NCBI RefSeq assembly: GCF_008642295.1
Contig: NZ_CP029190.1
Coordinates: 6,865,501 to 6,929,500, forward strand
From: Streptomyces venezuelae
Lineage (GTDB): Bacteria; Actinomycetota; Actinomycetes; Streptomycetales; Streptomycetaceae
Length of the DNA stretch: 64,000 nt
Direction of reading: 5' to 3'
A program made the translations under genes and the position numbers. Under the pieces are notes generated by a model, which was not told where the DNA came from, searched no databases, and saw only the letters and a program-made list of their open reading frames with translations. Positions 1 to 64,000 of the stretch are shown here, one piece after another (the stretch's first letter is position 1; each line of letters opens with the position of its first letter).

Positions 1-1049
1 ACGAGGCCGCCCGCTGGACCGGCTCCGGGGCCGGCCCGGCGGACGGCCACCGGGGCACCGGCCTGCGGCTGTCCGCAGGCGCGACCGGGGAATCCGCCCG
101 GCCGCCCCGGCCCCTGCCGCTGCCCGATCCGGTGCGCAGCCTCGGGCTGTGGGTGCGCGGGGACGGCTCCGGTATCCGGCCGGTGCTGCGGCTGACCGAT
201 GCGGACTGGGCCGAACTCGCGCTCCGCGGCCCGGCCGTGGAGTGGGCCGGCTGGCGCCGGATCACCCTGCCGGTGCCGGCCGCCGCCGAACGGCCGCTCA
301 GGCTCACCGGCCTGGCCGCGAGCGGCGGCACCCGGACCGGAAAACTGGTGGTGGACACCCTGACGGCCACCGGCCCGGACCCGGGTCCGGCGCCCGCCGC
401 CCCGTCGGCGGAACAGGACCCCGGGCCGGCCACGGCCGCCGAAGTCCGGGCCCGGAGCTGGCGGTTCGGCGTACTGCCGGCCGGGCTGCCGGAGCCGGAA
501 CGCAAGCGGGCGCTGGCAGAACTGCGTGCGGGCGCCCCCGACTTCATCCTGACGCAGGACGCGGCCACCGGAGACGGCCTCCGGCCGGTGCCGGGCACCG
601 CGTCCTTCCGCCACCGGGGCGTCCGGTTCCTCCCGCTCGACACCGGCCGGAAGACCCTCCAGGGCGGCGGACTCGCGCGGCTCCGCGCCCTGCGCGCCGC
701 GCTCGCGGAGGCCGCCCTGGACCGGGACACCGGCGCGCTGGTCCTCGTACAGCCCTACGCGGGAGCGGACCGGGTGGACCGGAAGGAGGCGGCGCTGTGG
801 ACCCGGTGGCTCGCGGAGTTCCGGCGTACCTCGGGCAAGGGAACGGCGGTGATCTCGCTGGACTCCCCGGAGCCGGGATCGGCCCGTTCCGAGGGCGTGC
901 TCTCCCACGCTGTGGGAGTCTCGGGCTGGGCCCTGGTGGGCGCGGACGCCTTCGACCGCCCCGCCCCAGGAGCCCCCGCCGGCCCCAACCCCGCCCCCAC
1001 CGGCCGCCCCTGGCTCGCCGTCCACTCCGTCACAGCTCCACGAGGGTGA
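1..1049 (+). CDS. C-terminal part of a phosphodiester-glycosidase/metallophosphoesterase-type protein (5' end outside window)
   Basis: The frame is open through the left edge (first whole codon at 3) and stops with TGA at 1047-1049, so about 348 C-terminal residues are visible. The first ~120 look like a beta-sandwich carbohydrate-binding module (VRSLGLWVRGDGSG, later TGKLVVDTLTATG). The rest, from SWRFGVLP on, follows the calcineurin-like phosphoesterase tail of Streptomyces phosphodiester glycosidase family proteins: DFIL, RHRGVRFLPLDT, DRKEAALWTRWL, FRRTSGKG. The expected metal ligands (an NGD-like and a GNHE-like motif, and paired histidines) are absent, and the region around TQDAATGDG is shortened, so this domain is probably not catalytic. 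The gene overlaps the convergent modBC stop by 20 bases. The family is recalled from pattern, not searched. Confidence 0.6.
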   Translation, partial: EAARWTGSGAGPADGHRGTGLRLSAGATGESARPPRPLPLPDPVRSLGLWVRGDGSGIRPVLRLTDADWAELALRGPAVEWAGWRRITLPVPAAAERPLRLTGLAASGGTRTGKLVVDTLTATGPDPGPAPAAPSAEQDPGPATAAEVRARSWRFGVLPAGLPEPERKRALAELRAGAPDFILTQDAATGDGLRPVPGTASFRHRGVRFLPLDTGRKTLQGGGLARLRALRAALAEAALDRDTGALVLVQPYAGADRVDRKEAALWTRWLAEFRRTSGKGTAVISLDSPEPGSARSEGVLSHAVGVSGWALVGADAFDRPAPGAPAGPNPAPTGRPWLAVHSVTAPRG

Positions 1050-3030
1050 CCTCGGTGGCCTTGACGCTCGTCCAGACCGGCGCCCCCTCGGACAGCCGGA
1101 GTTCGGCCGCCGCCGCCGGGGTGATCTCGGCGACCAGGTCCGGGGACTCCGGGGAGGTGATCAGGACCCGCAGTCGGCTGCCCGCCGAGGTGATCTCGCG
1201 GATGGTTCCCGGCCAGGTGTTGCGGGGGCTGCCGCTCGGGCGTTCCCGGTGGACGGAGACCGCCTCGGGCGCGATGATCGCGAGCATCCGGGTGCCCTCC
1301 GGCAGGGAGTCGGCCGCGACCAGCCGGCCGCCGCCGTCCAGCACCAGGTCCTCGGCCCCGGCGGTGCCGGGCCAGGCATTGCGGCCCAGCATCCGGGCCA
1401 CCCACGGGGACCGCGGATGCCGGGTCACCTCGGCCGGCGGGGCGTCCTGCAGGGCCCGTCCGTCCGCCAGGACCAGCACCCGGTCCGCGAGGGACACCGC
1501 CTCGACGGGATCGTGCGTGACGATCAGGCAGACCCCGCCGAAGCCCGCCAGATGGCTGCGCAGGGTGTGCCGGACGCGCACCCGGGTGGTCTGGTCGAGC
1601 GCGGCCAGCGGCTCGTCCAGGAGCAGCAGCCGGGGCCGGGCGGCCAGCGCCCGGGCCAGCGCCACCCGCTGCGCCTGCCCGCCGGACAGCTCGGCCGGCT
1701 TGCGGTGGGCCAGATGGCCGACCCCGAGCCGGTCCAGCCACTCCCGGGCGGCGCGGCGGGCCTCGGCGCGCGGCACCCCGCGGGCGCGCAGCCCGTACGC
1801 CGTGTTGGCCAGCGCGTTCAGGTGCGGGAACAGGGCACCGTCCTGCGGGACCCAGGCGACCTGACGCCGGTGCGGCGGCAGGTCGGTCACCTCGGTGTCG
1901 CCGAGCCGCAGGGTGGCATGGGCCCGGGGGGTCAGGCCCAGCAGGGCACGCAGCAGGGTGGTCTTGCCGGCCCCGTTCTCGCCGACCACGGCGATGGTGG
2001 TGCCCGGTTCGGCGTCCAGGGTGAGCCGGTTGAAGCCGGTGACCTCGGCGTGCAGCGGCCAGCGCGCGGAATCCGCCGGCTCCGCGCGCCTGGCCGGCAC
2101 GTCCTGCGGAGGATCGGCCGGCGCCGCCTGCGGGGGTGCGGCCGGGCCGGGCTCCGGGGCGCCGTACGCGGCCCCCGCACCGGCACCGCCATCGACGTCG
2201 GCCAGGGCGGGGGCGGAGGCGGGGGCGGTCCGGCGGGCCGTCGGCGTCCCGGTCCAGCGGCCCCGCAACGCGATCAGCACCGCCATGGCGATGGCCAGCA
2301 GCAGCAGCGAGAGCGAGGTGGCGGCCTCGGGCTCGTCCTGCAGCAGCAGGTAGACCTGGAGCGGCAGGGTCTGGGTGGTGCCGGGCAGGTTCCCGGCGAA
2401 GGTGATGGTCGCGCCGAACTCGCCGAGCGCCCGCGCCCAGGTGAGTGCCGCACCCGCGATCAGCCCGGGGGCCACCATCGGCAGGGTCACGGTGAAGAAC
2501 ACCCGGACCGGCGAGGCCCCCAGGGAGGCGGCGGTCTCCTCGTAGCTCCGCCGCAGACCGCCCAGCGCCCCCTCCAGGCTGATCACCAGGAACGGCATCG
2601 CCACGAAGGTGGCGGCCACCACGGCACCGGAGGTGTGGAAGGGCAGGGTGATGCCGAACGTGTCCTCCAGCCACGGCCCGAGCAGCCCGCGCCGCCCGAA
2701 CCCGAGCAGCAGGGCCACCCCGCCCACGGTCGGCGGCAGCACCATCGGCAGCAGCACCAGCGAGCGGACCACGGCCTTGCCGGGGAAGTCGACCCGGGCC
2801 AGCAGCCAGGCCAGCGGCACCCCGAGCAGCAACGACAGCAGCAGCGCCCAGAAGGACACCAGGAGCGAGAGCTTGAGCGCCTGGACCACCCCGGGGGTGC
2901 TCAGATGGGTCCCCAGCTCGCCCCAGGAAGTGCGGACCAGGATGCCGATCAGCGGCAGCAGCAGGAACGCGATGGCGAGCCCCGCGGGCAGGGCGAGGGC
3001 CAGGGGCGTACGGGTACGGAGTCTGCTCAT
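1030..3030 (-). CDS. modBC: Molybdate ABC transporter, fused permease and ATP-binding protein (ModB-ModC)
   Basis: A 666-residue fusion. Residues 1 to about 260 form a hydrophobic permease with several membrane helices and the cytoplasmic EAA-like loop (EETAASLGASPVRVFFTVTLP). A Pro/Ala-rich linker of about 60 residues follows. The ATPase has Walker A GENGAGKTT, signature LSGGQAQRVALARALA and Walker B LLLLDEPLAALD. The last ~70 residues resemble a TOBE/Mop molybdate-binding domain. It would import molybdate delivered by ModA, which is encoded just upstream on the same strand. Separate modB and modC genes are usual in other bacteria; fusion is known in actinomycetes. A strong stem-loop lies between modA and this gene. 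Related anion importers are the alternative, but ModA and the Mop-type regulator beside it favour molybdate. Confidence 0.88.
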   Translation of the reverse strand: MSRLRTRTPLALALPAGLAIAFLLLPLIGILVRTSWGELGTHLSTPGVVQALKLSLLVSFWALLLSLLLGVPLAWLLARVDFPGKAVVRSLVLLPMVLPPTVGGVALLLGFGRRGLLGPWLEDTFGITLPFHTSGAVVAATFVAMPFLVISLEGALGGLRRSYEETAASLGASPVRVFFTVTLPMVAPGLIAGAALTWARALGEFGATITFAGNLPGTTQTLPLQVYLLLQDEPEAATSLSLLLLAIAMAVLIALRGRWTGTPTARRTAPASAPALADVDGGAGAGAAYGAPEPGPAAPPQAAPADPPQDVPARRAEPADSARWPLHAEVTGFNRLTLDAEPGTTIAVVGENGAGKTTLLRALLGLTPRAHATLRLGDTEVTDLPPHRRQVAWVPQDGALFPHLNALANTAYGLRARGVPRAEARRAAREWLDRLGVGHLAHRKPAELSGGQAQRVALARALAARPRLLLLDEPLAALDQTTRVRVRHTLRSHLAGFGGVCLIVTHDPVEAVSLADRVLVLADGRALQDAPPAEVTRHPRSPWVARMLGRNAWPGTAGAEDLVLDGGGRLVAADSLPEGTRMLAIIAPEAVSVHRERPSGSPRNTWPGTIREITSAGSRLRVLITSPESPDLVAEITPAAAAELRLSEGAPVWTSVKATEVTLVEL

Positions 3031-3086
3031 GAGGCGGCGTTTCTGGTGGCGGCGGAAAGGGCGGGAGGGAAAGACGGGACGGGGAC

Positions 3087-3137
3087 GGCGGGAGGGGGAC
3101 CGCCTGTCCCCCCGGACCAGGCAGTCCCCCTCCCGCC
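3087..3137 (-). terminator. Strong stem-loop between modA and modBC
   Basis: A perfect 14-bp stem (GGCGGGAGGGGGAC at 3087-3100 with its complement at 3124-3137) is extended inward, after one C/A mismatch, by GCCTG (3102-3106) pairing with CAGGC (3118-3122). It lies in the 122-base gap between the modA stop and the modBC start. It may partly terminate transcription or protect the modA 3' end, giving more binding protein than transporter. No U-tract is visible, as is common in high-GC genomes. Confidence 0.7.
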
Positions 3138-3152
3138 GTCGTCAGCGGCCGG

Positions 3153-4010
3153 TCACGGCTGCTGGAAGCCCGCCTCCTGGAAGATCTTCTGCGCCTCCGG
3201 GGTGGACAGCCAGGCCACGAACGCAGCCGCCGCCTCGGCGTTCTTCGAGGCCTTCAGCGAGGCGGCGGGGTAGGAGGCCACCGCGTTCTGGTCGTCGGGG
3301 ATCTCCACGGCCTCGACCTTGTCCTTGGACTTGGCGGCGTCGGTCTTGTAGACGAGACCGGCATCGGCCTCGCCCAGCTCCACCTTGCTCAGCACGGCGC
3401 GGACGTTCGGCTCCTGGGAGACCGGCTTCACCGCCACCTTCTGCGCGTCCAGGATCTGCTTGCTGTAGCGGCCCACCGGGACCTCGGGCGCGGCCAGCAC
3501 GACCTTCAGCTTGGTGTCGGCCAGGTCCTTGAGGGCGCCGACCTTGTGCGGGTTGCCCTTGACGGTGGCGATGACCAGGCGGTTCTTGGCGACGATCGCC
3601 GGGGTGCCGGTCTCGGCCTTCAGGCCGTCCATGGTCTTGGTGTCGGCGGTGACCAGGGCATCGGCCGGGGCGCCCTGCTTGACCTGGGCGGCGAGCTCCT
3701 GGGAGCCGGCGAAGGAGAAGGTGATCTTTGTGCCGGGGTGCGACTTCTCGTACGCGGCACCGGCCGTCTTGAACACGTCGGTGAGAGAGGAGGCGGCGAG
3801 CACCGTGAGGTTGGCGGCCTTGGGGGCGCCGGAGGCCGGAGCGGAGGACGAGCCCTCGGCGCCGGACTTCGGGGACTCCTTGTCACCGCCGCAGGCGGTG
3901 AGCGGGACCAGCAGCGCGGCCGAGAGGACCGCGGCGGCGGCCCGACGACGGTTCAGGAAGGCGTGCGAGGACGAGGACGAAGACGGGGACGGGGACGAAG
4001 ACGAGGACAT
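3153..4010 (-). CDS. modA: Molybdate-binding lipoprotein ModA
   Basis: A 285-residue periplasmic-type binding protein. The unusual Ser/Pro-rich start is followed by RRR, a hydrophobic stretch and the lipobox LTAC with Cys40, so it should be a lipid-anchored extracellular protein. The mature part reads as ModA: LTVLAASSLTDVFKTAG near its start, TFSFAGSQELAAQ for oxyanion contacts, and DAGLVYKTDAA near the C-terminus. It captures molybdate (or tungstate) for ModBC. The HTH-Mop regulator gene ends 39 bases upstream and modBC follows downstream, so the three probably form one unit. The start at 4010 is the only one giving the complete signal peptide. Confidence 0.92.
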   Translation of the reverse strand: MSSSSSPSPSSSSSSHAFLNRRRAAAAVLSAALLVPLTACGGDKESPKSGAEGSSSAPASGAPKAANLTVLAASSLTDVFKTAGAAYEKSHPGTKITFSFAGSQELAAQVKQGAPADALVTADTKTMDGLKAETGTPAIVAKNRLVIATVKGNPHKVGALKDLADTKLKVVLAAPEVPVGRYSKQILDAQKVAVKPVSQEPNVRAVLSKVELGEADAGLVYKTDAAKSKDKVEAVEIPDDQNAVASYPAASLKASKNAEAAAAFVAWLSTPEAQKIFQEAGFQQP

Positions 4011-4049
4011 GGGCGGAACACTCCGATGGGGAAAGGGCGGCAGGGACCG

Positions 4050-4445
4050 TCAGGTGCGGTCGATGTGGACACTGGTGGACTTCACGCGGGCGGTGGCCCG
4101 CATTCCGACCTCCAGTCCGAGCTCCTCGACGGCTTCGCGGGTGAGCAGGGAAACCAGCCGGTGCGGACCGGCCTGAATCTCGACCTGAGCGGCCACGTCG
4201 CCGAGCCTGACGGCGGTGACGATCCCGGGGAAGGCGTTGCGGGCGGAGGTGTACGGCTCCTCGTCCTCGGTGTGGGCACCCTGGCCCACCTCGACGGAGA
4301 AGGCGGCCAGGTCACGGCCGTCGATGAGCCGCCGGCCGCTGTCGTCGCGATGGGTCGCGACGCGGCCTGCGTCGGCCCAGCGGCGCGCGGTGTCCGGGCT
4401 GACGCCGAGCAGGCGCGCCGCCTGACCGATGGTGTAGGACTGCAT
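4050..4445 (-). CDS. HTH-Mop (TOBE) molybdate-responsive regulator
   Basis: A 131-residue protein starting at MQSYTIGQAARLLGVSP. Residues 1-50 form an excisionase/MerR-like winged helix (ARRWADAGRV, then a basic turn and GRDLAAF). Residues ~65-131 form a single Mop/TOBE fold (SARNAFPGIVTAV, GLEVGMRATARVKST). Mop domains bind molybdate, so this is probably the DNA-binding molybdate sensor for the downstream modA-modBC genes, doing the job of ModE with a different DNA-binding domain. An in-frame extension to 4613 exists but is rejected: it lacks family resemblance and would cover the promoter and the start of the divergent S4 gene. Palindromes just upstream of the start may be its operator. Confidence 0.8.
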   Translation of the reverse strand: MQSYTIGQAARLLGVSPDTARRWADAGRVATHRDDSGRRLIDGRDLAAFSVEVGQGAHTEDEEPYTSARNAFPGIVTAVRLGDVAAQVEIQAGPHRLVSLLTREAVEELGLEVGMRATARVKSTSVHIDRT

Positions 4446-4503
4446 GTGCGACAAGGTAGGGGCACATACGCAGCATGTGCAATTCTCTTGGGATGATGTA
4501 CAT
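4444..4503. promoter_or_regulatory. Candidate operator in the mod/S4 divergent region
   Basis: The inverted repeat GCACAT-N7-ATGTGC lies at 4462-4480. A third ATGTGC half is at 4444-4449, overlapping the regulator start codon, and a separate palindrome ATGTACAT is at 4496-4503. The region is more AT-rich than its surroundings. It sits immediately upstream of the HTH-Mop regulator and about 80 bases from the divergent S4 gene. Autoregulation by the HTH-Mop protein is an inference from position and symmetry. Confidence 0.45.
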
Positions 4504-4579
4504 GGCAGCTGCAAGGTCACTTGTCGCATCAGCCAAAAGTCGTTCCGCTTCCGGCCGGGGTGCTCGATAAAGTCGGGGC

Positions 4580-4963
4580 ATGGCAGCCACGGGAAGCGAA
4601 GAATCATCGGCACGTGTCGACGCCTGGATCTGGGCGGTCCGCCTCACCAAGACCCGCTCGATCGCGGCGGCGGCCTGCCGGGCCGGGCACGTACGGGTCA
4701 ACGGCGACCGGGCCAAGCCGGCCCAGTCGGTGAAGCCCGGCGATGAGGTGCGGCTCTTCCACGAGGGACGGGAACGCATCGTGGTGGTCCGCCAGGCCCT
4801 GAGCAAGCGGGTCGGCGCCCCGGTCGCTGCCGAGGCCTACACCGACAACAGCCCGCCGCCGCCCACGAAGGTGGAGGCGGCGGCCACCGGCCTCCGCGAC
4901 CGCGGCACGGGCCGCCCCACCAAGCGGGACCGCCGCGAACTGGACCAGCTGCGAGGCCGCTGA
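4580..4963 (+). CDS. S4-domain RNA-binding protein (Hsp15-like)
   Basis: 127 residues. The N-terminal half is an S4 fold: RVDAWIWAVRLTKTRSIAAAACRAG, then VRVNGDRAKPAQSVKPGDEV, the typical turn that grips structured RNA. The C-terminal half is basic and disordered (TGRPTKRDRRELDQLRGR). This arrangement fits Hsp15/YrfH relatives, which in E. coli bind 50S subunits carrying stalled nascent chains. The role in actinomycetes is not established. It diverges from the mod regulator and ends 14 bases before the convergent dhaM stop. Confidence 0.82.
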   Translation: MAATGSEESSARVDAWIWAVRLTKTRSIAAAACRAGHVRVNGDRAKPAQSVKPGDEVRLFHEGRERIVVVRQALSKRVGAPVAAEAYTDNSPPPPTKVEAAATGLRDRGTGRPTKRDRRELDQLRGR

Positions 4964-4977
4964 CGAAACTGCGGCCG

Positions 4978-5382
4978 TCAGGCCTTGCGGTACGCGTACG
5001 CCTCGGCCGCCGACGCGGCCACCGCCTCCAGCGGGGCCCCGGCCGAGGCGGTGACCAGCGCCGAGACCGCGCCTTCGACGAACGGCGCATCCACCAGGCA
5101 GGCGCCCGCGGGCAGTTCCTCCTCCGCCAGCAGGGTCTTCACGGTCAGCACGGAGCTGCCCAGATCCGCCAGCAGGGCCACCCCCGCCCCCTGGTCCACC
5201 GACAGCGCCGCGGCCACGATCAGATCCGCGCTGGTGCCCAGCCCGCCCTCGGCCGTGCCGCCGGCCGCCGCCAGCGGGGCCACCGGCCCGCCGGCCGCCA
5301 GCCCGCGGGCCAGCTCCGCCACCGACTCGGCGACCTGCGCACTGTGCGACACCAGAACGATCCCGACCAGCGGCCCGCTCAC
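4978..5382 (-). CDS. dhaM: PTS-dependent dihydroxyacetone kinase, phosphotransferase subunit DhaM
   Basis: A 134-residue single-domain protein of the mannose-EIIA fold. The start VGIVLVSHSAQVAES holds the expected phosphorylated His in SHS; GGLGTSADLI and GVALLADLGSS are family blocks. DhaM takes phosphate from HPr and passes it to the ADP cofactor bound by DhaL. There are no HPr or EI domains fused to it, unlike the longer DhaM of E. coli, so it depends on the general PTS proteins encoded elsewhere. It overlaps the end of dhaL by four bases, implying translational coupling. Confidence 0.9.
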   Translation of the reverse strand: MSGPLVGIVLVSHSAQVAESVAELARGLAAGGPVAPLAAAGGTAEGGLGTSADLIVAAALSVDQGAGVALLADLGSSVLTVKTLLAEEELPAGACLVDAPFVEGAVSALVTASAGAPLEAVAASAAEAYAYRKA

Positions 5383-5984
5383 GATTCCCCCTCCGCGGCC
5401 TCTGCCAGGGCGGCCAGCAGCAGCGCCGAAGAGGTGGCCCCGGGATCCTGGTGCCCGATGCTCCGCTCGCCCAGATAACTGGCCCGGCCCTTCCGCGCCT
5501 GCATCGGTACGGTCGCCAGCGCCCCGTTCTCCGCCGCCTCCGCCGCCGCCCGGTACGAGGTGCCCAGCGCCGCCACCCCCGGCACCAGCGCGTCCAGCAT
5601 CGTCTTGTCGCCCGGCGCCGCCCCGCCCAGCTGCGCCACCGCCGCGACCCCCGCGTACAGCGCCTGCCGCAGGTCGTCGTCGGACACCTCGGCGGCCGTG
5701 CCGAGCTCCTTGCCGGTGCGCCGCAGCAGGGTCCCGTACAGCGGCCCGGACGCACCGCCCACCGTCGAGATCAGCGTCCGCCCGGCCAGCTGCAGCACCG
5801 CCCCCGGCACCTCCGGGCGCTCCGCCGCCAGCTCCCGGACCACCGAGGTGAAGCCGCGCAGCAGGTTGCTGCCGTGGTCCGCGTCGCCGATGGGGGAGTC
5901 CAGCTCGGTCAGCCGGTCCGCCTCCCGCTCCACCGCGGACGCGGCGGTCACCAGCCAGCGCCGGAAGAACTCTGCGTCACGCAC
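5379..5984 (-). CDS. dhaL: Dihydroxyacetone kinase ADP-binding subunit DhaL
   Basis: 201 residues, GTG start with GAGGAG a few bases upstream. DhaL motifs are present: ELDSPIGDADHGSNLLRGF (the Mg-ADP-binding Asp and His cluster), STVGGASGPLYGTLL, and near the end the ASYLGERSIGHQDPGATS block that closes the nucleotide site. It holds ADP permanently and transfers phosphate from DhaM to dihydroxyacetone bound on DhaK. It lies between dhaK (60 bases upstream) and dhaM (4-base overlap). Confidence 0.92.
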   Translation of the reverse strand: MRDAEFFRRWLVTAASAVEREADRLTELDSPIGDADHGSNLLRGFTSVVRELAAERPEVPGAVLQLAGRTLISTVGGASGPLYGTLLRRTGKELGTAAEVSDDDLRQALYAGVAAVAQLGGAAPGDKTMLDALVPGVAALGTSYRAAAEAAENGALATVPMQARKGRASYLGERSIGHQDPGATSSALLLAALAEAAEGES

Positions 5985-6045
5985 CGGGTCTCCTCGCCTC
6001 GATCGTGGGCCCTGCCGCCACCATAGGGGGTGCCGGGACCCGGCC

Positions 6046-7050
6046 TCAGCGGCCCCACCGCAGCGCGGGCGTCTGTACGGGCGCGTCCCACAGCCGCAGC
6101 AGTTCCTCGTCGGCCCGGCACACCGTCACCGAACACCCCGCCATGTCCAGCGAGGTGACGTAGTTTCCGACCAGCGTCCGGGCCACCGGCACCCCGCGGT
6201 CGGCCAGCACCCGCTGGACCTCCGCGTTGAACCCGTACAGCTCCAGCAGCGGGGTTGCTCCCATCCCGTTGACCAGGACGAGCACCGCCTCGCCGACCGG
6301 ACGCAGCCCCTCCAGATCCGCCAGCACGGCGCCCACCGACACCTCCGCGATCTCCCGGGAGGTCATCATCGGGCGCCGCTCCCGGCCCGGCTCGCCATGG
6401 ATGCCGATGCCCAGCTCCAGCTCGCCCTCGGGGAGTTCGAAGGTCGGGCTGCCCTTTGCCGGGGTGGTGCAGGCGCTCAGTGCCACCCCGAAGCTCCGCG
6501 CGGACTCGTTCACCCGCCGGGCAACCGCCGCGACCTGCTCCAGCGGTGCGCCCGCCTCGGCCGCCGCGCCCGCGATCTTCTCCACGAACAGGGTGGCGCC
6601 CGTACCGCGCCGGCCCGCCGTGTACAGGCTGTCCACCACCGCCACGTCGTCGTTGACCAGGACCCGCTCCACCCGCAGCCCGTCCTCCTCGGCGAGCTCT
6701 GCGGCCATCTCGAAGTTCAGCACGTCCCCGGTGTAGTTCTTCACCACGAACAGCACCCCGGCCCCGGAGTCCACCGCCGCCGCGGCCCCCGCCATCTGTG
6801 CCGGCACCGGAGAGGTGAACACCTCCCCGGCGCAAGCGGCGGACAGCATTCCGTATCCCACGAACCCGGCGTGCAGCGGCTCGTGCCCGGACCCGCCGCC
6901 GGACACCAGCCCGACCCGTCCCGCCACCGGCGCATCCCTGCGCACCACCAGCCGCCGCGCCACGTCCACGGCCAGCTCGGGATGGGCGGCGGCCATCCCG
7001 CGCAGTGCGTCCTCGACCACGGTCCCCGGACTGTTGATGAGCATCCTCAT
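6046..7050 (-). CDS. dhaK: Dihydroxyacetone kinase substrate-binding subunit DhaK
   Basis: 334 residues from the ATG at 7050 (MRMLINSPGTVVEDALRGM), preceded by AGGA. A longer in-frame start at 7104 is rejected: it adds a non-homologous leader that would overlap a palindrome at 7100-7114. DhaK motifs: GLVSGGGSGHEPLHAGFVG, SPVPAQMAGAAAAVDSGAG, VKNYTGDVLNFEMA, and GIGIHGEPG with the His that forms the hemiaminal with dihydroxyacetone. Product: dihydroxyacetone phosphate for glycolysis. First gene of dhaK-dhaL-dhaM. Confidence 0.93.
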   Translation of the reverse strand: MRMLINSPGTVVEDALRGMAAAHPELAVDVARRLVVRRDAPVAGRVGLVSGGGSGHEPLHAGFVGYGMLSAACAGEVFTSPVPAQMAGAAAAVDSGAGVLFVVKNYTGDVLNFEMAAELAEEDGLRVERVLVNDDVAVVDSLYTAGRRGTGATLFVEKIAGAAAEAGAPLEQVAAVARRVNESARSFGVALSACTTPAKGSPTFELPEGELELGIGIHGEPGRERRPMMTSREIAEVSVGAVLADLEGLRPVGEAVLVLVNGMGATPLLELYGFNAEVQRVLADRGVPVARTLVGNYVTSLDMAGCSVTVCRADEELLRLWDAPVQTPALRWGR

Positions 7051-7099
7051 GGGCCCATCCTGACCGACCGGCACCGTTCCGGAGGCCCGATTCACACCA

Positions 7100-7114
7100 T
7101 GCACACCCTGTGCA
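7100..7114. promoter_or_regulatory. Palindrome upstream of dhaK
   Basis: TGCACA-CCC-TGTGCA, a perfect 6-3-6 inverted repeat about 50 bases upstream of the dhaK start, in the short gap before the neighbouring monooxygenase gene. Its position fits an operator for the dha operon. The binding protein is unknown and no regulator gene is adjacent. Confidence 0.35.
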
Positions 7115-7119
7115 CTGCG

Positions 7120-8574
7120 CTATTCGGCGGGTTCCGGCACGGCCGGCCGGCCCACGGACCGCTCGGCGGCCGTCAGCGGAGGCCCGTCCGGCGGCGGACC
7201 GGCCGGACCCGCGAGGACCGCGCGGACCGTCCGGGGCCGGAACAGCCGGGTCGGGGGCTCGGCCAGCGACATCACGTCGAACAGCGCCCGCAGCGCCTCC
7301 TCGCTGGACATCGCGGTCCGGCTGAGCCGGTCCACGTACCCGTGGGTCAGCCGGGCGGCGAACGGCGCGGGCCGGCCGGTGGCACCGGGGAACCGGATGT
7401 CCTGGCCGGTGGTGATGGACCAGGGCACCTCCACCACCCGGCCGACGCCCCGCTGGACGGTACGGGCCAGCCGGGGCGCGGCGAGCCCGTGCGCACGCAG
7501 CGCCGTACGCAGCACGGCCGCGCTCTGCGCCGCCACCGTCATCCCCTGCCCGTACACGGGGTTGAACGCGGCGGCTGCGTCACCGAGCACCACGAACCCG
7601 GCCGGCCACGGCCGCAGCCCCTCGAACCAGCGCCGCCGGTTGCTGCAACTGCGGCTCAGCCGGACCTCCGACAGCGGTTCGGCGTCCGCGATCAGGTCGG
7701 CGACCAGCGGATGCCGGGCCGTACGGGCGAAGGCCTCGAATTCCACGGCCTCCCGGGTGGGCTCGGCCCCCCGGGTTCCGGCCAGGGTCACCAGCCAGCG
7801 GCCCCCCTCCACCGGCAGCAGCGTGGCCATCCGGCCCGGCACCGGCCGGCCCGGGTCCGCCTGGATGCCGACCGCCGGGAAGCCGGCCGCGCCGTCCGGA
7901 GCCCGGTAGAGCCTGCTGGCATAGACGAGTCCCGGGTCCACGGACTCCTCCCGGACCCGGGGGAGCCCGATCCGCTCCAGCCACTCCGGCGCGCGCGAGC
8001 CCCGGCCGGTGGCGTCCACCACCAGGGTGGCCGAAACCTCCTCGGCCGCACCGGTGGCGAGATCACGGACCCGCACGCCCCGGACCGCGGTCCGGGTCCC
8101 GGCTCCGGTGCCGGTTCCGGTCGCGAGCAGGTCCTCGGCGTGGACGCCCGTACGCACGCGGATGCGCGGGCCGGTCAGCAGGACGGCGCGGGCCGTCGCA
8201 TCCAGCAGGTCCCGGGAGCAGGCGAGCTGGTACTGGCAGGCGGAGCCGCGGCGGACCCAGCCGTGCGGGGTGAGCAGCACCAGGTCGGCGGGCATGTCCA
8301 GCTGCCGGGCGCCGGCGTCCAGCCAGGCCCGGGTCAGCCCCGGCGCGATCGCCTCGATCACCCGGACGCCCCCCGACCAGAGCAGGTGCACATGGTGGGC
8401 CTGGGGCAGCCCGGGCCGGGGGGCCGGGCCGGCCGGCAGCTCGTCGCGGTCGAGGACGAGGACCTCGTCGGCGTGCTCCGCCAGGACCGCGGCGGCCAGC
8501 ATGCCGGCCATGCTCGCGCCGAGCACCACGGCCCGCCGGACCGGGCGGTGCGCGCTGTCGGGTGGGGCGTCCAT
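7120..8574 (-). CDS. FAD-dependent monooxygenase/epoxidase-like oxidoreductase
   Basis: 484 residues from ATG 8574 (MDAPPDSAHRPVRRAVVLG). The longer frame to 8688 would overlap the upstream gene and adds no conserved sequence. Residues ~14-45 form a Rossmann ADP-binding fold with GASMAGMLAAAVL and acidic end VLDRDEL. GRGSRAPEWLERIG is the region after the DATG motif, and FVVLGDAAAAFNPVYGQGM is the second FAD motif (GD) of the PHBH/squalene-epoxidase class. The substrate cannot be told. It lies 53 bases downstream of the membrane protein gene on the same strand and is probably co-transcribed with it. Confidence 0.75.
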   Translation of the reverse strand: MDAPPDSAHRPVRRAVVLGASMAGMLAAAVLAEHADEVLVLDRDELPAGPAPRPGLPQAHHVHLLWSGGVRVIEAIAPGLTRAWLDAGARQLDMPADLVLLTPHGWVRRGSACQYQLACSRDLLDATARAVLLTGPRIRVRTGVHAEDLLATGTGTGAGTRTAVRGVRVRDLATGAAEEVSATLVVDATGRGSRAPEWLERIGLPRVREESVDPGLVYASRLYRAPDGAAGFPAVGIQADPGRPVPGRMATLLPVEGGRWLVTLAGTRGAEPTREAVEFEAFARTARHPLVADLIADAEPLSEVRLSRSCSNRRRWFEGLRPWPAGFVVLGDAAAAFNPVYGQGMTVAAQSAAVLRTALRAHGLAAPRLARTVQRGVGRVVEVPWSITTGQDIRFPGATGRPAPFAARLTHGYVDRLSRTAMSSEEALRALFDVMSLAEPPTRLFRPRTVRAVLAGPAGPPPDGPPLTAAERSVGRPAVPEPAE

Positions 8575-8627
8575 CGGCGGTCTGCTCCAGTGCGGTGTCA
8601 GGGACAACGGGCTACGGGCTACGCGTA

Positions 8628-9845
8628 TCACGGGCGGGTGGTCCGGGTGTGCAGCGGGGAGGCCGGCGCACTGCGGGGAGCCTGCCACGCCCGGCGCGGG
8701 GCGCGGAACAGCCCCGAGACGCGGACCAGCGCCTCCCGGTCCAGCAGCGGCAGTTCGGCGCTCTCGTCATCCCGCTCGGCCGCAGCCTCCACCGCCTCCG
8801 CATCCCCGCCGGCGGCCTTCGCCGCCATGGCCGCGGCCAGTACCGCCGCCTCGACGGCGGCATCGGCCACCGCCCCGGACAGCCCCGCCGCCCGGACCCG
8901 GACCAGGGCGTCCTCGGCGACCGCGGCGTCCCGGTACGGGCGCAGCGACAGCCGGCCGTCCTGCACCTCCGCCACCCGGCGGGTCAGCCGGAGGTCGATC
9001 TCCCACCACGGCACCGGCAGCTCGGCCACCACCCCGGGAGTGGCCGCCCGCAGCGCCCGCGACAGCGGACCCAGCCGGTGGAAGGTCCGGACGGCGGCCA
9101 AGGTGCCCGACACCCGCCCCCCGACCACCGGCAGGATGAATCCGAGGCCGGTGAACAGGGTGCAGGTGAAGGCGAACAGCGGAGCGACCAGGGTGTTCAG
9201 GGTGTCCCAGTCGTGGCCCGCCCAGCGGGCGCCGATCGCCGCGAACTTGGAGAAGTCCAGGCCGAAGTTGAGGGCGAAGCCGAGGATGAGGACCCGCAGC
9301 CCGCGGCGCAGCCAGGGCGGCCCGGTGACCCCCGCGAACCAGCGGATGCAGAGCACCGTCGCCGTGACCGCGGCCCCGGTGTGCGCCGTGAGGTAGAGCA
9401 GGATCATCTCGCGGATGTACGGGGTCTGCGCGTAGTACGTGTCGAAGTCCGTGCGCTGCTCCACCGGGGCGTCACCGATCACGAACAGGACGACCAGCGC
9501 GACGATCACCAGCCCGTAGACGGCCTGCAGGCGGCGGGCCGCGCACCGGGCCTTCTCCTCCGGCCCCTCCCGCCAGTACACCAGCAGCGTCAGGATGAGG
9601 GCGCTCTCGGCGGTGAGCAGGCTGTAGACGAGCGGCGCGGAGAAGTTCGGCACCCCGGTGGCCCCGTTCACCCACCCGATGACGTCCGGGTTGGCACAGC
9701 AGTAGGCGATGCCGCCGAGCAGCAGTACGCCGCACACCGTCGTGGACAGCGGGCTGTTCCGCCGGTGGCGCAGGCCGGGAGCCTTGATCAGGCAGGCGGC
9801 CCACAGGGCGCTCGCCAGGATCCAGTACCCGGAGTTGCCGTTCAC
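8628..9845 (-). CDS. MAB_1171c-type (DUF6545) multi-pass membrane protein
   Basis: 405 residues from a GTG at 9845 that overlaps the TGA of the upstream peptidase gene (GGTGA), so translation is probably coupled. The first ~250 residues contain about seven hydrophobic segments (ILASALWAACLI, GVLLLGGIAYCC, LLTAESALILTLLVYW, VIVALVVLFVIG, LYLTAHTGAAVTATVLCI, VLILGFALNFG, FAFTCTLFTGLGFILPVV). The rest is a cytoplasmic Ala/Arg-rich domain (WWEIDLRLTRRVAEVQDG). This matches the actinobacterial MAB_1171c family of putative transporters, whose function is unknown. These genes are often next to ImmA-like regulator components, as here. The longer open frame upstream is out of register with any homologous sequence. 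Confidence 0.72.
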   Translation of the reverse strand: MNGNSGYWILASALWAACLIKAPGLRHRRNSPLSTTVCGVLLLGGIAYCCANPDVIGWVNGATGVPNFSAPLVYSLLTAESALILTLLVYWREGPEEKARCAARRLQAVYGLVIVALVVLFVIGDAPVEQRTDFDTYYAQTPYIREMILLYLTAHTGAAVTATVLCIRWFAGVTGPPWLRRGLRVLILGFALNFGLDFSKFAAIGARWAGHDWDTLNTLVAPLFAFTCTLFTGLGFILPVVGGRVSGTLAAVRTFHRLGPLSRALRAATPGVVAELPVPWWEIDLRLTRRVAEVQDGRLSLRPYRDAAVAEDALVRVRAAGLSGAVADAAVEAAVLAAAMAAKAAGGDAEAVEAAAERDDESAELPLLDREALVRVSGLFRAPRRAWQAPRSAPASPLHTRTTRP

Positions 9846-10375
9846 CAGGTCATTCCGGTCCCGGTGTGACCGAGGGTCGCGTGCAGGCGGCGCCCGAACT
9901 GGCTGGCGGATTCCGGGACGGCTTCGGCGTCGGCCTGGAGCCAGCGCACACAGCGGCTGGCGATCAGCGAGCCGAAGACCTCGCAGTCGGCCTCTTCCTC
10001 TTCCTCTGCCTCTGTCTGTGTTGCCGCCTCCGTCGTCCTCGGCCGGGCGGCCTCCTGCTCCATGTGCCAGAACTCGTGTCCCAGAATGCACAGTTGGTGC
10101 TCGGCGGAGGTGTTCTCCTCGATCAGGATCAGCGCCCGGGCATCGGTCCGTACCAGCAGGCCGCTGACGGTGCACACGGGGAACCGCACCAGGCGGTACT
10201 CGACGGGCGCGCGGTGACGCCGTGCCATGGAGGCGCACAGCGCCGCGAACACGGTGGGCGGGTCCACGGGCACGGGCAGCTCGAGGCCGCTGAGTAACGC
10301 GTCCCGGGTGCGGCGCATCTTCCTGATGTCCGCACCACGCCGCCGTCCCCCGGTCAGCCGTGGAGTGAAGGTCAC
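9842..10375 (-). CDS. ImmA/IrrE-type HExxH peptidase (TTA-codon gene)
   Basis: 177 residues from a GTG at 10375; an internal ATG at 10318 (MRRTRDAL) is a possible shorter start. HEFWH at 100-104 is the zinc-peptidase HExxH motif in ILGHEFWHMEQEA. A Glu-rich insert (EAEEEEEADCE) follows, then a helical tail. ImmA/IrrE peptidases cleave or inactivate XRE-type repressors. No XRE gene is adjacent, so its target must be elsewhere or it acts on the coupled membrane protein. Leu27 is a TTA codon (plus-strand TAA at 10295-10297), the rare codon that needs the bldA tRNA in Streptomyces. An expression switch at the onset of development is therefore plausible. Confidence 0.7.
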   Translation of the reverse strand: MTFTPRLTGGRRRGADIRKMRRTRDALLSGLELPVPVDPPTVFAALCASMARRHRAPVEYRLVRFPVCTVSGLLVRTDARALILIEENTSAEHQLCILGHEFWHMEQEAARPRTTEAATQTEAEEEEEADCEVFGSLIASRCVRWLQADAEAVPESASQFGRRLHATLGHTGTGMTW

Positions 10376-10390
10376 GGCCTGATCGTAAAG

Positions 10391-10417
10391 TCCGCCTCCA
10401 TACGGCCGGAAGGCGGA
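10391..10417. promoter_or_regulatory. Inverted repeat in the ImmA-like/methyltransferase divergent region
   Basis: TCCGCCT (10391-10397) and AGGCGGA (10411-10417) are separated by 13 bases, just upstream of the peptidase start at 10375 and in the 239-base divergent gap. It could be an operator or part of the transcript leader. No other clear signal was seen in this gap. Confidence 0.25.
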
Positions 10418-10614
10418 TCCACGACCGATCTCCGGACGATCAGGGGCCCTCCGGTGACCGATAACCGACGGTCGGCCGGCGTTCCGCCCCGGCTCGCGGT
10501 GCCCGCCTCCCGGCCCCTCGGACGCCGTATCGACTGAGCCGACTGCCTCCCTCTTCCGGGGGACGGTTCCGCAGCCGGACCGTCACCGGCCGGCCGGCGC
10601 GGCAGCATACGGGC

Positions 10615-11376
10615 ATGCGGCACAACGACGACACCGACCCCCTGCAGTACGACGTGATCGGCGCGCGCTTCGAGGAGTCGAAGAGCACCGCGGCCTTCTC
10701 CGCCGCCGATACGTACACCCTCCTCACCGTGCTCGACCAGCTCGGCGGGGTGAAGGGGCTGGACGTCCTCGACCTCGCCTGCGGCTACGGGTTCAACACC
10801 CGGCTGCTGGCCCGCGCGGGCGCCCGGCGCACCGTCGGCGTGGACATCTCCGCCGAGATGATCAGACTGGCCCGGGCGCACGATCCGGAGGACACCGACG
10901 GGGCCGAGATCGAGTACGTGGTCGCCGATGCGGCCGATCTGCCGCCCCTCGGCTCGTTCGACCTGGCCACCGCGGTCTACCTGTTCAACTACGCCGCCGA
11001 CCGGACCGCCCTGCACGCCATGTTCCGCGCCATCCGGGGCACCCTGCGCGTCGGCGGGCGGCTGCTGGCCGTCGTCCCCAACCCGGGCGCCTTCCCGCAC
11101 GTGGACTGGTCGCCGTACGGAATCCGGATCCATGCGCGGATCCCGGAGGGCGACGCCCCGATCCTGGAGGCCTCCTTCCTCACCGACCCGCCGGTTCCGT
11201 TCCGCTTCCGGGAGTGGCCGCACGCCGAGTTTGCGGAAGCCGCCGTGGAAGCCGGTTTCGCCTCCGTCAGCTGGCAGCCGAGCCGCACCCCGTCCCCGGA
11301 GGGTGCCCGCGACGAGGCGTACTGGACGACGTACCGGGAGAGCCCGGTCAGCTCACTGATGATCTGCACGGCATGA
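10615..11376 (+). CDS. Class I SAM-dependent methyltransferase
   Basis: 253 residues. SAM-binding motif I is LDVLDLACGYGFNTRLLARAG, followed by GVDISAEMI (motif II acidic residue) and EYVVADAADLPPLGSFDLATAV (motifs III and IV). The start DPLQYDVIGARFEESKS resembles the DGIGEAFEGFK start of the methyltransferase at 25593-26336, so the two probably belong to one subfamily (ToxA-like small-molecule methyltransferases). The substrate is not evident. It diverges from the peptidase gene and stands alone before a convergent esterase. Confidence 0.8.
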   Translation: MRHNDDTDPLQYDVIGARFEESKSTAAFSAADTYTLLTVLDQLGGVKGLDVLDLACGYGFNTRLLARAGARRTVGVDISAEMIRLARAHDPEDTDGAEIEYVVADAADLPPLGSFDLATAVYLFNYAADRTALHAMFRAIRGTLRVGGRLLAVVPNPGAFPHVDWSPYGIRIHARIPEGDAPILEASFLTDPPVPFRFREWPHAEFAEAAVEAGFASVSWQPSRTPSPEGARDEAYWTTYRESPVSSLMICTA

Positions 11377-11440
11377 CCGCACCCAGGGCCGGGATCACCG
11401 CACCCGGGGCCCGCGGCACCGCGCGCCCGGGGCGGGCGGT

Positions 11441-12349
11441 TCAGTGGTCCGCAGCCGCCCGGATCAGGTCCACGATCCGGTCCCGGGCTTCCCGCCCCTC
11501 CGGCACCGGCAGCAGCGGATACCCGTGCGGCAGGCCCGGCGCCTCGTGGAAGTCCACCTCCGCGCCGTCCGCCTCCGCCCGGCGCAGCAGCTCCCGGCTG
11601 TCCGTGGTCAGCACGTCGCGGGTGCCGGTGAACACGGTCAGCGGCGCCAGCCCGGCGAAGGACCCGTGCAGCGGGCTCACCAGCGGATCGTCCGCCGCCA
11701 GCGTGCCCGCGTACAGCCGGCCCGCCTCGAGCAGACCCGGCCGCGCCAGCATCGGATCGGCGGGCTCGATCGCCGCCTGGTCGGGGTGGCTCACGGTGAG
11801 ATCCAGCCACGGCGAGATCAGCACGATCCGGGAGGGCTGCGCGCCGGTCCGGTCCCGCAGCCGCTGTGCGGCGGCCAGCGCCAGCCCGGCGCCCGCCGAA
11901 TCCCCGAGGAGTACCGTGCCGCCCGCCCCGCCGCTCGCGATCAGCCCGCTCAGCAGGTCCGCCGCCACCGGAACGGTCCGGTCCGCGGTGCCGCGCGGCG
12001 CGAGTATGTACGCCGGCACCACACAACGGGCCTGCGCGCGGGTCACCAGCGTCCGGATCAGTGACCAGTGGGGCCGCACCAGCTCGTTGATGTACCCGCC
12101 GCCGTGCACGTACAGCACATTGGCAGCCGGCTCGGTGCCCCGCGGCGAGACGTCGTACACCGGCCAGGCGCCCACGAACGTACGCGAGACCTCCGCGACC
12201 TTCCCCAGCGAGCGCGGCGGCAGGTGTGAGGCCGGGCGCCGCGCGGAGCGAGCCACCCGTGCCTGTACGGCCTCGGCGGACCCGAACCGCCGACGCCGCC
12301 CCGCCGCCATCAGCGCGGCCGACAGCGCCCGGCTCCGCAGACTCGGCAC
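11441..12349 (-). CDS. Alpha/beta hydrolase, hormone-sensitive-lipase-like esterase
   Basis: 302 residues from GTG 12349 (VPSLRSRALSAAL), preceded by GGGAGG at good spacing. An upstream GTG at 12394 lacks a ribosome-binding site. Oxyanion motif HGGGY, nucleophile elbow LLGDSAGAGLALA, acid in TGTRDVLTTDS and histidine in GLPHGYPLLP complete an HSL-family catalytic set. It should hydrolyse carboxylic esters of small lipophilic substrates; natural substrate unknown. No signal peptide. It converges with the methyltransferase gene. Confidence 0.82.
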   Translation of the reverse strand: MPSLRSRALSAALMAAGRRRRFGSAEAVQARVARSARRPASHLPPRSLGKVAEVSRTFVGAWPVYDVSPRGTEPAANVLYVHGGGYINELVRPHWSLIRTLVTRAQARCVVPAYILAPRGTADRTVPVAADLLSGLIASGGAGGTVLLGDSAGAGLALAAAQRLRDRTGAQPSRIVLISPWLDLTVSHPDQAAIEPADPMLARPGLLEAGRLYAGTLAADDPLVSPLHGSFAGLAPLTVFTGTRDVLTTDSRELLRRAEADGAEVDFHEAPGLPHGYPLLPVPEGREARDRIVDLIRAAADH

Positions 12350-12531
12350 GCCCGCCACCTCCCTGTTTCCTGCCCCACGCCCTGCCCCGGTCACGGGAGG
12401 AGCATAGGGGGAGGAGCCGACACGTGAAGCTCCGCTGTCGGCCCGCTTAAGAAATCCTCGATGGACTGATCACCACGGTCTCGGCAGATTGGTGCATGTC
12501 CCACCCGCCGCACGGCCCCCAGGAGCCACTC

Positions 12532-13560
12532 ATGAAGGCACTCGTCAAGCACAAGTCCGAGCCCGGGCTGTGGCTCATGGACGTGCCCGAGCCCGACTAC
12601 GGCCCCGGCGAGGTGCTGATCAAGGTGCTCCGCACCGGCATCTGCGGAACCGACCTCCACATCCGCTCGTGGGACGGCTGGGCGCAGGGCGCGGTCCGGA
12701 CCCCGCTGGTCCTCGGCCACGAGTTCGTCGGCGAGGTCGCCGCGATCGGCGCGGACGTCGCGGACATCGAGGTCGGCGCGCTGGTCAGCGGCGAGGGCCA
12801 CCTGGTGTGCGGCAAGTGCCGCAACTGCCTGGCCGGCCGCCGCCACCTGTGCCGCTCGACGATCGGCCTGGGGGTGGGGCGGGACGGCGCCTTCGCCGAG
12901 TACGTGGTGCTGCCCGCGCAGAACGTGTGGGTGCACCGGACCGCGGTCGACCTGGACGTGGCGGCGATCTTCGACCCGTTCGGCAATGCGGTGCACACCG
13001 CCCTGTCCTTCCCGCTGGTGGGCGAGGACGTACTGATCACCGGTGCGGGCCCGATCGGCATCATGGCGGCGGCGGTGGCCCGGCACGCGGGCGCCCGCAG
13101 CGTGGTCATCACCGACGTCAGCCCGGAACGGCTGGAACTGGCCCGCAAGGCGGGCGCGACGCTGGCGGTGAACGTCGCCGAGAGCTCGATCGGCGAGGCG
13201 CAGCGGCAGCTGGGGCTGCGCGAGGGCTTTGACATCGGCCTGGAGATGTCCGGCCGGCCCGAGGCCATGCGCGACATGATCGACAACATGACGCACGGCG
13301 GCCGGATCGCGATGCTGGGCCTGCCGGCCCAGGAGTTCCCGGTGGACTGGTCGAAGATCGTGACCTCGATGATCACGATCAAGGGCATCTACGGGCGTGA
13401 GATGTTCGAGACCTGGTACGCCATGACGGTGCTGCTGGAAGGCGGCCTGGACCTCAGCCCGGTGATCACCGGCCGGTACGCGTACACCGACTTCGAGGCG
13501 GCCTTCGACGAGGCGGCCACGGCGCGCAGCGGCAAGATCATCCTGGACTGGACGGCGTAG
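12532..13560 (+). CDS. tdh: L-threonine 3-dehydrogenase
   Basis: 342 residues, a medium-chain zinc alcohol dehydrogenase. ATG 12532 has AGGAG seven bases upstream; an in-frame ATG at 12496 adds a non-homologous leader. Catalytic zinc region [15 protein letters not shown] and GHEFVGEV; structural zinc cysteines in [19 protein letters not shown] site [20 protein letters not shown]. It oxidises threonine to 2-amino-3-ketobutyrate, which the next gene product Kbl cleaves with CoA to glycine and acetyl-CoA. Length and motifs are those of E. coli Tdh. The gap to kbl is 149 bases and holds a strong hairpin. Confidence 0.93.
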
Positions 13561-13612
13561 CGCGCACCTCCGCGTCTCCGCGCCTCCGGGTCCCCTGGAA
13601 CCATTCTCCTGC

Positions 13613-13655
13613 GGCCGGACCCCGCACCACCCTCCCCCCTCCGCGGGGTCCGGCC
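13613..13655 (+). terminator. Stem-loop between tdh and kbl
   Basis: A perfect 13-bp stem: GGCCGGACCCCGC (13613-13625) pairs with 13643-13655 around a 17-base loop. It lies between two genes of one pathway, so it may be a partial terminator or a processing/stability element that sets the tdh:kbl ratio, or mark that kbl has its own promoter. Confidence 0.6.
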
Positions 13656-13709
13656 CTCCTTCCGTCTCCCCCTGCCTCGTTCCGTCTCGTTCCGTTCAGG
13701 AGTCCGTCC

Positions 13710-14918
13710 ATGTTCGAGTCCGTCCGCGAAGACCTCCGCACCACCCTCGAGGAGATCCGCTCCGCCGGCCTGCACAAGCCGGAGCGCGTCATCGGCACCC
13801 CGCAGAGCGCGGCCGTGGCCGTCACCGCCGGTGGCACTCCGGGCGAGGTCCTGAACTTCTGCGCCAACAACTACCTGGGACTCGCCGACCACCCCGAGGT
13901 GATCGCCGCCGCCAAGGACGCGCTGGACCGCTGGGGCTACGGAATGGCCTCGGTCCGCTTCATCTGCGGCACGCAGGAGGTCCACAAGGAGCTGGAGGCC
14001 CGTCTGTCGGCGTTCCTCGGCCAGGAGGACACGATCCTCTACTCCTCCTGCTTCGACGCCAACGGCGGCGTCTTCGAGACCCTGCTCGGCCCCGAGGACG
14101 CGGTGATCTCCGACGCCCTCAACCACGCCTCCATCATCGACGGCATCCGGCTGTCGAAGGCCCGCCGCTTCCGCTACGCCAACCGTGACCTGGGCGAGCT
14201 GGAGACCCGCCTGAAGGAGGCCACCGAGGGCGGTGCGCGCCGCAAGCTCATCGTCACCGACGGCGTCTTCTCCATGGACGGCTATGTGGCCCCGCTGCAG
14301 GAGATCTGCGACCTGGCCGACCGGTACGACGCGATGGTGATGGTCGACGACTCGCACGCGGTCGGTTTCGTCGGCCCCGGCGGCCGTGGCACCCCCGAAC
14401 TGCACGGGGTCATGGACCGCGTCGACATCATCACCGGCACCCTCGGCAAGGCCCTCGGCGGCGCTTCCGGCGGCTATGTCGCCGCCCGGGCCGAGATCGT
14501 CGCCCTGCTGCGCCAGCGCTCGCGCCCGTACCTGTTCTCCAACTCCCTCGCCCCGGTCATCGCGGCGGCCTCGCTCAAGGTCCTCGACCTGCTGGAGCAG
14601 GCCGGCGACCTGCGCGAGCGCCTCGCGGCGAACACCGCGCTGTTCCGCACCAAGATGACCGAGGCCGGATTCGAGATCCTGCCCGGTGACCACGCCATCG
14701 CCCCCGTGATGATCGGCGACGCGGCGGAAGCGGCCCGGATGGCGGAGCTGCTGCTGGAACGCGGGGTGTACGTGATCGGCTTCTCTTACCCGGTGGTGCC
14801 GATGGGCGCGGCCCGTATCCGCGTGCAGCTCTCGGCGGCCCACTCGACGGCGGACGTGGAGCGCGCGGTGGCCGCGTTCGTGGACGCCCGGGCGGCACTC
14901 GCCGCTGCCCAGGGCTGA
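13710..14918 (+). CDS. kbl: Glycine C-acetyltransferase (2-amino-3-ketobutyrate CoA ligase)
   Basis: 402 residues, a PLP enzyme of the alpha-oxoamine synthase family. Family blocks: [64 protein letters not shown] (PLP-contacting Asp and His) and [16 protein letters not shown] with the Schiff-base Lys. It splits 2-amino-3-ketobutyrate with CoA into glycine and acetyl-CoA after Tdh. The ribosome-binding site is CAGGAG. The 27 bases at the 3' end, including the stop, recur with two mismatches 109 bases downstream. Confidence 0.94.
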
Positions 14919-15027
14919 GCCGAGCCCGGGGCCGGGCTCCGGCGGTTCGTGCGGCTGCCCGGGGCCGACGGCTCCTGCCGCTGGTCAGCGCGGGCATCGC
15001 GCGGCATTCGCCGCTGCTCAGGGCTGA
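14892..15027 (+). repeat. Direct repeat of the kbl 3' end
   Basis: The 27 bases at 14892-14918 (last codons and stop of kbl) recur at 15001-15027 with only two mismatches. The second copy ends 12 bases before the LysR gene start. It looks like a small duplication or slippage product between kbl and the regulator; the second copy is noncoding. Confidence 0.7.
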
Positions 15028-15039
15028 CATCATAGGGGG

Positions 15040-15954
15040 GTGATCGACCCCCGCCGGCTGCGCATCCTGCGGGCCGTGGCGGACCACCGTACGGTGACCG
15101 CCGCGGCTGCAGCCCTGTACCTCACCCCTTCCGCCGTCTCCCAGCAGCTCGCGGCGCTGGAACAGGAGACCGGGCATGCGCTGCTGACGCGCAGCGGCCG
15201 TGGCGTCCGCCTGACGGCGGCCGGCGAGATCCTGCTGGGCCACGCGAACGAGGTACTCGCGCAGCTGGAGCGGGCGGAGGCGGAGCTCGCGGCGTACGCG
15301 GGCGGGGTGGCGGGCGAGGTCACGGTCGCGGCCTTCGCCACCGGCATCGCGGAAGTCCTCGCCCCGGCGATAGCCCGGCTGGCACTGGACCACCCGGGCA
15401 TCCGGCTGCGGGTCCGCGACGCGGAGGGCGACCAGAGCCTGCCGATGCTGCTGGACGGCGAGGCGGACGTGGTGCTCGCCGTGGAGTACCGGGGCTGGCC
15501 GGGTGCCGACGACCCCCGGCTCTCGGTCCTGCCGCTGTACGCCGAACCCTTCGACGCGGTCCTGCCGCCCGCCCACCCGCTGGCCGGGCTCCCGGGGGTG
15601 GCCCTGGCGGACCTCGCGGACTCGGACTGGGTGGGCCAGTACCCGGCCAACCCCTGCCATGACGTGACCCTGTTCGCCTGCGAATCGGCGGGCTTCCAGC
15701 CGCGGTTCGTACATTCCTCGGACGATTTCCGGGCCGTGGTGGCCCTGGTCGGCGCGGGGGCGGGGGTGGCGCTGATTCCGCGCTCGGCCCTGCGGGGCAT
15801 GGACCTCAAGGAGGTCCAGATCCGCCCGGTGACCGGACCCTCGGCCACCCGCCGCGTCTTCGCGGCCACCCGCCGAGGGGCGGAATCCCATCCGCTGATC
15901 GCCCCGGTGCTGTCCTCTCTGGCCCGGGAGGCGGGGCGGTTGCCCACGCACTGA
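15040..15954 (+). CDS. LysR-family transcriptional regulator
   Basis: 304 residues, GTG start with a G-rich ribosome-binding site. The N-terminal winged helix is typical: RRLRILRAVADHRTVTAAAAAL, then TPSAVSQQLAALEQETG and the wing LLTRSGRGVRLTAAG. From ~residue 90 a periplasmic-binding-like effector domain follows (VTVAAFATGIAEVLAPAIA, GAGVALIPRSAL). It lies directly downstream of tdh-kbl on the same strand, so it may control threonine catabolism; the effector is unknown. Confidence 0.88.
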   Translation: MIDPRRLRILRAVADHRTVTAAAAALYLTPSAVSQQLAALEQETGHALLTRSGRGVRLTAAGEILLGHANEVLAQLERAEAELAAYAGGVAGEVTVAAFATGIAEVLAPAIARLALDHPGIRLRVRDAEGDQSLPMLLDGEADVVLAVEYRGWPGADDPRLSVLPLYAEPFDAVLPPAHPLAGLPGVALADLADSDWVGQYPANPCHDVTLFACESAGFQPRFVHSSDDFRAVVALVGAGAGVALIPRSALRGMDLKEVQIRPVTGPSATRRVFAATRRGAESHPLIAPVLSSLAREAGRLPTH

Positions 15955-16073
15955 ACAGGCGGTGAGCTCCGAGCCTGCGAGGGCGTTTCCCGTGCTTTAT
16001 CCTGGAGGGGATTCTCTGCGCGCCGGTTTCACTGTTCTGTTCGCCGTTCGACTTTGCGAGCGGGGTTACCGTC

Positions 16074-16895
16074 GTGGATCTCAACACCATCACCGAAGTT
16101 GTCCGGCGGCCATCGGACCGGCCCGGCGCGGAATGGCGCGAGGGTGATGCGTGGCTCGCCGGGGGGACCTGGCTGTTCTCGGCGGAGCAGCCGGAACTGC
16201 GCCGCCTGATCGACCTGACGGCCTTGCACTGGGATGCGCTGGTGCCGGGCGAGGCGGGGCTGGAGATCGGTGCGACCTGCACCATCCGTGAGCTGTACGC
16301 CTTTGCGCCGCGCGATGACTGGATCGCAGGAAGTGTTTTCGCCAAGAGCTGTGAGGCGTTCCTTTCCTCGTTCAAGGTCTGGAACTCGGCGACGGTCGGC
16401 GGCAATATCTGTATGTCCCTGCCGGCCGGGCCGATGATCACGATGACCGTTGCCCTGGAAGCCGCATATGAACTGTGGCCCGCCGAGGGGGCGGCGCGCA
16501 CGGTGGATGCGCTCGATTTCGTGACGGGGAACCACGAGAACATCCTGGCACCGGGGGAGATCCTGAGGCGCGTCCAACTGCCCGCGCATGCCTTGCGCAA
16601 ACGCGTTGCCCACCGCCGGTTCACCTTGACCCATCTGGGGCGTTCCACCGTCTTTCTGATCGGTACTCAGACACCGGGGACGAATGATCTGATGCTGACG
16701 GTCACGGCCGGTACCACGCGGCCCGTGCGCCTCGCGTTCGACGACATGCCCGATGCCAGGACCCTTCAGGAGCGGATCGACGCCCTTCCCGACGACCTCT
16801 GGTTCGCCGATCCCAACGGGACGCCCGCGCACCGGCACCACCTGACCACGTACTTCGCCGAAGAGATTCGCAGCGAACTCACAGCCGGGGTCTGA
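16074..16895 (+). CDS. Molybdenum hydroxylase FAD-binding subunit (CoxM/XdhB type)
   Basis: 273 residues, GTG start. The FAD-binding subunit of the xanthine dehydrogenase family is recognised by AGGTWLF (FAD pyrophosphate loop, with Trp in place of the more usual Asp), LEIGATCTIRELYAF, and SATVGGNICMSLPAGPMITMTVALEA. It passes electrons from the 2Fe-2S clusters to the final acceptor. Slightly short for the family. Its stop is one base before the ATG of the fused iron-sulfur/molybdenum subunit. Third-position choice at its start is more relaxed (ctt, agt, ttt) than in neighbouring genes, which may indicate acquisition; this is an impression by eye. Confidence 0.85.
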   Translation: MDLNTITEVVRRPSDRPGAEWREGDAWLAGGTWLFSAEQPELRRLIDLTALHWDALVPGEAGLEIGATCTIRELYAFAPRDDWIAGSVFAKSCEAFLSSFKVWNSATVGGNICMSLPAGPMITMTVALEAAYELWPAEGAARTVDALDFVTGNHENILAPGEILRRVQLPAHALRKRVAHRRFTLTHLGRSTVFLIGTQTPGTNDLMLTVTAGTTRPVRLAFDDMPDARTLQERIDALPDDLWFADPNGTPAHRHHLTTYFAEEIRSELTAGV

Positions 16896-16896
16896 C

Positions 16897-19614
16897 ATGA
16901 CGTACACGGTGAACGGCAGGAACTTCGACGAGGAGCCGGACCCCGGTCAGTGCCTGCGGACGTTCCTGCGCTCACTCGGCCACTTCGGGGTCAAGAAGGG
17001 CTGCGACGCGGGCGACTGCGGTGCGTGCACGGTGTGGGTGGACGGCGTGCCGGTCCACAGCTGTATCACCCCGGCCTTCCGGGCCGAGGGCCATGAGGTG
17101 ACGACCATCGAGGGCCTCGGGTCACCCGGCCGACTGCATCCGATGCAGCGTCAGTTCCGTGACGCCCCGGGCTTCCAGTGCGGCTTCTGCACCGCCGGCA
17201 TGATCATGACCTCGGCCACGTTCACGGAGGCCCAGAAGGACGACCTGCCCAGGGCGTTGAAGGGGAATCTCTGCCGGTGCACCGGCTACCGTGCGATCGA
17301 GGACGCCGTGAAGGGCGTCGTCGGCGTGGAGGAGGCCGCGCCCGGCAAGGCCGTCGGGACCAGCGTGGCCGCACCGGCCGCCGAAGACGTGGTGACGGGG
17401 CGCGCCGAGTTCACCATGGACGTCCACATGGAGGGGATGCTGCACCTCAAGGTGCTGCACTCGCCCCATGCGCATGCCCGGATCGTGTCCATCGACAAGA
17501 CGGCCGCTCTGGCCGTGCCCGGTGTGCACCGCGTCTACAGCTGGGAAGACGTTCCGCGCAAGCGCTACACCACCGCCATTCACACCGACCACCTGGTCGA
17601 TCCGGACGATACTTTCATTCTGGACGACACGGTCCGCTTCGTCGGGCAGCGCGTGGTTGCGGTCGTGGCCGATACGGTCGGGGCGGCGGAGGAAGGCTGC
17701 CGGAAGGTCGCCGTCGAGTACGAGGTGCTGCCCGCCGTCTTCGACCCCGAGCGGGCCATGGCCGACGGAGCACCCCAACTGCACGGCTCCGACGATCCGT
17801 TCGTCCGCGACCCCGTGCACAATGTGCTGCTGGAGCTCCACTCCCATATCGGTGACGTGGACGCAGGCTTTGCCGCCGCCGATGTGGTCCACGAAGGGAC
17901 GTACGTCTCTCCGCGGGTCCAGCACGCGCACCTGGAGACCCACGGCTCGATCGCCTGGATGGAGAACGGCCGGCTCAACGTCCGCACCAGCTCGCAGTCG
18001 CCCTCGATCGCCAAGGTGAAACTGGAGTACCTCTTCGCCCTGCGCCCGGACCAGGTGCGGGTGTTCTGCAAGCGCATGGGCGGGGGCTTCGGCGGCAAGC
18101 AGGAAGTGATCTCGGAGGACCTGGTCGCACTCGCCACCCTGGACCTCGGGCGGCCCGTCTGCTTCGAGTACACCCGCGAGGAGGAGTTCACCACCGCTTC
18201 GCCCCGGCATCCGATGGCGCTGACGGTCAAGCTCGGCGCCAAGGCGGACGGCACGCTCACGGCACTCCAGGTCCGCAACGTCTCGAACACCGGCGCCTAC
18301 GGCAACCACGGTGGCGAGACGCTGTACGCGGGCGGCGCGGCGGTCATGATCTACCGGTGCCCCAACAAGAAGTACGACGCGTACTCGGTGTACACGAACA
18401 CCGTTCCGAGCGGGGCGCTGCGCGGCTACGGCATGACCCAGCCCGCCTTCGCCGTCGAATCCGCGATGGACGAACTGGCCCGCGCCCTGCACATGGATCC
18501 GCTCGAACTGCGGCGCCGCAACATCGTGCGGCCCGGTGAGCCGCTCGTCGCCATGCACGACGGCCCCGACGACGTGATGTTCACCGAGGACGGGCTCGGC
18601 AAGTGCATCAACCTGGTGGCCGGCGCCCTGGCCCGTACCGCGGACCAGGCGTCCCCCGGCCCCGAGTGGCTGGTGGGGACCGGTGTGGCGAGCTCACTGC
18701 ACGAGACCGCGCCCCCGACCGACCACATCTCCGAGGCATGGGTGACCCTCGGTAACGACCTCATCTACGAACTGGCCGTCGGAACATCCGAGTTCGGCGA
18801 GGGCACCTCCACCGCGCACGTCCAGATCGCCGCCAACCAGCTGGGCACGACACCGTCCCGCATCCGCCTGGTGCAGTCCGACACCGACCGCACGGGTTTC
18901 GACACCGGCGCCTTCGCCAGCGCGGGCCTGTTCGTGGCGGGCAATGCGGTCCTGCGGGCCGCCAACGCCGTGCGCGACCGCATCCTCGAGTTCGCCGCCG
19001 CCCACACGGGCGTCCATGTCGTGATGTGCTCGATGGACGACGAAGGCGTGGTCTGCGGCGACCAGCGCATGTCGCTGGCCGAGATCGTCGCCCTGGCCCG
19101 GGCCCGCGGCATCCGCTTCACCGCCGCCCGGAAGGCCTACGGCTCACCCCGGAGCGTCACCTCGAACACCCAGGGGTTCCGGATCGCCGTCCACCGGGTG
19201 ACCGGTGAGATCCGCATCCTCTACAGCGTTCAGGCGACCGACGCGGGCGCGGTCATCAACCCCGCGCAGGTCCGCGGACAGGTCGACGGCGGCGTCGCCC
19301 AGGGGATCGGCTTCGCACTGACCGAGAACCACCAGATCGACGCGGACGGCGCCATGGTCAACCCGAACCTCCGCAACTACCGCATCCCCACCTATGCCGA
19401 TGTCCCGCGCACCGACCTGCTGCTGGTGGACTCCTCCGACTCGGTCGGCCCCATGCGGTCGAAGGGGATGGCGGAATGCTGCATCAACCCGGTGGCCCCG
19501 GCGCTGGCGAACGCCCTCCACGATGCCACCGGCGTCCGCTTCCGCGCCCTGCCCCTCACCCCGGAGCGGATCTTCAGCCGGCTCAACGAAGAGCAGTCCG
19601 TACAGAGGGCCTGA
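16897..19614 (+). CDS. Fused 2Fe-2S / molybdopterin-binding subunit of a molybdenum hydroxylase
   Basis: 905 residues. Residues 1 to ~150 hold both 2Fe-2S domains: plant-type cluster KKGCDAGDCGACTVWVDG, then CGFCTAGMIM and CRCTGYRAI. Residues ~160-905 are the Mo-MCD subunit: RMGGGFGGKQE, RGYGMTQPAFAVESAMDEL, DGGVAQGIGFALTE, and KGMAECCINPVAPAL with the probable base Glu. It would hydroxylate an N-heterocycle or aldehyde using water. Iron-sulfur and Mo units are usually separate genes in prokaryotes; here they are fused while FAD stays separate. Substrate unknown; xanthine-, nicotinate- and isoquinoline-type activities are all possible. Confidence 0.87.
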   Translation: MTYTVNGRNFDEEPDPGQCLRTFLRSLGHFGVKKGCDAGDCGACTVWVDGVPVHSCITPAFRAEGHEVTTIEGLGSPGRLHPMQRQFRDAPGFQCGFCTAGMIMTSATFTEAQKDDLPRALKGNLCRCTGYRAIEDAVKGVVGVEEAAPGKAVGTSVAAPAAEDVVTGRAEFTMDVHMEGMLHLKVLHSPHAHARIVSIDKTAALAVPGVHRVYSWEDVPRKRYTTAIHTDHLVDPDDTFILDDTVRFVGQRVVAVVADTVGAAEEGCRKVAVEYEVLPAVFDPERAMADGAPQLHGSDDPFVRDPVHNVLLELHSHIGDVDAGFAAADVVHEGTYVSPRVQHAHLETHGSIAWMENGRLNVRTSSQSPSIAKVKLEYLFALRPDQVRVFCKRMGGGFGGKQEVISEDLVALATLDLGRPVCFEYTREEEFTTASPRHPMALTVKLGAKADGTLTALQVRNVSNTGAYGNHGGETLYAGGAAVMIYRCPNKKYDAYSVYTNTVPSGALRGYGMTQPAFAVESAMDELARALHMDPLELRRRNIVRPGEPLVAMHDGPDDVMFTEDGLGKCINLVAGALARTADQASPGPEWLVGTGVASSLHETAPPTDHISEAWVTLGNDLIYELAVGTSEFGEGTSTAHVQIAANQLGTTPSRIRLVQSDTDRTGFDTGAFASAGLFVAGNAVLRAANAVRDRILEFAAAHTGVHVVMCSMDDEGVVCGDQRMSLAEIVALARARGIRFTAARKAYGSPRSVTSNTQGFRIAVHRVTGEIRILYSVQATDAGAVINPAQVRGQVDGGVAQGIGFALTENHQIDADGAMVNPNLRNYRIPTYADVPRTDLLLVDSSDSVGPMRSKGMAECCINPVAPALANALHDATGVRFRALPLTPERIFSRLNEEQSVQRA

Positions 19615-19618
19615 GCTC

Positions 19619-20584
19619 ATGGACACCGAGAAGCGCGAGTCGGCGACCGTCATCATCGGGCACCGGGTGTTCCCCGGACGGGAGGAGCAGTACGAGGCCT
19701 GGCAGAAGGGCGTCAACGCCGCCGCCGCGGCCTACCCGGGACACCTCGGCGCCGAGATATCCCCGCCGACCCCCCTGCAGCCCGACTGGGTCGTGGTCTA
19801 CCGCTTCGACTCGGTGGCCCATCTCCAGGCCTGGCTCAACAGCTCGACCCGACAGCGCCTCCTCGACATGGCCAAGGACTACTTCGACGGCCCCGCGACC
19901 CAGCAGTACATCAGCGGCGGCACCCAGCCGGCCGATCCGCTGGTGACCGTGGTGGTCACCCACCGGGTGCACCCCGCCAGCGTCGACGACTTCCTCGCAT
20001 GGCAGCGCCATATGAGCGAGGAGGAGAGCAAGTTCGAGGGATTCCGCGGGACGGAGGTCTTCCGCCCGATCGAGGGCCTCCAGGACGAATGGACGACGCT
20101 CTACCGGTTCGACAGTGCCGACCACCTCGACGCCTGGCTGACCTCGGAGCAGCGGCAGCGGGTCCTCTCCGAAGGCAAGAAGTTCAGCGACTACAAACTG
20201 CGGACGATCGACAACTCGTTCGGCAGCTGGTTCGCCTTCGACGAGAACGGCAAGGAAGCACCACCGCCCTCGGAGACCAAGACCTCCATCGCAGTCTGGG
20301 TCGGCCTGTACCCGACCGTCGTGCTGCTGACCCTCGCCCTGTCACCCCTGCACATGCCGCTCTGGCTCGGACTGCTGGTGGGCAACCTGCTGTCGAGCTT
20401 CATCATGAGCTTCCTTACGATGCCCTACTACGTGAACCGGCTGCTCAGACGCTGGCTGCGGCCGTCCCCGGACGAACCGCCGAAGCGGACCAACCTGATC
20501 GGCCTGGGCATCGTCGCCGTGGTCATGGTGTTCTGGACCGTCGTCTTCTACCTCGTCACCACCCAGTTCTGGACCCTACCGTGA
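19619..20584 (+). CDS. Membrane-anchored double ABM-domain protein
   Basis: 321 residues. Two antibiotic-biosynthesis-monooxygenase (ferredoxin-like) repeats occupy residues ~8-105 and ~106-215: VIIGHRVFPGREEQYEAWQ with DWVVVYRFDSVAHLQAWL, and VVVTHRVHPASVDDFLAWQ with EWTTLYRFDSADHLDAWL. Two C-terminal hydrophobic segments follow (WVGLYPTVVLLTLAL and a second around IVAVVMVFWTVVFYLV), with a further amphipathic stretch between. This matches the COG3224 type. ATG 19619 is four bases after the molybdenum subunit stop, so it is almost certainly co-expressed and may tie the hydroxylase reaction to the membrane. Function unproven. Confidence 0.8.
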   Translation: MDTEKRESATVIIGHRVFPGREEQYEAWQKGVNAAAAAYPGHLGAEISPPTPLQPDWVVVYRFDSVAHLQAWLNSSTRQRLLDMAKDYFDGPATQQYISGGTQPADPLVTVVVTHRVHPASVDDFLAWQRHMSEEESKFEGFRGTEVFRPIEGLQDEWTTLYRFDSADHLDAWLTSEQRQRVLSEGKKFSDYKLRTIDNSFGSWFAFDENGKEAPPPSETKTSIAVWVGLYPTVVLLTLALSPLHMPLWLGLLVGNLLSSFIMSFLTMPYYVNRLLRRWLRPSPDEPPKRTNLIGLGIVAVVMVFWTVVFYLVTTQFWTLP

Positions 20585-20893
20585 GCCCATCTGGTCGGCG
20601 AACCGGACCTGGTCGGCCACGGGCTCGGCGCACATGGCGCGCACCCGAAAAGGCGGGCCTGCACCGCGTCGCCGAGGCCTCGCCGGAACCGGACAACCCC
20701 GTCGACGACCGCGCCCACTACGTCTACCGGATCGACCGCCCGGACCGGTAGCTGCTGCTCCGCCGGCCGGTCGACGTCGTGGCGGATCGTCGCCGACGAC
20801 ACGCCCAGTGCCCCGGCCTGTCCCCTATACCGTGCAGGAAAGCGCAAGAATCGCAGGGGTACCGCACAGGCATACGGACTCCAGGGAGCCGGC
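20585..20893. other. 310-base gap without a convincing gene
   Basis: No frame has both a start and Streptomyces-like codon use. On the minus strand around 20745-20810 a short stretch, ALGVSSATIRHDVDR, resembles the recognition helix of DeoR/GntR regulators, and further minus-strand fragments in other frames continue to 20576. This could be a decayed divergent regulator of the sugar isomerase/aldolase pair, but the resemblance is short. The plus strand just before 20894 carries AGGGAGCC, the ribosome-binding site of the next gene. Confidence 0.3.
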
Positions 20894-21796
20894 ATGAGTC
20901 ATGTCGCGTACGAACTGAGCACACAGCCCGACTGCTGGGAACGGGCCGCCGAACTGGCCCCCGCCCACCGGGCGGTACTCCCGCGGCCGGGGGAGCGGAC
21001 CGCGATCGTCGGCTGTGGCACCTCGTACTACATGGCGCAGGCCGCCGCCGCCCTCCGCGAGGACGCCGGGCAGGGCGAGACCGACGCGTTCGCCGCCTCC
21101 GAGTTCCCCCGCCACCGCCGCTACGACCGGGTCCTCGCCCTCACCCGCTCCGGCACCACCACCGAGGTGCTGGACCTGCTGGCCGCCCTCCGCGACACCG
21201 GAATCCCCACCACCGCCGTCATCGGCGATCCGGCAACCCCCGTGACGGGCCTCGCCGACGAACTCGTCGTCCTCGACTTCGCCGACGAACAGTCCGTCGT
21301 GCAGACCCGGTTCGCCACCACCGCGCTCACCCTCCTCCGGGCCCATGTCGGCCGCCACACCCCGGCCGTGGCCGCCGACGGGCGCGCGGCCCTCGCCGAA
21401 CCGCTTCCCGAACACCTCGCCGGCTGCCGCCAGTTCACCTTCCTCGGGCGCGGCTGGAGCATCGGCCTCGCCCACGAGGCCGCCCTCAAGATGCGCGAGG
21501 CCGCCCTCTCCTGGGCCGAGTCCTACCCCGCCATGGAGTACCGGCACGGGCCCATCAGCGTCTCCGCCCCGGGCACCCTCACCTGGTCGCTGGACGAGGC
21601 CCCCGAGGGCCTCGCCGAGCAGGTGACCGGTACCGGCGCCCGGTGGATGGCCGGCCGGCTCGACCCGCTCGCCGAACTGGTCCGGGTGCACCGGCTCGCG
21701 CTGGCCGTCGCCGCCCGGCGGGAGCTGGACCCGGACCGGCCGCGCCACCTCACCCGGTCCGTCATCCTCACCGCCGGAGAGGAGGCGGTCCGATGA
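20894..21796 (+). CDS. SIS-domain sugar isomerase/deaminase (AgaS-like)
   Basis: 300 residues with two sugar-isomerase domains as in GlmS/AgaS: RTAIVGCGTSYYMAQAAAA and LALTRSGTTTEVLDLLAAL in the first, and FTFLGRGWSIGLAHEAALKMREAALSWAESYPAMEYRHGP in the second, including the Glu-rich active-site helix. It probably isomerises or deaminates a phosphorylated amino sugar such as galactosamine 6-phosphate. ATGA overlap with the class II aldolase gene supports one pathway (agaS-gatY/kbaY arrangement). No PTS transporter or kinase is adjacent. Confidence 0.82.
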   Translation: MSHVAYELSTQPDCWERAAELAPAHRAVLPRPGERTAIVGCGTSYYMAQAAAALREDAGQGETDAFAASEFPRHRRYDRVLALTRSGTTTEVLDLLAALRDTGIPTTAVIGDPATPVTGLADELVVLDFADEQSVVQTRFATTALTLLRAHVGRHTPAVAADGRAALAEPLPEHLAGCRQFTFLGRGWSIGLAHEAALKMREAALSWAESYPAMEYRHGPISVSAPGTLTWSLDEAPEGLAEQVTGTGARWMAGRLDPLAELVRVHRLALAVAARRELDPDRPRHLTRSVILTAGEEAVR

Positions 21797-22629
21797 CCCT
21801 CGTCTCCACCGGGGACCTGGTCCGGGAGGCAGCCGCCGCCGGCCGGGCCGTTGCCGCCTTCAACATCATCACCCTGGAGCACGCCGAGGCCGTGATCGCC
21901 GGAGCCGAACGGACCGGCAGGCCGGTGGTCCTCCAGCTCAGCGAGAACGCCGTCCGGTTCCGCGACGGCCGGCTGCTGCCCATCGCCCTCGCCGCGCGCG
22001 CCTGTGCCGAGGCCGCCGCCGTCCCCGTCGGCCTGCACCTCGACCACGTCAAGAGCCCCGAACTGCTGCGCCAGGCTGCCGACGCCGGCTTCGGCTCGGT
22101 CATGTACGACGCGGCCCACCTGCCGTACGCCGAGAACCTCGAGACCACCCGGTCCGCCGTGGACTGGGCGCACGCCAACGGGCTGTGGATCGAGGCCGAG
22201 CTGGGCGAGGTCGGCGGCAAGAACGGCGCCGCACCCCTGGACCCGCACGCGCCCGGCGCCCGTACCGACCCGGACGAAGCGCGCCGCTTCGTCGCGGACT
22301 CCGGGGTGGACGCGCTGGCCGTGGCCATCGGCAGCACCCATGCGATGACGAGCCGTACGGCCGCCCTCGACCACACCCTGCTGGCCCGGCTGGCCAAGGC
22401 GGTGGACGTTCCGCTCGTCCTGCACGGCTCCTCCGGGCTGCCGGACTCCGAGCTCGCCGCCGCGGTGGCCGGCGGCATCCGCAAGGTCAACATCGGCACC
22501 GCCCTCAATGTGGCCATGACCGAGGCCATCCGCACCCACCTGACCCCGGCGGACCCCCGCCCCTACCTGACGGCCGCCCGTACGGCGATGACGGCGACCG
22601 CCGCGGCTATGATCTCGGCGCTGAACTGA
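21793..22629 (+). CDS. Class II ketose-bisphosphate aldolase (GatY/KbaY-like)
   Basis: 278 residues. Zinc ligands and substrate motifs are clear: VPVGLHLDHVKSPELL (catalytic region with His), MYDAAHLPYAENL, EAELGEVGGKNG, VAIGSTHAM, VPLVLHGSSGLPDSEL, IRKVNIGTALNVAM. It cleaves a ketose 1,6-bisphosphate (tagatose or fructose) into glyceraldehyde 3-phosphate and dihydroxyacetone phosphate. The four-base overlap with the SIS isomerase gene favours tagatose bisphosphate from amino-sugar breakdown; sequence alone does not separate the substrates. Confidence 0.87.
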   Translation: MTLVSTGDLVREAAAAGRAVAAFNIITLEHAEAVIAGAERTGRPVVLQLSENAVRFRDGRLLPIALAARACAEAAAVPVGLHLDHVKSPELLRQAADAGFGSVMYDAAHLPYAENLETTRSAVDWAHANGLWIEAELGEVGGKNGAAPLDPHAPGARTDPDEARRFVADSGVDALAVAIGSTHAMTSRTAALDHTLLARLAKAVDVPLVLHGSSGLPDSELAAAVAGGIRKVNIGTALNVAMTEAIRTHLTPADPRPYLTAARTAMTATAAAMISALN

Positions 22630-22655
22630 CGCGAACCGGGAAGGGGGCGGCGAGG

Positions 22656-23219
22656 ATGGCCGACCTGTCAGGCCGCACCTCCACCAGCCGGCGGAGCTTC
22701 CTCATCCTGCTGGGCGTCACCGCGCTGCCGGTGCTTCCGGCGGCGGCCGGCTGCGCCGCCCCGGTGGTCGAGGACCACCTGAAGGTCCAGACCCGCACCG
22801 AGCCGCTGCGCCTGCGGTTCGCGGCCGTGGGGGAGATGTCCGACCCGCACTGGCTCGGCTACGACATCGACGAAGCCGGCAAGCGGCAGACGATCCCCGG
22901 CCAGGACTCGCGCATCCGGATGGTCGGTGTGGCGCGGCTGCCGAAGGGGGCGGTCACCGGCATCCTGCAAAGCGCCCCGCCCGGCGACCGCTTCGAACCG
23001 GCCGCCCTCCCGGCCGACATACCCGCACCGCTGGTGCCGCACCTGCCCGTCCGGGACGGCTGGCACGCGAGCACCGGCTACGACGCACGCATCCTGGCCG
23101 CACCGGCTGCCCCCGGCAACCCCACCGCCCCGGACACCAACGACCGGGCCGACGGCCGGTTCTTCCTGCACGAGGAGCGGGACCTGGTCTGGTTCGACGT
23201 TCTGTACCTGTCCGCCTGA
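22656..23219 (+). CDS. Putative Tat-type lipoprotein of unknown function
   Basis: 187 residues from ATG 22656, preceded by GGCGAGG. SRRSFL at 11-16 and the hydrophobic stretch to the lipobox AAGC (Cys33) predict a lipid-anchored exported protein, possibly through Tat. The mature part is globular (LRFAAVGEMSDPHWLGYDIDE, GVARLPKGAVTGILQ, and ERDLVWFDVLYLSA at the C-terminus). I do not recognise the family. It follows the aldolase gene by 26 bases and could be co-transcribed. Confidence 0.65.
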   Translation: MADLSGRTSTSRRSFLILLGVTALPVLPAAAGCAAPVVEDHLKVQTRTEPLRLRFAAVGEMSDPHWLGYDIDEAGKRQTIPGQDSRIRMVGVARLPKGAVTGILQSAPPGDRFEPAALPADIPAPLVPHLPVRDGWHASTGYDARILAAPAAPGNPTAPDTNDRADGRFFLHEERDLVWFDVLYLSA

Positions 23220-23319
23220 GGGCGCTGCCGGGGGCCGAGAGCCGGGGGCCGAGTAGCGGCCCGCCCCGGAAGGGCGTTCCATGCAGGTAGGGGATCGCGG
23301 CAAGGAGGCGCGGCCCGCC

Positions 23320-24267
23320 ATGCGCATCGACGTACACGCCCACCTGTGGACGAAGGGCTACCTCGACCGGCTGGAGCGCCTGGGCAGGACCGATACGGCC
23401 ACCCAGCGCGGCCTCTGGGCGGATGCCACGGAAGCCGACCTCGGCCACCGGTTCGACGTGCTGGACCGGGCCGGGATCGACCTCCAGGTGCTTTCCCTGC
23501 CCCCGCAGTCGCCGCACCTCACCGACGAGGCCCAGGCCGTGGCTCTGGCCCGGGACGCCAACGATGCGTATGCCCGCCTGGTCGCCGACCTGCCGGACCG
23601 GTTCCGCGCCTTCGCGGCGCTGCCGCTGCCGCACACCGACGCGGCCCTGCGGGAGCTCGCCCGGGCCATGGACGAGCTCGGCATGCCGGGCGCCGCCGTC
23701 ACCACGACCGTATGCGGCCGGACGCTGGCCGACCCCGCCTTCCACCCGCTGTACGAGGAGCTCGACCGGCGCGCCGGTGTCCTCTACATCCACCCCCAGG
23801 GCGAGGGCGCGGCCTCGCCGCTGATCACCGGACACCGGATGACCTGGATGGTCGGGGCGCCGGTGGAGGACACGGTCGCCGTCATGCACCTGGTCCTGGC
23901 CGGGCTCCCCAGCCGGTACCCCGGCATGCGGATCCTGGCCTCCCACTTCGGCGGGGCCCTCCCGATGCTGGTGCGCCGCCTCGACGACCACCTCGCCTTC
24001 GAGTCCCCGGACACCCCCGAACGGCCCTCGCTGGCGGTCCGGCGGCTCTGGTACGACACCGTGGGACACGCCCACCCGCCCGCACTGCGCGCCGCCGCGG
24101 ACTCCTTCGGCACGGACCGCCTGGTCCTGGGCACGGACTACCCGTACGAGGACGGCGACCAACTGGTGCGCGCCGTCTCCTACATCACGGATTCCGGCCT
24201 CCCGGAGCAGGCCGTCGCCGCCATCCTCGACACGAACGCCCCCCGGCTGCTCGGCCTCACCCCCTGA
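23320..24267 (+). CDS. Amidohydrolase of the ACMSD (decarboxylase) family
   Basis: 315 residues from ATG 23320 (MRIDVHAHLW), with AAGGAGG about 12 bases upstream; an upstream ATG at 23281 adds no homologous residues. The metal-binding HAH is in the first strand; HPQGEGAAS, ASHFGGALPMLVRRLD and LGTDYPYEDGDQL supply the further His and the catalytic Asp of amidohydrolase_2 enzymes. Relatives decarboxylate aromatic or semialdehyde acids (aminocarboxymuconate semialdehyde, gamma-resorcylate). No pathway genes adjoin, so the substrate is open. Confidence 0.8.
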   Translation: MRIDVHAHLWTKGYLDRLERLGRTDTATQRGLWADATEADLGHRFDVLDRAGIDLQVLSLPPQSPHLTDEAQAVALARDANDAYARLVADLPDRFRAFAALPLPHTDAALRELARAMDELGMPGAAVTTTVCGRTLADPAFHPLYEELDRRAGVLYIHPQGEGAASPLITGHRMTWMVGAPVEDTVAVMHLVLAGLPSRYPGMRILASHFGGALPMLVRRLDDHLAFESPDTPERPSLAVRRLWYDTVGHAHPPALRAAADSFGTDRLVLGTDYPYEDGDQLVRAVSYITDSGLPEQAVAAILDTNAPRLLGLTP

Positions 24268-24292
24268 GGCCGCTGGGGCCCTTCCGCATTCT

Positions 24293-24306
24293 TGTAACAG
24301 GTTCTA
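24293..24306. promoter_or_regulatory. KstR-type operator before the FadE26-like gene
   Basis: TGTAACAGGTTCTA fits the mycobacterial KstR consensus TNNAACNNGTTNNA at every fixed position and keeps the GTTCTA half of the best sites. It lies 49 bases before the GTG start. The same consensus occurs before the echA19-like gene at 52512. Confidence 0.7.
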
Positions 24307-24354
24307 CTCTGTGCGCCGCCACCGCAGCACCGCAGCCAGCCTTACGGAGGGGCC

Positions 24355-25545
24355 GTGCACCTCGAATACACGCCTGAGCAGCAGCAGTTGCGCGCCGAGC
24401 TGCGTGCCTACTTCGCCGAGCTCGTGCCGGACGACGTCTACGAGCGGTACCAGGACCCGGCGGCACAGAAGCGGTTCTACCGGGAGACCATCCGCAGGCT
24501 CGGCGCCGACGGGTGGCTCGGCGTCGGATGGCCGAAGGAGTACGGCGGGCGCGGGATGTCCCCGATGGACCAGTTCATCTTCTTCGACGAGGCCGCTCAG
24601 GCCGTCGTACCGCTGCCGCTGATGGCGCTCAACACCGTGGGCCCCACGATCATGCAGTTCGGCACCGAGGAGCAGAAGGCCTACTTCCTGCCCCGCATCC
24701 TCTCCGGCGAGATCGACTTCGCCATCGGCTACAGCGAGCCCGACGCCGGCACCGACCTCGCCGCCCTCAAGTGCCGGGCGGTGCGCGAGGGCGATGAGGA
24801 GACCGGCAGCTACCTCGTCAACGGGCAGAAGATCTGGACCACCAACGGCGACACCGCCGACTGGGTCTGGCTGGCCGTGCGCACCGACCCCGACGCGCCC
24901 GCCCACAAGGGCATCACCATGCTCCTGGTCCCCACCTCCGACCCGGGTTACTCCTGCACCCTCATCAACACCCTCGCCTCACACGACACCACCGCCAGCT
25001 ATTACGAGAACATCCGGGTCCCCGCGAGCCGCCGCGTCGGCCCGGAGAACAAGGGCTGGCGGCTGATCACCAACCAGCTCAACCACGAGCGGGTCACCCT
25101 GGCCGCGCACGGCACCATGGCGATCCGGGCCCTGCACGACGTCCAGCGCTGGGCCGCCGGGACCAAACTCGCCGACGGCCGCCGGGTGATCGACCTTGGC
25201 TGGGTGAGGGGCCGGCTCGCGCGCACCCACACCCGGCTCGACGCCATGAAGCTGCTCAACTGGCAGATGGTGAACGCCGTCCAGGACGGCACCCTCACCC
25301 CGCAGGACGCCTCCGCCGTCAAGGTCTACGGCTCCGAGGCCCGCCGCGATGCCTACGCCTGGCTGATGGAGGTCGTCGGCGCGGCGGGCCCCCTGAAGGA
25401 CGGCTCCGCCGGAGCCGTCCTCCACGGCGAACTCGAACGCGGCTACCGCAGCGCCGTCATCTTCACCTTCGGCGGCGGCAACAACGAGATCCAGCGCGAG
25501 ATCATCTCCTGGATCGGCCTGGGCATGCCCCGCGTCCGCCGCTGA
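24355..25545 (+). CDS. Acyl-CoA dehydrogenase, FadE26/ChsE4-like
   Basis: 396 residues, GTG start after ACGGAGGGG. ACAD signatures: AIGYSEPDAGTDLAAL (flavin/substrate loop), QKIWTTNGDTADWVW, NQLNHERVTL, and FGGGNNEIQREIIS near the C-terminus, where FAD is bound. By recall it resembles M. tuberculosis FadE26 (ChsE4) along its whole length, including MDQFIFFDEAA and NTVGPTIMQFGTEEQK. That enzyme forms an alpha2beta2 heterotetramer with FadE27 and oxidises cholesterol side-chain CoA esters. No partner gene is adjacent or elsewhere in the window. A KstR-like box in its promoter supports a steroid role. A terminator overlaps its stop codon. Confidence 0.85.
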   Translation: MHLEYTPEQQQLRAELRAYFAELVPDDVYERYQDPAAQKRFYRETIRRLGADGWLGVGWPKEYGGRGMSPMDQFIFFDEAAQAVVPLPLMALNTVGPTIMQFGTEEQKAYFLPRILSGEIDFAIGYSEPDAGTDLAALKCRAVREGDEETGSYLVNGQKIWTTNGDTADWVWLAVRTDPDAPAHKGITMLLVPTSDPGYSCTLINTLASHDTTASYYENIRVPASRRVGPENKGWRLITNQLNHERVTLAAHGTMAIRALHDVQRWAAGTKLADGRRVIDLGWVRGRLARTHTRLDAMKLLNWQMVNAVQDGTLTPQDASAVKVYGSEARRDAYAWLMEVVGAAGPLKDGSAGAVLHGELERGYRSAVIFTFGGGNNEIQREIISWIGLGMPRVRR

Positions 25546-25578
25546 CCGGGCCGGCCGGCCGGCGGGCCGGCCCGGTCA
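25543..25578. terminator. Bidirectional terminator between acyl-CoA dehydrogenase and methyltransferase genes
   Basis: A perfect 14-bp stem, TGACCGGGCCGGCC (25543-25556) with 25565-25578, has an 8-base loop. The left arm begins at the TGA stop of the acyl-CoA dehydrogenase gene, and the right arm ends 15 bases from the end of the convergent methyltransferase gene. Confidence 0.8.
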
Positions 25579-25592
25579 GCCCGCTCGGCCGG

Positions 25593-26336
25593 TCAGGCGC
25601 GGCAGCGGAACATCTCCAGGGGCGGGTGCGCGACCAGGTCCGCCCAGAACTCCTCGCCGAACTCACGGATACCGGCTTCGGACACCTGGAGCGGAACCCA
25701 CTCCACCGCACTGAACCCGGCCGCCTGCAGGCACTTCTCGTAGACATCGCGGCGCGGGGCCGAGCTGATGATGGTGATCGGCTCCGGCTCGAGGAGAGCG
25801 GTGACCCGTACCCGCGTACCCGTCTCGATCTCCTCCTCGACCGGCTCGCAGAGGAACCCGTAGGTGTCCAGGGAGGCGCAGTCGAACCCGTAGTCGGGCT
25901 TCTGGGCGAGCACGAAGAACTCCCCGCCCGGCACCAGGCTCCGGTGGATGTTGCGGCACATCCGCTCCATCGCCGCGATGTCCTCGGCGTAGTTGAGACA
26001 CTGCACGCCCAGCGCGATGTCGAAGCGCCGTTCGAAGGGGCGCAGTTCGCCCACGTCCCCGACCTCGTACTGCACACCCAGCGGCTCGCGCTGCTCGATC
26101 TCCTGGGCGGCGGCGATCATCTCGACGGAGATGTCGACCCCGAGGACATCCGTGGCCCCGCGCCGCTTGAACTCCCTGCTGTAGAAACCGGTTCCGCACG
26201 CCAGGTCGAGAACCGACCTGCCGGTCACGTCCCCGACCATGCCGAGGAAGCTCGGCACCTCACCGAAACGCGTCAGCGGCAGGGCCTTGAACCCCTCGAA
26301 CGCCTCGCCGATCCCGTCGTACTGCTGCCCGCTCAT
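25593..26336 (-). CDS. Class I SAM-dependent methyltransferase
   Basis: 247 residues from ATG 26336 (MSGQQYDGIGEAFEGFK); a longer in-frame start at 26477 would swallow the promoter. Motif I SVLDLACGTGFYSREFKRRGA, GVDISVEMIAAAQEIE, then QYEVGDVGELRPFERRFDIALGV. The start pattern and motif spacing match the methyltransferase at 10615-11376 and ToxA-like enzymes that methylate small heterocycles or acids. No partner genes. It diverges from a secreted peptide gene over a 244-base gap that holds a half-site of the TCTGA-N7-TCAGA operator at 26432. Confidence 0.8.
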   Translation of the reverse strand: MSGQQYDGIGEAFEGFKALPLTRFGEVPSFLGMVGDVTGRSVLDLACGTGFYSREFKRRGATDVLGVDISVEMIAAAQEIEQREPLGVQYEVGDVGELRPFERRFDIALGVQCLNYAEDIAAMERMCRNIHRSLVPGGEFFVLAQKPDYGFDCASLDTYGFLCEPVEEEIETGTRVRVTALLEPEPITIISSAPRRDVYEKCLQAAGFSAVEWVPLQVSEAGIREFGEEFWADLVAHPPLEMFRCRA

Positions 26337-26580
26337 GGGGCTCCCCCTTCGGTACGTCGTGCCTCGTCCGGCACGTGCGGAAAGTCTGCGCCGCCGGTCT
26401 CCGGCCGCCGTATTGGCAGATAGCACAAGAATCTGACGGGGCGTCGCTCGTATCACCCAACACTCCGGATGTCGCACTCGGGCGGGTGACCTCCCGTGAC
26501 CACATGATCATTCGCTCAATGGGCAGGGCGGACCGCACGAGTCGGCGAACGAACGAGCAGCAAACGCGGAGTGGATGTGA

Positions 26581-26796
26581 GTGGACGTGAGTGGTAGGTC
26601 CGTGCGGTGGGGGGCGACGGCCGGCATCGCCGTCGTCATGGCTGCGGGGCTCCCCGCCGGGGCGGCGCAGGCCGATGACATCACCGTCATCCACGCGCCC
26701 GGCCTCACGCTGATCAGACACCTGGAGCTCGACGACCCCATGGAGGACGTGCTCGAACACACCCTGAACTTCGGCAACGGCCCCAAAGGGGACTGA
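26581..26796 (+). CDS. Small secreted peptide, unknown
   Basis: 71 residues, GTG start (a second GTG two codons on is possible). VSGRSVRWGATAGIAVVMAAGLPAGAAQA is a Sec signal peptide with an AQA-type cleavage site near residue 31, leaving an acidic mature peptide of about 40 residues (DDITVIHAPGLTLIRHLELDD). No cysteines, so it is not a chaplin or lantibiotic-like peptide. It is followed after 21 bases by the MpaB-family gene and then the TPR kinase; the three may be co-transcribed. Similar short secreted peptides occur in streptomycetes without known role. Confidence 0.5.
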   Translation: MDVSGRSVRWGATAGIAVVMAAGLPAGAAQADDITVIHAPGLTLIRHLELDDPMEDVLEHTLNFGNGPKGD

Positions 26797-26817
26797 ACCT
26801 CCTCGTACGATGGACCG

Positions 26818-27708
26818 GTGGGGACCGCGAGCGACGCCGACCCCGGGCTCTACGGGCCGGCGTCCGTGACCTGGCAGTGCCACGGCGATCCGATGATGTG
26901 GATCGCCGGAGTCCGTGCGCTCTACCTCCAGGCCCTGCACCCCCGGGCCGTCCGCGGAGTGCTGGCCAACAGCGACTTCCGGCAGGACACCTGGGGCCGG
27001 CTGCTGCGCACCGCCGACTTCGTCGGCACCCTCACCTACGGCACCACGGAAGCCGCCGAACAGGCCGGAGCCAGGGTCCGGAAGATCCACCGGACCCTGT
27101 CCGCCACCGATCCGGCCACCGGCGCGGCCTTCCCGCTGGACGACCCCGAGCTCCTCCTCTGGGTCCACTGCGCACAGATCGACTCCTTCCTGCACGTCCT
27201 GCGCCGCTCCGGGGTCCCGCTCACCCCCGCCCAGGCCGACCGCTACGTCGACGAGAACCGGGTCAACGCCCGACTGGTCGGCCTCGACCCCGCCGAGGTG
27301 CCCGCCACCACCGCCGAGCTCGCCGGTTACTTTGAGAAGGTCCGCCCGCAGCTCGCCGCCGGAGCCGATGCCGCCGACGTCGACGCCTTCCTGCGCCGGC
27401 CGCCCGTACACCCGCTCCTCGCGCCCGTCCGGGCCGTGCTGTGGCGGCCCCTCGCCGCGCTCGCGTACGGATCGCTGCCCCCGTATGCGCACCGGCTGTA
27501 CGGCCGGCCCGCACTCGCCCCGCGCAGCGTCACCCGCCGCCTGCGCCTCACCGGGCGCTTGCTGCGCAGCATTCCCGCAGGTCTGCGCTGGCAGCTGCCG
27601 CCAGGTCACATCTTGAAAGCGATGCGTCGCCTGGGCCCCACCAGCCGCCCCTCGACGTACACACTGCGCAGAGCGGCGGCCATACTGGACGGGCCGGGGA
27701 GGGCATGA
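26818..27708 (+). CDS. MpaB-family (DUF2236) oxygenase-like protein
   Basis: 296 residues, GTG start. The family pattern is clear: GPASVTWQCHGDPMMWIAGVRALYLQALHPRAVRGV at the N-terminus, then FRQDTWGRLLRTADFVGTLTYG, and LLLWVHCAQIDSFLH, containing the His residues proposed to bind haem in MpaB/latex-clearing relatives. MpaB of Penicillium cleaves a farnesyl side chain; bacterial members are mostly uncharacterised. No signal peptide. It ends 34 bases before the kinase gene. Confidence 0.8.
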   Translation: MGTASDADPGLYGPASVTWQCHGDPMMWIAGVRALYLQALHPRAVRGVLANSDFRQDTWGRLLRTADFVGTLTYGTTEAAEQAGARVRKIHRTLSATDPATGAAFPLDDPELLLWVHCAQIDSFLHVLRRSGVPLTPAQADRYVDENRVNARLVGLDPAEVPATTAELAGYFEKVRPQLAAGADAADVDAFLRRPPVHPLLAPVRAVLWRPLAALAYGSLPPYAHRLYGRPALAPRSVTRRLRLTGRLLRSIPAGLRWQLPPGHILKAMRRLGPTSRPSTYTLRRAAAILDGPGRA

Positions 27709-27742
27709 GCGCACAGCACGACAACGGGGGCGGCACCAGGAG

Positions 27743-29998
27743 ATGGCGGAGAGCAGACTGATCCATGGCCGTTACCGGTCACTCGACCTGATCGGCCGGG
27801 GCGGTATGGGCGAGGTGTGGCGGGCCCGCGACGAGTCGCTCGGCCGCCATGTCGCGGTCAAATGCCTCAAGCCGCTCGGTCCGGAACAGGATGCCCATTT
27901 CACCCAGGTGCTGCGGGAACGCTTCCGGCGCGAGGCGCGGGTGGCGGCCTCCCTCCAGCATCGCGGTGTCACCGTGGTCCACGACTTCGGTGACGAGAGC
28001 GCCTCCGGCGGCATGCTCTTCCTCGTCATGGAACTGCTGGAGGGGCGCAACCTCAGCCAGCTGATGGAGGACAACGGCCGCCGCCCGCTGCCGGTGGACG
28101 TGGTCGTGGACATTGCCGAACAGGTCGCCGCCGCCCTCGCCTACACCCACGAACAGGGTGTGGTGCACCGGGACCTCAAGCCCGCCAACATCATGCGGCT
28201 GACCGACGGCACCGTGAAGATCTGCGACTTCGGCATCGCCCGCCTCGCCCACGACATCGGATTCACCGCCAAACTCACCGGCGGCGGCATGGCCATGGGC
28301 ACCCCGCACTACATGTCCCCCGAGCAGATCGCGGGCGGCGAGGTCGACCACAGCAGCGACCTCTACTCGCTGGGCTGTGTGCTGTACGAGATCGCCACCG
28401 GAGCCCCGCCGTTCGACCTCGGCGACTCCTGGTCCGTGCTGGTCGGCCACCGCGACACCCCGCCCGTGCCGCTGCGCGAGCACCGGCCCGAGCTGCCCGA
28501 GCACTTCGAACGGGTGGTGCTGGACCTGCTCGCCAAGCGGCCGGAGGACCGGCCCGCCGACGCCCGGCGGCTGCACACCCGGCTGGCGGAGGCCCGCCGG
28601 GGCCCCCGGGCCACGGCGGCGCAGGCGCCCGCCCTGCCCGCCTGGGCCCACGGGATGACCGCCGGCCGCAAGGCGGGCCTCCAGGCACGCCCGGGCAGCG
28701 GCACCTGGGCGGTCCTGACCGGCTCCTGGACCGCCGCCCTCCCGGCCCCGGCCGCGATTCCCGGGCCCGGTCCCGACCCCGGTTCCGGGCCCGGTTCCGG
28801 CCCGGGCCCAGTTCAGGCGCCGGTCCCGGCCGTGGGCCCGGGCCCGGCGCCCGCCTTCCCGACGGGCCACGGCCACGGCCCCGGCCCGGCCCGGCCCGAC
28901 GCCGCCGAGGACCCGCGCCTCACCGCACCGTACGGAGTGCCCCGCGGCCTCGGCCCGGACCACCCCGACACCCTCACCGCCCGCTACGAGGCCGCCGCAG
29001 CCCTCAGCCGGGCCGGCCGCCCCGCCGACGCGCTGACCGAGTACCGGGAGGTCGCCCGGATCCGCGACCGGGTCCTCGGCGCGGACCACCCCGACAGCCT
29101 GGCCGTACGCCAGGAGATCGGGTACGTCCTGGGCCAGCTCGGCCGCTACCAGCAGGCCCACGACGTGTACGCGGGGGTGCTCGCGGCCCGCGAGCGCAGC
29201 ATGGGAGCCGAGCACCCCGACACCCTGCTCTGCCACCACAACCTGGTCTGCACCCTCGGCCGCCTCGGCCGGCACGCCGATGCCCACCGGGCCGCCGGCG
29301 CGGTGGCCGACGCCCGCGCCCGGGTGCTCGGCCCCGACCACCCGGACACCCTGCTGACCCGCTACGAGGCGGCCTACGCCCTGGGCCAGCTCGGCTGCTG
29401 GGACGAGGCCCTGGAGGGGTACCGCCAGGTCGCCGCCGCCCGCGAACGCAGCCTGGGCCGCGACCACCCCGACACCCTGGCCGCCCGCTACGAGGTCGGC
29501 ATAGCGCTGGGCCGGCTCGGCCTCGGCCCCGAGGCCCTGGACCTGTTCCGGTCGCTGGTTCGCGACCGCACCCGGGCCTACGGCGCCGCCGACCCCGAGA
29601 CCCTCCGCGCCCGCCATGTCCTCGGCGTCAACCTGGGCCGGCTCGCCCGCTGGGAGGAGGCCCTGGCCGAGGCCCGGGAGGTCGGGGCGCTGCGCGCCAA
29701 GGTGCTCGGCGCCGGACACCCCGACACCCTGGTGAGCCGCCGCGAGGTCGCGGTCGGCCTGGGCTGGCTCGGCCGCTGGGAGGAGGCGCTGCCGCTGTAC
29801 CGGGAGGTCGCCGGGGTGCGGGACCGGGCGCTGGGCGCCGACCACCCGGACACCCTGGACGCGCTCGGCGACGAGGCGTACTGCCTGGAACGCCTGGGCC
29901 TGGCCGCGGAGGCCGCCGCGCTCCGGGACCGCATCGCGGACCTCCGCGGCCAGGGCTTCGCCTACGGCAGCGCGCTCCCGCCGGCCGTGGGCGCCTGA
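27743..29998 (+). CDS. Ser/Thr protein kinase with C-terminal TPR array
   Basis: 751 residues. An active Hanks-type kinase occupies ~8-275: IGRGGMGEVWRA, Lys40 in VAVKCLKP, catalytic loop VHRDLKPANIM (Asp144), Asp162 in CDFGIA, and GTPHYMSPEQ. A ~110-residue linker rich in Gly and Pro follows. The C-terminal ~340 residues are eight 42-residue kinesin-light-chain-type TPR repeats with the core DHPDTL. There is no membrane segment or PASTA domain, so it is cytoplasmic and probably docks partners through the TPR array. Substrates unknown. Weak upstream spacing (AGGAG directly before ATG) suggests moderate translation. Confidence 0.88.
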   Translation: MAESRLIHGRYRSLDLIGRGGMGEVWRARDESLGRHVAVKCLKPLGPEQDAHFTQVLRERFRREARVAASLQHRGVTVVHDFGDESASGGMLFLVMELLEGRNLSQLMEDNGRRPLPVDVVVDIAEQVAAALAYTHEQGVVHRDLKPANIMRLTDGTVKICDFGIARLAHDIGFTAKLTGGGMAMGTPHYMSPEQIAGGEVDHSSDLYSLGCVLYEIATGAPPFDLGDSWSVLVGHRDTPPVPLREHRPELPEHFERVVLDLLAKRPEDRPADARRLHTRLAEARRGPRATAAQAPALPAWAHGMTAGRKAGLQARPGSGTWAVLTGSWTAALPAPAAIPGPGPDPGSGPGSGPGPVQAPVPAVGPGPAPAFPTGHGHGPGPARPDAAEDPRLTAPYGVPRGLGPDHPDTLTARYEAAAALSRAGRPADALTEYREVARIRDRVLGADHPDSLAVRQEIGYVLGQLGRYQQAHDVYAGVLAARERSMGAEHPDTLLCHHNLVCTLGRLGRHADAHRAAGAVADARARVLGPDHPDTLLTRYEAAYALGQLGCWDEALEGYRQVAAARERSLGRDHPDTLAARYEVGIALGRLGLGPEALDLFRSLVRDRTRAYGAADPETLRARHVLGVNLGRLARWEEALAEAREVGALRAKVLGAGHPDTLVSRREVAVGLGWLGRWEEALPLYREVAGVRDRALGADHPDTLDALGDEAYCLERLGLAAEAAALRDRIADLRGQGFAYGSALPPAVGA
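28957..29965 (+). repeat. Eight 126-base tandem repeats encoding TPR units
   Basis: The GACCACCCGGACACC-type core recurs exactly every 126 bases (28958, 29084, 29210, 29336, 29462, 29588, 29714 and 29840). The units encode 42-residue TPRs; units 3 and 7 vary the first residue (EHPDTL, GHPDTL), unit 2 has DHPDSL and unit 6 is ADPETL. The constant phase means copy number could change by recombination without frameshift. Confidence 0.85.
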
Positions 29999-30106
29999 TC
30001 CCCGGTCGATCATGAACCGGTCATCTGAGTACCCGTACTCAGGCATGCGGCGGCCCGTGGAACCAGGATGGGGTGCCGGGGTATCTCACCGAGGGGGACG
30101 GCAGGC

Positions 30107-31039
30107 ATGGATGTGACGGTGGCGGAACACGGCAGCGGTCGCGCGGCGCTCAGACCGCTGGTCCGGCCCGCCGGCGTGGGCGCCCTGCTCGGCCTCGGAT
30201 GGCTGCTGCTCCTCGTCCTGCCCTGGGACTCCGACGACCTCTGCCGGAGCGAGGAGCCCTGGGGCTGCCTGGGGGTGGGTCTGCTGCTGCTCGGCACCGT
30301 ACCGGCCGCCGCCGCCCTGCTGGGATGGGGGCTGCTGCGGATCGCCGGGGTGCGCCCCGCCTGGCGGGTGGCTGCCGCGGGCGCGCTGCTGGGAGTGCTG
30401 GCGGCCGTCCTGTGGTCCCGGGCCTCCGGCGGGACCCCCGGGGGCACGGTGGCGATGCCGCTCCTGCTGGCCGCGGCGTACGCGGTGGCGGCGGCCGTGG
30501 CGCTGCCCGGTGCCGGATCCCTCCGGCGCTGGGGGGTGCTCGCCGCCGCCGTCCTGCTGCTCTGGCCGTTGTCGGGCGTGCTCGGCTCGCAGCGCCTCGC
30601 CGAGGGCAGGACCGCGGAGCTGGCCGGTTCCCCCGTCCCGCTGCTGGCACCCGAGGTGGACGGCTACCGGATCCACTTCGCCTCGGGCGGGAAGCACACC
30701 GACACCTTCCGCTACCTGCTGCTGCCTCCATCGGTGCAGACCGGTGCCGCCGACCGGGAGGAACACGGGATCTGGGTCACCGTCGCACCGCCCGTCGCCG
30801 GATTCGCACCCCCGGGTGTCTGCGAGGTCGACATGACCTCCGGCCGCCTCGACGCCGCTCCGTGCGAACAGGTCGCCCCGGAGACCTGGCGCTCGTCGAG
30901 AAACGGCAACACCACGTACATCGCCCGGCGCCAGGGCGTCATCGTGGCCCTGTCCACCATCGGCCCGCGCGTCCCCGACCGTGACCTGCGGGCCATCGCC
31001 GATTCGCTCGCGGTGCGCAGCCCCGGCTTCTTCGGCTGA
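30107..31039 (+). CDS. Putative membrane protein with extracytoplasmic domain
   Basis: 310 residues from ATG 30107; an in-frame ATG at 30068 is less likely. Four hydrophobic segments lie in the first ~165 residues (VGALLGLGWLLLLVLPW, VGLLLLGTVPAAAALLGWGLL, a segment from VAAAGALLGVLAAVLW, and LLAAAYAVAAAVAL/GVLAAAVLLLWPLSGVLG). A ~130-residue domain follows that should face outside (VDGYRIHFASGG, GIWVTVAPPVAG, GNTTYIARRQGVIVALSTIG). I do not recognise the family. It may be co-transcribed with the following oxidoreductase gene, 47 bases on. Confidence 0.55.
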   Translation: MDVTVAEHGSGRAALRPLVRPAGVGALLGLGWLLLLVLPWDSDDLCRSEEPWGCLGVGLLLLGTVPAAAALLGWGLLRIAGVRPAWRVAAAGALLGVLAAVLWSRASGGTPGGTVAMPLLLAAAYAVAAAVALPGAGSLRRWGVLAAAVLLLWPLSGVLGSQRLAEGRTAELAGSPVPLLAPEVDGYRIHFASGGKHTDTFRYLLLPPSVQTGAADREEHGIWVTVAPPVAGFAPPGVCEVDMTSGRLDAAPCEQVAPETWRSSRNGNTTYIARRQGVIVALSTIGPRVPDRDLRAIADSLAVRSPGFFG

Positions 31040-31086
31040 GCCGGAGGAGCCCTGGCCCGCGGGCCGCCGCCGTGTTACCAAGAGCC

Positions 31087-32688
31087 ATGACGAACTGGAG
31101 TGCCGGGAGGGCCCGGGGATTCGCGCGGGACGTGTACGACGCCGTCATCGTCGGCGGTGGCCACAACGGTCTGGTCGCGGCGGCCTATCTGGCCCGCGCC
31201 GGGCAGTCCGTCCTGGTGCTCGAACGGCTCGGGCACACCGGCGGTGCCGCCGTCTCCACCCGCCCGTTCCCGGGCGTGGACGCGCGGCTGTCCCGCTACT
31301 CCTACCTGGTCTCGCTGCTGCCGGCGAAGATCGTACGGGAGCTGAAGCTGCGGTTCGCGGTCCGCGAGCGCACGGTCTCCTCGTACACCCCCGCCGTCCG
31401 GGACGGGCGGCCCACCGGCCTGCTGGTCGGCGGCGGCGAAACCCGGACCAGGGAGTCCTTCGTCCGGCTGACCGGCTCGGACCGGGAGTACGAGCGGTGG
31501 CGGGCCTTCTACGCGATGACCGCGCGGGTCGCCGAACAGGTCTTCCCCACGCTCACCGAACCCCTGCCCTCCCGGGCCGCCCTGCGGGAGCGGATCGGGG
31601 ACGAGACGGCCTGGCGGACCCTGTTCGAAGAACCCCTCGGACGGACCATCGAGGAGCGGTTCACCGACGACCTGGTCCGGGGCGTGGTGCTCACGGACGG
31701 CCTGATCGGCACCTTCGCCGACGCCCATGACCCCTCGCTGGCCCAGAACCGCTGCTTCCTCTACCACGTGATCGGGGGCGGCACCGGGGACTGGAACGTA
31801 CCGGTCGGCGGTATGGGTGCCCTGACCGATGCACTGGCGGAGGCCGCCCGGTCGGCCGGCGCCGAGATCGTCACCGGCCACGAGGCCGTACGGATCGACA
31901 CCGACGGGGTCACCGCCGCCGAGGTGACCTTCCGTACGGCGGTCGGCGAAGGCCGGGTGACCGGGCGGCGGGTGCTGGTGAACGCCTCGCCCCGGGACCT
32001 CGCCGGTCTGCTGGGCACCGCCCCGCCGCGTCCCGCCGAGGGCGCCCAGCTGAAGGTCAACATGCTGCTGCGCCGGCTGCCCCGGCTGAAGGACACCTCG
32101 GTCGACCCGCGGGAGGCCTTCGCGGGCACCTTCCACATCGGCGAGGGGTACGCCGAACTCGCCCGGGCCTACGGGCAGGCGGCGGCCGGGGAACTGCCCT
32201 CCGCCCCGCCGTCGGAGATCTACTGCCACTCGCTGACCGATCCGGGGATCCTGGCACCGGACCTGGTGGAGCAGGGGTACCAGACGCTCACCCTGTTCGG
32301 ACTGCACACCCCGGCCCGGCTGTTCGAGAAGCACGCCGGCGGGGCGGCGGAGGCGAAGGAGATCCTGCTGGCGGCCACCCTGGCACAGCTCGACGCACAT
32401 CTGGCCGAGCCGATCGCCGACTGCCTGGCCGAGGACGCGGACGGCCGGCCCTGTATCGAGGCGAAGACCCCGCTGGACCTGGAGCGTGAACTGCGGCTGC
32501 CGGGCGGGAACATCTTCCACCGGGACCTGTCCTGGCCCTACCGGGCGGAGGAGGAGCCGGACCCGGGCCGGTGGGGGGTGGAGACGGAACACCGCACGGT
32601 GCTGCTCTGCGGGGCGGGTGCGGTACGGGGCGGCGGGGTCAGCGGGATCCCGGGCCACAATGCGGCGATGGCGGTACTGGGGCGGTAG
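31087..32688 (+). CDS. Phytoene-desaturase-like FAD oxidoreductase (PYROXD2 type)
   Basis: 533 residues from ATG 31087. Dinucleotide-binding motif DAVIVGGGHNGLVAAAYLARAGQSVLVLE; NVPVGGMGALTDALAEAARSAGAEIVTG is the internal block of carotenoid desaturase/PYROXD2 relatives, and the C-terminal FAD motif is CGAGAVRGGGVSGIPGHNAA. It differs from CrtI enzymes by lacking a neighbouring phytoene synthase. PYROXD2 relatives are of unclear function; a redox reaction on a lipid-like substrate is likely. Confidence 0.78.
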   Translation: MTNWSAGRARGFARDVYDAVIVGGGHNGLVAAAYLARAGQSVLVLERLGHTGGAAVSTRPFPGVDARLSRYSYLVSLLPAKIVRELKLRFAVRERTVSSYTPAVRDGRPTGLLVGGGETRTRESFVRLTGSDREYERWRAFYAMTARVAEQVFPTLTEPLPSRAALRERIGDETAWRTLFEEPLGRTIEERFTDDLVRGVVLTDGLIGTFADAHDPSLAQNRCFLYHVIGGGTGDWNVPVGGMGALTDALAEAARSAGAEIVTGHEAVRIDTDGVTAAEVTFRTAVGEGRVTGRRVLVNASPRDLAGLLGTAPPRPAEGAQLKVNMLLRRLPRLKDTSVDPREAFAGTFHIGEGYAELARAYGQAAAGELPSAPPSEIYCHSLTDPGILAPDLVEQGYQTLTLFGLHTPARLFEKHAGGAAEAKEILLAATLAQLDAHLAEPIADCLAEDADGRPCIEAKTPLDLERELRLPGGNIFHRDLSWPYRAEEEPDPGRWGVETEHRTVLLCGAGAVRGGGVSGIPGHNAAMAVLGR

Positions 32689-32810
32689 GCCGGGCCGGGC
32701 CGGGAAGCCGCGCCGGGCGGCGCGGCGCTGCTCGGCGGAAAACCGGTGGAACGGCGTCGCCGTGCGGCTTACCGTGCTGCCTCATACGTCGTCGAGTAGA
32801 AGGCAGGCCT

Positions 32811-32914
32811 GTGTACACCCTGTGAGTCACCCGAGAGCTGATCGGTCGCGCGTCGCGCATCTGCGCGCCGTGCTGCTTCCTGCTGCGGATTTCTCACTGA
32901 AACCGGTGTACACC
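32811..32914 (+). promoter_or_regulatory. Repeated GTGTACAC palindromes upstream of the DUF1062 gene
   Basis: GTGTACACC occurs at 32811-32819 and 32906-32914, 95 bases apart, each followed by a TGTG element. The second copy abuts the GTG start at 32916. A protein bound there could block both RNA polymerase and ribosome access. The rest of the 227-base gap shows nothing further. Confidence 0.4.
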
Positions 32915-32915
32915 T

Positions 32916-33476
32916 GTGCTCAACACCTGGGTGGTCACTCCCACCTGCCTGCCCCTTGTCCGCCGTCGTTGCCCCGCGTGCCGGTCCGGCCGCTTCCGGG
33001 CGAGCGGCAAGTTCCGCGTCAACGCAAACCACAAGGCGCTCGACGCCTGGCTCCTCGTCCTCTGCACCGGATGCGGGGACACGGCGAAGCTCACGGTCTT
33101 CGAGCGGGCTCACGTCCGCTCCGTCCGCCCGGAGCTGCTGGACCGGCTGCACGACAACGACCACGGCCTGACCGCCGAGTTGCTCCAGGACCCGGTCCTG
33201 CAGCGTCGCAACCGCATTGCCCTCGACTGGGACGGTGCCTGGCGGCTGGACACCGGCGGCGACACTGGCGGCTCGAACCCCTCGGACCACGAGGTGATCG
33301 ACGTCTCGGTCCGTTTCGCGGCCCGGATACCGGTCCGGCCGGTCCGGCTCATCGCCGAGGGGTGCGGTCTCACCCGGGCCGAGGTCGATCGGCTGATCGC
33401 GGAGGGGAGTCTGGTCTCGGCGGTCCGGCTGCGCGCCAGGCTCTCCGGTGACTTCACCTTCGTGCTCAAGCGCTGA
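32916..33476 (+). CDS. DUF1062 protein with zinc-ribbon-like cysteines
   Basis: 186 residues, GTG start. RRRCPACRSGRF and LVLCTGCGDTAKLTVFER give two CxxC pairs about 40 residues apart, a zinc-ribbon-like pattern. A middle helical part (RPELLDRLHDNDHGLTAELLQD) and a C-terminal S4-like part (RVDR-type helices in GLTRAEVDRLIAEGSLVSA) follow. This is the DUF1062 layout; the biochemical role is unknown, though nucleic-acid binding would fit both parts. The gene stands alone, ending at a strong terminator. Confidence 0.72.
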   Translation: MLNTWVVTPTCLPLVRRRCPACRSGRFRASGKFRVNANHKALDAWLLVLCTGCGDTAKLTVFERAHVRSVRPELLDRLHDNDHGLTAELLQDPVLQRRNRIALDWDGAWRLDTGGDTGGSNPSDHEVIDVSVRFAARIPVRPVRLIAEGCGLTRAEVDRLIAEGSLVSAVRLRARLSGDFTFVLKR

Positions 33477-33489
33477 TTTCGCGTCAACT

Positions 33490-33529
33490 CCCCCTTCCGC
33501 GACCTGAACCGACAGCTCGCGGAAGGGGG
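33490..33529 (+). terminator. Terminator after the DUF1062 gene
   Basis: A perfect 13-bp stem CCCCCTTCCGCGA (33490-33502) pairs with 33517-33529 across a 14-base loop, 13 bases after the stop codon. The downstream secreted-protein gene starts 70 bases later, so it must have its own promoter in that short gap. Confidence 0.8.
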
Positions 33530-33599
33530 GATGTCACACCCACGGGATAGCGTGTGCGCGACTGCCTCGACCACTCAACTACCTTTGTGGAGAAGGAAC

Positions 33600-34028
33600 A
33601 TGCGCATATCAGCAGCCCTGCCCGCCGCCCTTGTCCTGACCGCCGCGATGCTGGCGGGAGGGGCGGCCCCGGCCGCCGCCGAGGCCCCCCTCCTCACGGT
33701 CGACCTGGAGGCCGGTGCCAACCACCACCGCAACACCGCGAAGGTGACCTACGAGCGCGTCCCCGGCGCGGCGAACTCCGTCAGGATCACCTATGTGCTG
33801 ATCACCGCCGGCGAGCGGGACTGCGCCTGGGTCCAGTGGAACGACCCGAATTCCAGCAGCTGGGACGGCTGGACCTCCCTCACCCCCGAGCCCTCGTGTT
33901 ACGGCATCGGCATGGGCGAGCCGCGCGATCTCGTCATCTCGGCCCCGCCGGGCCACCCGCTCAAGGTGCGCCTGGCCGCCGACCACGGCAACTCCCAGTG
34001 GGTGCACAAGGACATCGCAAAGCTCTAG
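33600..34028 (+). CDS. Small secreted protein, unknown
   Basis: 142 residues from ATG 33600, preceded by GAAGGA. MRISAALPAALVLTAAMLAGGAAPAAAEA is a Sec signal peptide with an AAA/EA cleavage region near residue 28. The mature ~114 residues are beta-rich with two cysteines (RDCAWVQW and EPSCYGIG) likely to form a disulfide, and the acidic/aromatic pattern DPNSSSWDGWTSL. No recognised family. It faces the disrupted secreted-protein gene across a shared terminator. Confidence 0.65.
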   Translation: MRISAALPAALVLTAAMLAGGAAPAAAEAPLLTVDLEAGANHHRNTAKVTYERVPGAANSVRITYVLITAGERDCAWVQWNDPNSSSWDGWTSLTPEPSCYGIGMGEPRDLVISAPPGHPLKVRLAADHGNSQWVHKDIAKL

Positions 34029-34046
34029 CCGCGCCGGGCTGTCGGA

Positions 34047-34092
34047 GGACGGGGGCCGGGCGGCAGGCCGGGCCCGCCCCCGGCCCCCGTCC
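34047..34092. terminator. Bidirectional terminator between convergent genes
   Basis: A perfect 14-bp stem, GGACGGGGGCCGGG (34047-34060) with 34079-34092, lies between the stop of the + strand secreted-protein gene (34028) and the end of the minus-strand pseudogene (34100). Confidence 0.8.
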
Positions 34093-34099
34093 CCGGGCC

Positions 34100-35574
34100 T
34101 CACACCCGGTTCAGGGTGAGCCCGAGCCGTTTGATGGTCAGGGTCCGGTCGGTGACGACCACGTCGGTGTCCGTGCAGCGGGCCGAGCCGAGCCGGTCCC
34201 GGACCAGCTGCCGCAGGGCGGGGTGTTGTGTGCCGAGGTCGTCGAGGACGGACTGCGGGATCTCGACGTTGCCGTAGAAGTGCCGTGGCTGCGCGGTGAG
34301 TCCGCGCGCCTGGACGCTCTGGCGCAGGCCGTCGACCGTGTGCAGGGTGACTCGCAGCTCCCCGTCCCCCGCCCGCAGCACCAGGGGCGTGTCCTCGACC
34401 GCGAGGTCGAACGCGTCGATGCGGGCGGTGACTTCACCGTCCGTCCCGGCGTAGTCGTACGGCGAGGGCGCTGCGAGGGTGTCCGCGGAGCGGTCGTCGG
34501 GGGTGTTCTGGAGCAGCGCGCCGGCCAGCGGCGCGCCCGTCGCCGTGAACGTCCATGCGGCGTCGGTCAGGGCCTTGTGCCAGTACCCGGTGACGCCCCG
34601 GTCCCTGCCCTCGATGCGCAGTTCACGCGCGTCCGACCCGCGGCCGGTCTTGTGGACCGAGATCCGGTCGGTGATCTCCCCGGAGGCGGGGACCTTGGGC
34701 TGGTGCACCCAGCCGGGCGCCGGCAGCTGGATCTTCGGGAACACGGCCCCGCGCTGGTCCTCGTAGGAGTAGCCGAAGAAGACCCGGTCCGCGCCCGAGA
34801 TGTCGAAGTCGTACAGCCGCGTGTACAGGTCGCCGTAGCGGTTGACCACGAGCGAGGTGGAGGCCGCGGTGGACAGCGCCCGGGCCTGGAACCGGCCGCG
34901 AAGCGGGGTGGCCATCTCGTAGCTGTGGTCGGCGGGCAGCCAGGGGTCCACGTACCTGATCCGGCTCCCGTCGGGGCTCAGTGCGAAGACGTGGGAGACC
35001 TTCGCGCCGCCGACCGGGTGGTCGTTGCCCGCGGTGTCGCGCCACACCCGGTCCTCGCCGGGGGAGAGCACCGACCAGGTCCAGCGGGCCGAACCGTACG
35101 GAACGGTGTTGCCATCGCCCAGCCACAACGGAGTGCCGTACCGGTGCGTCCAGTTCCAGGTCCAGGGCGCGTTCAGCGCGTGGTCCATGGTGTAGATGCG
35201 GCCCCCGTCGTCGACCGCGGCCAGCTCGTCGTCGTCCACGGAGATGCCGGTGATCCGGCCGGCCAGGCAGTCCGGAAGCGCCATGGTCCGCCAACCCCCG
35301 CTGGCAGCAGCCTCCTTGACGTACATCCGGCCCTCGCGCAGGGCGAACGACCAGCGTCGGTGAAGGTCTCCGCGGTCCCGCGCAGATGGACCTGCGCCGG
35401 CAGTTCCACGGTCGCGGGCGGTAAGGCGTCCAGGCCCAGGGTGCTGTCGCCGGGTATCAGGTCGGCCAGTCCCGCGGTGCCGACCGGACGGCAGGGGCCG
35501 TCCGCGGCTGCCGCACTGGCGGGGGTGAGGGCGCCAACGGCAAGGAGGGTCGCGGCTCATGCGTGACGCAGCAT
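34100..35574 (-). pseudogene. Disrupted secreted-protein gene (in-frame TGA plus frameshift)
   Basis: Reading from ATG 35574 gives MLRHA, then TGA (35559-35557), and in the same frame a normal secretion signal (AATLLAVGALTPASAAAADG) and mature start GPCRPVGTAGLADLIPGDS. Near 35352-35360 the frame breaks: TFTD before, WSFALREGRMYVKEAA after, consistent with one lost base. About 410 good residues follow to 34100 (GISVDDDELAAVDDGG, SHVFALSPDGSRIRY, YTRLYDFDISGADRVFFGY), which look like a beta-propeller-like repeat domain. The leader also has a TTA codon (35424). The frame that starts at 35560 gives an Arg/Pro-rich nonsense N-terminus and is not the real start. Either a recent pseudogene or two sequence errors. 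Confidence 0.75.
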
Positions 35575-35647
35575 GTCAGATCCATCCCAGGAAGACGAAG
35601 ACGGTGAGGGCGCCGGGAGCTGGAGTCTCGCAGCGGGCCGCCCAAAA

Positions 35648-35679
35648 GTTGAAGAGTGCTCAACATTACTATTTAGTAA
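35648..35679. promoter_or_regulatory. AT-rich double palindrome upstream of the disrupted secreted-protein gene
   Basis: GTTGA-N7-TCAAC (35648-35664) runs directly into the perfect palindrome TTACTA-TT-TAGTAA (35666-35679). This is a sharp AT-rich island in a 73% GC sequence, 75-105 bases upstream of the pseudogene start on the minus strand. ArsR- or MarR-type repressors bind sites of this kind. No such regulator is encoded nearby. Confidence 0.5.
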
Positions 35680-35712
35680 CATGATGCGGCGGGCGCGGGG
35701 CGACCCGGTTTG

Positions 35713-36453
35713 CTAGCTACTGAGGCGGTGGGGGAAGGGGAGGTAGGCGAGGCCGGTCAGCAGGGCGAGGCCGGCTGCGCCCAGCAGCAGGATGTGGACC
35801 GGCACACCGTGGTGGAGGCAGGCGGCGCCGACGAGCCCGCCGGCGAACATGGCGACCACGGATCCGGCACGGCGGGCGGTGGCCCCCCGGGTGTGGCCGA
35901 AGGCGGGGTCGTGCCCGAGCAGCGATCCGCCGACGAAGGCGGTCATGGCCCGGGTCACCAGGGTGGTCGGCATGTCCGGCACGCTCACCCGCATGGCGGT
36001 GACATTGCGTACGCCCATCGCCGCCGACAGCACCGCGATCGTGGCCAGATGGCGGCCGGACGGGGCACTGCGGACGGGTTCCAGTCCCCAGGCGGTCACG
36101 GCGGCCACCGCCACCATGCCCGCCTCCCAGAGCAGGGCGATCAGGAACCAGCGGAACCGCTGCTCCTCCAGTCGCCACTCCACGCGGGCGCCGGCCACCG
36201 CGCCCACGACGAACGCGACGAGGGAGGTGGCCGGGGCCACCGTCGACAGGCCGCCGGCGCCGACCGTGCCGAAGGCGAAGAAGAGCACATTGCCGGTCTG
36301 CATGGCGGTGAAGACCGGCCCCAGCGCGAGCAGGCTGGCCGCCTCCAGCATGCCGGTGGCCAGGGTGAGCACGGCCATCAGCACGGCCAGTGCGCCCGCC
36401 GGTCTGCCCGCCGGATTGCCCGCCGGTCCGGCCGCCGGTTTGCCCGCCTGCAC
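35713..36453 (-). CDS. DUF1275 (YoaK-family) membrane protein
   Basis: 246 residues from GTG 36453, chosen because GGGAGG sits six bases upstream and the hydrophobic core begins soon after. Several membrane segments: ALAVLMAVLTLATGMLEAASLLALG, NVLFFAFGTVGAGG, PATSLVAFVVGAVAGARVEW, FLIALLWEAGMVAVAAVTAW, SVVAMFAGGLVGAACLHHG, and ILLLGAAGLALLTGLAYLPFP. FTAMQTGNVLFFAFG is the conserved DUF1275 motif. Function unknown. It is 110 bases downstream of the serine hydrolase on the same strand. The much longer open frame that runs back to 38445 is antisense-type shadow. Confidence 0.82.
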   Translation of the reverse strand: MQAGKPAAGPAGNPAGRPAGALAVLMAVLTLATGMLEAASLLALGPVFTAMQTGNVLFFAFGTVGAGGLSTVAPATSLVAFVVGAVAGARVEWRLEEQRFRWFLIALLWEAGMVAVAAVTAWGLEPVRSAPSGRHLATIAVLSAAMGVRNVTAMRVSVPDMPTTLVTRAMTAFVGGSLLGHDPAFGHTRGATARRAGSVVAMFAGGLVGAACLHHGVPVHILLLGAAGLALLTGLAYLPFPHRLSS

Positions 36454-36563
36454 GTCGCCTCCCGCGGTCGGGGACGGGGTTCTGCCTGTTCCCGCTGCGG
36501 TCAGTGTCCGGGCTGGGTGCCATGGGCCCCCGGCCCGGCGCGCCCGGCCGGCGGGGATGCCGT

Positions 36564-38414
36564 TCAGTCGGCCGAACGGTGCCAGCCGTGCGCCTCGATG
36601 CGGGCCGCGTCGGCGGGCCGGTCCTCGGCGAAGAGGAGCCCGGCCGGTTCGGCGACGCGCAGCACGTCCACGTACACGCCGCGGCCCACGTAGCGGCCGG
36701 TGGCGGTGTGGCGGAACCGCAGGTGTACGGGGCGGCCGGCCCAGCCGGCGAGGGGGGCTTCCAGCCGGTGCCACAGCCGGCCGGACCAGCCGCCGGTCCG
36801 GCCGTCGGGCCACTGCTCGGGGCTGCCGCCGGTGGTCCGTACGGTACTGAAGGGGAGCGGCAGCCAGGGGCCGTCGGGGCCGGCGGCGGCTTCGAGGTGC
36901 AGGGCGCCCTCGTCCGGGACGGTGTCCCACCAGACGGCGCAGCGCAGCCGGGCCCGGTCGGTGGCCGGGGTGAGCGGGGGCAGGGTGAGGGTGCCGGAGG
37001 CGGCCGGGGTCATGCCGGAGAACCAGGCCGGGCCGCCGTGCCGGGTGCGGACCGGGACGGCGCGGGCGAAGGCGTTGCCGACGGCCACCCGGGGCGCGCT
37101 GCCGGCCCGCCAGGTGCGGACCGGGTGGACGGAGTTGCCCAGCAGGATCAGGAAGGAGTCGGTGGAGGGGTCGAGGACCAGGGAGGTGCCGGTGAAGCCG
37201 GTGTGCCCGGCCGAGTGCGGGGTGGCCATGGCGCCCATGTACCAGTGCTGGTAGAGCTCGAAGCCGAGGCCGTGGTCGTCTCCGGGGAACGCGGTGTTGA
37301 AGTCGGTGAAGAGCAGTTCGACGGAGGCGGGGCGCAGGATGCGCTTGCCCGCGTAGACGCCGCCGTCGAGCAGGGCGCGGGCCAGGACGGCGAGGTCCCA
37401 GGCGGTGCCGAAGACGCCGGCGTGCCCGGCGACGCCGCCGAGGGCGTACGCGTTCTCGTCGTGGACGCTGCCCCAGACCAGGCCGCGGTCCAGGCCGGAC
37501 CAGGGCGGGCGCTGGATCTCGGTGGCGGCGGTGATCCGGCGCCAGGAGAGCGGTGGGTTGTACCGCGTGCGGTGCATACCGAGCGGAGCAGTGATCTCGT
37601 TGTGGAGCAGCACATCCAGAGTGCGACCGGTGATCCGTTCGAGGAGCAGCTGGAGTGCGATCAGGTTCAGGTCCGAATAGCGGTACACGGTCCCCGGGGT
37701 GTCCTGCGGGCGCACCGACCACAGCAGCCGCAGCTGCCCCTCCCGGGTCGGCTCCTGGTAGAACGGCGCCCACGAGCGCAGCCCCGAGGTGTGGGTGAGG
37801 AGCTGACGGACCGTGATCAGCTCCTTGCCGCCCCCGGTGAACTCGGGAAGGTACCGGCGCACCGGCGCCTCCAGCTCCAGGCGCCCCCGCTCCATCTGCT
37901 GCACCGCCAGGACCGAGGTGAACAGTTTGGTCAGCGAGGCCAGGTCGAAGACCGTGTCCTCGGCCATCGTGATCCGCTCGGCCGCCGGGAACTCCCGGGC
38001 CCGCTCGGTCCGCCCGTCGTAGTCGGCGTATCGGACGGCGTCGCCCATCGCCCGGTGCAGGGCCACCGTCCGCCCCCGGCCCGCGAGGACCACCGCGCCC
38101 GCGTAGTACGGGTGCACCGGCGACGGGCCGAGGAAGCGCCGGGCCGCGTCCACGGCCGCCTCCAGGTGCCGTTCCAGCAGCCCGGCCTGGCGGGCGGAGC
38201 CGTACCGCAGGCGCAGGCCCTGGAGGGCCCGCCGCTCGGCCGGATTCCCCATCGCCCCGGCGGCGCCGGGCACGACGGTTCCGAGCAGCAACACCCCGCC
38301 CAGTGCCAGCAATCGGGCCCCCAGCCGCCGCCGGCTCAGCCCGGCCGGGAGCGCCGCAGCCCCGTCCGCCGCAGCCCCGTCCGCCGCTCCGGTTGCCCCC
38401 GTGTTCTCGCCCAT
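36564..38414 (-). CDS. Class C beta-lactamase-family serine hydrolase with C-terminal beta domain
   Basis: 616 residues. SRRRLGARLLALGGVLLLGTVVP (about 27-49) is a Tat-like signal or anchor. The catalytic domain (~100-440) has the SxxK nucleophile Ser160-Leu-Thr-Lys163, the YxN-type element YSDLN (246-250), and HSAGHTGFTGTSLVLDP for the third KTG-like element. The last ~150 residues form a beta-sandwich module (LRFRHTATGRYVGRGVYVDVLRV), as in secreted peptidases. It probably acts outside the cell on peptidoglycan peptides, D-amino-acid peptides or esters. It diverges from the flavin oxidoreductase; a CGTTAACG palindrome at 38445-38452 lies just upstream. Confidence 0.8.
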   Translation of the reverse strand: MGENTGATGAADGAAADGAAALPAGLSRRRLGARLLALGGVLLLGTVVPGAAGAMGNPAERRALQGLRLRYGSARQAGLLERHLEAAVDAARRFLGPSPVHPYYAGAVVLAGRGRTVALHRAMGDAVRYADYDGRTERAREFPAAERITMAEDTVFDLASLTKLFTSVLAVQQMERGRLELEAPVRRYLPEFTGGGKELITVRQLLTHTSGLRSWAPFYQEPTREGQLRLLWSVRPQDTPGTVYRYSDLNLIALQLLLERITGRTLDVLLHNEITAPLGMHRTRYNPPLSWRRITAATEIQRPPWSGLDRGLVWGSVHDENAYALGGVAGHAGVFGTAWDLAVLARALLDGGVYAGKRILRPASVELLFTDFNTAFPGDDHGLGFELYQHWYMGAMATPHSAGHTGFTGTSLVLDPSTDSFLILLGNSVHPVRTWRAGSAPRVAVGNAFARAVPVRTRHGGPAWFSGMTPAASGTLTLPPLTPATDRARLRCAVWWDTVPDEGALHLEAAAGPDGPWLPLPFSTVRTTGGSPEQWPDGRTGGWSGRLWHRLEAPLAGWAGRPVHLRFRHTATGRYVGRGVYVDVLRVAEPAGLLFAEDRPADAARIEAHGWHRSAD

Positions 38415-38502
38415 GCCCGGGCCCTCCTGTCCTTTCGTCGCGCACGTTAACGGTTATCTGCCCGCCCGCCCGCAGTCCCCGCCCGGGCCGCCCCGTAAAG
38501 AA

Positions 38503-38519
38503 TCTGACACTGCATCAGA
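38503..38519. promoter_or_regulatory. TCTGA-N7-TCAGA operator before the flavin oxidoreductase gene
   Basis: TCTGACACTGCATCAGA, flanked by AA on the left and AAA on the right, lies 44 bases before ATG 38563. The same inverted repeat with the same spacing is at 52468-52484. Shared control by one TetR-like repressor of lipid catabolism is inferred. Confidence 0.6.
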
Positions 38520-38562
38520 AAATCTCTTCCCTCGGCCGCCGCGCTACGGCATCCTGCCGCCC

Positions 38563-39669
38563 ATGGAGACGGAGCTGAGCAGGAAACTGGGAGTCGAGCA
38601 CGCCATCTTCGGCTTCACCCCCTTCCCGGCGGTGGCCGCGGCCATCACCCGCGCCGGCGGTTTCGGCGTCCTCGGCGCGGTCCGCTACACCGCCCCCGAC
38701 GACCTCAAACGCGACCTCGACTGGATGCAGGACCACACCGGGGGCAAGCCCTACGGCCTGGACGTGGTCATGCCCGCCAAGAAGGCCGTGGACGGGGTGA
38801 CCGAGGCCGACATCGAAGCCATGATCCCCGCCGAGCACCGCGCCTTCGTCCGGGACACCCTCGCCAAACACGGCGTCCCCGAGCTCCCCGAGGGCGAGGC
38901 CTCCGGCTGGCGGATCACCGGATGGATGGAACAGGTCGCCCGCAACCAGCTCGACGTCGCCTTCGACTACCCCATCAAACTCCTGGCGAACGCGCTCGGT
39001 TCCCCGCCCGTCGACGTCATCCGGCGCGCCCACGACCACGGGGTCCTGGTCGCCGCCCTCGCCGGAAGTGCCAAACACGCCCGCCGGCACGCCGAGGCCG
39101 GCATCGACATCGTCGTCGCCCAGGGGTACGAGGCCGGCGGCCACACCGGCGAGATCGCCACCATGGTCCTGGTCCCGGAGATCGCCGAGGCGGTCGCCCC
39201 GCTTCCGGTGCTCGCCGCCGGCGGCATCGGCAGCGGCGAACAGATCGCCGCCGGACTGGCCCTCGGCGCCCAGGGCGCCTGGCTCGGCTCGCTCTGGCTC
39301 ACCACCACCGAGGCCGACCTCCACTCCCGCGCCCTCACCGAGAAACTGCTCGCCGCCGGCTCCGGCGACACCGTCCGCTCCCGGGCCCTCACCGGCAAGC
39401 CCGCCCGCCAGCTGCGCACCGAGTGGACCGATGCCTGGGACGATCCCAGCGGCCCGGGAGCCCTCCCCATGCCGCTCCAGGGCCTGCTGGTCGCCGAGGC
39501 CGTCTCACGGATCCAGAAGTACGAGGTCCAGCCCCTGCTCGGCACCCCGGTGGGCCAGATCGTCGGCCGGATGACCACCGAACGCAGCGTCCAGGCCGTC
39601 TTCGACGACCTCACCCGCGGTTTCGAGCAGGCCGTCGACCGCATCAACCGCATCGCCGGACGTTCCTGA
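38563..39669 (+). CDS. NAD(P)H-dependent flavin oxidoreductase / nitronate monooxygenase family (Rv1533-like)
   Basis: 368 residues from ATG 38563; an upstream in-frame ATG at 38401 would read through the operator. TIM-barrel FMN enzyme: ITRAGGFGVLGAVRYTAPDDL, GKPYGLDVVMPAK, VLVAALAGSAKHARRHAEAGIDIVVAQGYEAGGHTGEIATM (phosphate-binding and catalytic His region), PVLAAGGIGSGEQIAAGLALGAQGAWLGSLWL. By recall it is close to M. tuberculosis Rv1533. Nitronate oxidation is the family name only; in actinobacteria such enzymes also serve lipid catabolism (IpdC). It is followed after 23 bases by an acyl-CoA ligase gene. Confidence 0.82.
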   Translation: METELSRKLGVEHAIFGFTPFPAVAAAITRAGGFGVLGAVRYTAPDDLKRDLDWMQDHTGGKPYGLDVVMPAKKAVDGVTEADIEAMIPAEHRAFVRDTLAKHGVPELPEGEASGWRITGWMEQVARNQLDVAFDYPIKLLANALGSPPVDVIRRAHDHGVLVAALAGSAKHARRHAEAGIDIVVAQGYEAGGHTGEIATMVLVPEIAEAVAPLPVLAAGGIGSGEQIAAGLALGAQGAWLGSLWLTTTEADLHSRALTEKLLAAGSGDTVRSRALTGKPARQLRTEWTDAWDDPSGPGALPMPLQGLLVAEAVSRIQKYEVQPLLGTPVGQIVGRMTTERSVQAVFDDLTRGFEQAVDRINRIAGRS

Positions 39670-39692
39670 CGAGCCCGAGGAGTGTGCCCGCC

Positions 39693-41249
39693 ATGACCGA
39701 CACCAAGATGCCGAACGGATTCTGGGCCCAGGCCGCCGCCGACCCCGACCGCGTCGTGCTCACCGCTCCGGACGGAGAGCAGTGGACCGCCGGCCGGCTG
39801 CACGCCGATGTCAACCGCCTGGTCCACGGCCTGCGCGCGGCCGGCCTGGAACGCGGCGACGCCTTCGCCGCCGTCCTGCCCAACGGCGTCGAGTTCTTCA
39901 CCGCCTACCTCGCCGCCTCCCAGGCCGGCTTCTACCTCGTCCCCGTCAACCACCACCTGGTCGGCCCCGAAATCGCCTGGATCGTCTCCGACTCCGGCGC
40001 CAAGGTGCTCATCGCCCACGAACGGTTCGCGGAGGCCGCCCGCGCCGCAGCGGACGAGGCGGGGCTGCCGGCGAGCCACCGGTACGCCGTCGGGTCCCTG
40101 GCGGGCTTCCGCCCGTACGCCGAACTCCTGGACGGGAGGCCGGAGACCGCCCCCGCCGACCGCACCCTCGGCTGGGTGATGAACTACACCTCCGGCACCA
40201 CCGGCCGGCCGCGCGGCATCCGCCGCCCGCTGCCCGGGAAGCTCCCGGAGGAGACCTACCTCGGCGGCTTCCTCGGCATCTTCGGCATCCGCCCCTTCGA
40301 CGGCAATGTCCACCTGGTCTGCTCGCCGCTCTACCACACGGCGGTGCTCCAGTTCGCGGGCGCCTCGCTGCACATCGGCCACCCCCTGGTGCTGATGGAC
40401 AAGTGGACCCCGGAGGAGATGCTCCGGCTCATCGACACCCACCGGGCCACGCACACCCATATGGTGCCCACCCAGTTCCACCGCCTGCTGGCGCTCCCGC
40501 AGGCGACCCGGGAGGCGTACGACGTCTCCTCGATGCGGCACGCCATCCACGGTGCCGCGCCCTGCCCCGACCACGTCAAACGGGCCATGATCGACTGGTG
40601 GGGGAGCTGTGTCGAGGAGTACTACGCGGCCAGCGAGGGCGGGGGCGCCTTCGCCACCGCCGAGGACTGGCTGAAGAAGCCCGGCACGGTCGGCAAGGCC
40701 TGGCCGATCAGCGAGCTCGCCGTCTTCGACGACGAGGGCAACCGGCTCCCGGCGGGCGAACTAGGCACCGTTTACATGAAGATGAGCACCGGCGGCTTCA
40801 GCTACCACAAGGACGAGGGGAAGACGAAGAAGAACCGCATCGGGGAGTTCTTCACGGTCGGCGATCTCGGGGTCCTCGACGAGGACGGCTACCTGTTCCT
40901 CCGGGACCGGAAGATCGACATGATCATCTCGGGCGGCGTGAACATCTACCCGGCGGAGATCGAGTCCGAGCTCCTCGGCCACCCCGCCGTCGCCGACGCC
41001 GCCGCCTTCGGCATCCCGCACGCCGACTGGGGCGAGGAGGTCAAGGCGGTCATCGAACCGGCCGAGGGCTTCGTGGCCGGGGAGGCCCTCGCCGCGGAGA
41101 TCCTCGCCCACTGCGAGCGGCGGCTGGCCGGCTACAAGCGCCCGAAGTCGGTCGACTTCATCGAGACCATGCCGCGCGACCCGAACGGCAAGCTCTACAA
41201 GCGCCGCCTGCGCGAGCCGTACTGGGAGGGCCACGAGCGCCCGATGTGA
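39693..41249 (+). CDS. Acyl-CoA synthetase (AMP-forming)
   Basis: 518 residues. ANL-superfamily motifs: MNYTSGTTGRPRGIRR (P-loop), EEYYAASEGGGAF (motif with adenine contacts), GDLGVLDEDGYLFLRDRKIDMIISGGVNIYPAEIE (hinge and ribose-binding region) and the catalytic Lys in DPNGKLYKRRLREPYW. It activates a carboxylic acid to its CoA ester. It forms a probable two-gene operon with the flavin oxidoreductase under the TCTGA-N7-TCAGA site. Substrate unknown: fatty, branched or steroid-derived acids are all possible. It is not the FadD19-like enzyme, which is at 50760. Confidence 0.85.
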   Translation: MTDTKMPNGFWAQAAADPDRVVLTAPDGEQWTAGRLHADVNRLVHGLRAAGLERGDAFAAVLPNGVEFFTAYLAASQAGFYLVPVNHHLVGPEIAWIVSDSGAKVLIAHERFAEAARAAADEAGLPASHRYAVGSLAGFRPYAELLDGRPETAPADRTLGWVMNYTSGTTGRPRGIRRPLPGKLPEETYLGGFLGIFGIRPFDGNVHLVCSPLYHTAVLQFAGASLHIGHPLVLMDKWTPEEMLRLIDTHRATHTHMVPTQFHRLLALPQATREAYDVSSMRHAIHGAAPCPDHVKRAMIDWWGSCVEEYYAASEGGGAFATAEDWLKKPGTVGKAWPISELAVFDDEGNRLPAGELGTVYMKMSTGGFSYHKDEGKTKKNRIGEFFTVGDLGVLDEDGYLFLRDRKIDMIISGGVNIYPAEIESELLGHPAVADAAAFGIPHADWGEEVKAVIEPAEGFVAGEALAAEILAHCERRLAGYKRPKSVDFIETMPRDPNGKLYKRRLREPYWEGHERPM

Positions 41250-41372
41250 CCCGCGTGACCCCCGGCCGGGTCCCACCGGGACCGGCCGGGACCGGCCGGG
41301 GGGCCGACGCGGTCAGGGGGCATCGGCGTCGACATTTGGATACAGAAGGGTCGCTATGACAGCGTAGTGGTC

Positions 41373-42476
41373 ATGAATGCGGCAAACCGGACGTCCCCCC
41401 TGACCGACTGGACCGTTGTGGTCCCCGTGGTGGCGCTGGTCGCGCTGGTGTTCAGCTGGGGGCGGGAACTACCCGGCTTCGCCGTCGCCCTGGTGGCCCT
41501 CTGCCTCGCCGGAGCGGTACTCGCCGCCGTCCACCACGCCGAGGTCGTCGCCCTCCGGGTCGGCGAACCCTTCGGCTCGCTGGTCCTCGCCGTGGCCGTC
41601 ACCATCATCGAAGTGGCCCTCATCGTCACCCTGATGGCCGACGCCAAGGGCGGGTCCTCCTCCCTCGCCCGGGACACGGTCTTCGCCGCCGTGATGATCA
41701 CCTGCAACGGAATCGTCGGTCTCTCCCTGCTGGTCGGCGCCCTCCGCAACCGGGTCGCCGTCTTCAACGCCGAGGGCTCCGGCGCCGCCCTGGCCACCGT
41801 GGCCACCCTGGCCACCCTCAGCCTGGTGCTGCCGACCTTCACCACCACCAAGCCGGGCCCGGAGTTCACCTCCGCCCAGCTCGCCTTCGCCGCCGTCGCC
41901 TCCCTCGCCCTGTACGGGCTGTTCGTCGCCGTCCAGACCGTCCGCCACCGGGACTACTTCCTGCCCGTGGACACCGGGTCCGCGGCACAGAGCAAGGACA
42001 GCCACGTGGAGCCGCCCTCCGCCGGCGCGGCCCTGCTCAGCCTCGGCCTGCTGCTGGTCGCGCTGGTCGCCGTCGTCGGCGACGCCAAGGCCGTCTCGCC
42101 CACCATCGAGACGGCCGTCGCCAACGCCGGTCTCCCCAACGCCGTGGTCGGCGTCATCATCGCCCTGCTGGTGCTGCTGCCCGAGACCCTGGCCGCCGTC
42201 CGGGCCGCCCGCCGCGACCGGGTCCAGACCAGCATCAACCTCGCCTACGGCTCGGCCATCGCCAGCATCGGCCTGACCGTCCCGGCGATCGCCCTGGCCT
42301 CCGTCTGGCTGTCCGGCCCGCTGCTCCTCGGGCTGGGCCCGACCCACATGGTGCTGCTCGCCCTCACCGTGGTGGTCGGCGCCCTCACCGTGGTCCCCGG
42401 CCGGGCCACCCTGCTCCAGGGCGGGGTCCACCTGGTGATCCTCGCCGCCTACCTGTTCCTCGCCGTCAGCCCCTGA
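41373..42476 (+). CDS. Calcium/cation:proton antiporter, ChaA family
   Basis: 367 residues from ATG 41373 (a GTG two codons earlier is possible). CaCA-type transporter with about eleven hydrophobic segments and two inverted acidic repeats: FGSLVLAVAVTIIEVALIVTLM in the first half and NAVVGVIIALLVLLPETLAAV, followed by TSINLAYGSAIASIGLTVPAIAL, in the second. The buried Glu in each repeat carries the ion. It exports Ca2+ or Na+/K+ in exchange for protons. Single gene between the acyl-CoA ligase and a convergent acylase gene. Confidence 0.88.
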   Translation: MNAANRTSPLTDWTVVVPVVALVALVFSWGRELPGFAVALVALCLAGAVLAAVHHAEVVALRVGEPFGSLVLAVAVTIIEVALIVTLMADAKGGSSSLARDTVFAAVMITCNGIVGLSLLVGALRNRVAVFNAEGSGAALATVATLATLSLVLPTFTTTKPGPEFTSAQLAFAAVASLALYGLFVAVQTVRHRDYFLPVDTGSAAQSKDSHVEPPSAGAALLSLGLLLVALVAVVGDAKAVSPTIETAVANAGLPNAVVGVIIALLVLLPETLAAVRAARRDRVQTSINLAYGSAIASIGLTVPAIALASVWLSGPLLLGLGPTHMVLLALTVVVGALTVVPGRATLLQGGVHLVILAAYLFLAVSP

Positions 42477-42513
42477 CGGCGGGGAACAGGCAGGCAGCCC
42501 GGCAGCCCACTGC

Positions 42514-45003
42514 TCAGCGTCGCTCGCGCGCCCAGACCACCCGCAGCGCGGGCGAGGCCAGGATGTCCCGCTCGCAGAACCGGGCCTGCACCCAGCGCTC
42601 CTGCGAGAACAGCCGGGTCTGGTCGGCGTGGTACGGCGAGGCCGGGTTCGAGGACTGGCCGTACGTCAGCAGGGTGCGCGCCACCGGACAGCGGCTGCCG
42701 TCCCAGCCGACCGCCTGCATATGGCTGGAGCCGTGCAGCACCTCCGCGTAGCCCCCGGCGGACGGCAGCCAGGCCGCCTCGACCTTGTTCCACACGCCCA
42801 GCGCCTCGGTCCCGCCCCCGACCGGAATCCGCTGCCCGCCCCGCACCACGAACTGGTGCGCGCCCAGGGGGGCGTCCAGGGCGATGCCGGCCGCCCTCAG
42901 TTCCCCGACCGCGTCGGCCAGGGCCCGGCCGATGCCGGGTGCGGCCTGGTTCAGCTCACGGGGCGTCCGTACCGGATCGGCCGCCGAGAACGGCACCAGC
43001 CACAGGTCCTTGGCGGGGGTGCCCGCCGCCAGTTTCCGCCAGAACCGGTCGAAGAGCAGGGCGCCCCGGCTGCCGGCGTCCGTCGTCCGGTCCCAGGCGG
43101 CCAGCACCGGGCAGGCCGCGGCCACGTCCACCGTGCTGCCGTCGCTCGCGGTCGCGGTGCCCCCGGGCAGTGCCGCGCAGGCCCGGGCCGCGTCGGCCGC
43201 CGCCAGCTCGCCGGCCGGCACCCGGTTGGCGTACTGCTGCTTCTGCAGGTCGGCCACGGTCAGCCGGCCCCGGGCGGCCATCGCCGCGACGTCCGCCACG
43301 GCGCCCCGGGTGCGCAGGCTCCGCGGGGTGTCGATATTGCCCCAGACCCGCTCGTAGCCCCGTACCGGCCGGTCGGCGTTGGCCAGCCAGGCGCTGTCGT
43401 TGGCGTTCACCGCGTACGGCGCGTCGCGCAGCACCGGCGCCTTCGCCGGGCCGAACACCCCCGGCTGCACCGCGTCCGGGTCCGAGCCGGGTGCGCAGTC
43501 CGCGCGCGAGCCGTCCAGGACGGCCAGGCCGGAGGCCGGGTAGGTGGCCCGGCCGAGCGGGGTGGAGCAGCGGGCGGCCAGTTCGTCGGTGATCCGGGGC
43601 AGCACCTGGGACTGGGTGAACAGGGTGCCGCCGGCCGCGTCGGCGGCGATCGTGTTGACCCACGGCAGGCCCTGGGTGCGGGCCAGCGCTTCCTGGATGC
43701 CGGCCACCGAACGGGCCCGGCCCAGGGCCAGGGCGGTGTCGGAGCCGCGCAGGTTCTGCGCGTTGGGGTCGTTCAGCGCGTACGCCGTGCCGGCGGTCCA
43801 GGGGAGCGGCAGGCCGGGGCCGAGGGAGGTGAGGACCGGGCCGTACCGGGTCCACCACTGGGTGCGGGTGACCGGGGCGCCGTCCTGGACCGGTACGGTC
43901 ACGGTCCGGCGGGTCATCCGCTCGGAGGCGCCGTCGACCAGGTAGGCGGTCGGGTCGGCCGGGTCGAGGGTCAGCTGGTGCAGGTTGACGGGGGTGCCGG
44001 TGGCCACGGTGTGGCTCCAGGCGACCTTGTCGTTGAAGCCGATGTTGACGACCGTGGTGCCGAGCAGCGAACCGCCGGAGACGTTGAGCTCACCGGGGAT
44101 GGTCTGCTGGGACTGCCAGAAACGGCGCCCGCCCTGCCAGGGGTAGTGCGGGTTGCCGAGCAGCAGTCCGCTGCCGTTCGCGGAGGCGGCACCGCCGAAG
44201 GCCACGGCGTTGGAGCCCATGTCCCGGCGCGTGGAGTCGAACAGCTCGGCGGCGGCCCGGGCGGCGGCCTCGGGGTCGGGGCCGGAGCGGGTGTCGGTGC
44301 CGGTGCCGGTGCCGGTGCTGCGGTCGGCCGCGGCGGGCGGCTGCGCGGAGGTGATGCCGTCGATCCCACGGCCCTGGCCGCCCAGGACGGCTATGGCGAA
44401 CCCGCGGGCGGCCACGTCCCGTTCGGTCACCGGCCGGACCCAGCCGGCGTCCTTGCAGGCCGGGTCGGTGACCTTGTTCTGGGCCAGCCAGGCGTTGTAG
44501 CCGGCGGCCCAGCCGCGCATCAGGTCCTTCAGCCGGTGGCTGGGACCGGCCGGGGCGGGCGTCGCCAGCAGCTTCTCCAGTGTGCCGCTGTCCCGGACCC
44601 CGCGGAAGTACAGGTCACTGGAGAGGTTCCGGGCGGCCGAGGAGAGGGAGCCGTCGGGGGCTCCGTCCGGGCCGAACCAGCGGGAGCGTTCGCCGGAGAC
44701 GGTCACGAACCCGTCGGCGAGTACGCACACCTGGTCGGCCGCCTGCGCCCAGCCGGTGCCGAAGCCCAGGTCGGCGTAGTCCTTGGCGAGGATGTGCGGA
44801 ATGCCGTTCTCGGTGTAGCGGATGACGGCGGAGAGCCGGTCGCCCCGGACGGCAGTGTCGTTGCCGGGCTCCCCGGCTGCGGCCTGGGGTATCGCGGCGG
44901 TGGCGGCGAGCAGCGCGGCGCCGGTCACGGCGGCCCGGCGCAGGACCGAACGGGTGCGGGTGCGGGTGCGGTTGCGGGGGTGTCGATCGGAAGCGTGCAA
45001 CAT
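42514..45003 (-). CDS. Secreted penicillin-acylase-family Ntn-hydrolase (AhlM/AHL-acylase-like)
   Basis: 829 residues. A basic region (NRTRTRTRSVLRRAAVTG) and hydrophobic core ending AAAGEP form a signal peptide. The alpha part holds ENGIPHILAKDYADLGFGTGWAQA. Cleavage before Ser264 in DMGSNAVAFGG would free the beta-subunit nucleophile, and the following ASANGSGLLLGNPHYPW fits the penicillin G acylase fold. Streptomyces AhlM, which cleaves N-acyl-homoserine lactones and penicillin G, has this size and layout. Substrates here could be AHLs, beta-lactams or lipopeptides. Start: ATG 45003 has GGGAGG only one base upstream, while the next codon TTG has ideal spacing, so TTG may be used. Confidence 0.83.
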   Translation of the reverse strand: MLHASDRHPRNRTRTRTRSVLRRAAVTGAALLAATAAIPQAAAGEPGNDTAVRGDRLSAVIRYTENGIPHILAKDYADLGFGTGWAQAADQVCVLADGFVTVSGERSRWFGPDGAPDGSLSSAARNLSSDLYFRGVRDSGTLEKLLATPAPAGPSHRLKDLMRGWAAGYNAWLAQNKVTDPACKDAGWVRPVTERDVAARGFAIAVLGGQGRGIDGITSAQPPAAADRSTGTGTGTDTRSGPDPEAAARAAAELFDSTRRDMGSNAVAFGGAASANGSGLLLGNPHYPWQGGRRFWQSQQTIPGELNVSGGSLLGTTVVNIGFNDKVAWSHTVATGTPVNLHQLTLDPADPTAYLVDGASERMTRRTVTVPVQDGAPVTRTQWWTRYGPVLTSLGPGLPLPWTAGTAYALNDPNAQNLRGSDTALALGRARSVAGIQEALARTQGLPWVNTIAADAAGGTLFTQSQVLPRITDELAARCSTPLGRATYPASGLAVLDGSRADCAPGSDPDAVQPGVFGPAKAPVLRDAPYAVNANDSAWLANADRPVRGYERVWGNIDTPRSLRTRGAVADVAAMAARGRLTVADLQKQQYANRVPAGELAAADAARACAALPGGTATASDGSTVDVAAACPVLAAWDRTTDAGSRGALLFDRFWRKLAAGTPAKDLWLVPFSAADPVRTPRELNQAAPGIGRALADAVGELRAAGIALDAPLGAHQFVVRGGQRIPVGGGTEALGVWNKVEAAWLPSAGGYAEVLHGSSHMQAVGWDGSRCPVARTLLTYGQSSNPASPYHADQTRLFSQERWVQARFCERDILASPALRVVWARERR

Positions 45004-45119
45004 ACCTCCCAAGTAGCCTGCGTCCCAGCAGGATTGACGCCCCCACACTCATGCAGGCGGGCCGGCGGTATGTCAACATCCCGTTTGGTATCCACCCGCC
45101 GCCGGCCCGGTCCTGCGGG

Positions 45120-46019
45120 TCAGCGATCCCGCAGGGTCCTGGCGAGGATGCGGAGCGGTGCGAGGGTGCCGTAGCCGATGTCGGTACGCAGGGCCGCCGG
45201 TCCGGCCCGTTCGACGAGGGCCAGCTGGTGGGACATCAGCTCCAGCATGGTGCGGCCCACCCGCCGCAGCCCGGGATCGGCGTACCGGACCACATCGGCG
45301 GCTGCCGCGAGCGCGGTGCGGGCCAGAGAGCACTCGGCGGCGAGCAGGGCCCGCACGCCCGGGGTGTCGCGGGCCTGCTCCAGGTCGGTACGGTCCACCC
45401 CGTGCGCCGCCAGCCGCTCCTGCGGCAGGCACAGCCGGCCCTCCGCGAGGTCCCCGGCCAGGTCGGCGAGGAAGTCCACGCGCTGCGCGGCGTCCACGAA
45501 CCGCCGCCAGGCCGCACCCTGGGCCTCGTCCGGCCCGCCGGGGTACTGGAGTCCGGTGAAGACCACGATGCCCGGCCAGGCGTAGGCGTCGAGGTACTCC
45601 TGGAAGTCCTGTTCGGCGGCGAACCCGGCGAACCCGGCCTCGGCCGTGGCCGCGCCCGTCAGGAAGGCCTTCACCCAGGTGTCGGGCAGCCCGCGGACCG
45701 AGACCGCGTGGGCGTACGCGCGCAGGACCGGGTGCTCGGCGTGCCCGGTGGCGAGGGCGGACTCCACCTGCCCGGTGAGGGCGGCGAGCCGCTCGGCCCG
45801 CTGCTGCGGGGAGCCGGTTTCGGCAGTGTCGTCGACCAGGTTCATCAAGGCCAGCCCGGCGGTCAGCCAGGGGACCAGGGGAGGTGCGGCCAGCAGGCGC
45901 AGCGCGAGGTAGGGGGCCTTCTCGCGGCGCAGCACCCGCCGGGCGGCGGCCGTGTAGTCGGCGCGGCGGGCGGGGTCGGTGATCTCGGCCGCGGCAAGGG
46001 TGCGGCGCCAGCTGGGCAC
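45120..46019 (-). CDS. Squalene/phytoene synthase-family protein
   Basis: 299 residues from GTG 46019, preceded by GAGGAG; the longer frame to 46052 lacks such a site. Trans-prenyl head-to-head synthase fold: ALMNLVDDTAETG gives the first acidic motif (altered from the usual DExxD), and VDFLADLAGDLAEGRLCLPQE the second (DxxxDxxxGRxxLP). It may condense two farnesyl or geranylgeranyl diphosphates or a variant substrate. No other hopanoid or carotenoid genes are close, and the first motif is atypical, so activity is uncertain. Confidence 0.72.
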   Translation of the reverse strand: MPSWRRTLAAAEITDPARRADYTAAARRVLRREKAPYLALRLLAAPPLVPWLTAGLALMNLVDDTAETGSPQQRAERLAALTGQVESALATGHAEHPVLRAYAHAVSVRGLPDTWVKAFLTGAATAEAGFAGFAAEQDFQEYLDAYAWPGIVVFTGLQYPGGPDEAQGAAWRRFVDAAQRVDFLADLAGDLAEGRLCLPQERLAAHGVDRTDLEQARDTPGVRALLAAECSLARTALAAAADVVRYADPGLRRVGRTMLELMSHQLALVERAGPAALRTDIGYGTLAPLRILARTLRDR

Positions 46020-46062
46020 GGGGTGGGCTCCTCGGGGTGATCGGCGGCCCACGCTACCGGCC

Positions 46063-46887
46063 CTATTCGAACGGCAGTACCTCGGCCTCCCGGAGCCGTC
46101 GCAGGGTGAGGTACTCGTGCAGCAGCCGGCCCACCATCGCCCCGCCGTAGACCACGAACCCGACGCCGACCAGCCAGGACTGCACCACCAGCAGGGTGCC
46201 GAACGGGCCGTAGGTGACGGCGTTGGAGGCGATCAGGGGGGAGAACACCAGCTGGGAGAAGATCCGCAGGCCGAGCAGGCCGAGGCTGGTGGCGACTGCT
46301 CCTGGCAGCAGGGCCCGCCAGCGGACCCGGCCGCCGAGCAGCATCCGCTGGGAGCCCCAGAAGAACAGGCAGGTGCCGAGGAGGTCGCCGACGGCGCCTG
46401 ACACCGTGCCGAGGCCGCTGCGGGAGGGAGCGGGGATGAGGACCAGCAGGGCGAGGTAACAGACCAGCAGGGCCAGCCAGATGACATGCCGCCACATGGT
46501 GTGCCAGCGGGCGGTGGACAGGTCCCAGACCTTCTCGTACCCGGTCTGGACGGCCGAGCCGAAGGTCAGCCCGAACACGGCGAGGAGGGCCAGGCCGAGG
46601 GCGGTGGTCCGCTCCAGCGCGAGGTCGGCCGCACCGAAGAGCATCTCGATCTGGGCCCGCGAGGAGGCCGTGACCCCCAGGGCCTGGCCGAGCCAGCGGC
46701 CGAAGTTCTCCCCGCTGCCGGGTGCCGCCGCGGCCACCACGACCAGCAGGGGTACCAGGGTCAGGAAGCCGAGGGCCGCGAAGCCCATGGCCCTGTGCAT
46801 CAGTTCGATCTCCCGGCCGCGGCTCCAGGCCAGCCCGGCGGGGGAGGCCTGGAGCCGGTCGTGCAGCCGCCGGTGGGTCGAGGTCAC
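46063..46887 (-). CDS. YihY/BrkB-family membrane protein
   Basis: 274 residues, GTG start. About six membrane segments (AALGFLTLVPLLVVVAAAAPG, LGLALLAVFGLTFGSAVQTG, VIWLALLVCYLALLVLI, LLGTCLFFWGSQRMLLGG, LLPGAVATSLGLLGLRIFSQL, FGTLLVVQSWLVGVGFVVYGGAMVG). The family was once called ribonuclease BN in error; it is now seen as an integral membrane protein of unknown role, possibly a transporter. It lies 43 bases upstream of the prenyl synthase gene on the same strand. Confidence 0.8.
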   Translation of the reverse strand: MTSTHRRLHDRLQASPAGLAWSRGREIELMHRAMGFAALGFLTLVPLLVVVAAAAPGSGENFGRWLGQALGVTASSRAQIEMLFGAADLALERTTALGLALLAVFGLTFGSAVQTGYEKVWDLSTARWHTMWRHVIWLALLVCYLALLVLIPAPSRSGLGTVSGAVGDLLGTCLFFWGSQRMLLGGRVRWRALLPGAVATSLGLLGLRIFSQLVFSPLIASNAVTYGPFGTLLVVQSWLVGVGFVVYGGAMVGRLLHEYLTLRRLREAEVLPFE

Positions 46888-46991
46888 ACCGGTGCCCTAC
46901 CCGGCACCCGCCGGCCCGCCCCGGCGCCCCGCCCCAAGTGCGCCCGAAGGGGTGGCGGGCCCGGACCCAACGGGTGGCGCGGCCGGGTCGG

Positions 46992-48302
<1,311 letters not shown>

Positions 48303-48325
48303 GGCCCCTCCCGGATTCCCGACCG

Positions 48326-48339
48326 ACCGATCATTCGGT
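48326..48339. promoter_or_regulatory. PaaR-like operator before paaK
   Basis: ACCGA-TCAT-TCGGT (equivalently ACCG-N6-CGGT) matches the outer halves of the TetR-type PaaR site known from Corynebacterium (ACCG-NNCGNN-CGGT) but lacks its central CG. It is centred about 30 bases upstream of the paaK start on the minus strand. A second palindrome, ACTCG-TT-CGAGT, at 48382-48393 lies nearer the divergent hydrolase gene. Confidence 0.5.
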
Positions 48340-48415
48340 AGACGAACTCAGGTTGCCCGAGCCCGCCCGAAGAAATCAATAACTCGTTCGAGTGGTTCCT
48401 CGGCATGATGGCCGC

Positions 48416-49264
48416 ATGCCGATCTTCACGACATACGACGGAACGGAACTCTCCTACCGGACCACGGGGGAGGGCGAGCCCCTGGTGTGCCTGCCGGGCG
48501 GGCCCATGCGGGCCGCCGAATACCTCGGCGACCTGGGCGGGCTCGCGGCCACCCGGCAGCTGATCCTGCCGGATCTGCGGGGCACCGGGGACTCTGCGGT
48601 CCCCGCCGACCCCGCCACCTACCGGGTGGACCGTCAGGTCGCGGATGTCGAGGCCCTCCGCCGCCACCTGGGCCTGGACCGGATGGACCTCCTCGCCCAC
48701 TCGGCCGGCGCCCTGCTCGCCCAGCTGTACGCCGCGGCGCATCCGCAGCGGCTGCGGCGGCTGGTGCTGGTCACCCCGAACGCGACGGCCGTCGGCCTGC
48801 TGGCCACCGCCGAGGACCGGCTTGCGGCGGTCCGGCTCCGCGCCGGGACGGAGCCGTACGACACGGCCGCGTCCGCCTACGCCCGGTTCCTGGCCGGAGA
48901 GACCGTGGACGACGCCCTCTGGGAACTGATCGAGCCGGTGTTCTACGGCCGCTGGGACGAGACGGCCCGGGCGCACGCCGCGGCGGGCGACCGGCAGCAG
49001 AACGAGCCGGCCGCGGACGTGTACGCCGGCCCGGGCGCCTTCGACCCGCCCGCCACCCGCGCCGCGCTCCGTACGCTGACGGCCCGGGTCCTGGTCCTGT
49101 CCGGGGAGTACGACGGCAACCCCCGCCCGGAGCTCGCCGACCGCCTCGCCGCACTGTTCCCGAACGGCACCCGGGACACCCAGCCGGGGGCCGGGCACTT
49201 CCCCTGGCTGGACGATCCGGAGTGGTTCGCCGCCCGGGTGGAACGCTTCCTCGCCGCAGCCTGA
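48416..49264 (+). CDS. Alpha/beta hydrolase (proline-iminopeptidase-like)
   Basis: 282 residues from ATG 48416. LVCLPGGPMRAAEYLGDL holds the GGP oxyanion motif of the prolyl-iminopeptidase branch, LILPDLRGTGDS the conserved strand, and LLAHSAGALLAQL the nucleophile elbow. VLVLSGEYDGNPRPEL and AGHFPWLDDPEWF supply the acid and His. Cytoplasmic. Diverges from paaK; a palindrome (48382-48393) lies 22 bases before the start. The substrate may be a peptide or ester. Confidence 0.8.
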   Translation: MPIFTTYDGTELSYRTTGEGEPLVCLPGGPMRAAEYLGDLGGLAATRQLILPDLRGTGDSAVPADPATYRVDRQVADVEALRRHLGLDRMDLLAHSAGALLAQLYAAAHPQRLRRLVLVTPNATAVGLLATAEDRLAAVRLRAGTEPYDTAASAYARFLAGETVDDALWELIEPVFYGRWDETARAHAAAGDRQQNEPAADVYAGPGAFDPPATRAALRTLTARVLVLSGEYDGNPRPELADRLAALFPNGTRDTQPGAGHFPWLDDPEWFAARVERFLAAA

Positions 49265-49340
49265 GCCCGCCGCTGCCTGAGCGCGGGCGCGGGGCCCGGC
49301 GTACCGTCGGAAGCGGGACCCGGCGAAGGGAGGCCCGGAG

Positions 49341-50747
49341 ATGTTCTCGGGCCGGGACCGGGCGGTCATCGCAGCCGCCTCCATCTCGATGCTGCTCGTT
49401 CAGATGGACTGGTTCGCCCTCAACCTGATGCTGCCCGTGATCGCCCGGGACTTCGGCACGCCGACCACCGATCTGCAATGGCTGGTCAGCGGCTACATGC
49501 TGACCCTCGGTGCGTTCATGATCATCGGTGGCAGGACGGCGGACGTGCACGGCAGACGCACGGTCGCCATCTGCGGGCTGACCGGCTTTGCCGTGGTCTC
49601 CGTGCTGTGCAGCGCGGCGCAGAACCTGCCCTGGCTGGTCGCCGGCCGGGTGGTCCAGGGAGTCACGGCCGCCCTCGTCTTCCCGGTCGCCGTGGCCGTG
49701 GTCACCTCCCACTTCCGCGACGCCCGGCAAGGCCGGGCGGTCGGCACCGTCCTGGCCTTCAGCGCGATCGGCACGGCCCTCGGCCCCTTCGTCGGCGGGG
49801 CGTTCGCCGAACACGTCAGCTGGCGTGCGGTCTTCCTGCTGAACGTACCCTTCTGCGCGGCGGCGATCGTGCTCCTGCTGCGCTTCGTCGCCGACACCCG
49901 CGACGAGCAGGCCGGCCGCGGCCTGGACCTGCCCGGGGCGGTCACCGTCGCCGGCGGCCTGACCGCGATCATGCTGGCGGTGGACCAGGGCGCCGGCTGG
50001 GGATGGGCCTCGCCGGCCACCCTGGCCTGCTGGGCAGCGGGGATCCTGCTGCTGGCGGTCTTCCTGGTCATCGAGCGCCGGACCGCCGAACCGGTGCTGG
50101 ACCTCGCCCTGCTGCGCAACGGGCCGTTTGTGACGGTCACCCTGGCCGGCTCGGTGTCCAACATCGTCTACTGCCTGGTCGCCGTGCTGTCCGCGCTCTA
50201 CCTCCAGCAGGCCCGCGGGCTCTCCCCGCTGGAGTCGGGGATCGTGTTCCTGGCCCTGTCCTGCGGCGCGGGCGCCGCCAGCTACTGGTCCGGCCACCTC
50301 GCCCGGCGGTGGCGGCCGGAGGTGCTGATGGCGACCGGGATGCTGCTGAGCGGTCTCAGCCTGCTCGTCCTCACCTGGACCACACCGATCGCCCTGTACA
50401 CGGTCGTCTTCGCCGTCGTGGGCCTCGGCCTCGGCCTCGGCTGGGCGCTGACCCAGGTCGCCACCCAGTCGTACGTACCGGCAGGCCGGCTGGCCGCCGC
50501 CTCCGGACTGGTGCTGACCTCGCTGGTGCTGTTCGGCGCGATGGCCGTGGCCGTGGCCACGTCCGTGCTCGAAGTGCTGAGCGGCTCGGCCGAGCGGGCC
50601 GCGTCCGACGGGCCCGCGATCGAGTCCGTACTGCGGGCGGCAGCCGCCCTGGCCCTGGCCGGGGCGGCTGCGCTGCTGCCACTGGTCCGTGCGCACGGCG
50701 TACGGGCCACCGCCTCGGACGACGGGATTCGGACCCCGGCCCCGTAA
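49341..50747 (+). CDS. MFS drug/proton antiporter, DHA2 family
   Basis: 468 residues, about 14 membrane helices, the DHA2 (EmrB/QacA) layout. Early motif MDWFALNLMLPVIARDFG and motif A-like GGRTADVHGRRTVA after helix 2; GTVLAFSAIGTALGPFVGGAF is motif C of drug exporters. RBS GGGAGGCCCGGAG. It probably exports a toxic or secondary metabolite in exchange for protons. No regulator or biosynthetic gene flanks it; the acyl-CoA synthetase gene converges 12 bases downstream. Confidence 0.85.
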   Translation: MFSGRDRAVIAAASISMLLVQMDWFALNLMLPVIARDFGTPTTDLQWLVSGYMLTLGAFMIIGGRTADVHGRRTVAICGLTGFAVVSVLCSAAQNLPWLVAGRVVQGVTAALVFPVAVAVVTSHFRDARQGRAVGTVLAFSAIGTALGPFVGGAFAEHVSWRAVFLLNVPFCAAAIVLLLRFVADTRDEQAGRGLDLPGAVTVAGGLTAIMLAVDQGAGWGWASPATLACWAAGILLLAVFLVIERRTAEPVLDLALLRNGPFVTVTLAGSVSNIVYCLVAVLSALYLQQARGLSPLESGIVFLALSCGAGAASYWSGHLARRWRPEVLMATGMLLSGLSLLVLTWTTPIALYTVVFAVVGLGLGLGWALTQVATQSYVPAGRLAAASGLVLTSLVLFGAMAVAVATSVLEVLSGSAERAASDGPAIESVLRAAAALALAGAAALLPLVRAHGVRATASDDGIRTPAP

Positions 50748-50759
50748 CCGCGCAACGGG

Positions 50760-52388
50760 TCAGCCGGCCGTGCCGTCCGCCTCCGTTGCCACCGCCTTCG
50801 CCCAGCGGTAGTCCGCCTTGCCGCTCGGGGAGCGCTGGATCGACGGGGAGATCACCAACTGGCGGGGAATCTTGTACCCGGCCAGCCGGGTCCGGCAGTG
50901 GCTCTGGATCTCGTCCAGCGTCGGCTCCGCCGCGCCCGGCCGGACCTGGACCACGGCGGCCACATGGTTGCCCCACTTTGCGTCCGGCACGCCCGCGACC
51001 AGCGCGTCGTACACGTCCGGATGCGACTTCAGGGCCTGCTCGACCTCCTCCGGATACACCTTCTCGCCGCCCGTGTTGATGCACTGCGAACCGCGCCCGA
51101 GCACCGTGACGATGCCCTTCTCGTCCACCGTGGCCATGTCGCCGAGCAGCACCCAGCGCTCCTCGCCCCGCCGGAAGAAGGTCTCGGCGGTTTTCACCGG
51201 GTCGTTGTAGTAGCCCAGTGGTACGTGTCCGCGCTGGGCGAGCCGCCCCGGCTCGCCCACCGGCACCGGCTCGTGCGTCACCGGATCGATCACCTGAGTA
51301 CGGTCGTTGACCTCCAGCCGGAACCCCTTCTCCGGGCCGGAATCCTCCGTGGCCTTGCCGTTGGACCCGGACTCGGAGGAGCCGAAGTTGTTCAGCAGCA
51401 GCACGTTCGGCACCAGCTCCTGGAACTGGGCCCGCACCGTGTCCGACATGATCGCCCCGGACGAGGAGACGCTGAACAGGGAGGACATGTCGGTGCCCCG
51501 CAGCGGCCCGCGCAAGGCGTCGATCAGCGGCCGGAGCATCGCGTCGCCCACCAGCGAGACGCTGGAGACCTTCTCCTTCTCGATCGTGCGCAGCACTTCC
51601 TCGGGCACGTACTTGCGGTGGATCACGATCCGCTGGCCGTAGTTGAAGCCCACGAACGAGGTCAGCGTGGATGTGCCGTGCATCAGCGGGGGAGTGGGGA
51701 AGAAGGTGAGCCCGGCGCCGCCCGCGGCGACCCGTTCGGCGAGCTCCTCGGGCCGCTTCACCGGCTCGCCGGAGGGCGCCCCGCCGAACAGCCCCGCGAA
51801 GAACAGGTCCTCCTGCCGCCACATCACGCCCTTGGGCATGCCGGTGGTGCCGCCCGTGTAGATGATGAACAGGTCGTCGGCCGAGCGCGGACCGAAGCCC
51901 CGCCCGGCGGATCCGGACGCCTCGGCCTCCCCGAACGGCACGGCCGCCAGGGCCGGCGCCCCGTCCGGGACGGCCCCCACCCGGACCAGGTGCCGCAGCT
52001 TCCCGGTCTGCGGCAGTGCCGCCGCCACCCGTTCGGTGAACTCCCCGTCGAAGACCAGGGCGGCGAGATCGGCGTCGTTGTAGAGGTAGACCAGCTCCTC
52101 CTCCACGTACCGGTAGTTCACATTGACCGGAACCAGCCGGGCCTTGAGGCAGGCGAGCACCGTCTGGAGGTACTCGACCCCGTTGTAGAGGTGCAGGCCG
52201 AGGTGCTCGCCGGCGGTGAGCCCGCTGTCCAGCAGGTGGTGGGCGATACGGTTCGCGCCCTCGTCCAGCTCCCGGTAGGTCAGCCGGCGCTCGGCACCGG
52301 TCCCGGGATGGTCCACGTACACCAGGGCCTCGCGGTCCGGCACCACGTCGACCACCGACTCGAACAGGTCGGCAAGGTTGTACTCCAC
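50760..52388 (-). CDS. Steroid-CoA ligase, FadD19-like acyl-CoA synthetase
   Basis: 542 residues from GTG 52388, with AGGAGGAAC directly upstream; the open frame to 52463 has no ribosome-binding site. ANL motifs: IYTGGTTGMPKGVMWRQEDL, NNFGSSESGSNGKAT, GRGSQCINTGGEKVYPEEVE, SGKADYRWA with the catalytic Lys. By recall it matches M. tuberculosis FadD19 (Rv3515c) along its length, including VNVNYRYVEEELVYLYNDADL and the MWRQEDL block. FadD19 makes the C26/C24 CoA ester of sterol side chains. It diverges from an echA19-like gene, as Rv3515c does from Rv3516. Confidence 0.86.
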   Translation of the reverse strand: MEYNLADLFESVVDVVPDREALVYVDHPGTGAERRLTYRELDEGANRIAHHLLDSGLTAGEHLGLHLYNGVEYLQTVLACLKARLVPVNVNYRYVEEELVYLYNDADLAALVFDGEFTERVAAALPQTGKLRHLVRVGAVPDGAPALAAVPFGEAEASGSAGRGFGPRSADDLFIIYTGGTTGMPKGVMWRQEDLFFAGLFGGAPSGEPVKRPEELAERVAAGGAGLTFFPTPPLMHGTSTLTSFVGFNYGQRIVIHRKYVPEEVLRTIEKEKVSSVSLVGDAMLRPLIDALRGPLRGTDMSSLFSVSSSGAIMSDTVRAQFQELVPNVLLLNNFGSSESGSNGKATEDSGPEKGFRLEVNDRTQVIDPVTHEPVPVGEPGRLAQRGHVPLGYYNDPVKTAETFFRRGEERWVLLGDMATVDEKGIVTVLGRGSQCINTGGEKVYPEEVEQALKSHPDVYDALVAGVPDAKWGNHVAAVVQVRPGAAEPTLDEIQSHCRTRLAGYKIPRQLVISPSIQRSPSGKADYRWAKAVATEADGTAG

Positions 52389-52467
52389 CGTTCCTCCTGA
52401 CCTCTCCATCCAGTGGCGGTCATTAGAGCGCCGCACACCCCAACTGGGAAGGGCGCAGAACACAAAA

Positions 52468-52484
52468 TCTGACTGGGTGTCAGA
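52468..52484. promoter_or_regulatory. TCTGA-N7-TCAGA operator in the fadD19-echA19 intergenic region
   Basis: TCTGACTGGGTGTCAGA with A-rich flanks lies midway between the divergent starts (80 bases from 52388, 65 from 52549). It is the same inverted repeat and spacing as at 38503. A second, KstR-type site lies nearer echA19, so the region may be under two repressors. Confidence 0.6.
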
Positions 52485-52511
52485 AAGCTATTGAACTGCA
52501 CCCGCCCCTAC

Positions 52512-52525
52512 TGCAACCTGTTCTA
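52512..52525. promoter_or_regulatory. KstR-type operator before the echA19-like gene
   Basis: TGCAACCTGTTCTA fits TNNAACNNGTTNNA at all fixed positions and ends 23 bases before ATG 52549. Its right half GTTCTA is identical to that of the site before the FadE26-like gene. In M. tuberculosis KstR controls echA19, fadD19 and fadE26. Confidence 0.7.
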
Positions 52526-52548
52526 GGTCTTGAGACGGGAGGACGGCA

Positions 52549-53349
52549 ATGGGTGGGACGGAACACCTCCGCGTGGAACGCCACGGCGCCACGCTGGTAC
52601 TCACCATGAACAGGCCCGAGGCGAAGAACGCGCTCTCGCTGCCACTGCTGGTCGGGCTCTACGACGGCTGGCTCGAGGCGGACGCCGACGACAGCATCCG
52701 CTCGGTGGTGCTCACCGGCGCGGGCGGCGACTTCTGCGCCGGCATGGACCTCAAGGCCCTCGCGGGCCGGGGCATGGCCGGCGACCACTACCGGGACCGG
52801 CTCACAGCCGACCCCGACCTGCACTGGAAGGCGATGCTGCGCCACCACCGGCCCCGCAAGCCGGTGATCGCCGCCGTCGAGGGCTACTGCGTGGCCGGCG
52901 GCACCGAGATCCTCCAGGGCACGGACATCAGGGTCGCGGCCGAAGGCGCCACCTTCGGCCTGTTCGAGGTCAAACGCGGGCTGTTTCCCATCGGCGGGTC
53001 CACGGTCCGGCTGCCGCGCCAGATCCCGCGGACGCACGCGCTGGAGATGCTGCTCACCGGACGGCCGTACTCGGCCGCGGAAGCGGCCCGGATCGGACTC
53101 GTCGGGCAGGTGGTGCCCGACGGCACCGCACTGGCCAAGGCCCTGGAGATCGCCGAACAGGTCAACGCGTGCGGGCCGCTGGCGGTGGAGGCGGTCAAGG
53201 CGTCCGTGTACGAGACGGCCGAGATGACCGAGACGGACGGCCTGGCGGCCGAACTGAAGCGGGGCTGGCCCATCTTCGACACCGCCGATGCGAAGGAAGG
53301 CGCCCGCGCGTTCGCGGAGAAGCGCCCCGCCGTCTACCGCCGCGCCTAG
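52549..53349 (+). CDS. Enoyl-CoA hydratase, EchA19-like
   Basis: 266 residues, ATG after GGGAGGACGG. Crotonase fold: MNRPEAKNALSLP, VLTGAGGDFCAGMDLKALAG (first oxyanion loop), AAVEGYCVAGGTEILQGTDIRVAAEGATFG (second loop and catalytic Glu region), and KEGARAFAEKRPAVY at the C-terminus. By recall closest to M. tuberculosis EchA19 (Rv3516), which hydrates cholesterol side-chain enoyl-CoA esters. It probably starts an operon: the double-DUF35 gene follows by 51 bases and the two thiolase-like genes are coupled after it. Confidence 0.87.
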   Translation: MGGTEHLRVERHGATLVLTMNRPEAKNALSLPLLVGLYDGWLEADADDSIRSVVLTGAGGDFCAGMDLKALAGRGMAGDHYRDRLTADPDLHWKAMLRHHRPRKPVIAAVEGYCVAGGTEILQGTDIRVAAEGATFGLFEVKRGLFPIGGSTVRLPRQIPRTHALEMLLTGRPYSAAEAARIGLVGQVVPDGTALAKALEIAEQVNACGPLAVEAVKASVYETAEMTETDGLAAELKRGWPIFDTADAKEGARAFAEKRPAVYRRA

Positions 53350-53400
53350 CGACCCCCCACGCCCCACGCCCGCCGACGCCCCGAGATTCGGAGAACCGCC

Positions 53401-54366
53401 ATGACAGCCGCGTCCCCACCGGAGGTGCTCCGCGCACCCCTCGTCGTCGAGTTCCCCTTCACCCGGTCCCTCGGACCCGTCCAGAGCGCCTTCCTCACCG
53501 GCCTGCGCGAGCGCGTGGTCCTCGGCGTGCAGACCGCCGACGGCACCGTGATGGTCCCGCCCCTCGAATACGACCCCGTCACCGCCGAGGAACTCCGCGA
53601 GCTCGTCGAGGTCGCCCCCACCGGCACCGTCACCACCTTCGCCTGGAACGACCACCCCCGCCCCAACCAGCCCCTGGACACCCCCTTCGCCTGGGTGCTG
53701 GTCCGTCTCGACGGCGCCGGCACCGCCCTGCTGCACGCCCTCGACGCACCCGGCCCGGACGCCGTCCGCACCGGCATGCGGGTCCGGATCCGGTGGGCCG
53801 CCGAACGCGTGGGCGCCATCACCGACATCGCCTGCTTCGAGCCGTACGACGGCCCGGTCGCGCCCGCCCGCGAACCAGCCCCGCACGACGGCGGCTTCGC
53901 CGACCCCGTCACCGGGATCATCGCCCCCGCCCGGCTCGACTACACCTACAGCCCTGGCCGCGCCCAGACCGCGTACATCAACGCCCTCGCCGAACGCCGT
54001 AGCGTCGGCGAACGCTGCCCCTCCTGCCACAAGGTGTACGTCCCCCCGCGCGGCGCCTGCCCCACCTGCGGGGTCGCCACCACCGACCGGGTCGAGGTCG
54101 GCCCGGCCGGCACCGTCACCACCTTCTGCATCGTCAACATCAAGGCGAAGAATCTCGACATCGAAGTCCCCTACGTCTACGCCCACATCGCCCTCGACGG
54201 CGCCGGCCTCGCCCTCCACGGCCGGATCGGCGGCATCCCCTACGACCAGGTCCGGATGGGCCTGCGCGTCGAACCGGTGTGGACCGAAGGCGGCCGGTAC
54301 CCCGACCACTACCGGCCCACCGGCGAACCCGACGCCGACTACGACGCGTACAAGGAGCTCATCTGA
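53401..54366 (+). CDS. Double DUF35 OB-fold protein (Rv3521-like)
   Basis: 321 residues in two halves. The N-terminal half has one OB-fold-like domain (ELVEVAPTGTVTTFAWNDHP, FAWVLVRLDGAGTALLH) without cysteines. The second half begins with a helical leader (YSPGRAQTAYINALAERR), then a zinc ribbon CPSCHKVYVPPRGACPTCG and a second OB fold (VEVGPAGTVTTFCIVNIKAK, VYAHIALDGAGLALHGRIGG). This is the layout of M. tuberculosis Rv3521, which sits beside ltp4 and ltp3. DUF35 proteins, like the ChsH2 tail, bind and support thiolase-like aldolases. The stop overlaps the next start (TGATG). Confidence 0.85.
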   Translation: MTAASPPEVLRAPLVVEFPFTRSLGPVQSAFLTGLRERVVLGVQTADGTVMVPPLEYDPVTAEELRELVEVAPTGTVTTFAWNDHPRPNQPLDTPFAWVLVRLDGAGTALLHALDAPGPDAVRTGMRVRIRWAAERVGAITDIACFEPYDGPVAPAREPAPHDGGFADPVTGIIAPARLDYTYSPGRAQTAYINALAERRSVGERCPSCHKVYVPPRGACPTCGVATTDRVEVGPAGTVTTFCIVNIKAKNLDIEVPYVYAHIALDGAGLALHGRIGGIPYDQVRMGLRVEPVWTEGGRYPDHYRPTGEPDADYDAYKELI

Positions 54367-55429
54367 TGCCCAGGACGAGCAGGCACGCACGCGAACTCGC
54401 CGTCGTCGCCTTCGCCCAGAGCGACCACCGGCGCCGCACCGACGAACTCAGCGAAGTCGAACTCGTCATGCCCGTCCTGCACGAGGTGCTGGCCGCCACC
54501 GGCCTCAAGGCCGGAGAGATCGGCTTCACCTGCTCCGGTTCCAGCGACTACCTCGCCGGCCGGGCCTTCTCCTTCACCATGACCCTCGACGGAGTCGGCG
54601 CCTGGCCGCCCATCTCCGAATCCCATGTCGAAATGGACGGTGCCTGGGCCCTCTACGAGGCCTGGGTGAAGATCCAGACCGGCGAGGCCGACACCGCGCT
54701 CGTCTACGCGTACGGCAAATCCTCCCCCGGACCGGTACGCGACGTACTGACCCGGCAGCTCGACCCGTACTACCTCGCCCCCCTCTGGCCCGACTCCGTG
54801 GCCCTCGCCGCCCTCCAGGCCCAGGCCCTCATCGACGCGGGCGACACCGACGAACCCGCCCTCGCCGCGATCGGCGCCCGCAGCCGCGCCGCCGCCGGCA
54901 CCAACCCGCACGCCCAGCTCCGCGGCACCCTGCCCCAGGGCGACTACCAGGTCCGGCCCCTGCGCACCGGCGACTGCCCGCCCATCGGCGACGGCGCCGC
55001 CGCCGTGATCCTCGCCGCCGGCGACACCGCCCGCCGGCTCTGCGGACGGCCCGCCTGGATCACCGGCATCGACCACCGCATCGAGGCCCACGGCCTCGGC
55101 CTGCGGGACCTCACCGACTCCCCGTCCACCCGGATCGCCGCCGAACACGCCGGGGTCTTCGAGCAGCCCGTGGACACGGCGGAACTGCACGCGCCGTTCT
55201 CCTCCCAGGAAGTGGTGCTCCGCAAGGCCCTCGGGCTCGGCGACACCGTCGCCGTCAACCCCTCCGGCGGAACCCTCGCCGCCAACCCGATCATGGCCGC
55301 CGGCCTCATCCGGATCGGCGAGGCCGCCGCCCGGATCCACCGCGGCGAGTCCGACCGGGCCGTCGCCCACGCCACCTCCGGCCCCTGCCTCCAGCAGAAC
55401 CTGGTCGCCGTCCTGGAAGGGGACCCCCG

Positions 55430-55433
<4 letters not shown>
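54366..55433 (+). CDS. Thiolase-like lipid-transfer protein (Ltp4-like)
   Basis: 355 residues from ATG 54366. Thiolase-fold: IGFTCSGSSDYLAGRAFSF with a Cys near the nucleophile position, PPIGDGAAAVILAAGD, LHAPFSSQEVVLRKALGLG, VNPSGGTLAANPIMAAGLIRIGEAA, and SGPCLQQNL near the end. It resembles the SCPx/Ltp branch rather than biosynthetic thiolases. It is coupled to the DUF35 gene and to the next thiolase-like gene, as Rv3521-Rv3522-Rv3523. A thiolase or retro-aldol step on the steroid side chain is likely. Confidence 0.84.
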
Positions 55434-56596
<1,163 letters not shown>

Positions 56597-56701
56597 ACGG
56601 AACCGGACCGGCCACGGGTGACGCACCGTGGCCTGTGCGGTACGCGCTGCTGTGGTTACCCTGGCCCCCGGACGACGTACGCGGTACGGGAGGAGCACCA
56701 C

Positions 56702-56941
56702 GTGGCCGAGAGCATGACTTCACAGCCCCTCGCCGGCTGGGGCAAGCCGGACCTCGATCTCACCAGGGCCGACTGGCAGTCGAGCAGCCAGGGGGCGGGC
56801 GACGTACAGATCGCCTTCGTCGAGGGATTCATCGCCATGCGCAACAGCGAACGCCCGGAAAGCCCCTCGCTGATCTTCGCCCCGGACGAATGGCGCGCCT
56901 TCGTCCTGGGCGCCCGCGGCGGCGAGTTCGACCTCACTTAG
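56702..56941 (+). CDS. DUF397 protein
   Basis: 79 residues from GTG 56702, with GGGAGGAG eight bases upstream; ATG 56714 is an alternative. DLTRADWQSSSQG, VQIAFVEGFIAMRNSERPES and LIFAPDEWRAFVLGARGGEFD are the three blocks of DUF397, a large actinomycete family usually encoded beside WhiJ-type XRE regulators and linked to development. No WhiJ partner is present here. A GC-rich hairpin (CCCGCGC-GT-GCGCGGG, 57011-57026) lies in the 125-base gap before the next gene. Confidence 0.82.
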   Translation: MAESMTSQPLAGWGKPDLDLTRADWQSSSQGAGDVQIAFVEGFIAMRNSERPESPSLIFAPDEWRAFVLGARGGEFDLT

Positions 56942-57066
56942 GGGGTATCCGGCCGCGCTTCGCGCAGGGCGGAGGGGAAGATCCGGTCCTTCGCGCCGGA
57001 CCGGGCTCCGCCCGCGCGTGCGCGGGCGTACGCTGATCTCCCGAACAGGCCTGGGGGGTACCAGCC

Positions 57067-59925
57067 ATGACGGAACGCCGGACCCACATGCGGCGCACCA
57101 TGCTCGAACGCGAGGCCGAACTGGCCGTCGTGGACGAGGCCCTGGACCAGCTCGCCGGCCCCCGGGCCGCCGAAGGCGGCACTCTGCTCGCCTTCTCCGG
57201 CCCGGCCGGACTCGGCAAGACCACCCTCCTCGCCGAAATACGCCGCCGCGCCCACGCCCGGAACTGCACCGTGTTCTCCGCCCGCGGCGGCGAACAGGAG
57301 CAGAGCCAGCCCTTCCACGTGGCCCGCCAGCTGATCCAGCCCCCGCTGGCCCGCACCTCCGAACACGAACTCCGCTCCGCCCTCGGCAGCTGGTACGCCA
57401 TCGTCGGCCCCGCCCTCGGCCTCTGCGCCCCCGAACCCGGCGGCGCCCCGCCCGACCCCCAGGGCCTGCGCGACGGACTCGACTGGGTGCTCACCCACCT
57501 CGCCGTCCAGCGCGCCCCCATGGTCCTCGTCCTCGACGACGCCCACTGGGCCGACCCCGAATCCCTCGGCTGGCTCGCCGGCTTCGCCCCGCGCGCCGAA
57601 CACCTCCCCCTCCTCCTCGTCGTCGCCTACCGCCCCGACGAACTCCCCGCCGAGGCCGAGGCCTTCCGCACCCTGCCCGGCCGGGCCGGCCAGCGCCCCC
57701 TCGCCCTCGAACCCCTCACCGCCGAAGCCATCGGCACCCTGGTCCGCGAAACCGTCGGCCACCACGCCGACGACGCCTTCTGCCAGGAAGCCTGGGCGGT
57801 CACCTCCGGCAACCCCTTCGAGGCCGTCGAACTCACCGCCAAGGTCCGCGACCGGGCCCTCGCCCCCGTCGAATCCAGCGCCCCACTCCTCCGCGACCTC
57901 GCCGCCGCCCAGCGCGGCAGCGGCCTCGTCGCCCGCCTGCACAGCCTCGGCCCCTCCACCGTCCGGTTCGCCTGGGCCTGCGCCGTCCTCGGCACCGCCA
58001 TCCCCCAGGAACTCGCCGCCCGGGTGGCCGCACTCGGCGCCGAGGAGGCCGTCGACGCCACCGACCGGCTGCGGCACGCCCGGATCCTCTCCGGCGCGGG
58101 CTCCGCAGACGACGGCGAAGGACTCGAATTCGTCCACCCGCTGATCGCCACCGCCCTCTACCGCGCCATCCCCGACGCACTCCGCGTCGCCCTGCACGGC
58201 AAGGCCGCCGCAGCCGTGGTCGACGCCGGACTCGGCCCCTCGGCCGCCGCCCGCCACCTCCTGGAAACCCACCCCGAAAGCGACCCCTGGGTGGTCCGGA
58301 CCCTGCGCGCCGCCGCCGGCGAGAACCTCCTCGCGGGCGCCCCCGACGCCGCCCGCCGCCAGCTCGCCCGCGCCCTGCGCGAACCGCCCGGGTTCGACGA
58401 GCGCGCCGCCGTCCTCTACGAACTGGGCTGCGCCTCCCTCCTCACCGAACCCGCCACCACCGTCAACCACCTCCGGGCCGCCCTCGCCGAACCCTCCGAC
58501 GACCCCGCCCTCCGCCAGGGCATCGTCATCCGCCTCGCCCAGGTCCTCGCCCACAGCGACCGGCTCGCCGAGGCCTCCGAAGCCCTGGCCCGGGAGATCC
58601 CGCACACCCCCGACGTCCGCAACCGGCTGCGCCTGCAGTCCGAACAGTTCATGTGGGACGCCTTCCGCGCCGACGAACCCGACTCCCCGGCCCGCTCCCG
58701 CCGGCTCGCAAAACTCGCCGACCGGCTGCCCGGCCGCGACCTCACCGAGCGGTACGTCATCGGACTGCGGGCCTGGGACGCCACCCTCCGCGGCGAACCG
58801 GTGGACACCGTCCTGCACCACGCCCGGCGGGCCCTCGGCGACCGCCTCAGCTGGGCCGAACCCGACCGGGGCTTCGAGGTCCCGGTGCTCGTCGCCCTCA
58901 CCCACCTGTACGCCGACCGGCCCGGCCGCGCCGAGGAACTCTTCGAGGCCGGCACCGCCGAGTTCGAACGCCAGGGCTGGCGCGGCGCCCACCTGTCCTT
59001 CGCCTACAGCCTGCGCGCGTACGTCCGCTTCCGGCGCGGCCGGCTCGCCGAAGCCGAGGAGCTCACCCGGGCCGGCCTGCGACTCGCCGAACGCGTGGGC
59101 CGCCGCACCCCGGTGCACTGGTACGCCATCGCCATCCTCATCGAGGTCCTGCTGGCCCGCGGTCGCGCCGACGAGGCCTGGGAGCTGGCCCGGGAACACG
59201 AGTACGGCGAACCCTTCCCGGCCGCGGTCGTCTTCCCGGACTCCCAGACCGTGTACGCCGAACTCCTCCTCGCCCGAGGCAACACCAAGGCGGCAGCGGC
59301 CGAACTGGAGGCGGTGGGACGGCGGCTGACCCCGCGGGGCATCCAGAACCCGTCCTGGTGCCCCTGGCGGCTGCACCTGGCCCGGGCCGTCGCGGCCGAG
59401 GACCCGGAACGGGCCCGCTCCCTGGCCGCGGAGGCACTCCGGCAGGCCCGGGCGTTCGGCGCGCCCTCCGGCATCGGCCAGGCCCTGCGCCTCGCCGCCG
59501 AGGTCGTCCCGGCCCCGGACCGCATCCCGCTCCTGACCGAGTCCGTCCGGCTGCTGTCCGCCTCCCCGGCGGGCCACGAGCTGGCCTGCGCGCTGGCCGC
59601 CCTGGGCACCGAGTCCGCCGACCCGGACCTGCTGGCAAGGGCCCTGCTGACCGCCCGCGCCTGCGGGGCCGACGGCCTGGCGGCCACCCTGACCAACACC
59701 CTGCTGTCCCTGGGCGGCACCCTGCCCAGCGGCCCGGCCCCCACCGAGGCCCTGACCGGGCCGGAACGCGCCGCGGCGGCCCGCGCCGCGGCCCGCCCGC
59801 AGGTCGGGTCCACCGACTCCGCCCAGGCCGCAGCAGTGGACCCGGTCCTCTCCTCGGCCTACCTCAAACTCGGCACCGACCACTTGGGCCTCCGGGATGC
59901 CCTGGCCTCCCTGCCGGACGGCTGA
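57067..59925 (+). CDS. LAL-type AAA ATPase regulator with eroded LuxR HTH
   Basis: 952 residues. The N-terminal AAA domain has Walker A GPAGLGKTTLL (45-55) and Walker B MVLVLDDAHWADPES with the LAL-type layout; a long helical TPR-like middle follows (ERAAVLYELGCASLL, GRLAEAEELTRAGLRLAER). The C-terminus should be a LuxR HTH. It reads LTGPERAAAARAAAR, skips the usual HTNREIA core, then SAYLKLGTDHLGLRDAL, which still resembles the last helix (YRKLG...). DNA binding is therefore doubtful though the ATPase looks intact. It may act as an ATPase switch without direct DNA binding, or be a decaying regulator. Confidence 0.8.
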   Translation: MTERRTHMRRTMLEREAELAVVDEALDQLAGPRAAEGGTLLAFSGPAGLGKTTLLAEIRRRAHARNCTVFSARGGEQEQSQPFHVARQLIQPPLARTSEHELRSALGSWYAIVGPALGLCAPEPGGAPPDPQGLRDGLDWVLTHLAVQRAPMVLVLDDAHWADPESLGWLAGFAPRAEHLPLLLVVAYRPDELPAEAEAFRTLPGRAGQRPLALEPLTAEAIGTLVRETVGHHADDAFCQEAWAVTSGNPFEAVELTAKVRDRALAPVESSAPLLRDLAAAQRGSGLVARLHSLGPSTVRFAWACAVLGTAIPQELAARVAALGAEEAVDATDRLRHARILSGAGSADDGEGLEFVHPLIATALYRAIPDALRVALHGKAAAAVVDAGLGPSAAARHLLETHPESDPWVVRTLRAAAGENLLAGAPDAARRQLARALREPPGFDERAAVLYELGCASLLTEPATTVNHLRAALAEPSDDPALRQGIVIRLAQVLAHSDRLAEASEALAREIPHTPDVRNRLRLQSEQFMWDAFRADEPDSPARSRRLAKLADRLPGRDLTERYVIGLRAWDATLRGEPVDTVLHHARRALGDRLSWAEPDRGFEVPVLVALTHLYADRPGRAEELFEAGTAEFERQGWRGAHLSFAYSLRAYVRFRRGRLAEAEELTRAGLRLAERVGRRTPVHWYAIAILIEVLLARGRADEAWELAREHEYGEPFPAAVVFPDSQTVYAELLLARGNTKAAAAELEAVGRRLTPRGIQNPSWCPWRLHLARAVAAEDPERARSLAAEALRQARAFGAPSGIGQALRLAAEVVPAPDRIPLLTESVRLLSASPAGHELACALAALGTESADPDLLARALLTARACGADGLAATLTNTLLSLGGTLPSGPAPTEALTGPERAAAARAAARPQVGSTDSAQAAAVDPVLSSAYLKLGTDHLGLRDALASLPDG

Positions 59926-60006
59926 CCCCGGCCGCCCGCCCCCGCCCGGGCAGCGGGAACAGCCGGGTGCCGGACGGCAGGGGCCGGCGCCTGGCAGAGT
60001 GGCCGC

Positions 60007-60816
60007 ATGGACTACATCGCCCTGTTCCACAGTGAGGTGTCAGCGTTCCGGCACGCCGTCCACCGGGCCATCAGGGCAGGGGAGGGCGCGCCCCTCGTGC
60101 CCTCCTGCCCCGGCTGGTCCATCGCCGATCTCGTCGGGCACCTCGGCGGGGTCCACCGCTACGTCGCCCACATCCTCCGCGAAAACCTGACGGAGCCCCC
60201 CGACCACACCGATCTCGCCCTGTACGACCTGCCCGCCGACCCCGCGGCCCTGGCGGCCTGGCCGGTTCCCGACCGGGCCCCCAACCTCGGCCCGGTCCCC
60301 GCCGTCCTCACCGACTGGTTCGCCGAAGGGGCCCGCGCCCTGGAGGAGCAGTTCCGGTCCGGCCGGCCAGGCCGGACCGTATGGACCTGGTCGGCGGAGC
60401 AGAGCCCGGGCTTCTGGCTGCGCATCCAGGCCATCGAGGCGGCCCTGCACCGCTGGGACGCCGAAGGCGTGACCGGCGAGCCCGCCGCGATCGACCGGGA
60501 GCTCGCCACCGATGCCGTCGGCCACACCTTCACGGTGATGGCCCCGTTCCGCCGGGCCCTCAAGCAGGCGCCGCCCGGCACGGGCGAGCGGTACCGGTTC
60601 CGGCAGTCCGACGGGCCCGGGGAGTGGACCGTACACTTCGACGGCGACCGGGTCGCCCTCGAGACCGACCACCGCACGGCCGTCGACGCCGAGCTCACCG
60701 GAACCGCCTCCGAGCTGATGCTCTTCCTCTGGAACCGGATCCCGGCCGACCGGCTCCCGGTGACCGGAGACCCCAAGCACTTCGACCGCTACTTCGAACT
60801 CGTCCCCCCGGTGTAA
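60007..60816 (+). CDS. Maleylpyruvate isomerase-family, mycothiol-dependent enzyme
   Basis: 269 residues of the DinB/MPI fold. SCPGWSIADLVGHLGGVHRYVAHIL carries the first metal His, and IEAALHRWDAEGVTG the HxxxE/D part of the metal site. The C-terminal part (DGPGEWTVHFDGDRVALE, GTASELMLFLWNRIP) is the SCP2-like tail of the MDMPI family. Members use mycothiol and a divalent metal for transfer or isomerisation; substrates vary and none is suggested by context. It is four bases upstream of the NYN-like gene. Confidence 0.82.
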   Translation: MDYIALFHSEVSAFRHAVHRAIRAGEGAPLVPSCPGWSIADLVGHLGGVHRYVAHILRENLTEPPDHTDLALYDLPADPAALAAWPVPDRAPNLGPVPAVLTDWFAEGARALEEQFRSGRPGRTVWTWSAEQSPGFWLRIQAIEAALHRWDAEGVTGEPAAIDRELATDAVGHTFTVMAPFRRALKQAPPGTGERYRFRQSDGPGEWTVHFDGDRVALETDHRTAVDAELTGTASELMLFLWNRIPADRLPVTGDPKHFDRYFELVPPV

Positions 60817-60820
60817 GCCC

Positions 60821-61234
60821 ATGCCCGATCTGCCCGACCTGCCCGACGCACGCGTCCGCCCCGACCGCCCCGTTCTCATCGTGGACGGGGCGAACGTGGT
60901 CGGCTCCGTTCCGGACGGCTGGTGGCGGGACCGCCGCGGTGCCGCCGAACGGCTGCGTGACGCGCTGGCGGCCCGCCCCGGCGAGGAGGAGATCATCCTC
61001 GTCGTCGAGGGAGCCGCCCGGGGCGTGGCCTCGGTGCCGGGCGTACGGGTGGACAGCGCGCCCGGCAGCGGCGACGACCGCATCGTCGAACTGGCCGCCG
61101 AGCACGCCGGCCGCCGCTGCCTGGTGGTCACCGCCGACCGCGAGCTCCGCGAACGCGTCCGGGCACTCGGCGCCGAATGCGCCGGTCCGCGCCTCGTCCG
61201 CCCGCAAGGGTCGCAGGTGCCGCCGGCGACGTGA
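60821..61234 (+). CDS. NYN/PIN-like putative nuclease
   Basis: 137 residues. RPVLIVDGANVVGSVPDGWWRDR is the first acidic strand of NYN/PIN nucleases (D, N), and DDRIVELAAEH with LVVTADRELRERVRALG supplies the further Asp residues of the metal site. A short protein of this kind in streptomycetes is often labelled NTP pyrophosphohydrolase without evidence. It starts four bases after the preceding stop and is probably co-expressed. The role (RNA processing or toxin-like) is unknown. Confidence 0.7.
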   Translation: MPDLPDLPDARVRPDRPVLIVDGANVVGSVPDGWWRDRRGAAERLRDALAARPGEEEIILVVEGAARGVASVPGVRVDSAPGSGDDRIVELAAEHAGRRCLVVTADRELRERVRALGAECAGPRLVRPQGSQVPPAT

Positions 61235-61385
61235 CCCGGCCGCCACCCCCGGCGCCGGTGCCGGGTCCGGCCGTGGCCGCACGGGCCGGCGGTGCCCCAG
61301 GGCCGCGGCCCCGGTCCGGCCGCCGCCCCGGCCCAGGCAGGCCCCCCGCGCCCGGAATTCCCGCCCGGCCACGTACCATGGCCGC

Positions 61386-61886
61386 ATGTCCTTCCTCCGC
61401 CGCCACCGTGCCGCCACCCCTGCCGGGCCGGACTTCGATGTCCTGGCCATGGACCCGGGCGACTGGCCGGGCAACCTCGGGGCCGGGCTGCTGCCCGCCG
61501 CCGACGGCAGCTGCCAGGGTGTCTTCCTCCGCTACGACCTCTTCGGCGGACGCGGCCCCGCGATGATCATCGGCAACCTCCCCGAGGGCTCCCCGGCCCG
61601 GGAGCTCGCCGACAAGCAGATCCCCTTCGAGGTGGCCCAGCTCCTCGACGCCCTCGAGAACGACGAGGACGTCGAGGTCACCGGCGTCGAGGACTGCCCC
61701 GTGATGCAGGGAGACAACCTCCTCATCGTCCGCAAGATCAAGCTGTCCGAGTCGCGGATCTCCTGCGTGCAGTTCGACCGCAGCGACAACGTCCTCGTGA
61801 CCATCGCCAGCTGGGACCGGCCGATCACCGACGACCTGTACGCGCTGCTGAAGCCGCTGCCCGCGGAGCTCTTCCAGCAGGGCTGA
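61386..61886 (+). CDS. Conserved hypothetical protein
   Basis: 166 residues from ATG 61386. No membrane segment or signal peptide. Acidic alpha/beta composition: FDVLAMDPGDWPGNLGAGLLPA, GVFLRYDLFGGRGPAMIIGNLPEG, ISCVQFDRSDNVLVTIASWDRPI, and a final helix DDLYALLKPLPAELFQQ. I recognise no catalytic motif. The 150-base gap upstream has no gene or clear signal. Confidence 0.6.
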   Translation: MSFLRRHRAATPAGPDFDVLAMDPGDWPGNLGAGLLPAADGSCQGVFLRYDLFGGRGPAMIIGNLPEGSPARELADKQIPFEVAQLLDALENDEDVEVTGVEDCPVMQGDNLLIVRKIKLSESRISCVQFDRSDNVLVTIASWDRPITDDLYALLKPLPAELFQQG

Positions 61887-61952
61887 CCAGCCGCCCGGCA
61901 GCCCCCTCGGGCAGCCGGCGGAGGCCGCCCGTCCGGCCGCCGGCCCGCCGGC

Positions 61953-63716
61953 TCAGCGCGCCGCGTCCGCGAGGTCGTTCGCCGCCACATAGCCGAACGT
62001 CATCGCGGGGCCGATGGTGGAACCCGCCCCCGCATAGCTGTGGCCCATCACGGCCGCACTCGCGTTCCCCGCCGCATACAGGCCGGTGATCACCGAACCG
62101 TCCGGCCGCAGCGCCCGGGCCCGTGCGTCCGTCACGATGCCGCCCTTCGTCCCCAGGTCCCCGGGCACGATCCGGAACGCGTAGAACGGCGGCGCCCACA
62201 CCGGTGCCAGGCAGGAATTCGGCTGTACGGCCGGGTCGGTGTAGTAGTGGTCGTACGCCGTGTCCCCGCGCCCGAAGTCCGTGTCGGTGCCCTGCCACGC
62301 CTGCGCGTTGAACCGGTTCAGGGTCGCCCGGAACGCCGCCGCCGGAACCCCGATCTGCCCCGCCAGCGCATCCCACGTCCAGGCCTTCTTCACCGCACCC
62401 GCCTGGTACCAGGAGTCCGGGAACACGATCGTCGGAAGCACGTCCTTGAACAGGTACTTGCTGCGGTAGTTCTGATCGACGATCAGCCAGGCCGGGATGT
62501 GCGAACCCGGCGCCCCCTTGTCCCGCTCGTACATCACATGCACCACATCGCTGTACGGGGCCGCCTCGTTGACGAACCGCGCGCCCTGCCCGTTCACGAT
62601 CAGCCCGCCCGGCAGGGTCCGCTCCGCCAGGCAGAAATACGGCTCACCGGGCAGCGGGATCGAGGGACCCCACCACGCGTCCTCCATCAGACCCAGCGCC
62701 GCACCCGCCCGCTGCCCCGCCCGGATGCCGTCCCCGGTGTTCTCCTTCGCCCCCACCGACCACTGGGTGCCGATCGGCTGCTGCTGGTACTGCGCCCGCA
62801 TCTCCGCGTTGTGCTCGAACCCGCCCGAGCCGACGATCACACCGCGCCGTGCCCGCACGACCCCGCGGACCCCCTCCTTCTCCACCACCGCACCGGTCAC
62901 CGCACCGCCCTCCTGCACCAGGTCCAGGAGCGGACTGTTCAGCCACACCGGCACCCCGGCACCCATCAGCCCGGCCCGCAGACCGGCCGCCAGGGCCTGG
63001 CCCATGGTCAGCGGCTTCTCCCCGCGCAGCGCCGCCTTGGTGCCGCGCGCCAGGCATTCGGTGGACACCGCGAGACCCCTGGCGTTCACGGCGGCCAGGG
63101 TCAGCCACTTGTAGTCCTGGCTGAACACCACCATCCCGGCCGGCACGGGCATGTACGCCGAGTTCAGCCGGGCGAGTTCGGGGCCGAGGACCCGGCCGTC
63201 CAGCTGGTCCGGCTCGATGGACCGGCCGTTCGGCAGACCACCGGGCAGCTGGGGGTAGTAGTCGCTGTAGCCCTCCATGAACCGGAATCGCAGCGGGCTG
63301 TTGGCCATCACGAAGTCCAGCATCCGCGGCCCGTTGGCGAGGAACGCCGCCTGCCGGTCCGCCGGCACCTCGTCCCCGACCACCGCCGCCAGATACGCCG
63401 CCGCCTTCTGCGGGGTGTCCGGCACCCCGGCACCCAGGATCACGGAGTTGTTCGGCAGCCAGATCCCGGCACCGGACCGCGCCGCGGACCCGCCGAAGGT
63501 GGCGGCCTTCTCGACCACGACCACACTGAGGCCCCGCCGGGCGGCGGTGAGCGCGGCGGTCATCCCGGCCGCCCCGGAGCCGACCACGACGACGTCGTAC
63601 AGGCCGAGGGAGGGCAGGTCCGCGGCCTGCGCCGGGCCGCCCGGCAGCACGGTGGCGGCGAGCGCTCCGGCGCCGGCCCCGGCCAGGACCGTACGGCGGG
63701 AAGGGGAGGAAGACAT
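61953..63716 (-). CDS. KstD-like 3-oxosteroid 1-dehydrogenase-type flavoprotein with Tat signal
   Basis: 587 residues from ATG 63716. SRRTVLAGAGAGALAATVLPGGPAQA is a Tat-like signal. The FAD motif VVVVGSGAAGMTAALTAARRG (46-51 GSGAAG), VEKAATFGGSAARSGAGIWLPNN, GYSDYYPQLPGG and the closing GNASAAVMGHSYAGAGSTIGPAMTFGY match the KstD family; Tyr-Ala-Gly-Ala-Gly in the last block corresponds to the Tyr487/Gly491 pair of Rhodococcus KstD1. KstD introduces the 1,2 double bond into ring A of 3-ketosteroids. Known KstDs are cytoplasmic, so the signal is unusual. A fumarate-reductase-type flavoprotein with another substrate is the alternative. Confidence 0.74.
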   Translation of the reverse strand: MSSSPSRRTVLAGAGAGALAATVLPGGPAQAADLPSLGLYDVVVVGSGAAGMTAALTAARRGLSVVVVEKAATFGGSAARSGAGIWLPNNSVILGAGVPDTPQKAAAYLAAVVGDEVPADRQAAFLANGPRMLDFVMANSPLRFRFMEGYSDYYPQLPGGLPNGRSIEPDQLDGRVLGPELARLNSAYMPVPAGMVVFSQDYKWLTLAAVNARGLAVSTECLARGTKAALRGEKPLTMGQALAAGLRAGLMGAGVPVWLNSPLLDLVQEGGAVTGAVVEKEGVRGVVRARRGVIVGSGGFEHNAEMRAQYQQQPIGTQWSVGAKENTGDGIRAGQRAGAALGLMEDAWWGPSIPLPGEPYFCLAERTLPGGLIVNGQGARFVNEAAPYSDVVHVMYERDKGAPGSHIPAWLIVDQNYRSKYLFKDVLPTIVFPDSWYQAGAVKKAWTWDALAGQIGVPAAAFRATLNRFNAQAWQGTDTDFGRGDTAYDHYYTDPAVQPNSCLAPVWAPPFYAFRIVPGDLGTKGGIVTDARARALRPDGSVITGLYAAGNASAAVMGHSYAGAGSTIGPAMTFGYVAANDLADAAR

Positions 63717-63868
63717 GGGCGGGCTCCAGCGTCGGGTGGACGGACCGTGGGAGGACATGCCTGGTGCTGAATCAGAAAAGGTGTTCGGGGGATCATGTGA
63801 AGTCAAGGCATACGCACGGGTGGCTCACCGGGGTGGCGACCCGCCCGGCCCCGTCCCAGGCTGGACGC

Positions 63869-64000
63869 GTGACCGAGGACCACCGCCACCCGGACCTGCG
63901 TGCCGTCTATGTGAACTGCACCTTGAAGCGTTCGCCCGAGGTGAGCAATACCGAGGGGCTGATCGCCCGCAGCCGGGCGGTGATGGAGGCGAACGGGGTC
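63869..64000 (+). CDS. Flavodoxin-fold NAD(P)H-dependent reductase (start only)
   Basis: A GTG start at 63869 opens a frame running off the right edge; 44 residues are visible. VYVNCTLKRSPEVSNTEGLIARS is the first strand and phosphate loop of NADPH-dependent FMN reductases (typically nGSPR), here with TLKRSPEVSNT. It diverges from the KstD-like gene. The family call rests on this short piece only. Confidence 0.55.
   Translation, partial: MTEDHRHPDLRAVYVNCTLKRSPEVSNTEGLIARSRAVMEANGV

Follow-up and report, generated by a model that had tools for sequence, protein, structure and literature searches.

Two palindromic sites in the 64-kb window, the whole stretch of Streptomyces DNA analyzed here, are very probably bound as operators by a KstR-like TetR repressor whose gene lies 1.66 Mb away, and the KstR-regulon interpretation proposed in the earlier note is supported at the level of sequence. 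The first site, TGTAACAGGTTCTA (24293..24306, + strand), lies upstream of a fadE26-like gene and ends 48 bp before its called start at 24355, while the second, TGCAACCTGTTCTA (52512..52525, + strand), lies between fadD19-like and echA19-like genes and ends 23 bp before the called echA19 start at 52549. Both sites carry exactly the letters previously claimed at these positions and are the only exact matches to TNNAACNNGTTNNA in the window. Four additional positions match with one mismatch (42779, 48378, 52174, and 62308), and only 48378 precedes a called start by 150 nt or less.

The repressor was predicted to be encoded outside the window, and the single KstR-like match of the genome does fall there, as a domain match on the minus strand at genome positions 5229832-5230374. 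An exact TNNAACNNGTTNNA operator occurs in the divergent promoter of this gene. Loci were fetched from the 30 highest-scoring of the 140 kstR-positive genomes, and each of these 30 has an exact operator in the interval that separates kstR from a divergently oriented glycosyltransferase gene, at 53-55 bp from the extrapolated glycosyltransferase start in 28 loci and at 33 and 90 bp in the other two. KstR structures in the PDB match the regulator at 3.7e-39 to 6.1e-39, the alignment to a KstR structure covers 181 positions at 43% identity, and the recognition-helix region is nearly identical (VALGTLYRYFPSKVHL vs VAVGTLYRYFPSKVHL). The score against the NCBIfam KstR model NF033703 (194.8 bits) is below the curated cut-off of 280, and the regulator is therefore named KstR-like. 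This cut-off was passed by none of the 150 genomes of the genus and by 5 of 198 in a sample of the phylum, all from one family (f3). In a tree of 20 rows, rooted only at the midpoint and with 10 of 17 inner branches open, the regulator is positioned apart from the KstR branch. The KstR orthologue anticipated by the earlier note has a counterpart in a KstR-like TetR gene, but one under the curated cut-off and off the KstR branch. A possible KstR orthologue in S. coelicolor, SCO2319, has been named in PMC1995591, in a passage that gives neither operators nor targets; the protein described here very likely belongs to its gene family.

The strongest competing explanation, though an unlikely one, is that the sites are true operators of another TetR, a paralogue with the same half-site, and not of the KstR-like protein. 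This would accord with the score below the KstR cut-off and with the existence of TetR proteins with similar recognition helices, such as 3bjb and L249; 3bjb, a chain not called KstR, is a marginally better match to the regulator (5.9e-40). KstR paralogues of the Actinomycetota share the TetR family and a similar recognition helix (described in PMC3388012), and 3bjb may be an example of these, though its segment scores 122 bits on the KstR model compared to 195 for the Streptomyces protein. Against a paralogue stand the near identity of the recognition-helix region with KstR, the exact operator that every locus fetched has in the divergent promoter of the regulator gene itself, and the distribution of the genes. 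A KstR-like gene is present in 140 of the 150 genus genomes, and 137 of these have one match only at E 1e-20. FadE26 and EchA19 are inherited together (both are present in 100 of the 104 genomes that have at least one of them), and each occurs in 101/140 kstR-positive and 1/10 kstR-negative genomes (p = 1.5e-4 in a Fisher test that ignores shared ancestry). Both targets are missing from nine of the ten genomes without a kstR-like gene. Two observations count against the KstR-like protein as the repressor. The exception, G071, keeps both genes and operators, although one of its sites falls at base 455 of a contig and the assembly may simply lack its kstR. Strict-site strand hits numbered 1-3 in the other nine kstR-negative genomes versus 1-11 in 20 kstR-positive genomes, ranges that overlap. 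In the kstR-positive genomes G043 and G121, the sole strict-site hit is of the coding type; hits of the TTCAAC/TACAAC/TCCAAC type were set aside as coding on a basis checked in this genome only.

It is improbable that the 14-mers are instead promoter elements conserved for RNA polymerase, with a coincidental likeness to KstR sites. The comparison of orthologous promoters, drawn from the closest relatives (30 for fadE26 and 80 for echA19), bears on this directly, and in neither set has the motif been lost, as it might have been had the earlier note been mistaken. At fadE26, an exact TGNAACNNGTTCTA is present in 30/30 promoters fetched, and the operator runs into a -10-like TACTCT (24305..24310, + strand) that begins with the operator's final two bases; TANNNT is conserved at this place in 30/30, in favor of a polymerase element, and TACTCT may act as the -10 box. 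Yet both palindrome arms are invariant across the 30 sequences while positions 3, 7, and 8 vary, a pattern that favors an operator. At echA19, TGCAACCTGTTC occurs in 80/80 loci, 42 exact to the motif and 38 with the last base changed (one mismatch), whereas 3382 background windows of the same loci gave 0 exact and 32 one-mismatch matches. The central CT is invariant in all 80, which exceeds the needs of an operator and again suits RNA polymerase. A putative -35 element, TTGAAC (52491..52496, + strand), precedes CAACCT inside the echA19 operator by 17 bp, with its first five bases conserved at ≥90% and the last at about 60%. Weighing against the polymerase, the same palindrome is found at kstR, fused-dehydrogenase, and MaoC-like genes and at cholesterol-oxidase genes (exact in one relative, one mismatch here), and it marks KstR targets in mycobacteria (PMC1995591).

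Sites across the genome were collected by pattern searches with the loose TNNAACNNGTTNNA and the stricter TNNAACNNGTTCTA, using reversed patterns as control. The loose motif occurs at 29 sites compared to 7 for its reversed pattern, a control that we consider imperfect because some of its codons are seldom used in such genomes. Fifteen of the 29 are inside called genes and were rejected as targets; a sixteenth (379059), in the signal-peptide codons of a cholesterol oxidase, was rejected as its operator on account of that position. The stricter motif gave 8 strand hits at 7 places and 0 for the reversed control. The perfect TAGAAC half-site occurs at 7 genomic places. Six belong to kstR-like, sterol, or acyl-CoA genes, and one falls within an sdhA-like gene; the scatter at random positions that the earlier note had regarded as damaging was not observed. 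One of the six is the cholesterol oxidase, where the site is in coding sequence and a one-mismatch copy, TAGAACTCGTTTCT, is the likely operator candidate in the promoter before the ATG; a homologue in the related genome G005, assigned its name by eye, carries an exact site ahead of the ATG. Additional sites lie upstream of a fused acyl-CoA dehydrogenase and of a MaoC/ADH/SDR operon. A pair at 4479161/4479206 (TTGAACNNGTTCAA) resembles the site of another regulator and was rejected as a KstR target. Chance matches, to which the many intragenic loose-motif hits might point, can be dismissed, with a mean of 0.06 exact matches expected in the window, two sites in 0 of 100 dinucleotide shuffles, and a reading already refuted by the positional conservation of the sites in relatives.

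The genes beside the operators are consistent with sterol side-chain metabolism. The FadE26/ChsE4-like acyl-CoA dehydrogenase (24355..25545, + strand) has its best PDB hit in 4x28_A (E 4.7e-132, residues 1-396), which we take to be ChsE4/FadE26, the table entry reading acyl-CoA dehydrogenase only. No partner-subunit gene was called adjoining it, and the next called gene is a methyltransferase-like ORF on the opposite strand. The fused acyl-CoA dehydrogenase, presumably FadE34-like, is about 10 kb from the kstR-like gene, and its N-terminal half has 18 matches in the genome at E 1e-4 (itself included), none beside fadE26. The EchA19-like enoyl-CoA hydratase (52549..53349, + strand; best PDB hits 6wyi and 4f47 (EchA19), E 6.3e-76 and 1.4e-75) is above the cut-off of NF005864 and at 371.6 bits below the cut-off of 400 for NF051848 (EchA19). 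It is followed on the + strand by a DUF35/ChsH2-type OB-fold protein (53401..54366; PF01796 and PF12172; best PDB hit ChsH2 of 6ok1, E 6e-10) and two thiolase-fold proteins that we assume to be Ltp4-like (54366..55433; NF005924 (PRK07937) above cut-off on frame 54279-55433) and Ltp3-like (55430..56596; NF006180 (PRK08313) above cut-off, with SCP2-thiolase relatives in the PDB). The divergent acyl-CoA synthetase (50760..52388, - strand), presumably FadD19-like given the gene order, scores 651.6 bits on NF005863 (PRK07798; cut-off 543), measured on 50898-52400, and had no PDB match at E 1e-60.

A second inverted repeat, CTGACTGGGTGTCAG (CTGAC-N5-GTCAG; 52469..52483), may be an operator of another regulator beside echA19. 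The arms are exact in 80/80 echA19 loci with a variable 5-nt center, the gap to the KstR-type operator is exactly 28 bp in all 80, and the genome has 35 such sites compared to 2 for the reversed pattern. Mce3R was rejected for now as the reader of this repeat, its operator being reported as non-palindromic (PMC11667970), as was BkaR, whose reported motif differs (PMC3920632). A tentative joint reading, somewhat less probable than its negation, is a genus-wide KstR-like and mostly side-chain-only sterol regulon, usually ending before ring cleavage (e.g., at 17-keto steroids). Part of it would be under a second, undescribed CTGAC-N5-GTCAG regulator, which would bind at constant spacing from the KstR site of fadD19/echA19 and would additionally control numerous catabolic genes of the F420/LLM, amidohydrolase, FadD, and thiolase types. 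The repeat offers a concrete starting point in the search for a new regulator.

Several features are shared with Mycobacterium, in which Rv3504 is fadE26. The claim that both genes are KstR targets in M. tuberculosis agrees with PMC1995591, where sites at Rv3503c/Rv3504 and at Rv3515c/Rv3516 are marked positive; the former is TAGAACGTGTTACA, whose reverse complement agrees with the fadE26 site of the window except at one central position. Both systems have the operator TnnAACnnGTTnnA, a -10 overlap (partial at the mycobacterial kstR operator itself), a site at kstR, and targets at Rv3504 and between Rv3515c and Rv3516 (Kendall 2007, PMC1995591). Conversely, the Streptomyces regulator is the sub-cut-off protein described above, 43% identical to the KstR structure, and its gene faces a glycosyltransferase gene in 30/30 loci, unlike the mycobacterial kstR, which is divergent from fadE34. 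Operators at fadE26 and fadD19/echA19 were found as in the KstR regulon, whereas A/B-ring degradation was not found as part of it here with KshA as the ring-cleavage marker, as PF19298 had no match in this genome. Across the genus, PF19298 exceeds the Pfam cut-off of 23.3 bits in 38/150 genomes, of which only 9 score more than 280 bits and the remaining 29 no more than about 101. The targets are spread over several loci, as the earlier note proposed in describing a dispersed regulon, but fadE26 and echA19 are loosely linked and not fully dispersed: among the 84 genomes in which a single contig carries both, the median distance is 30 kb and 77 are under 100 kb, leaving out 16 with the genes on different contigs and using the nearer of two fadE26 copies in G005 (the other about 7 Mb away).

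Regulation can be pictured as follows, with binding, repression, ligand, and substrate inferred. A KstR-like dimer would sit on the promoter, where it would overlap the -10 box of fadE26 and, for echA19, probably the -10/start region, and would hold the sterol side-chain genes off until a steroid-CoA intermediate released it. The substrate is probably C24-branched plant sterols.

The origin of KstR has been placed in the ancestor shared by Mycobacterium and Rhodococcus (PMC3388012), and 55 of 57 Streptomyces were reported to be without steroid pathways (PMC4810484). With a KstR-like gene throughout most of the genus, an operator in all loci fetched, and KstR-like genes with TGCAACNNGTTCTA near the start in three genomes from one family that lies outside the class, sterol sensing may be older and wider than ring degradation. 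Streptomyces would then be candidates for the side-chain-only conversion of plant sterols, which would be useful for steroid-drug precursors.

The two TNNAACNNGTTNNA 14-mers that the earlier note read as KstR-type operators are at 24293-24306 and 52512-52525, the only exact instances in the window, and judged on the sequence that reading is right. The window spans 6865501-6929500 (G000:C1) of a 7.5-Mb chromosome, taken to be from Streptomyces since, among the named EchA19 loci listed, those nearest to it come from that genus. The expected number of exact instances in the window is a mean of 0.06, and two at once occurred in 0 of 100 shuffles. The operators end 48 bp before the called start of the fadE26-like gene (24355) and 23 bp before that of the echA19-like gene (52549). 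The 24355 product has a full-length match (4.7e-132) to PDB chain 4x28_A, which we take to be the ChsE4/FadE26 structure, while EchA19 structures are the top structural matches of the 52549 product, which scores 371.6 on the NCBIfam EchA19 model, under its cut-off of 400. A PRK07798-type acyl-CoA synthetase gene is divergent from echA19, and a DUF35/ChsH2-type protein and two thiolase-like proteins are encoded 3' of it, an order that presumably resembles the M. tuberculosis fadD19/echA19...ltp4-ltp3 region. According to a review, FadD19 and Ltp3-Ltp4 remove C24-branched sterol side chains and ChsE4-ChsE5 perform the first desaturation (PMC6678751).

The repressor, expected to lie outside the window, is indeed found elsewhere: a KstR-like TetR gene in stretch L016 (domain match at genome 5229832-5230374, minus strand), 1.66 Mb away, and an exact operator lies upstream of it. 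Its product matches KstR structures at 3.7e-39 to 6.1e-39, with only chain 3bjb better (5.9e-40), and KstR is its sole NCBIfam match at E 1e-20. We call it KstR-like because it reaches 194.8 bits where the cut-off is 280 and is placed apart from KstR proper in a weakly resolved 20-row tree; on the same model, the 3bjb segment scores 122 bits and the 3mnl KstR segment 330 bits. By these comparisons it should act in the manner of KstR, as a putative equivalent.

Conservation in relatives, which the earlier note proposed as a check, holds. The fadE26 operator is exact in 30/30 promoters (best 30 of 103 positive genomes), invariant at positions 1, 2, 4-6 and 9-14 and variable at 3, 7 and 8, and a TANNNT overlaps its end in all 30. 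Among the best 80 of at least 543 confirmed named echA19 loci, 42 operators are exact and 38 have a last-base change (36 end TC, one TG and one CG); background windows of these loci (n = 3382) held 0 exact and 32 one-mismatch instances. The invariant echA19 operator centre may reflect a -10 box, CAACCT, inside the operator and 17 bp after TTGAAC. In all 30 kstR regions sampled (the best-scoring of 140 positive genomes) an exact operator separates kstR from a glycosyltransferase gene that runs divergently, 53-55 bp before the extrapolated glycosyltransferase start in 28. Because this gene is divergent and a TANNNT box at the glycosyltransferase side of the operator is kept in 30/30 loci, it may be a KstR target. 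In the host genome (L016 10621-13886) the glycosyltransferase gene adjoining the operator is followed by a methyltransferase gene and a third ORF.

A pattern search of the host genome recovered 29 loose operator sites versus 7 with the reversed pattern. Seven of the 29 have a perfect TAGAAC half-site: the two window sites, one between kstR and the glycosyltransferase gene, one at a gene of ~700 codons for a fused acyl-CoA dehydrogenase, with a PRK08256-type thiolase-like gene after it, one at a MaoC-like/ADH/SDR operon, one at cholesterol oxidase and one within an sdhA-like gene. The cholesterol oxidase identity is firm (1coy match, 1.2e-211); of its two sites, the exact one lies within the coding sequence and the one in the promoter carries a single mismatch. 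Other Streptomyces have a KstR-type palindrome (L214 2443-2456, L217 2548-2561) ahead of an acyl-CoA-dehydrogenase-like gene that follows a paa-like operon (gene names assigned by eye), an arrangement for which no exact counterpart was seen in the host genome. Two TTGAACNNGTTCAA palindromes 45 bp apart (L011 1501-1559), before a small membrane-protein-like gene, probably belong to a different regulator.

Across 150 genus genomes, host included, KstR-like was present in 140 (E 1e-20), FadE26 in 102 (103 at threshold, G085 having only a 56%-identical relative) and EchA19 in 102, with both targets in 100 of the 104 genomes that have either. Co-occurrence of kstR and targets gave a Fisher p of 1.5e-4, uncorrected for ancestry. 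A protein search of the ten kstR-negative genomes returned weak TetR matches only (best E 2.2e-10). One of the ten, G071, has both targets; its site before the fused-dehydrogenase gene is at base 455 of a contig, and therefore the kstR stretch may be absent from the assembly. Where fadE26 and echA19 share a contig (84 genomes; 16 others have them on different contigs) they lie 7.7 to 620 kb apart (median 30 kb; 77/84 under 100 kb). Strict-pattern strand hits, counted in 30 genomes, number 1-3 in each of nine kstR-negative genomes, 8 in G071 and 1-11 in 20 kstR-positive genomes. With coding-type hits set aside, the nine retain one in G010, inside a squalene-hopene-cyclase-like ORF (by eye), and one in G050. 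Against this, no hit is left in kstR-positive G043 and G121, and the only one left in G082 and in G088 is that beside kstR. In a sample of 198 genomes from the phylum, 20 have a match at 1e-20: eight of the host genus, five from family f3, which pass the cut-off and all have TAGAACNNGTTCTA upstream, and seven others. In three of these seven, all members of family f14, TGCAACNNGTTCTA lies close to the start; for L243 it falls within the frame when the earliest start is chosen. No exact site lies close upstream in the remaining four, nor at three paralogue matches of lower score in genomes of f3.

The KshA_C model, for the ring enzyme KshA, had no match in the host genome (E 0.001), and 38/150 genus genomes pass Pfam's low cut-off. 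Nine exceed 280 bits, all with kstR, fadE26 and echA19; the other 29 reach at most about 101 bits, and we read them as other Rieske oxygenases. With KshA as the ring marker, "side-chain only" catabolism is a putative reading.

A second inverted repeat, CTGAC-N5-GTCAG, is strongly over-represented, at 35 sites in the host genome versus 2 reversed, and adjoins three KstR sites (window 52469-52483; genome 5240100 and 5245298, in L017 at 4100-4114 and 9298-9312), as it does in relatives (L222, L223). At echA19 it is exact in 80/80 (best 80 of at least 543), at a constant distance of 28 bp to the KstR site and with a variable centre; it is found in 0/30 fadE26 promoters. Of its 35 sites, 23 lie no more than 75 nt from a called start, four inside genes and eight elsewhere, and because sites lie close to starts the pattern suggests a putative repressor as its reader. 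Nearby genes include those for LLM-type oxidoreductases, amidohydrolases, synthetases and thiolase-like proteins (from protein starts, by eye), and many sites precede lipid/terpenoid-type catabolic genes. The narrower CTGACGNNNCGTCAG is present in 18/18 genomes tested, including eight kstR-negative, at 2 to 31 copies (17 in the host) versus 0-1 reversed. A dense array of the CTGAC-N5-GTCAG repeat at genome 3.18-3.30 Mb (L225-L229), among genes whose products resemble by eye LLM oxidoreductases, amidohydrolases, acyl-CoA synthetases, acyl-CoA dehydrogenases and thiolases, marks a possible large catabolic region. The repeat also lies 36 bp 5' of the start of a 55%-identical FadE26 relative (L187 385-1587), with another acyl-CoA-dehydrogenase-type match ~1 kb downstream of that gene (genome 3623451-3624320).

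Among the open-access papers listed by text searches, none described a Streptomyces KstR regulon. KstR biology is already known; the novelty lies in how widely it occurs in Streptomyces, in most cases with no strong match to KshA, and in the second repeat.
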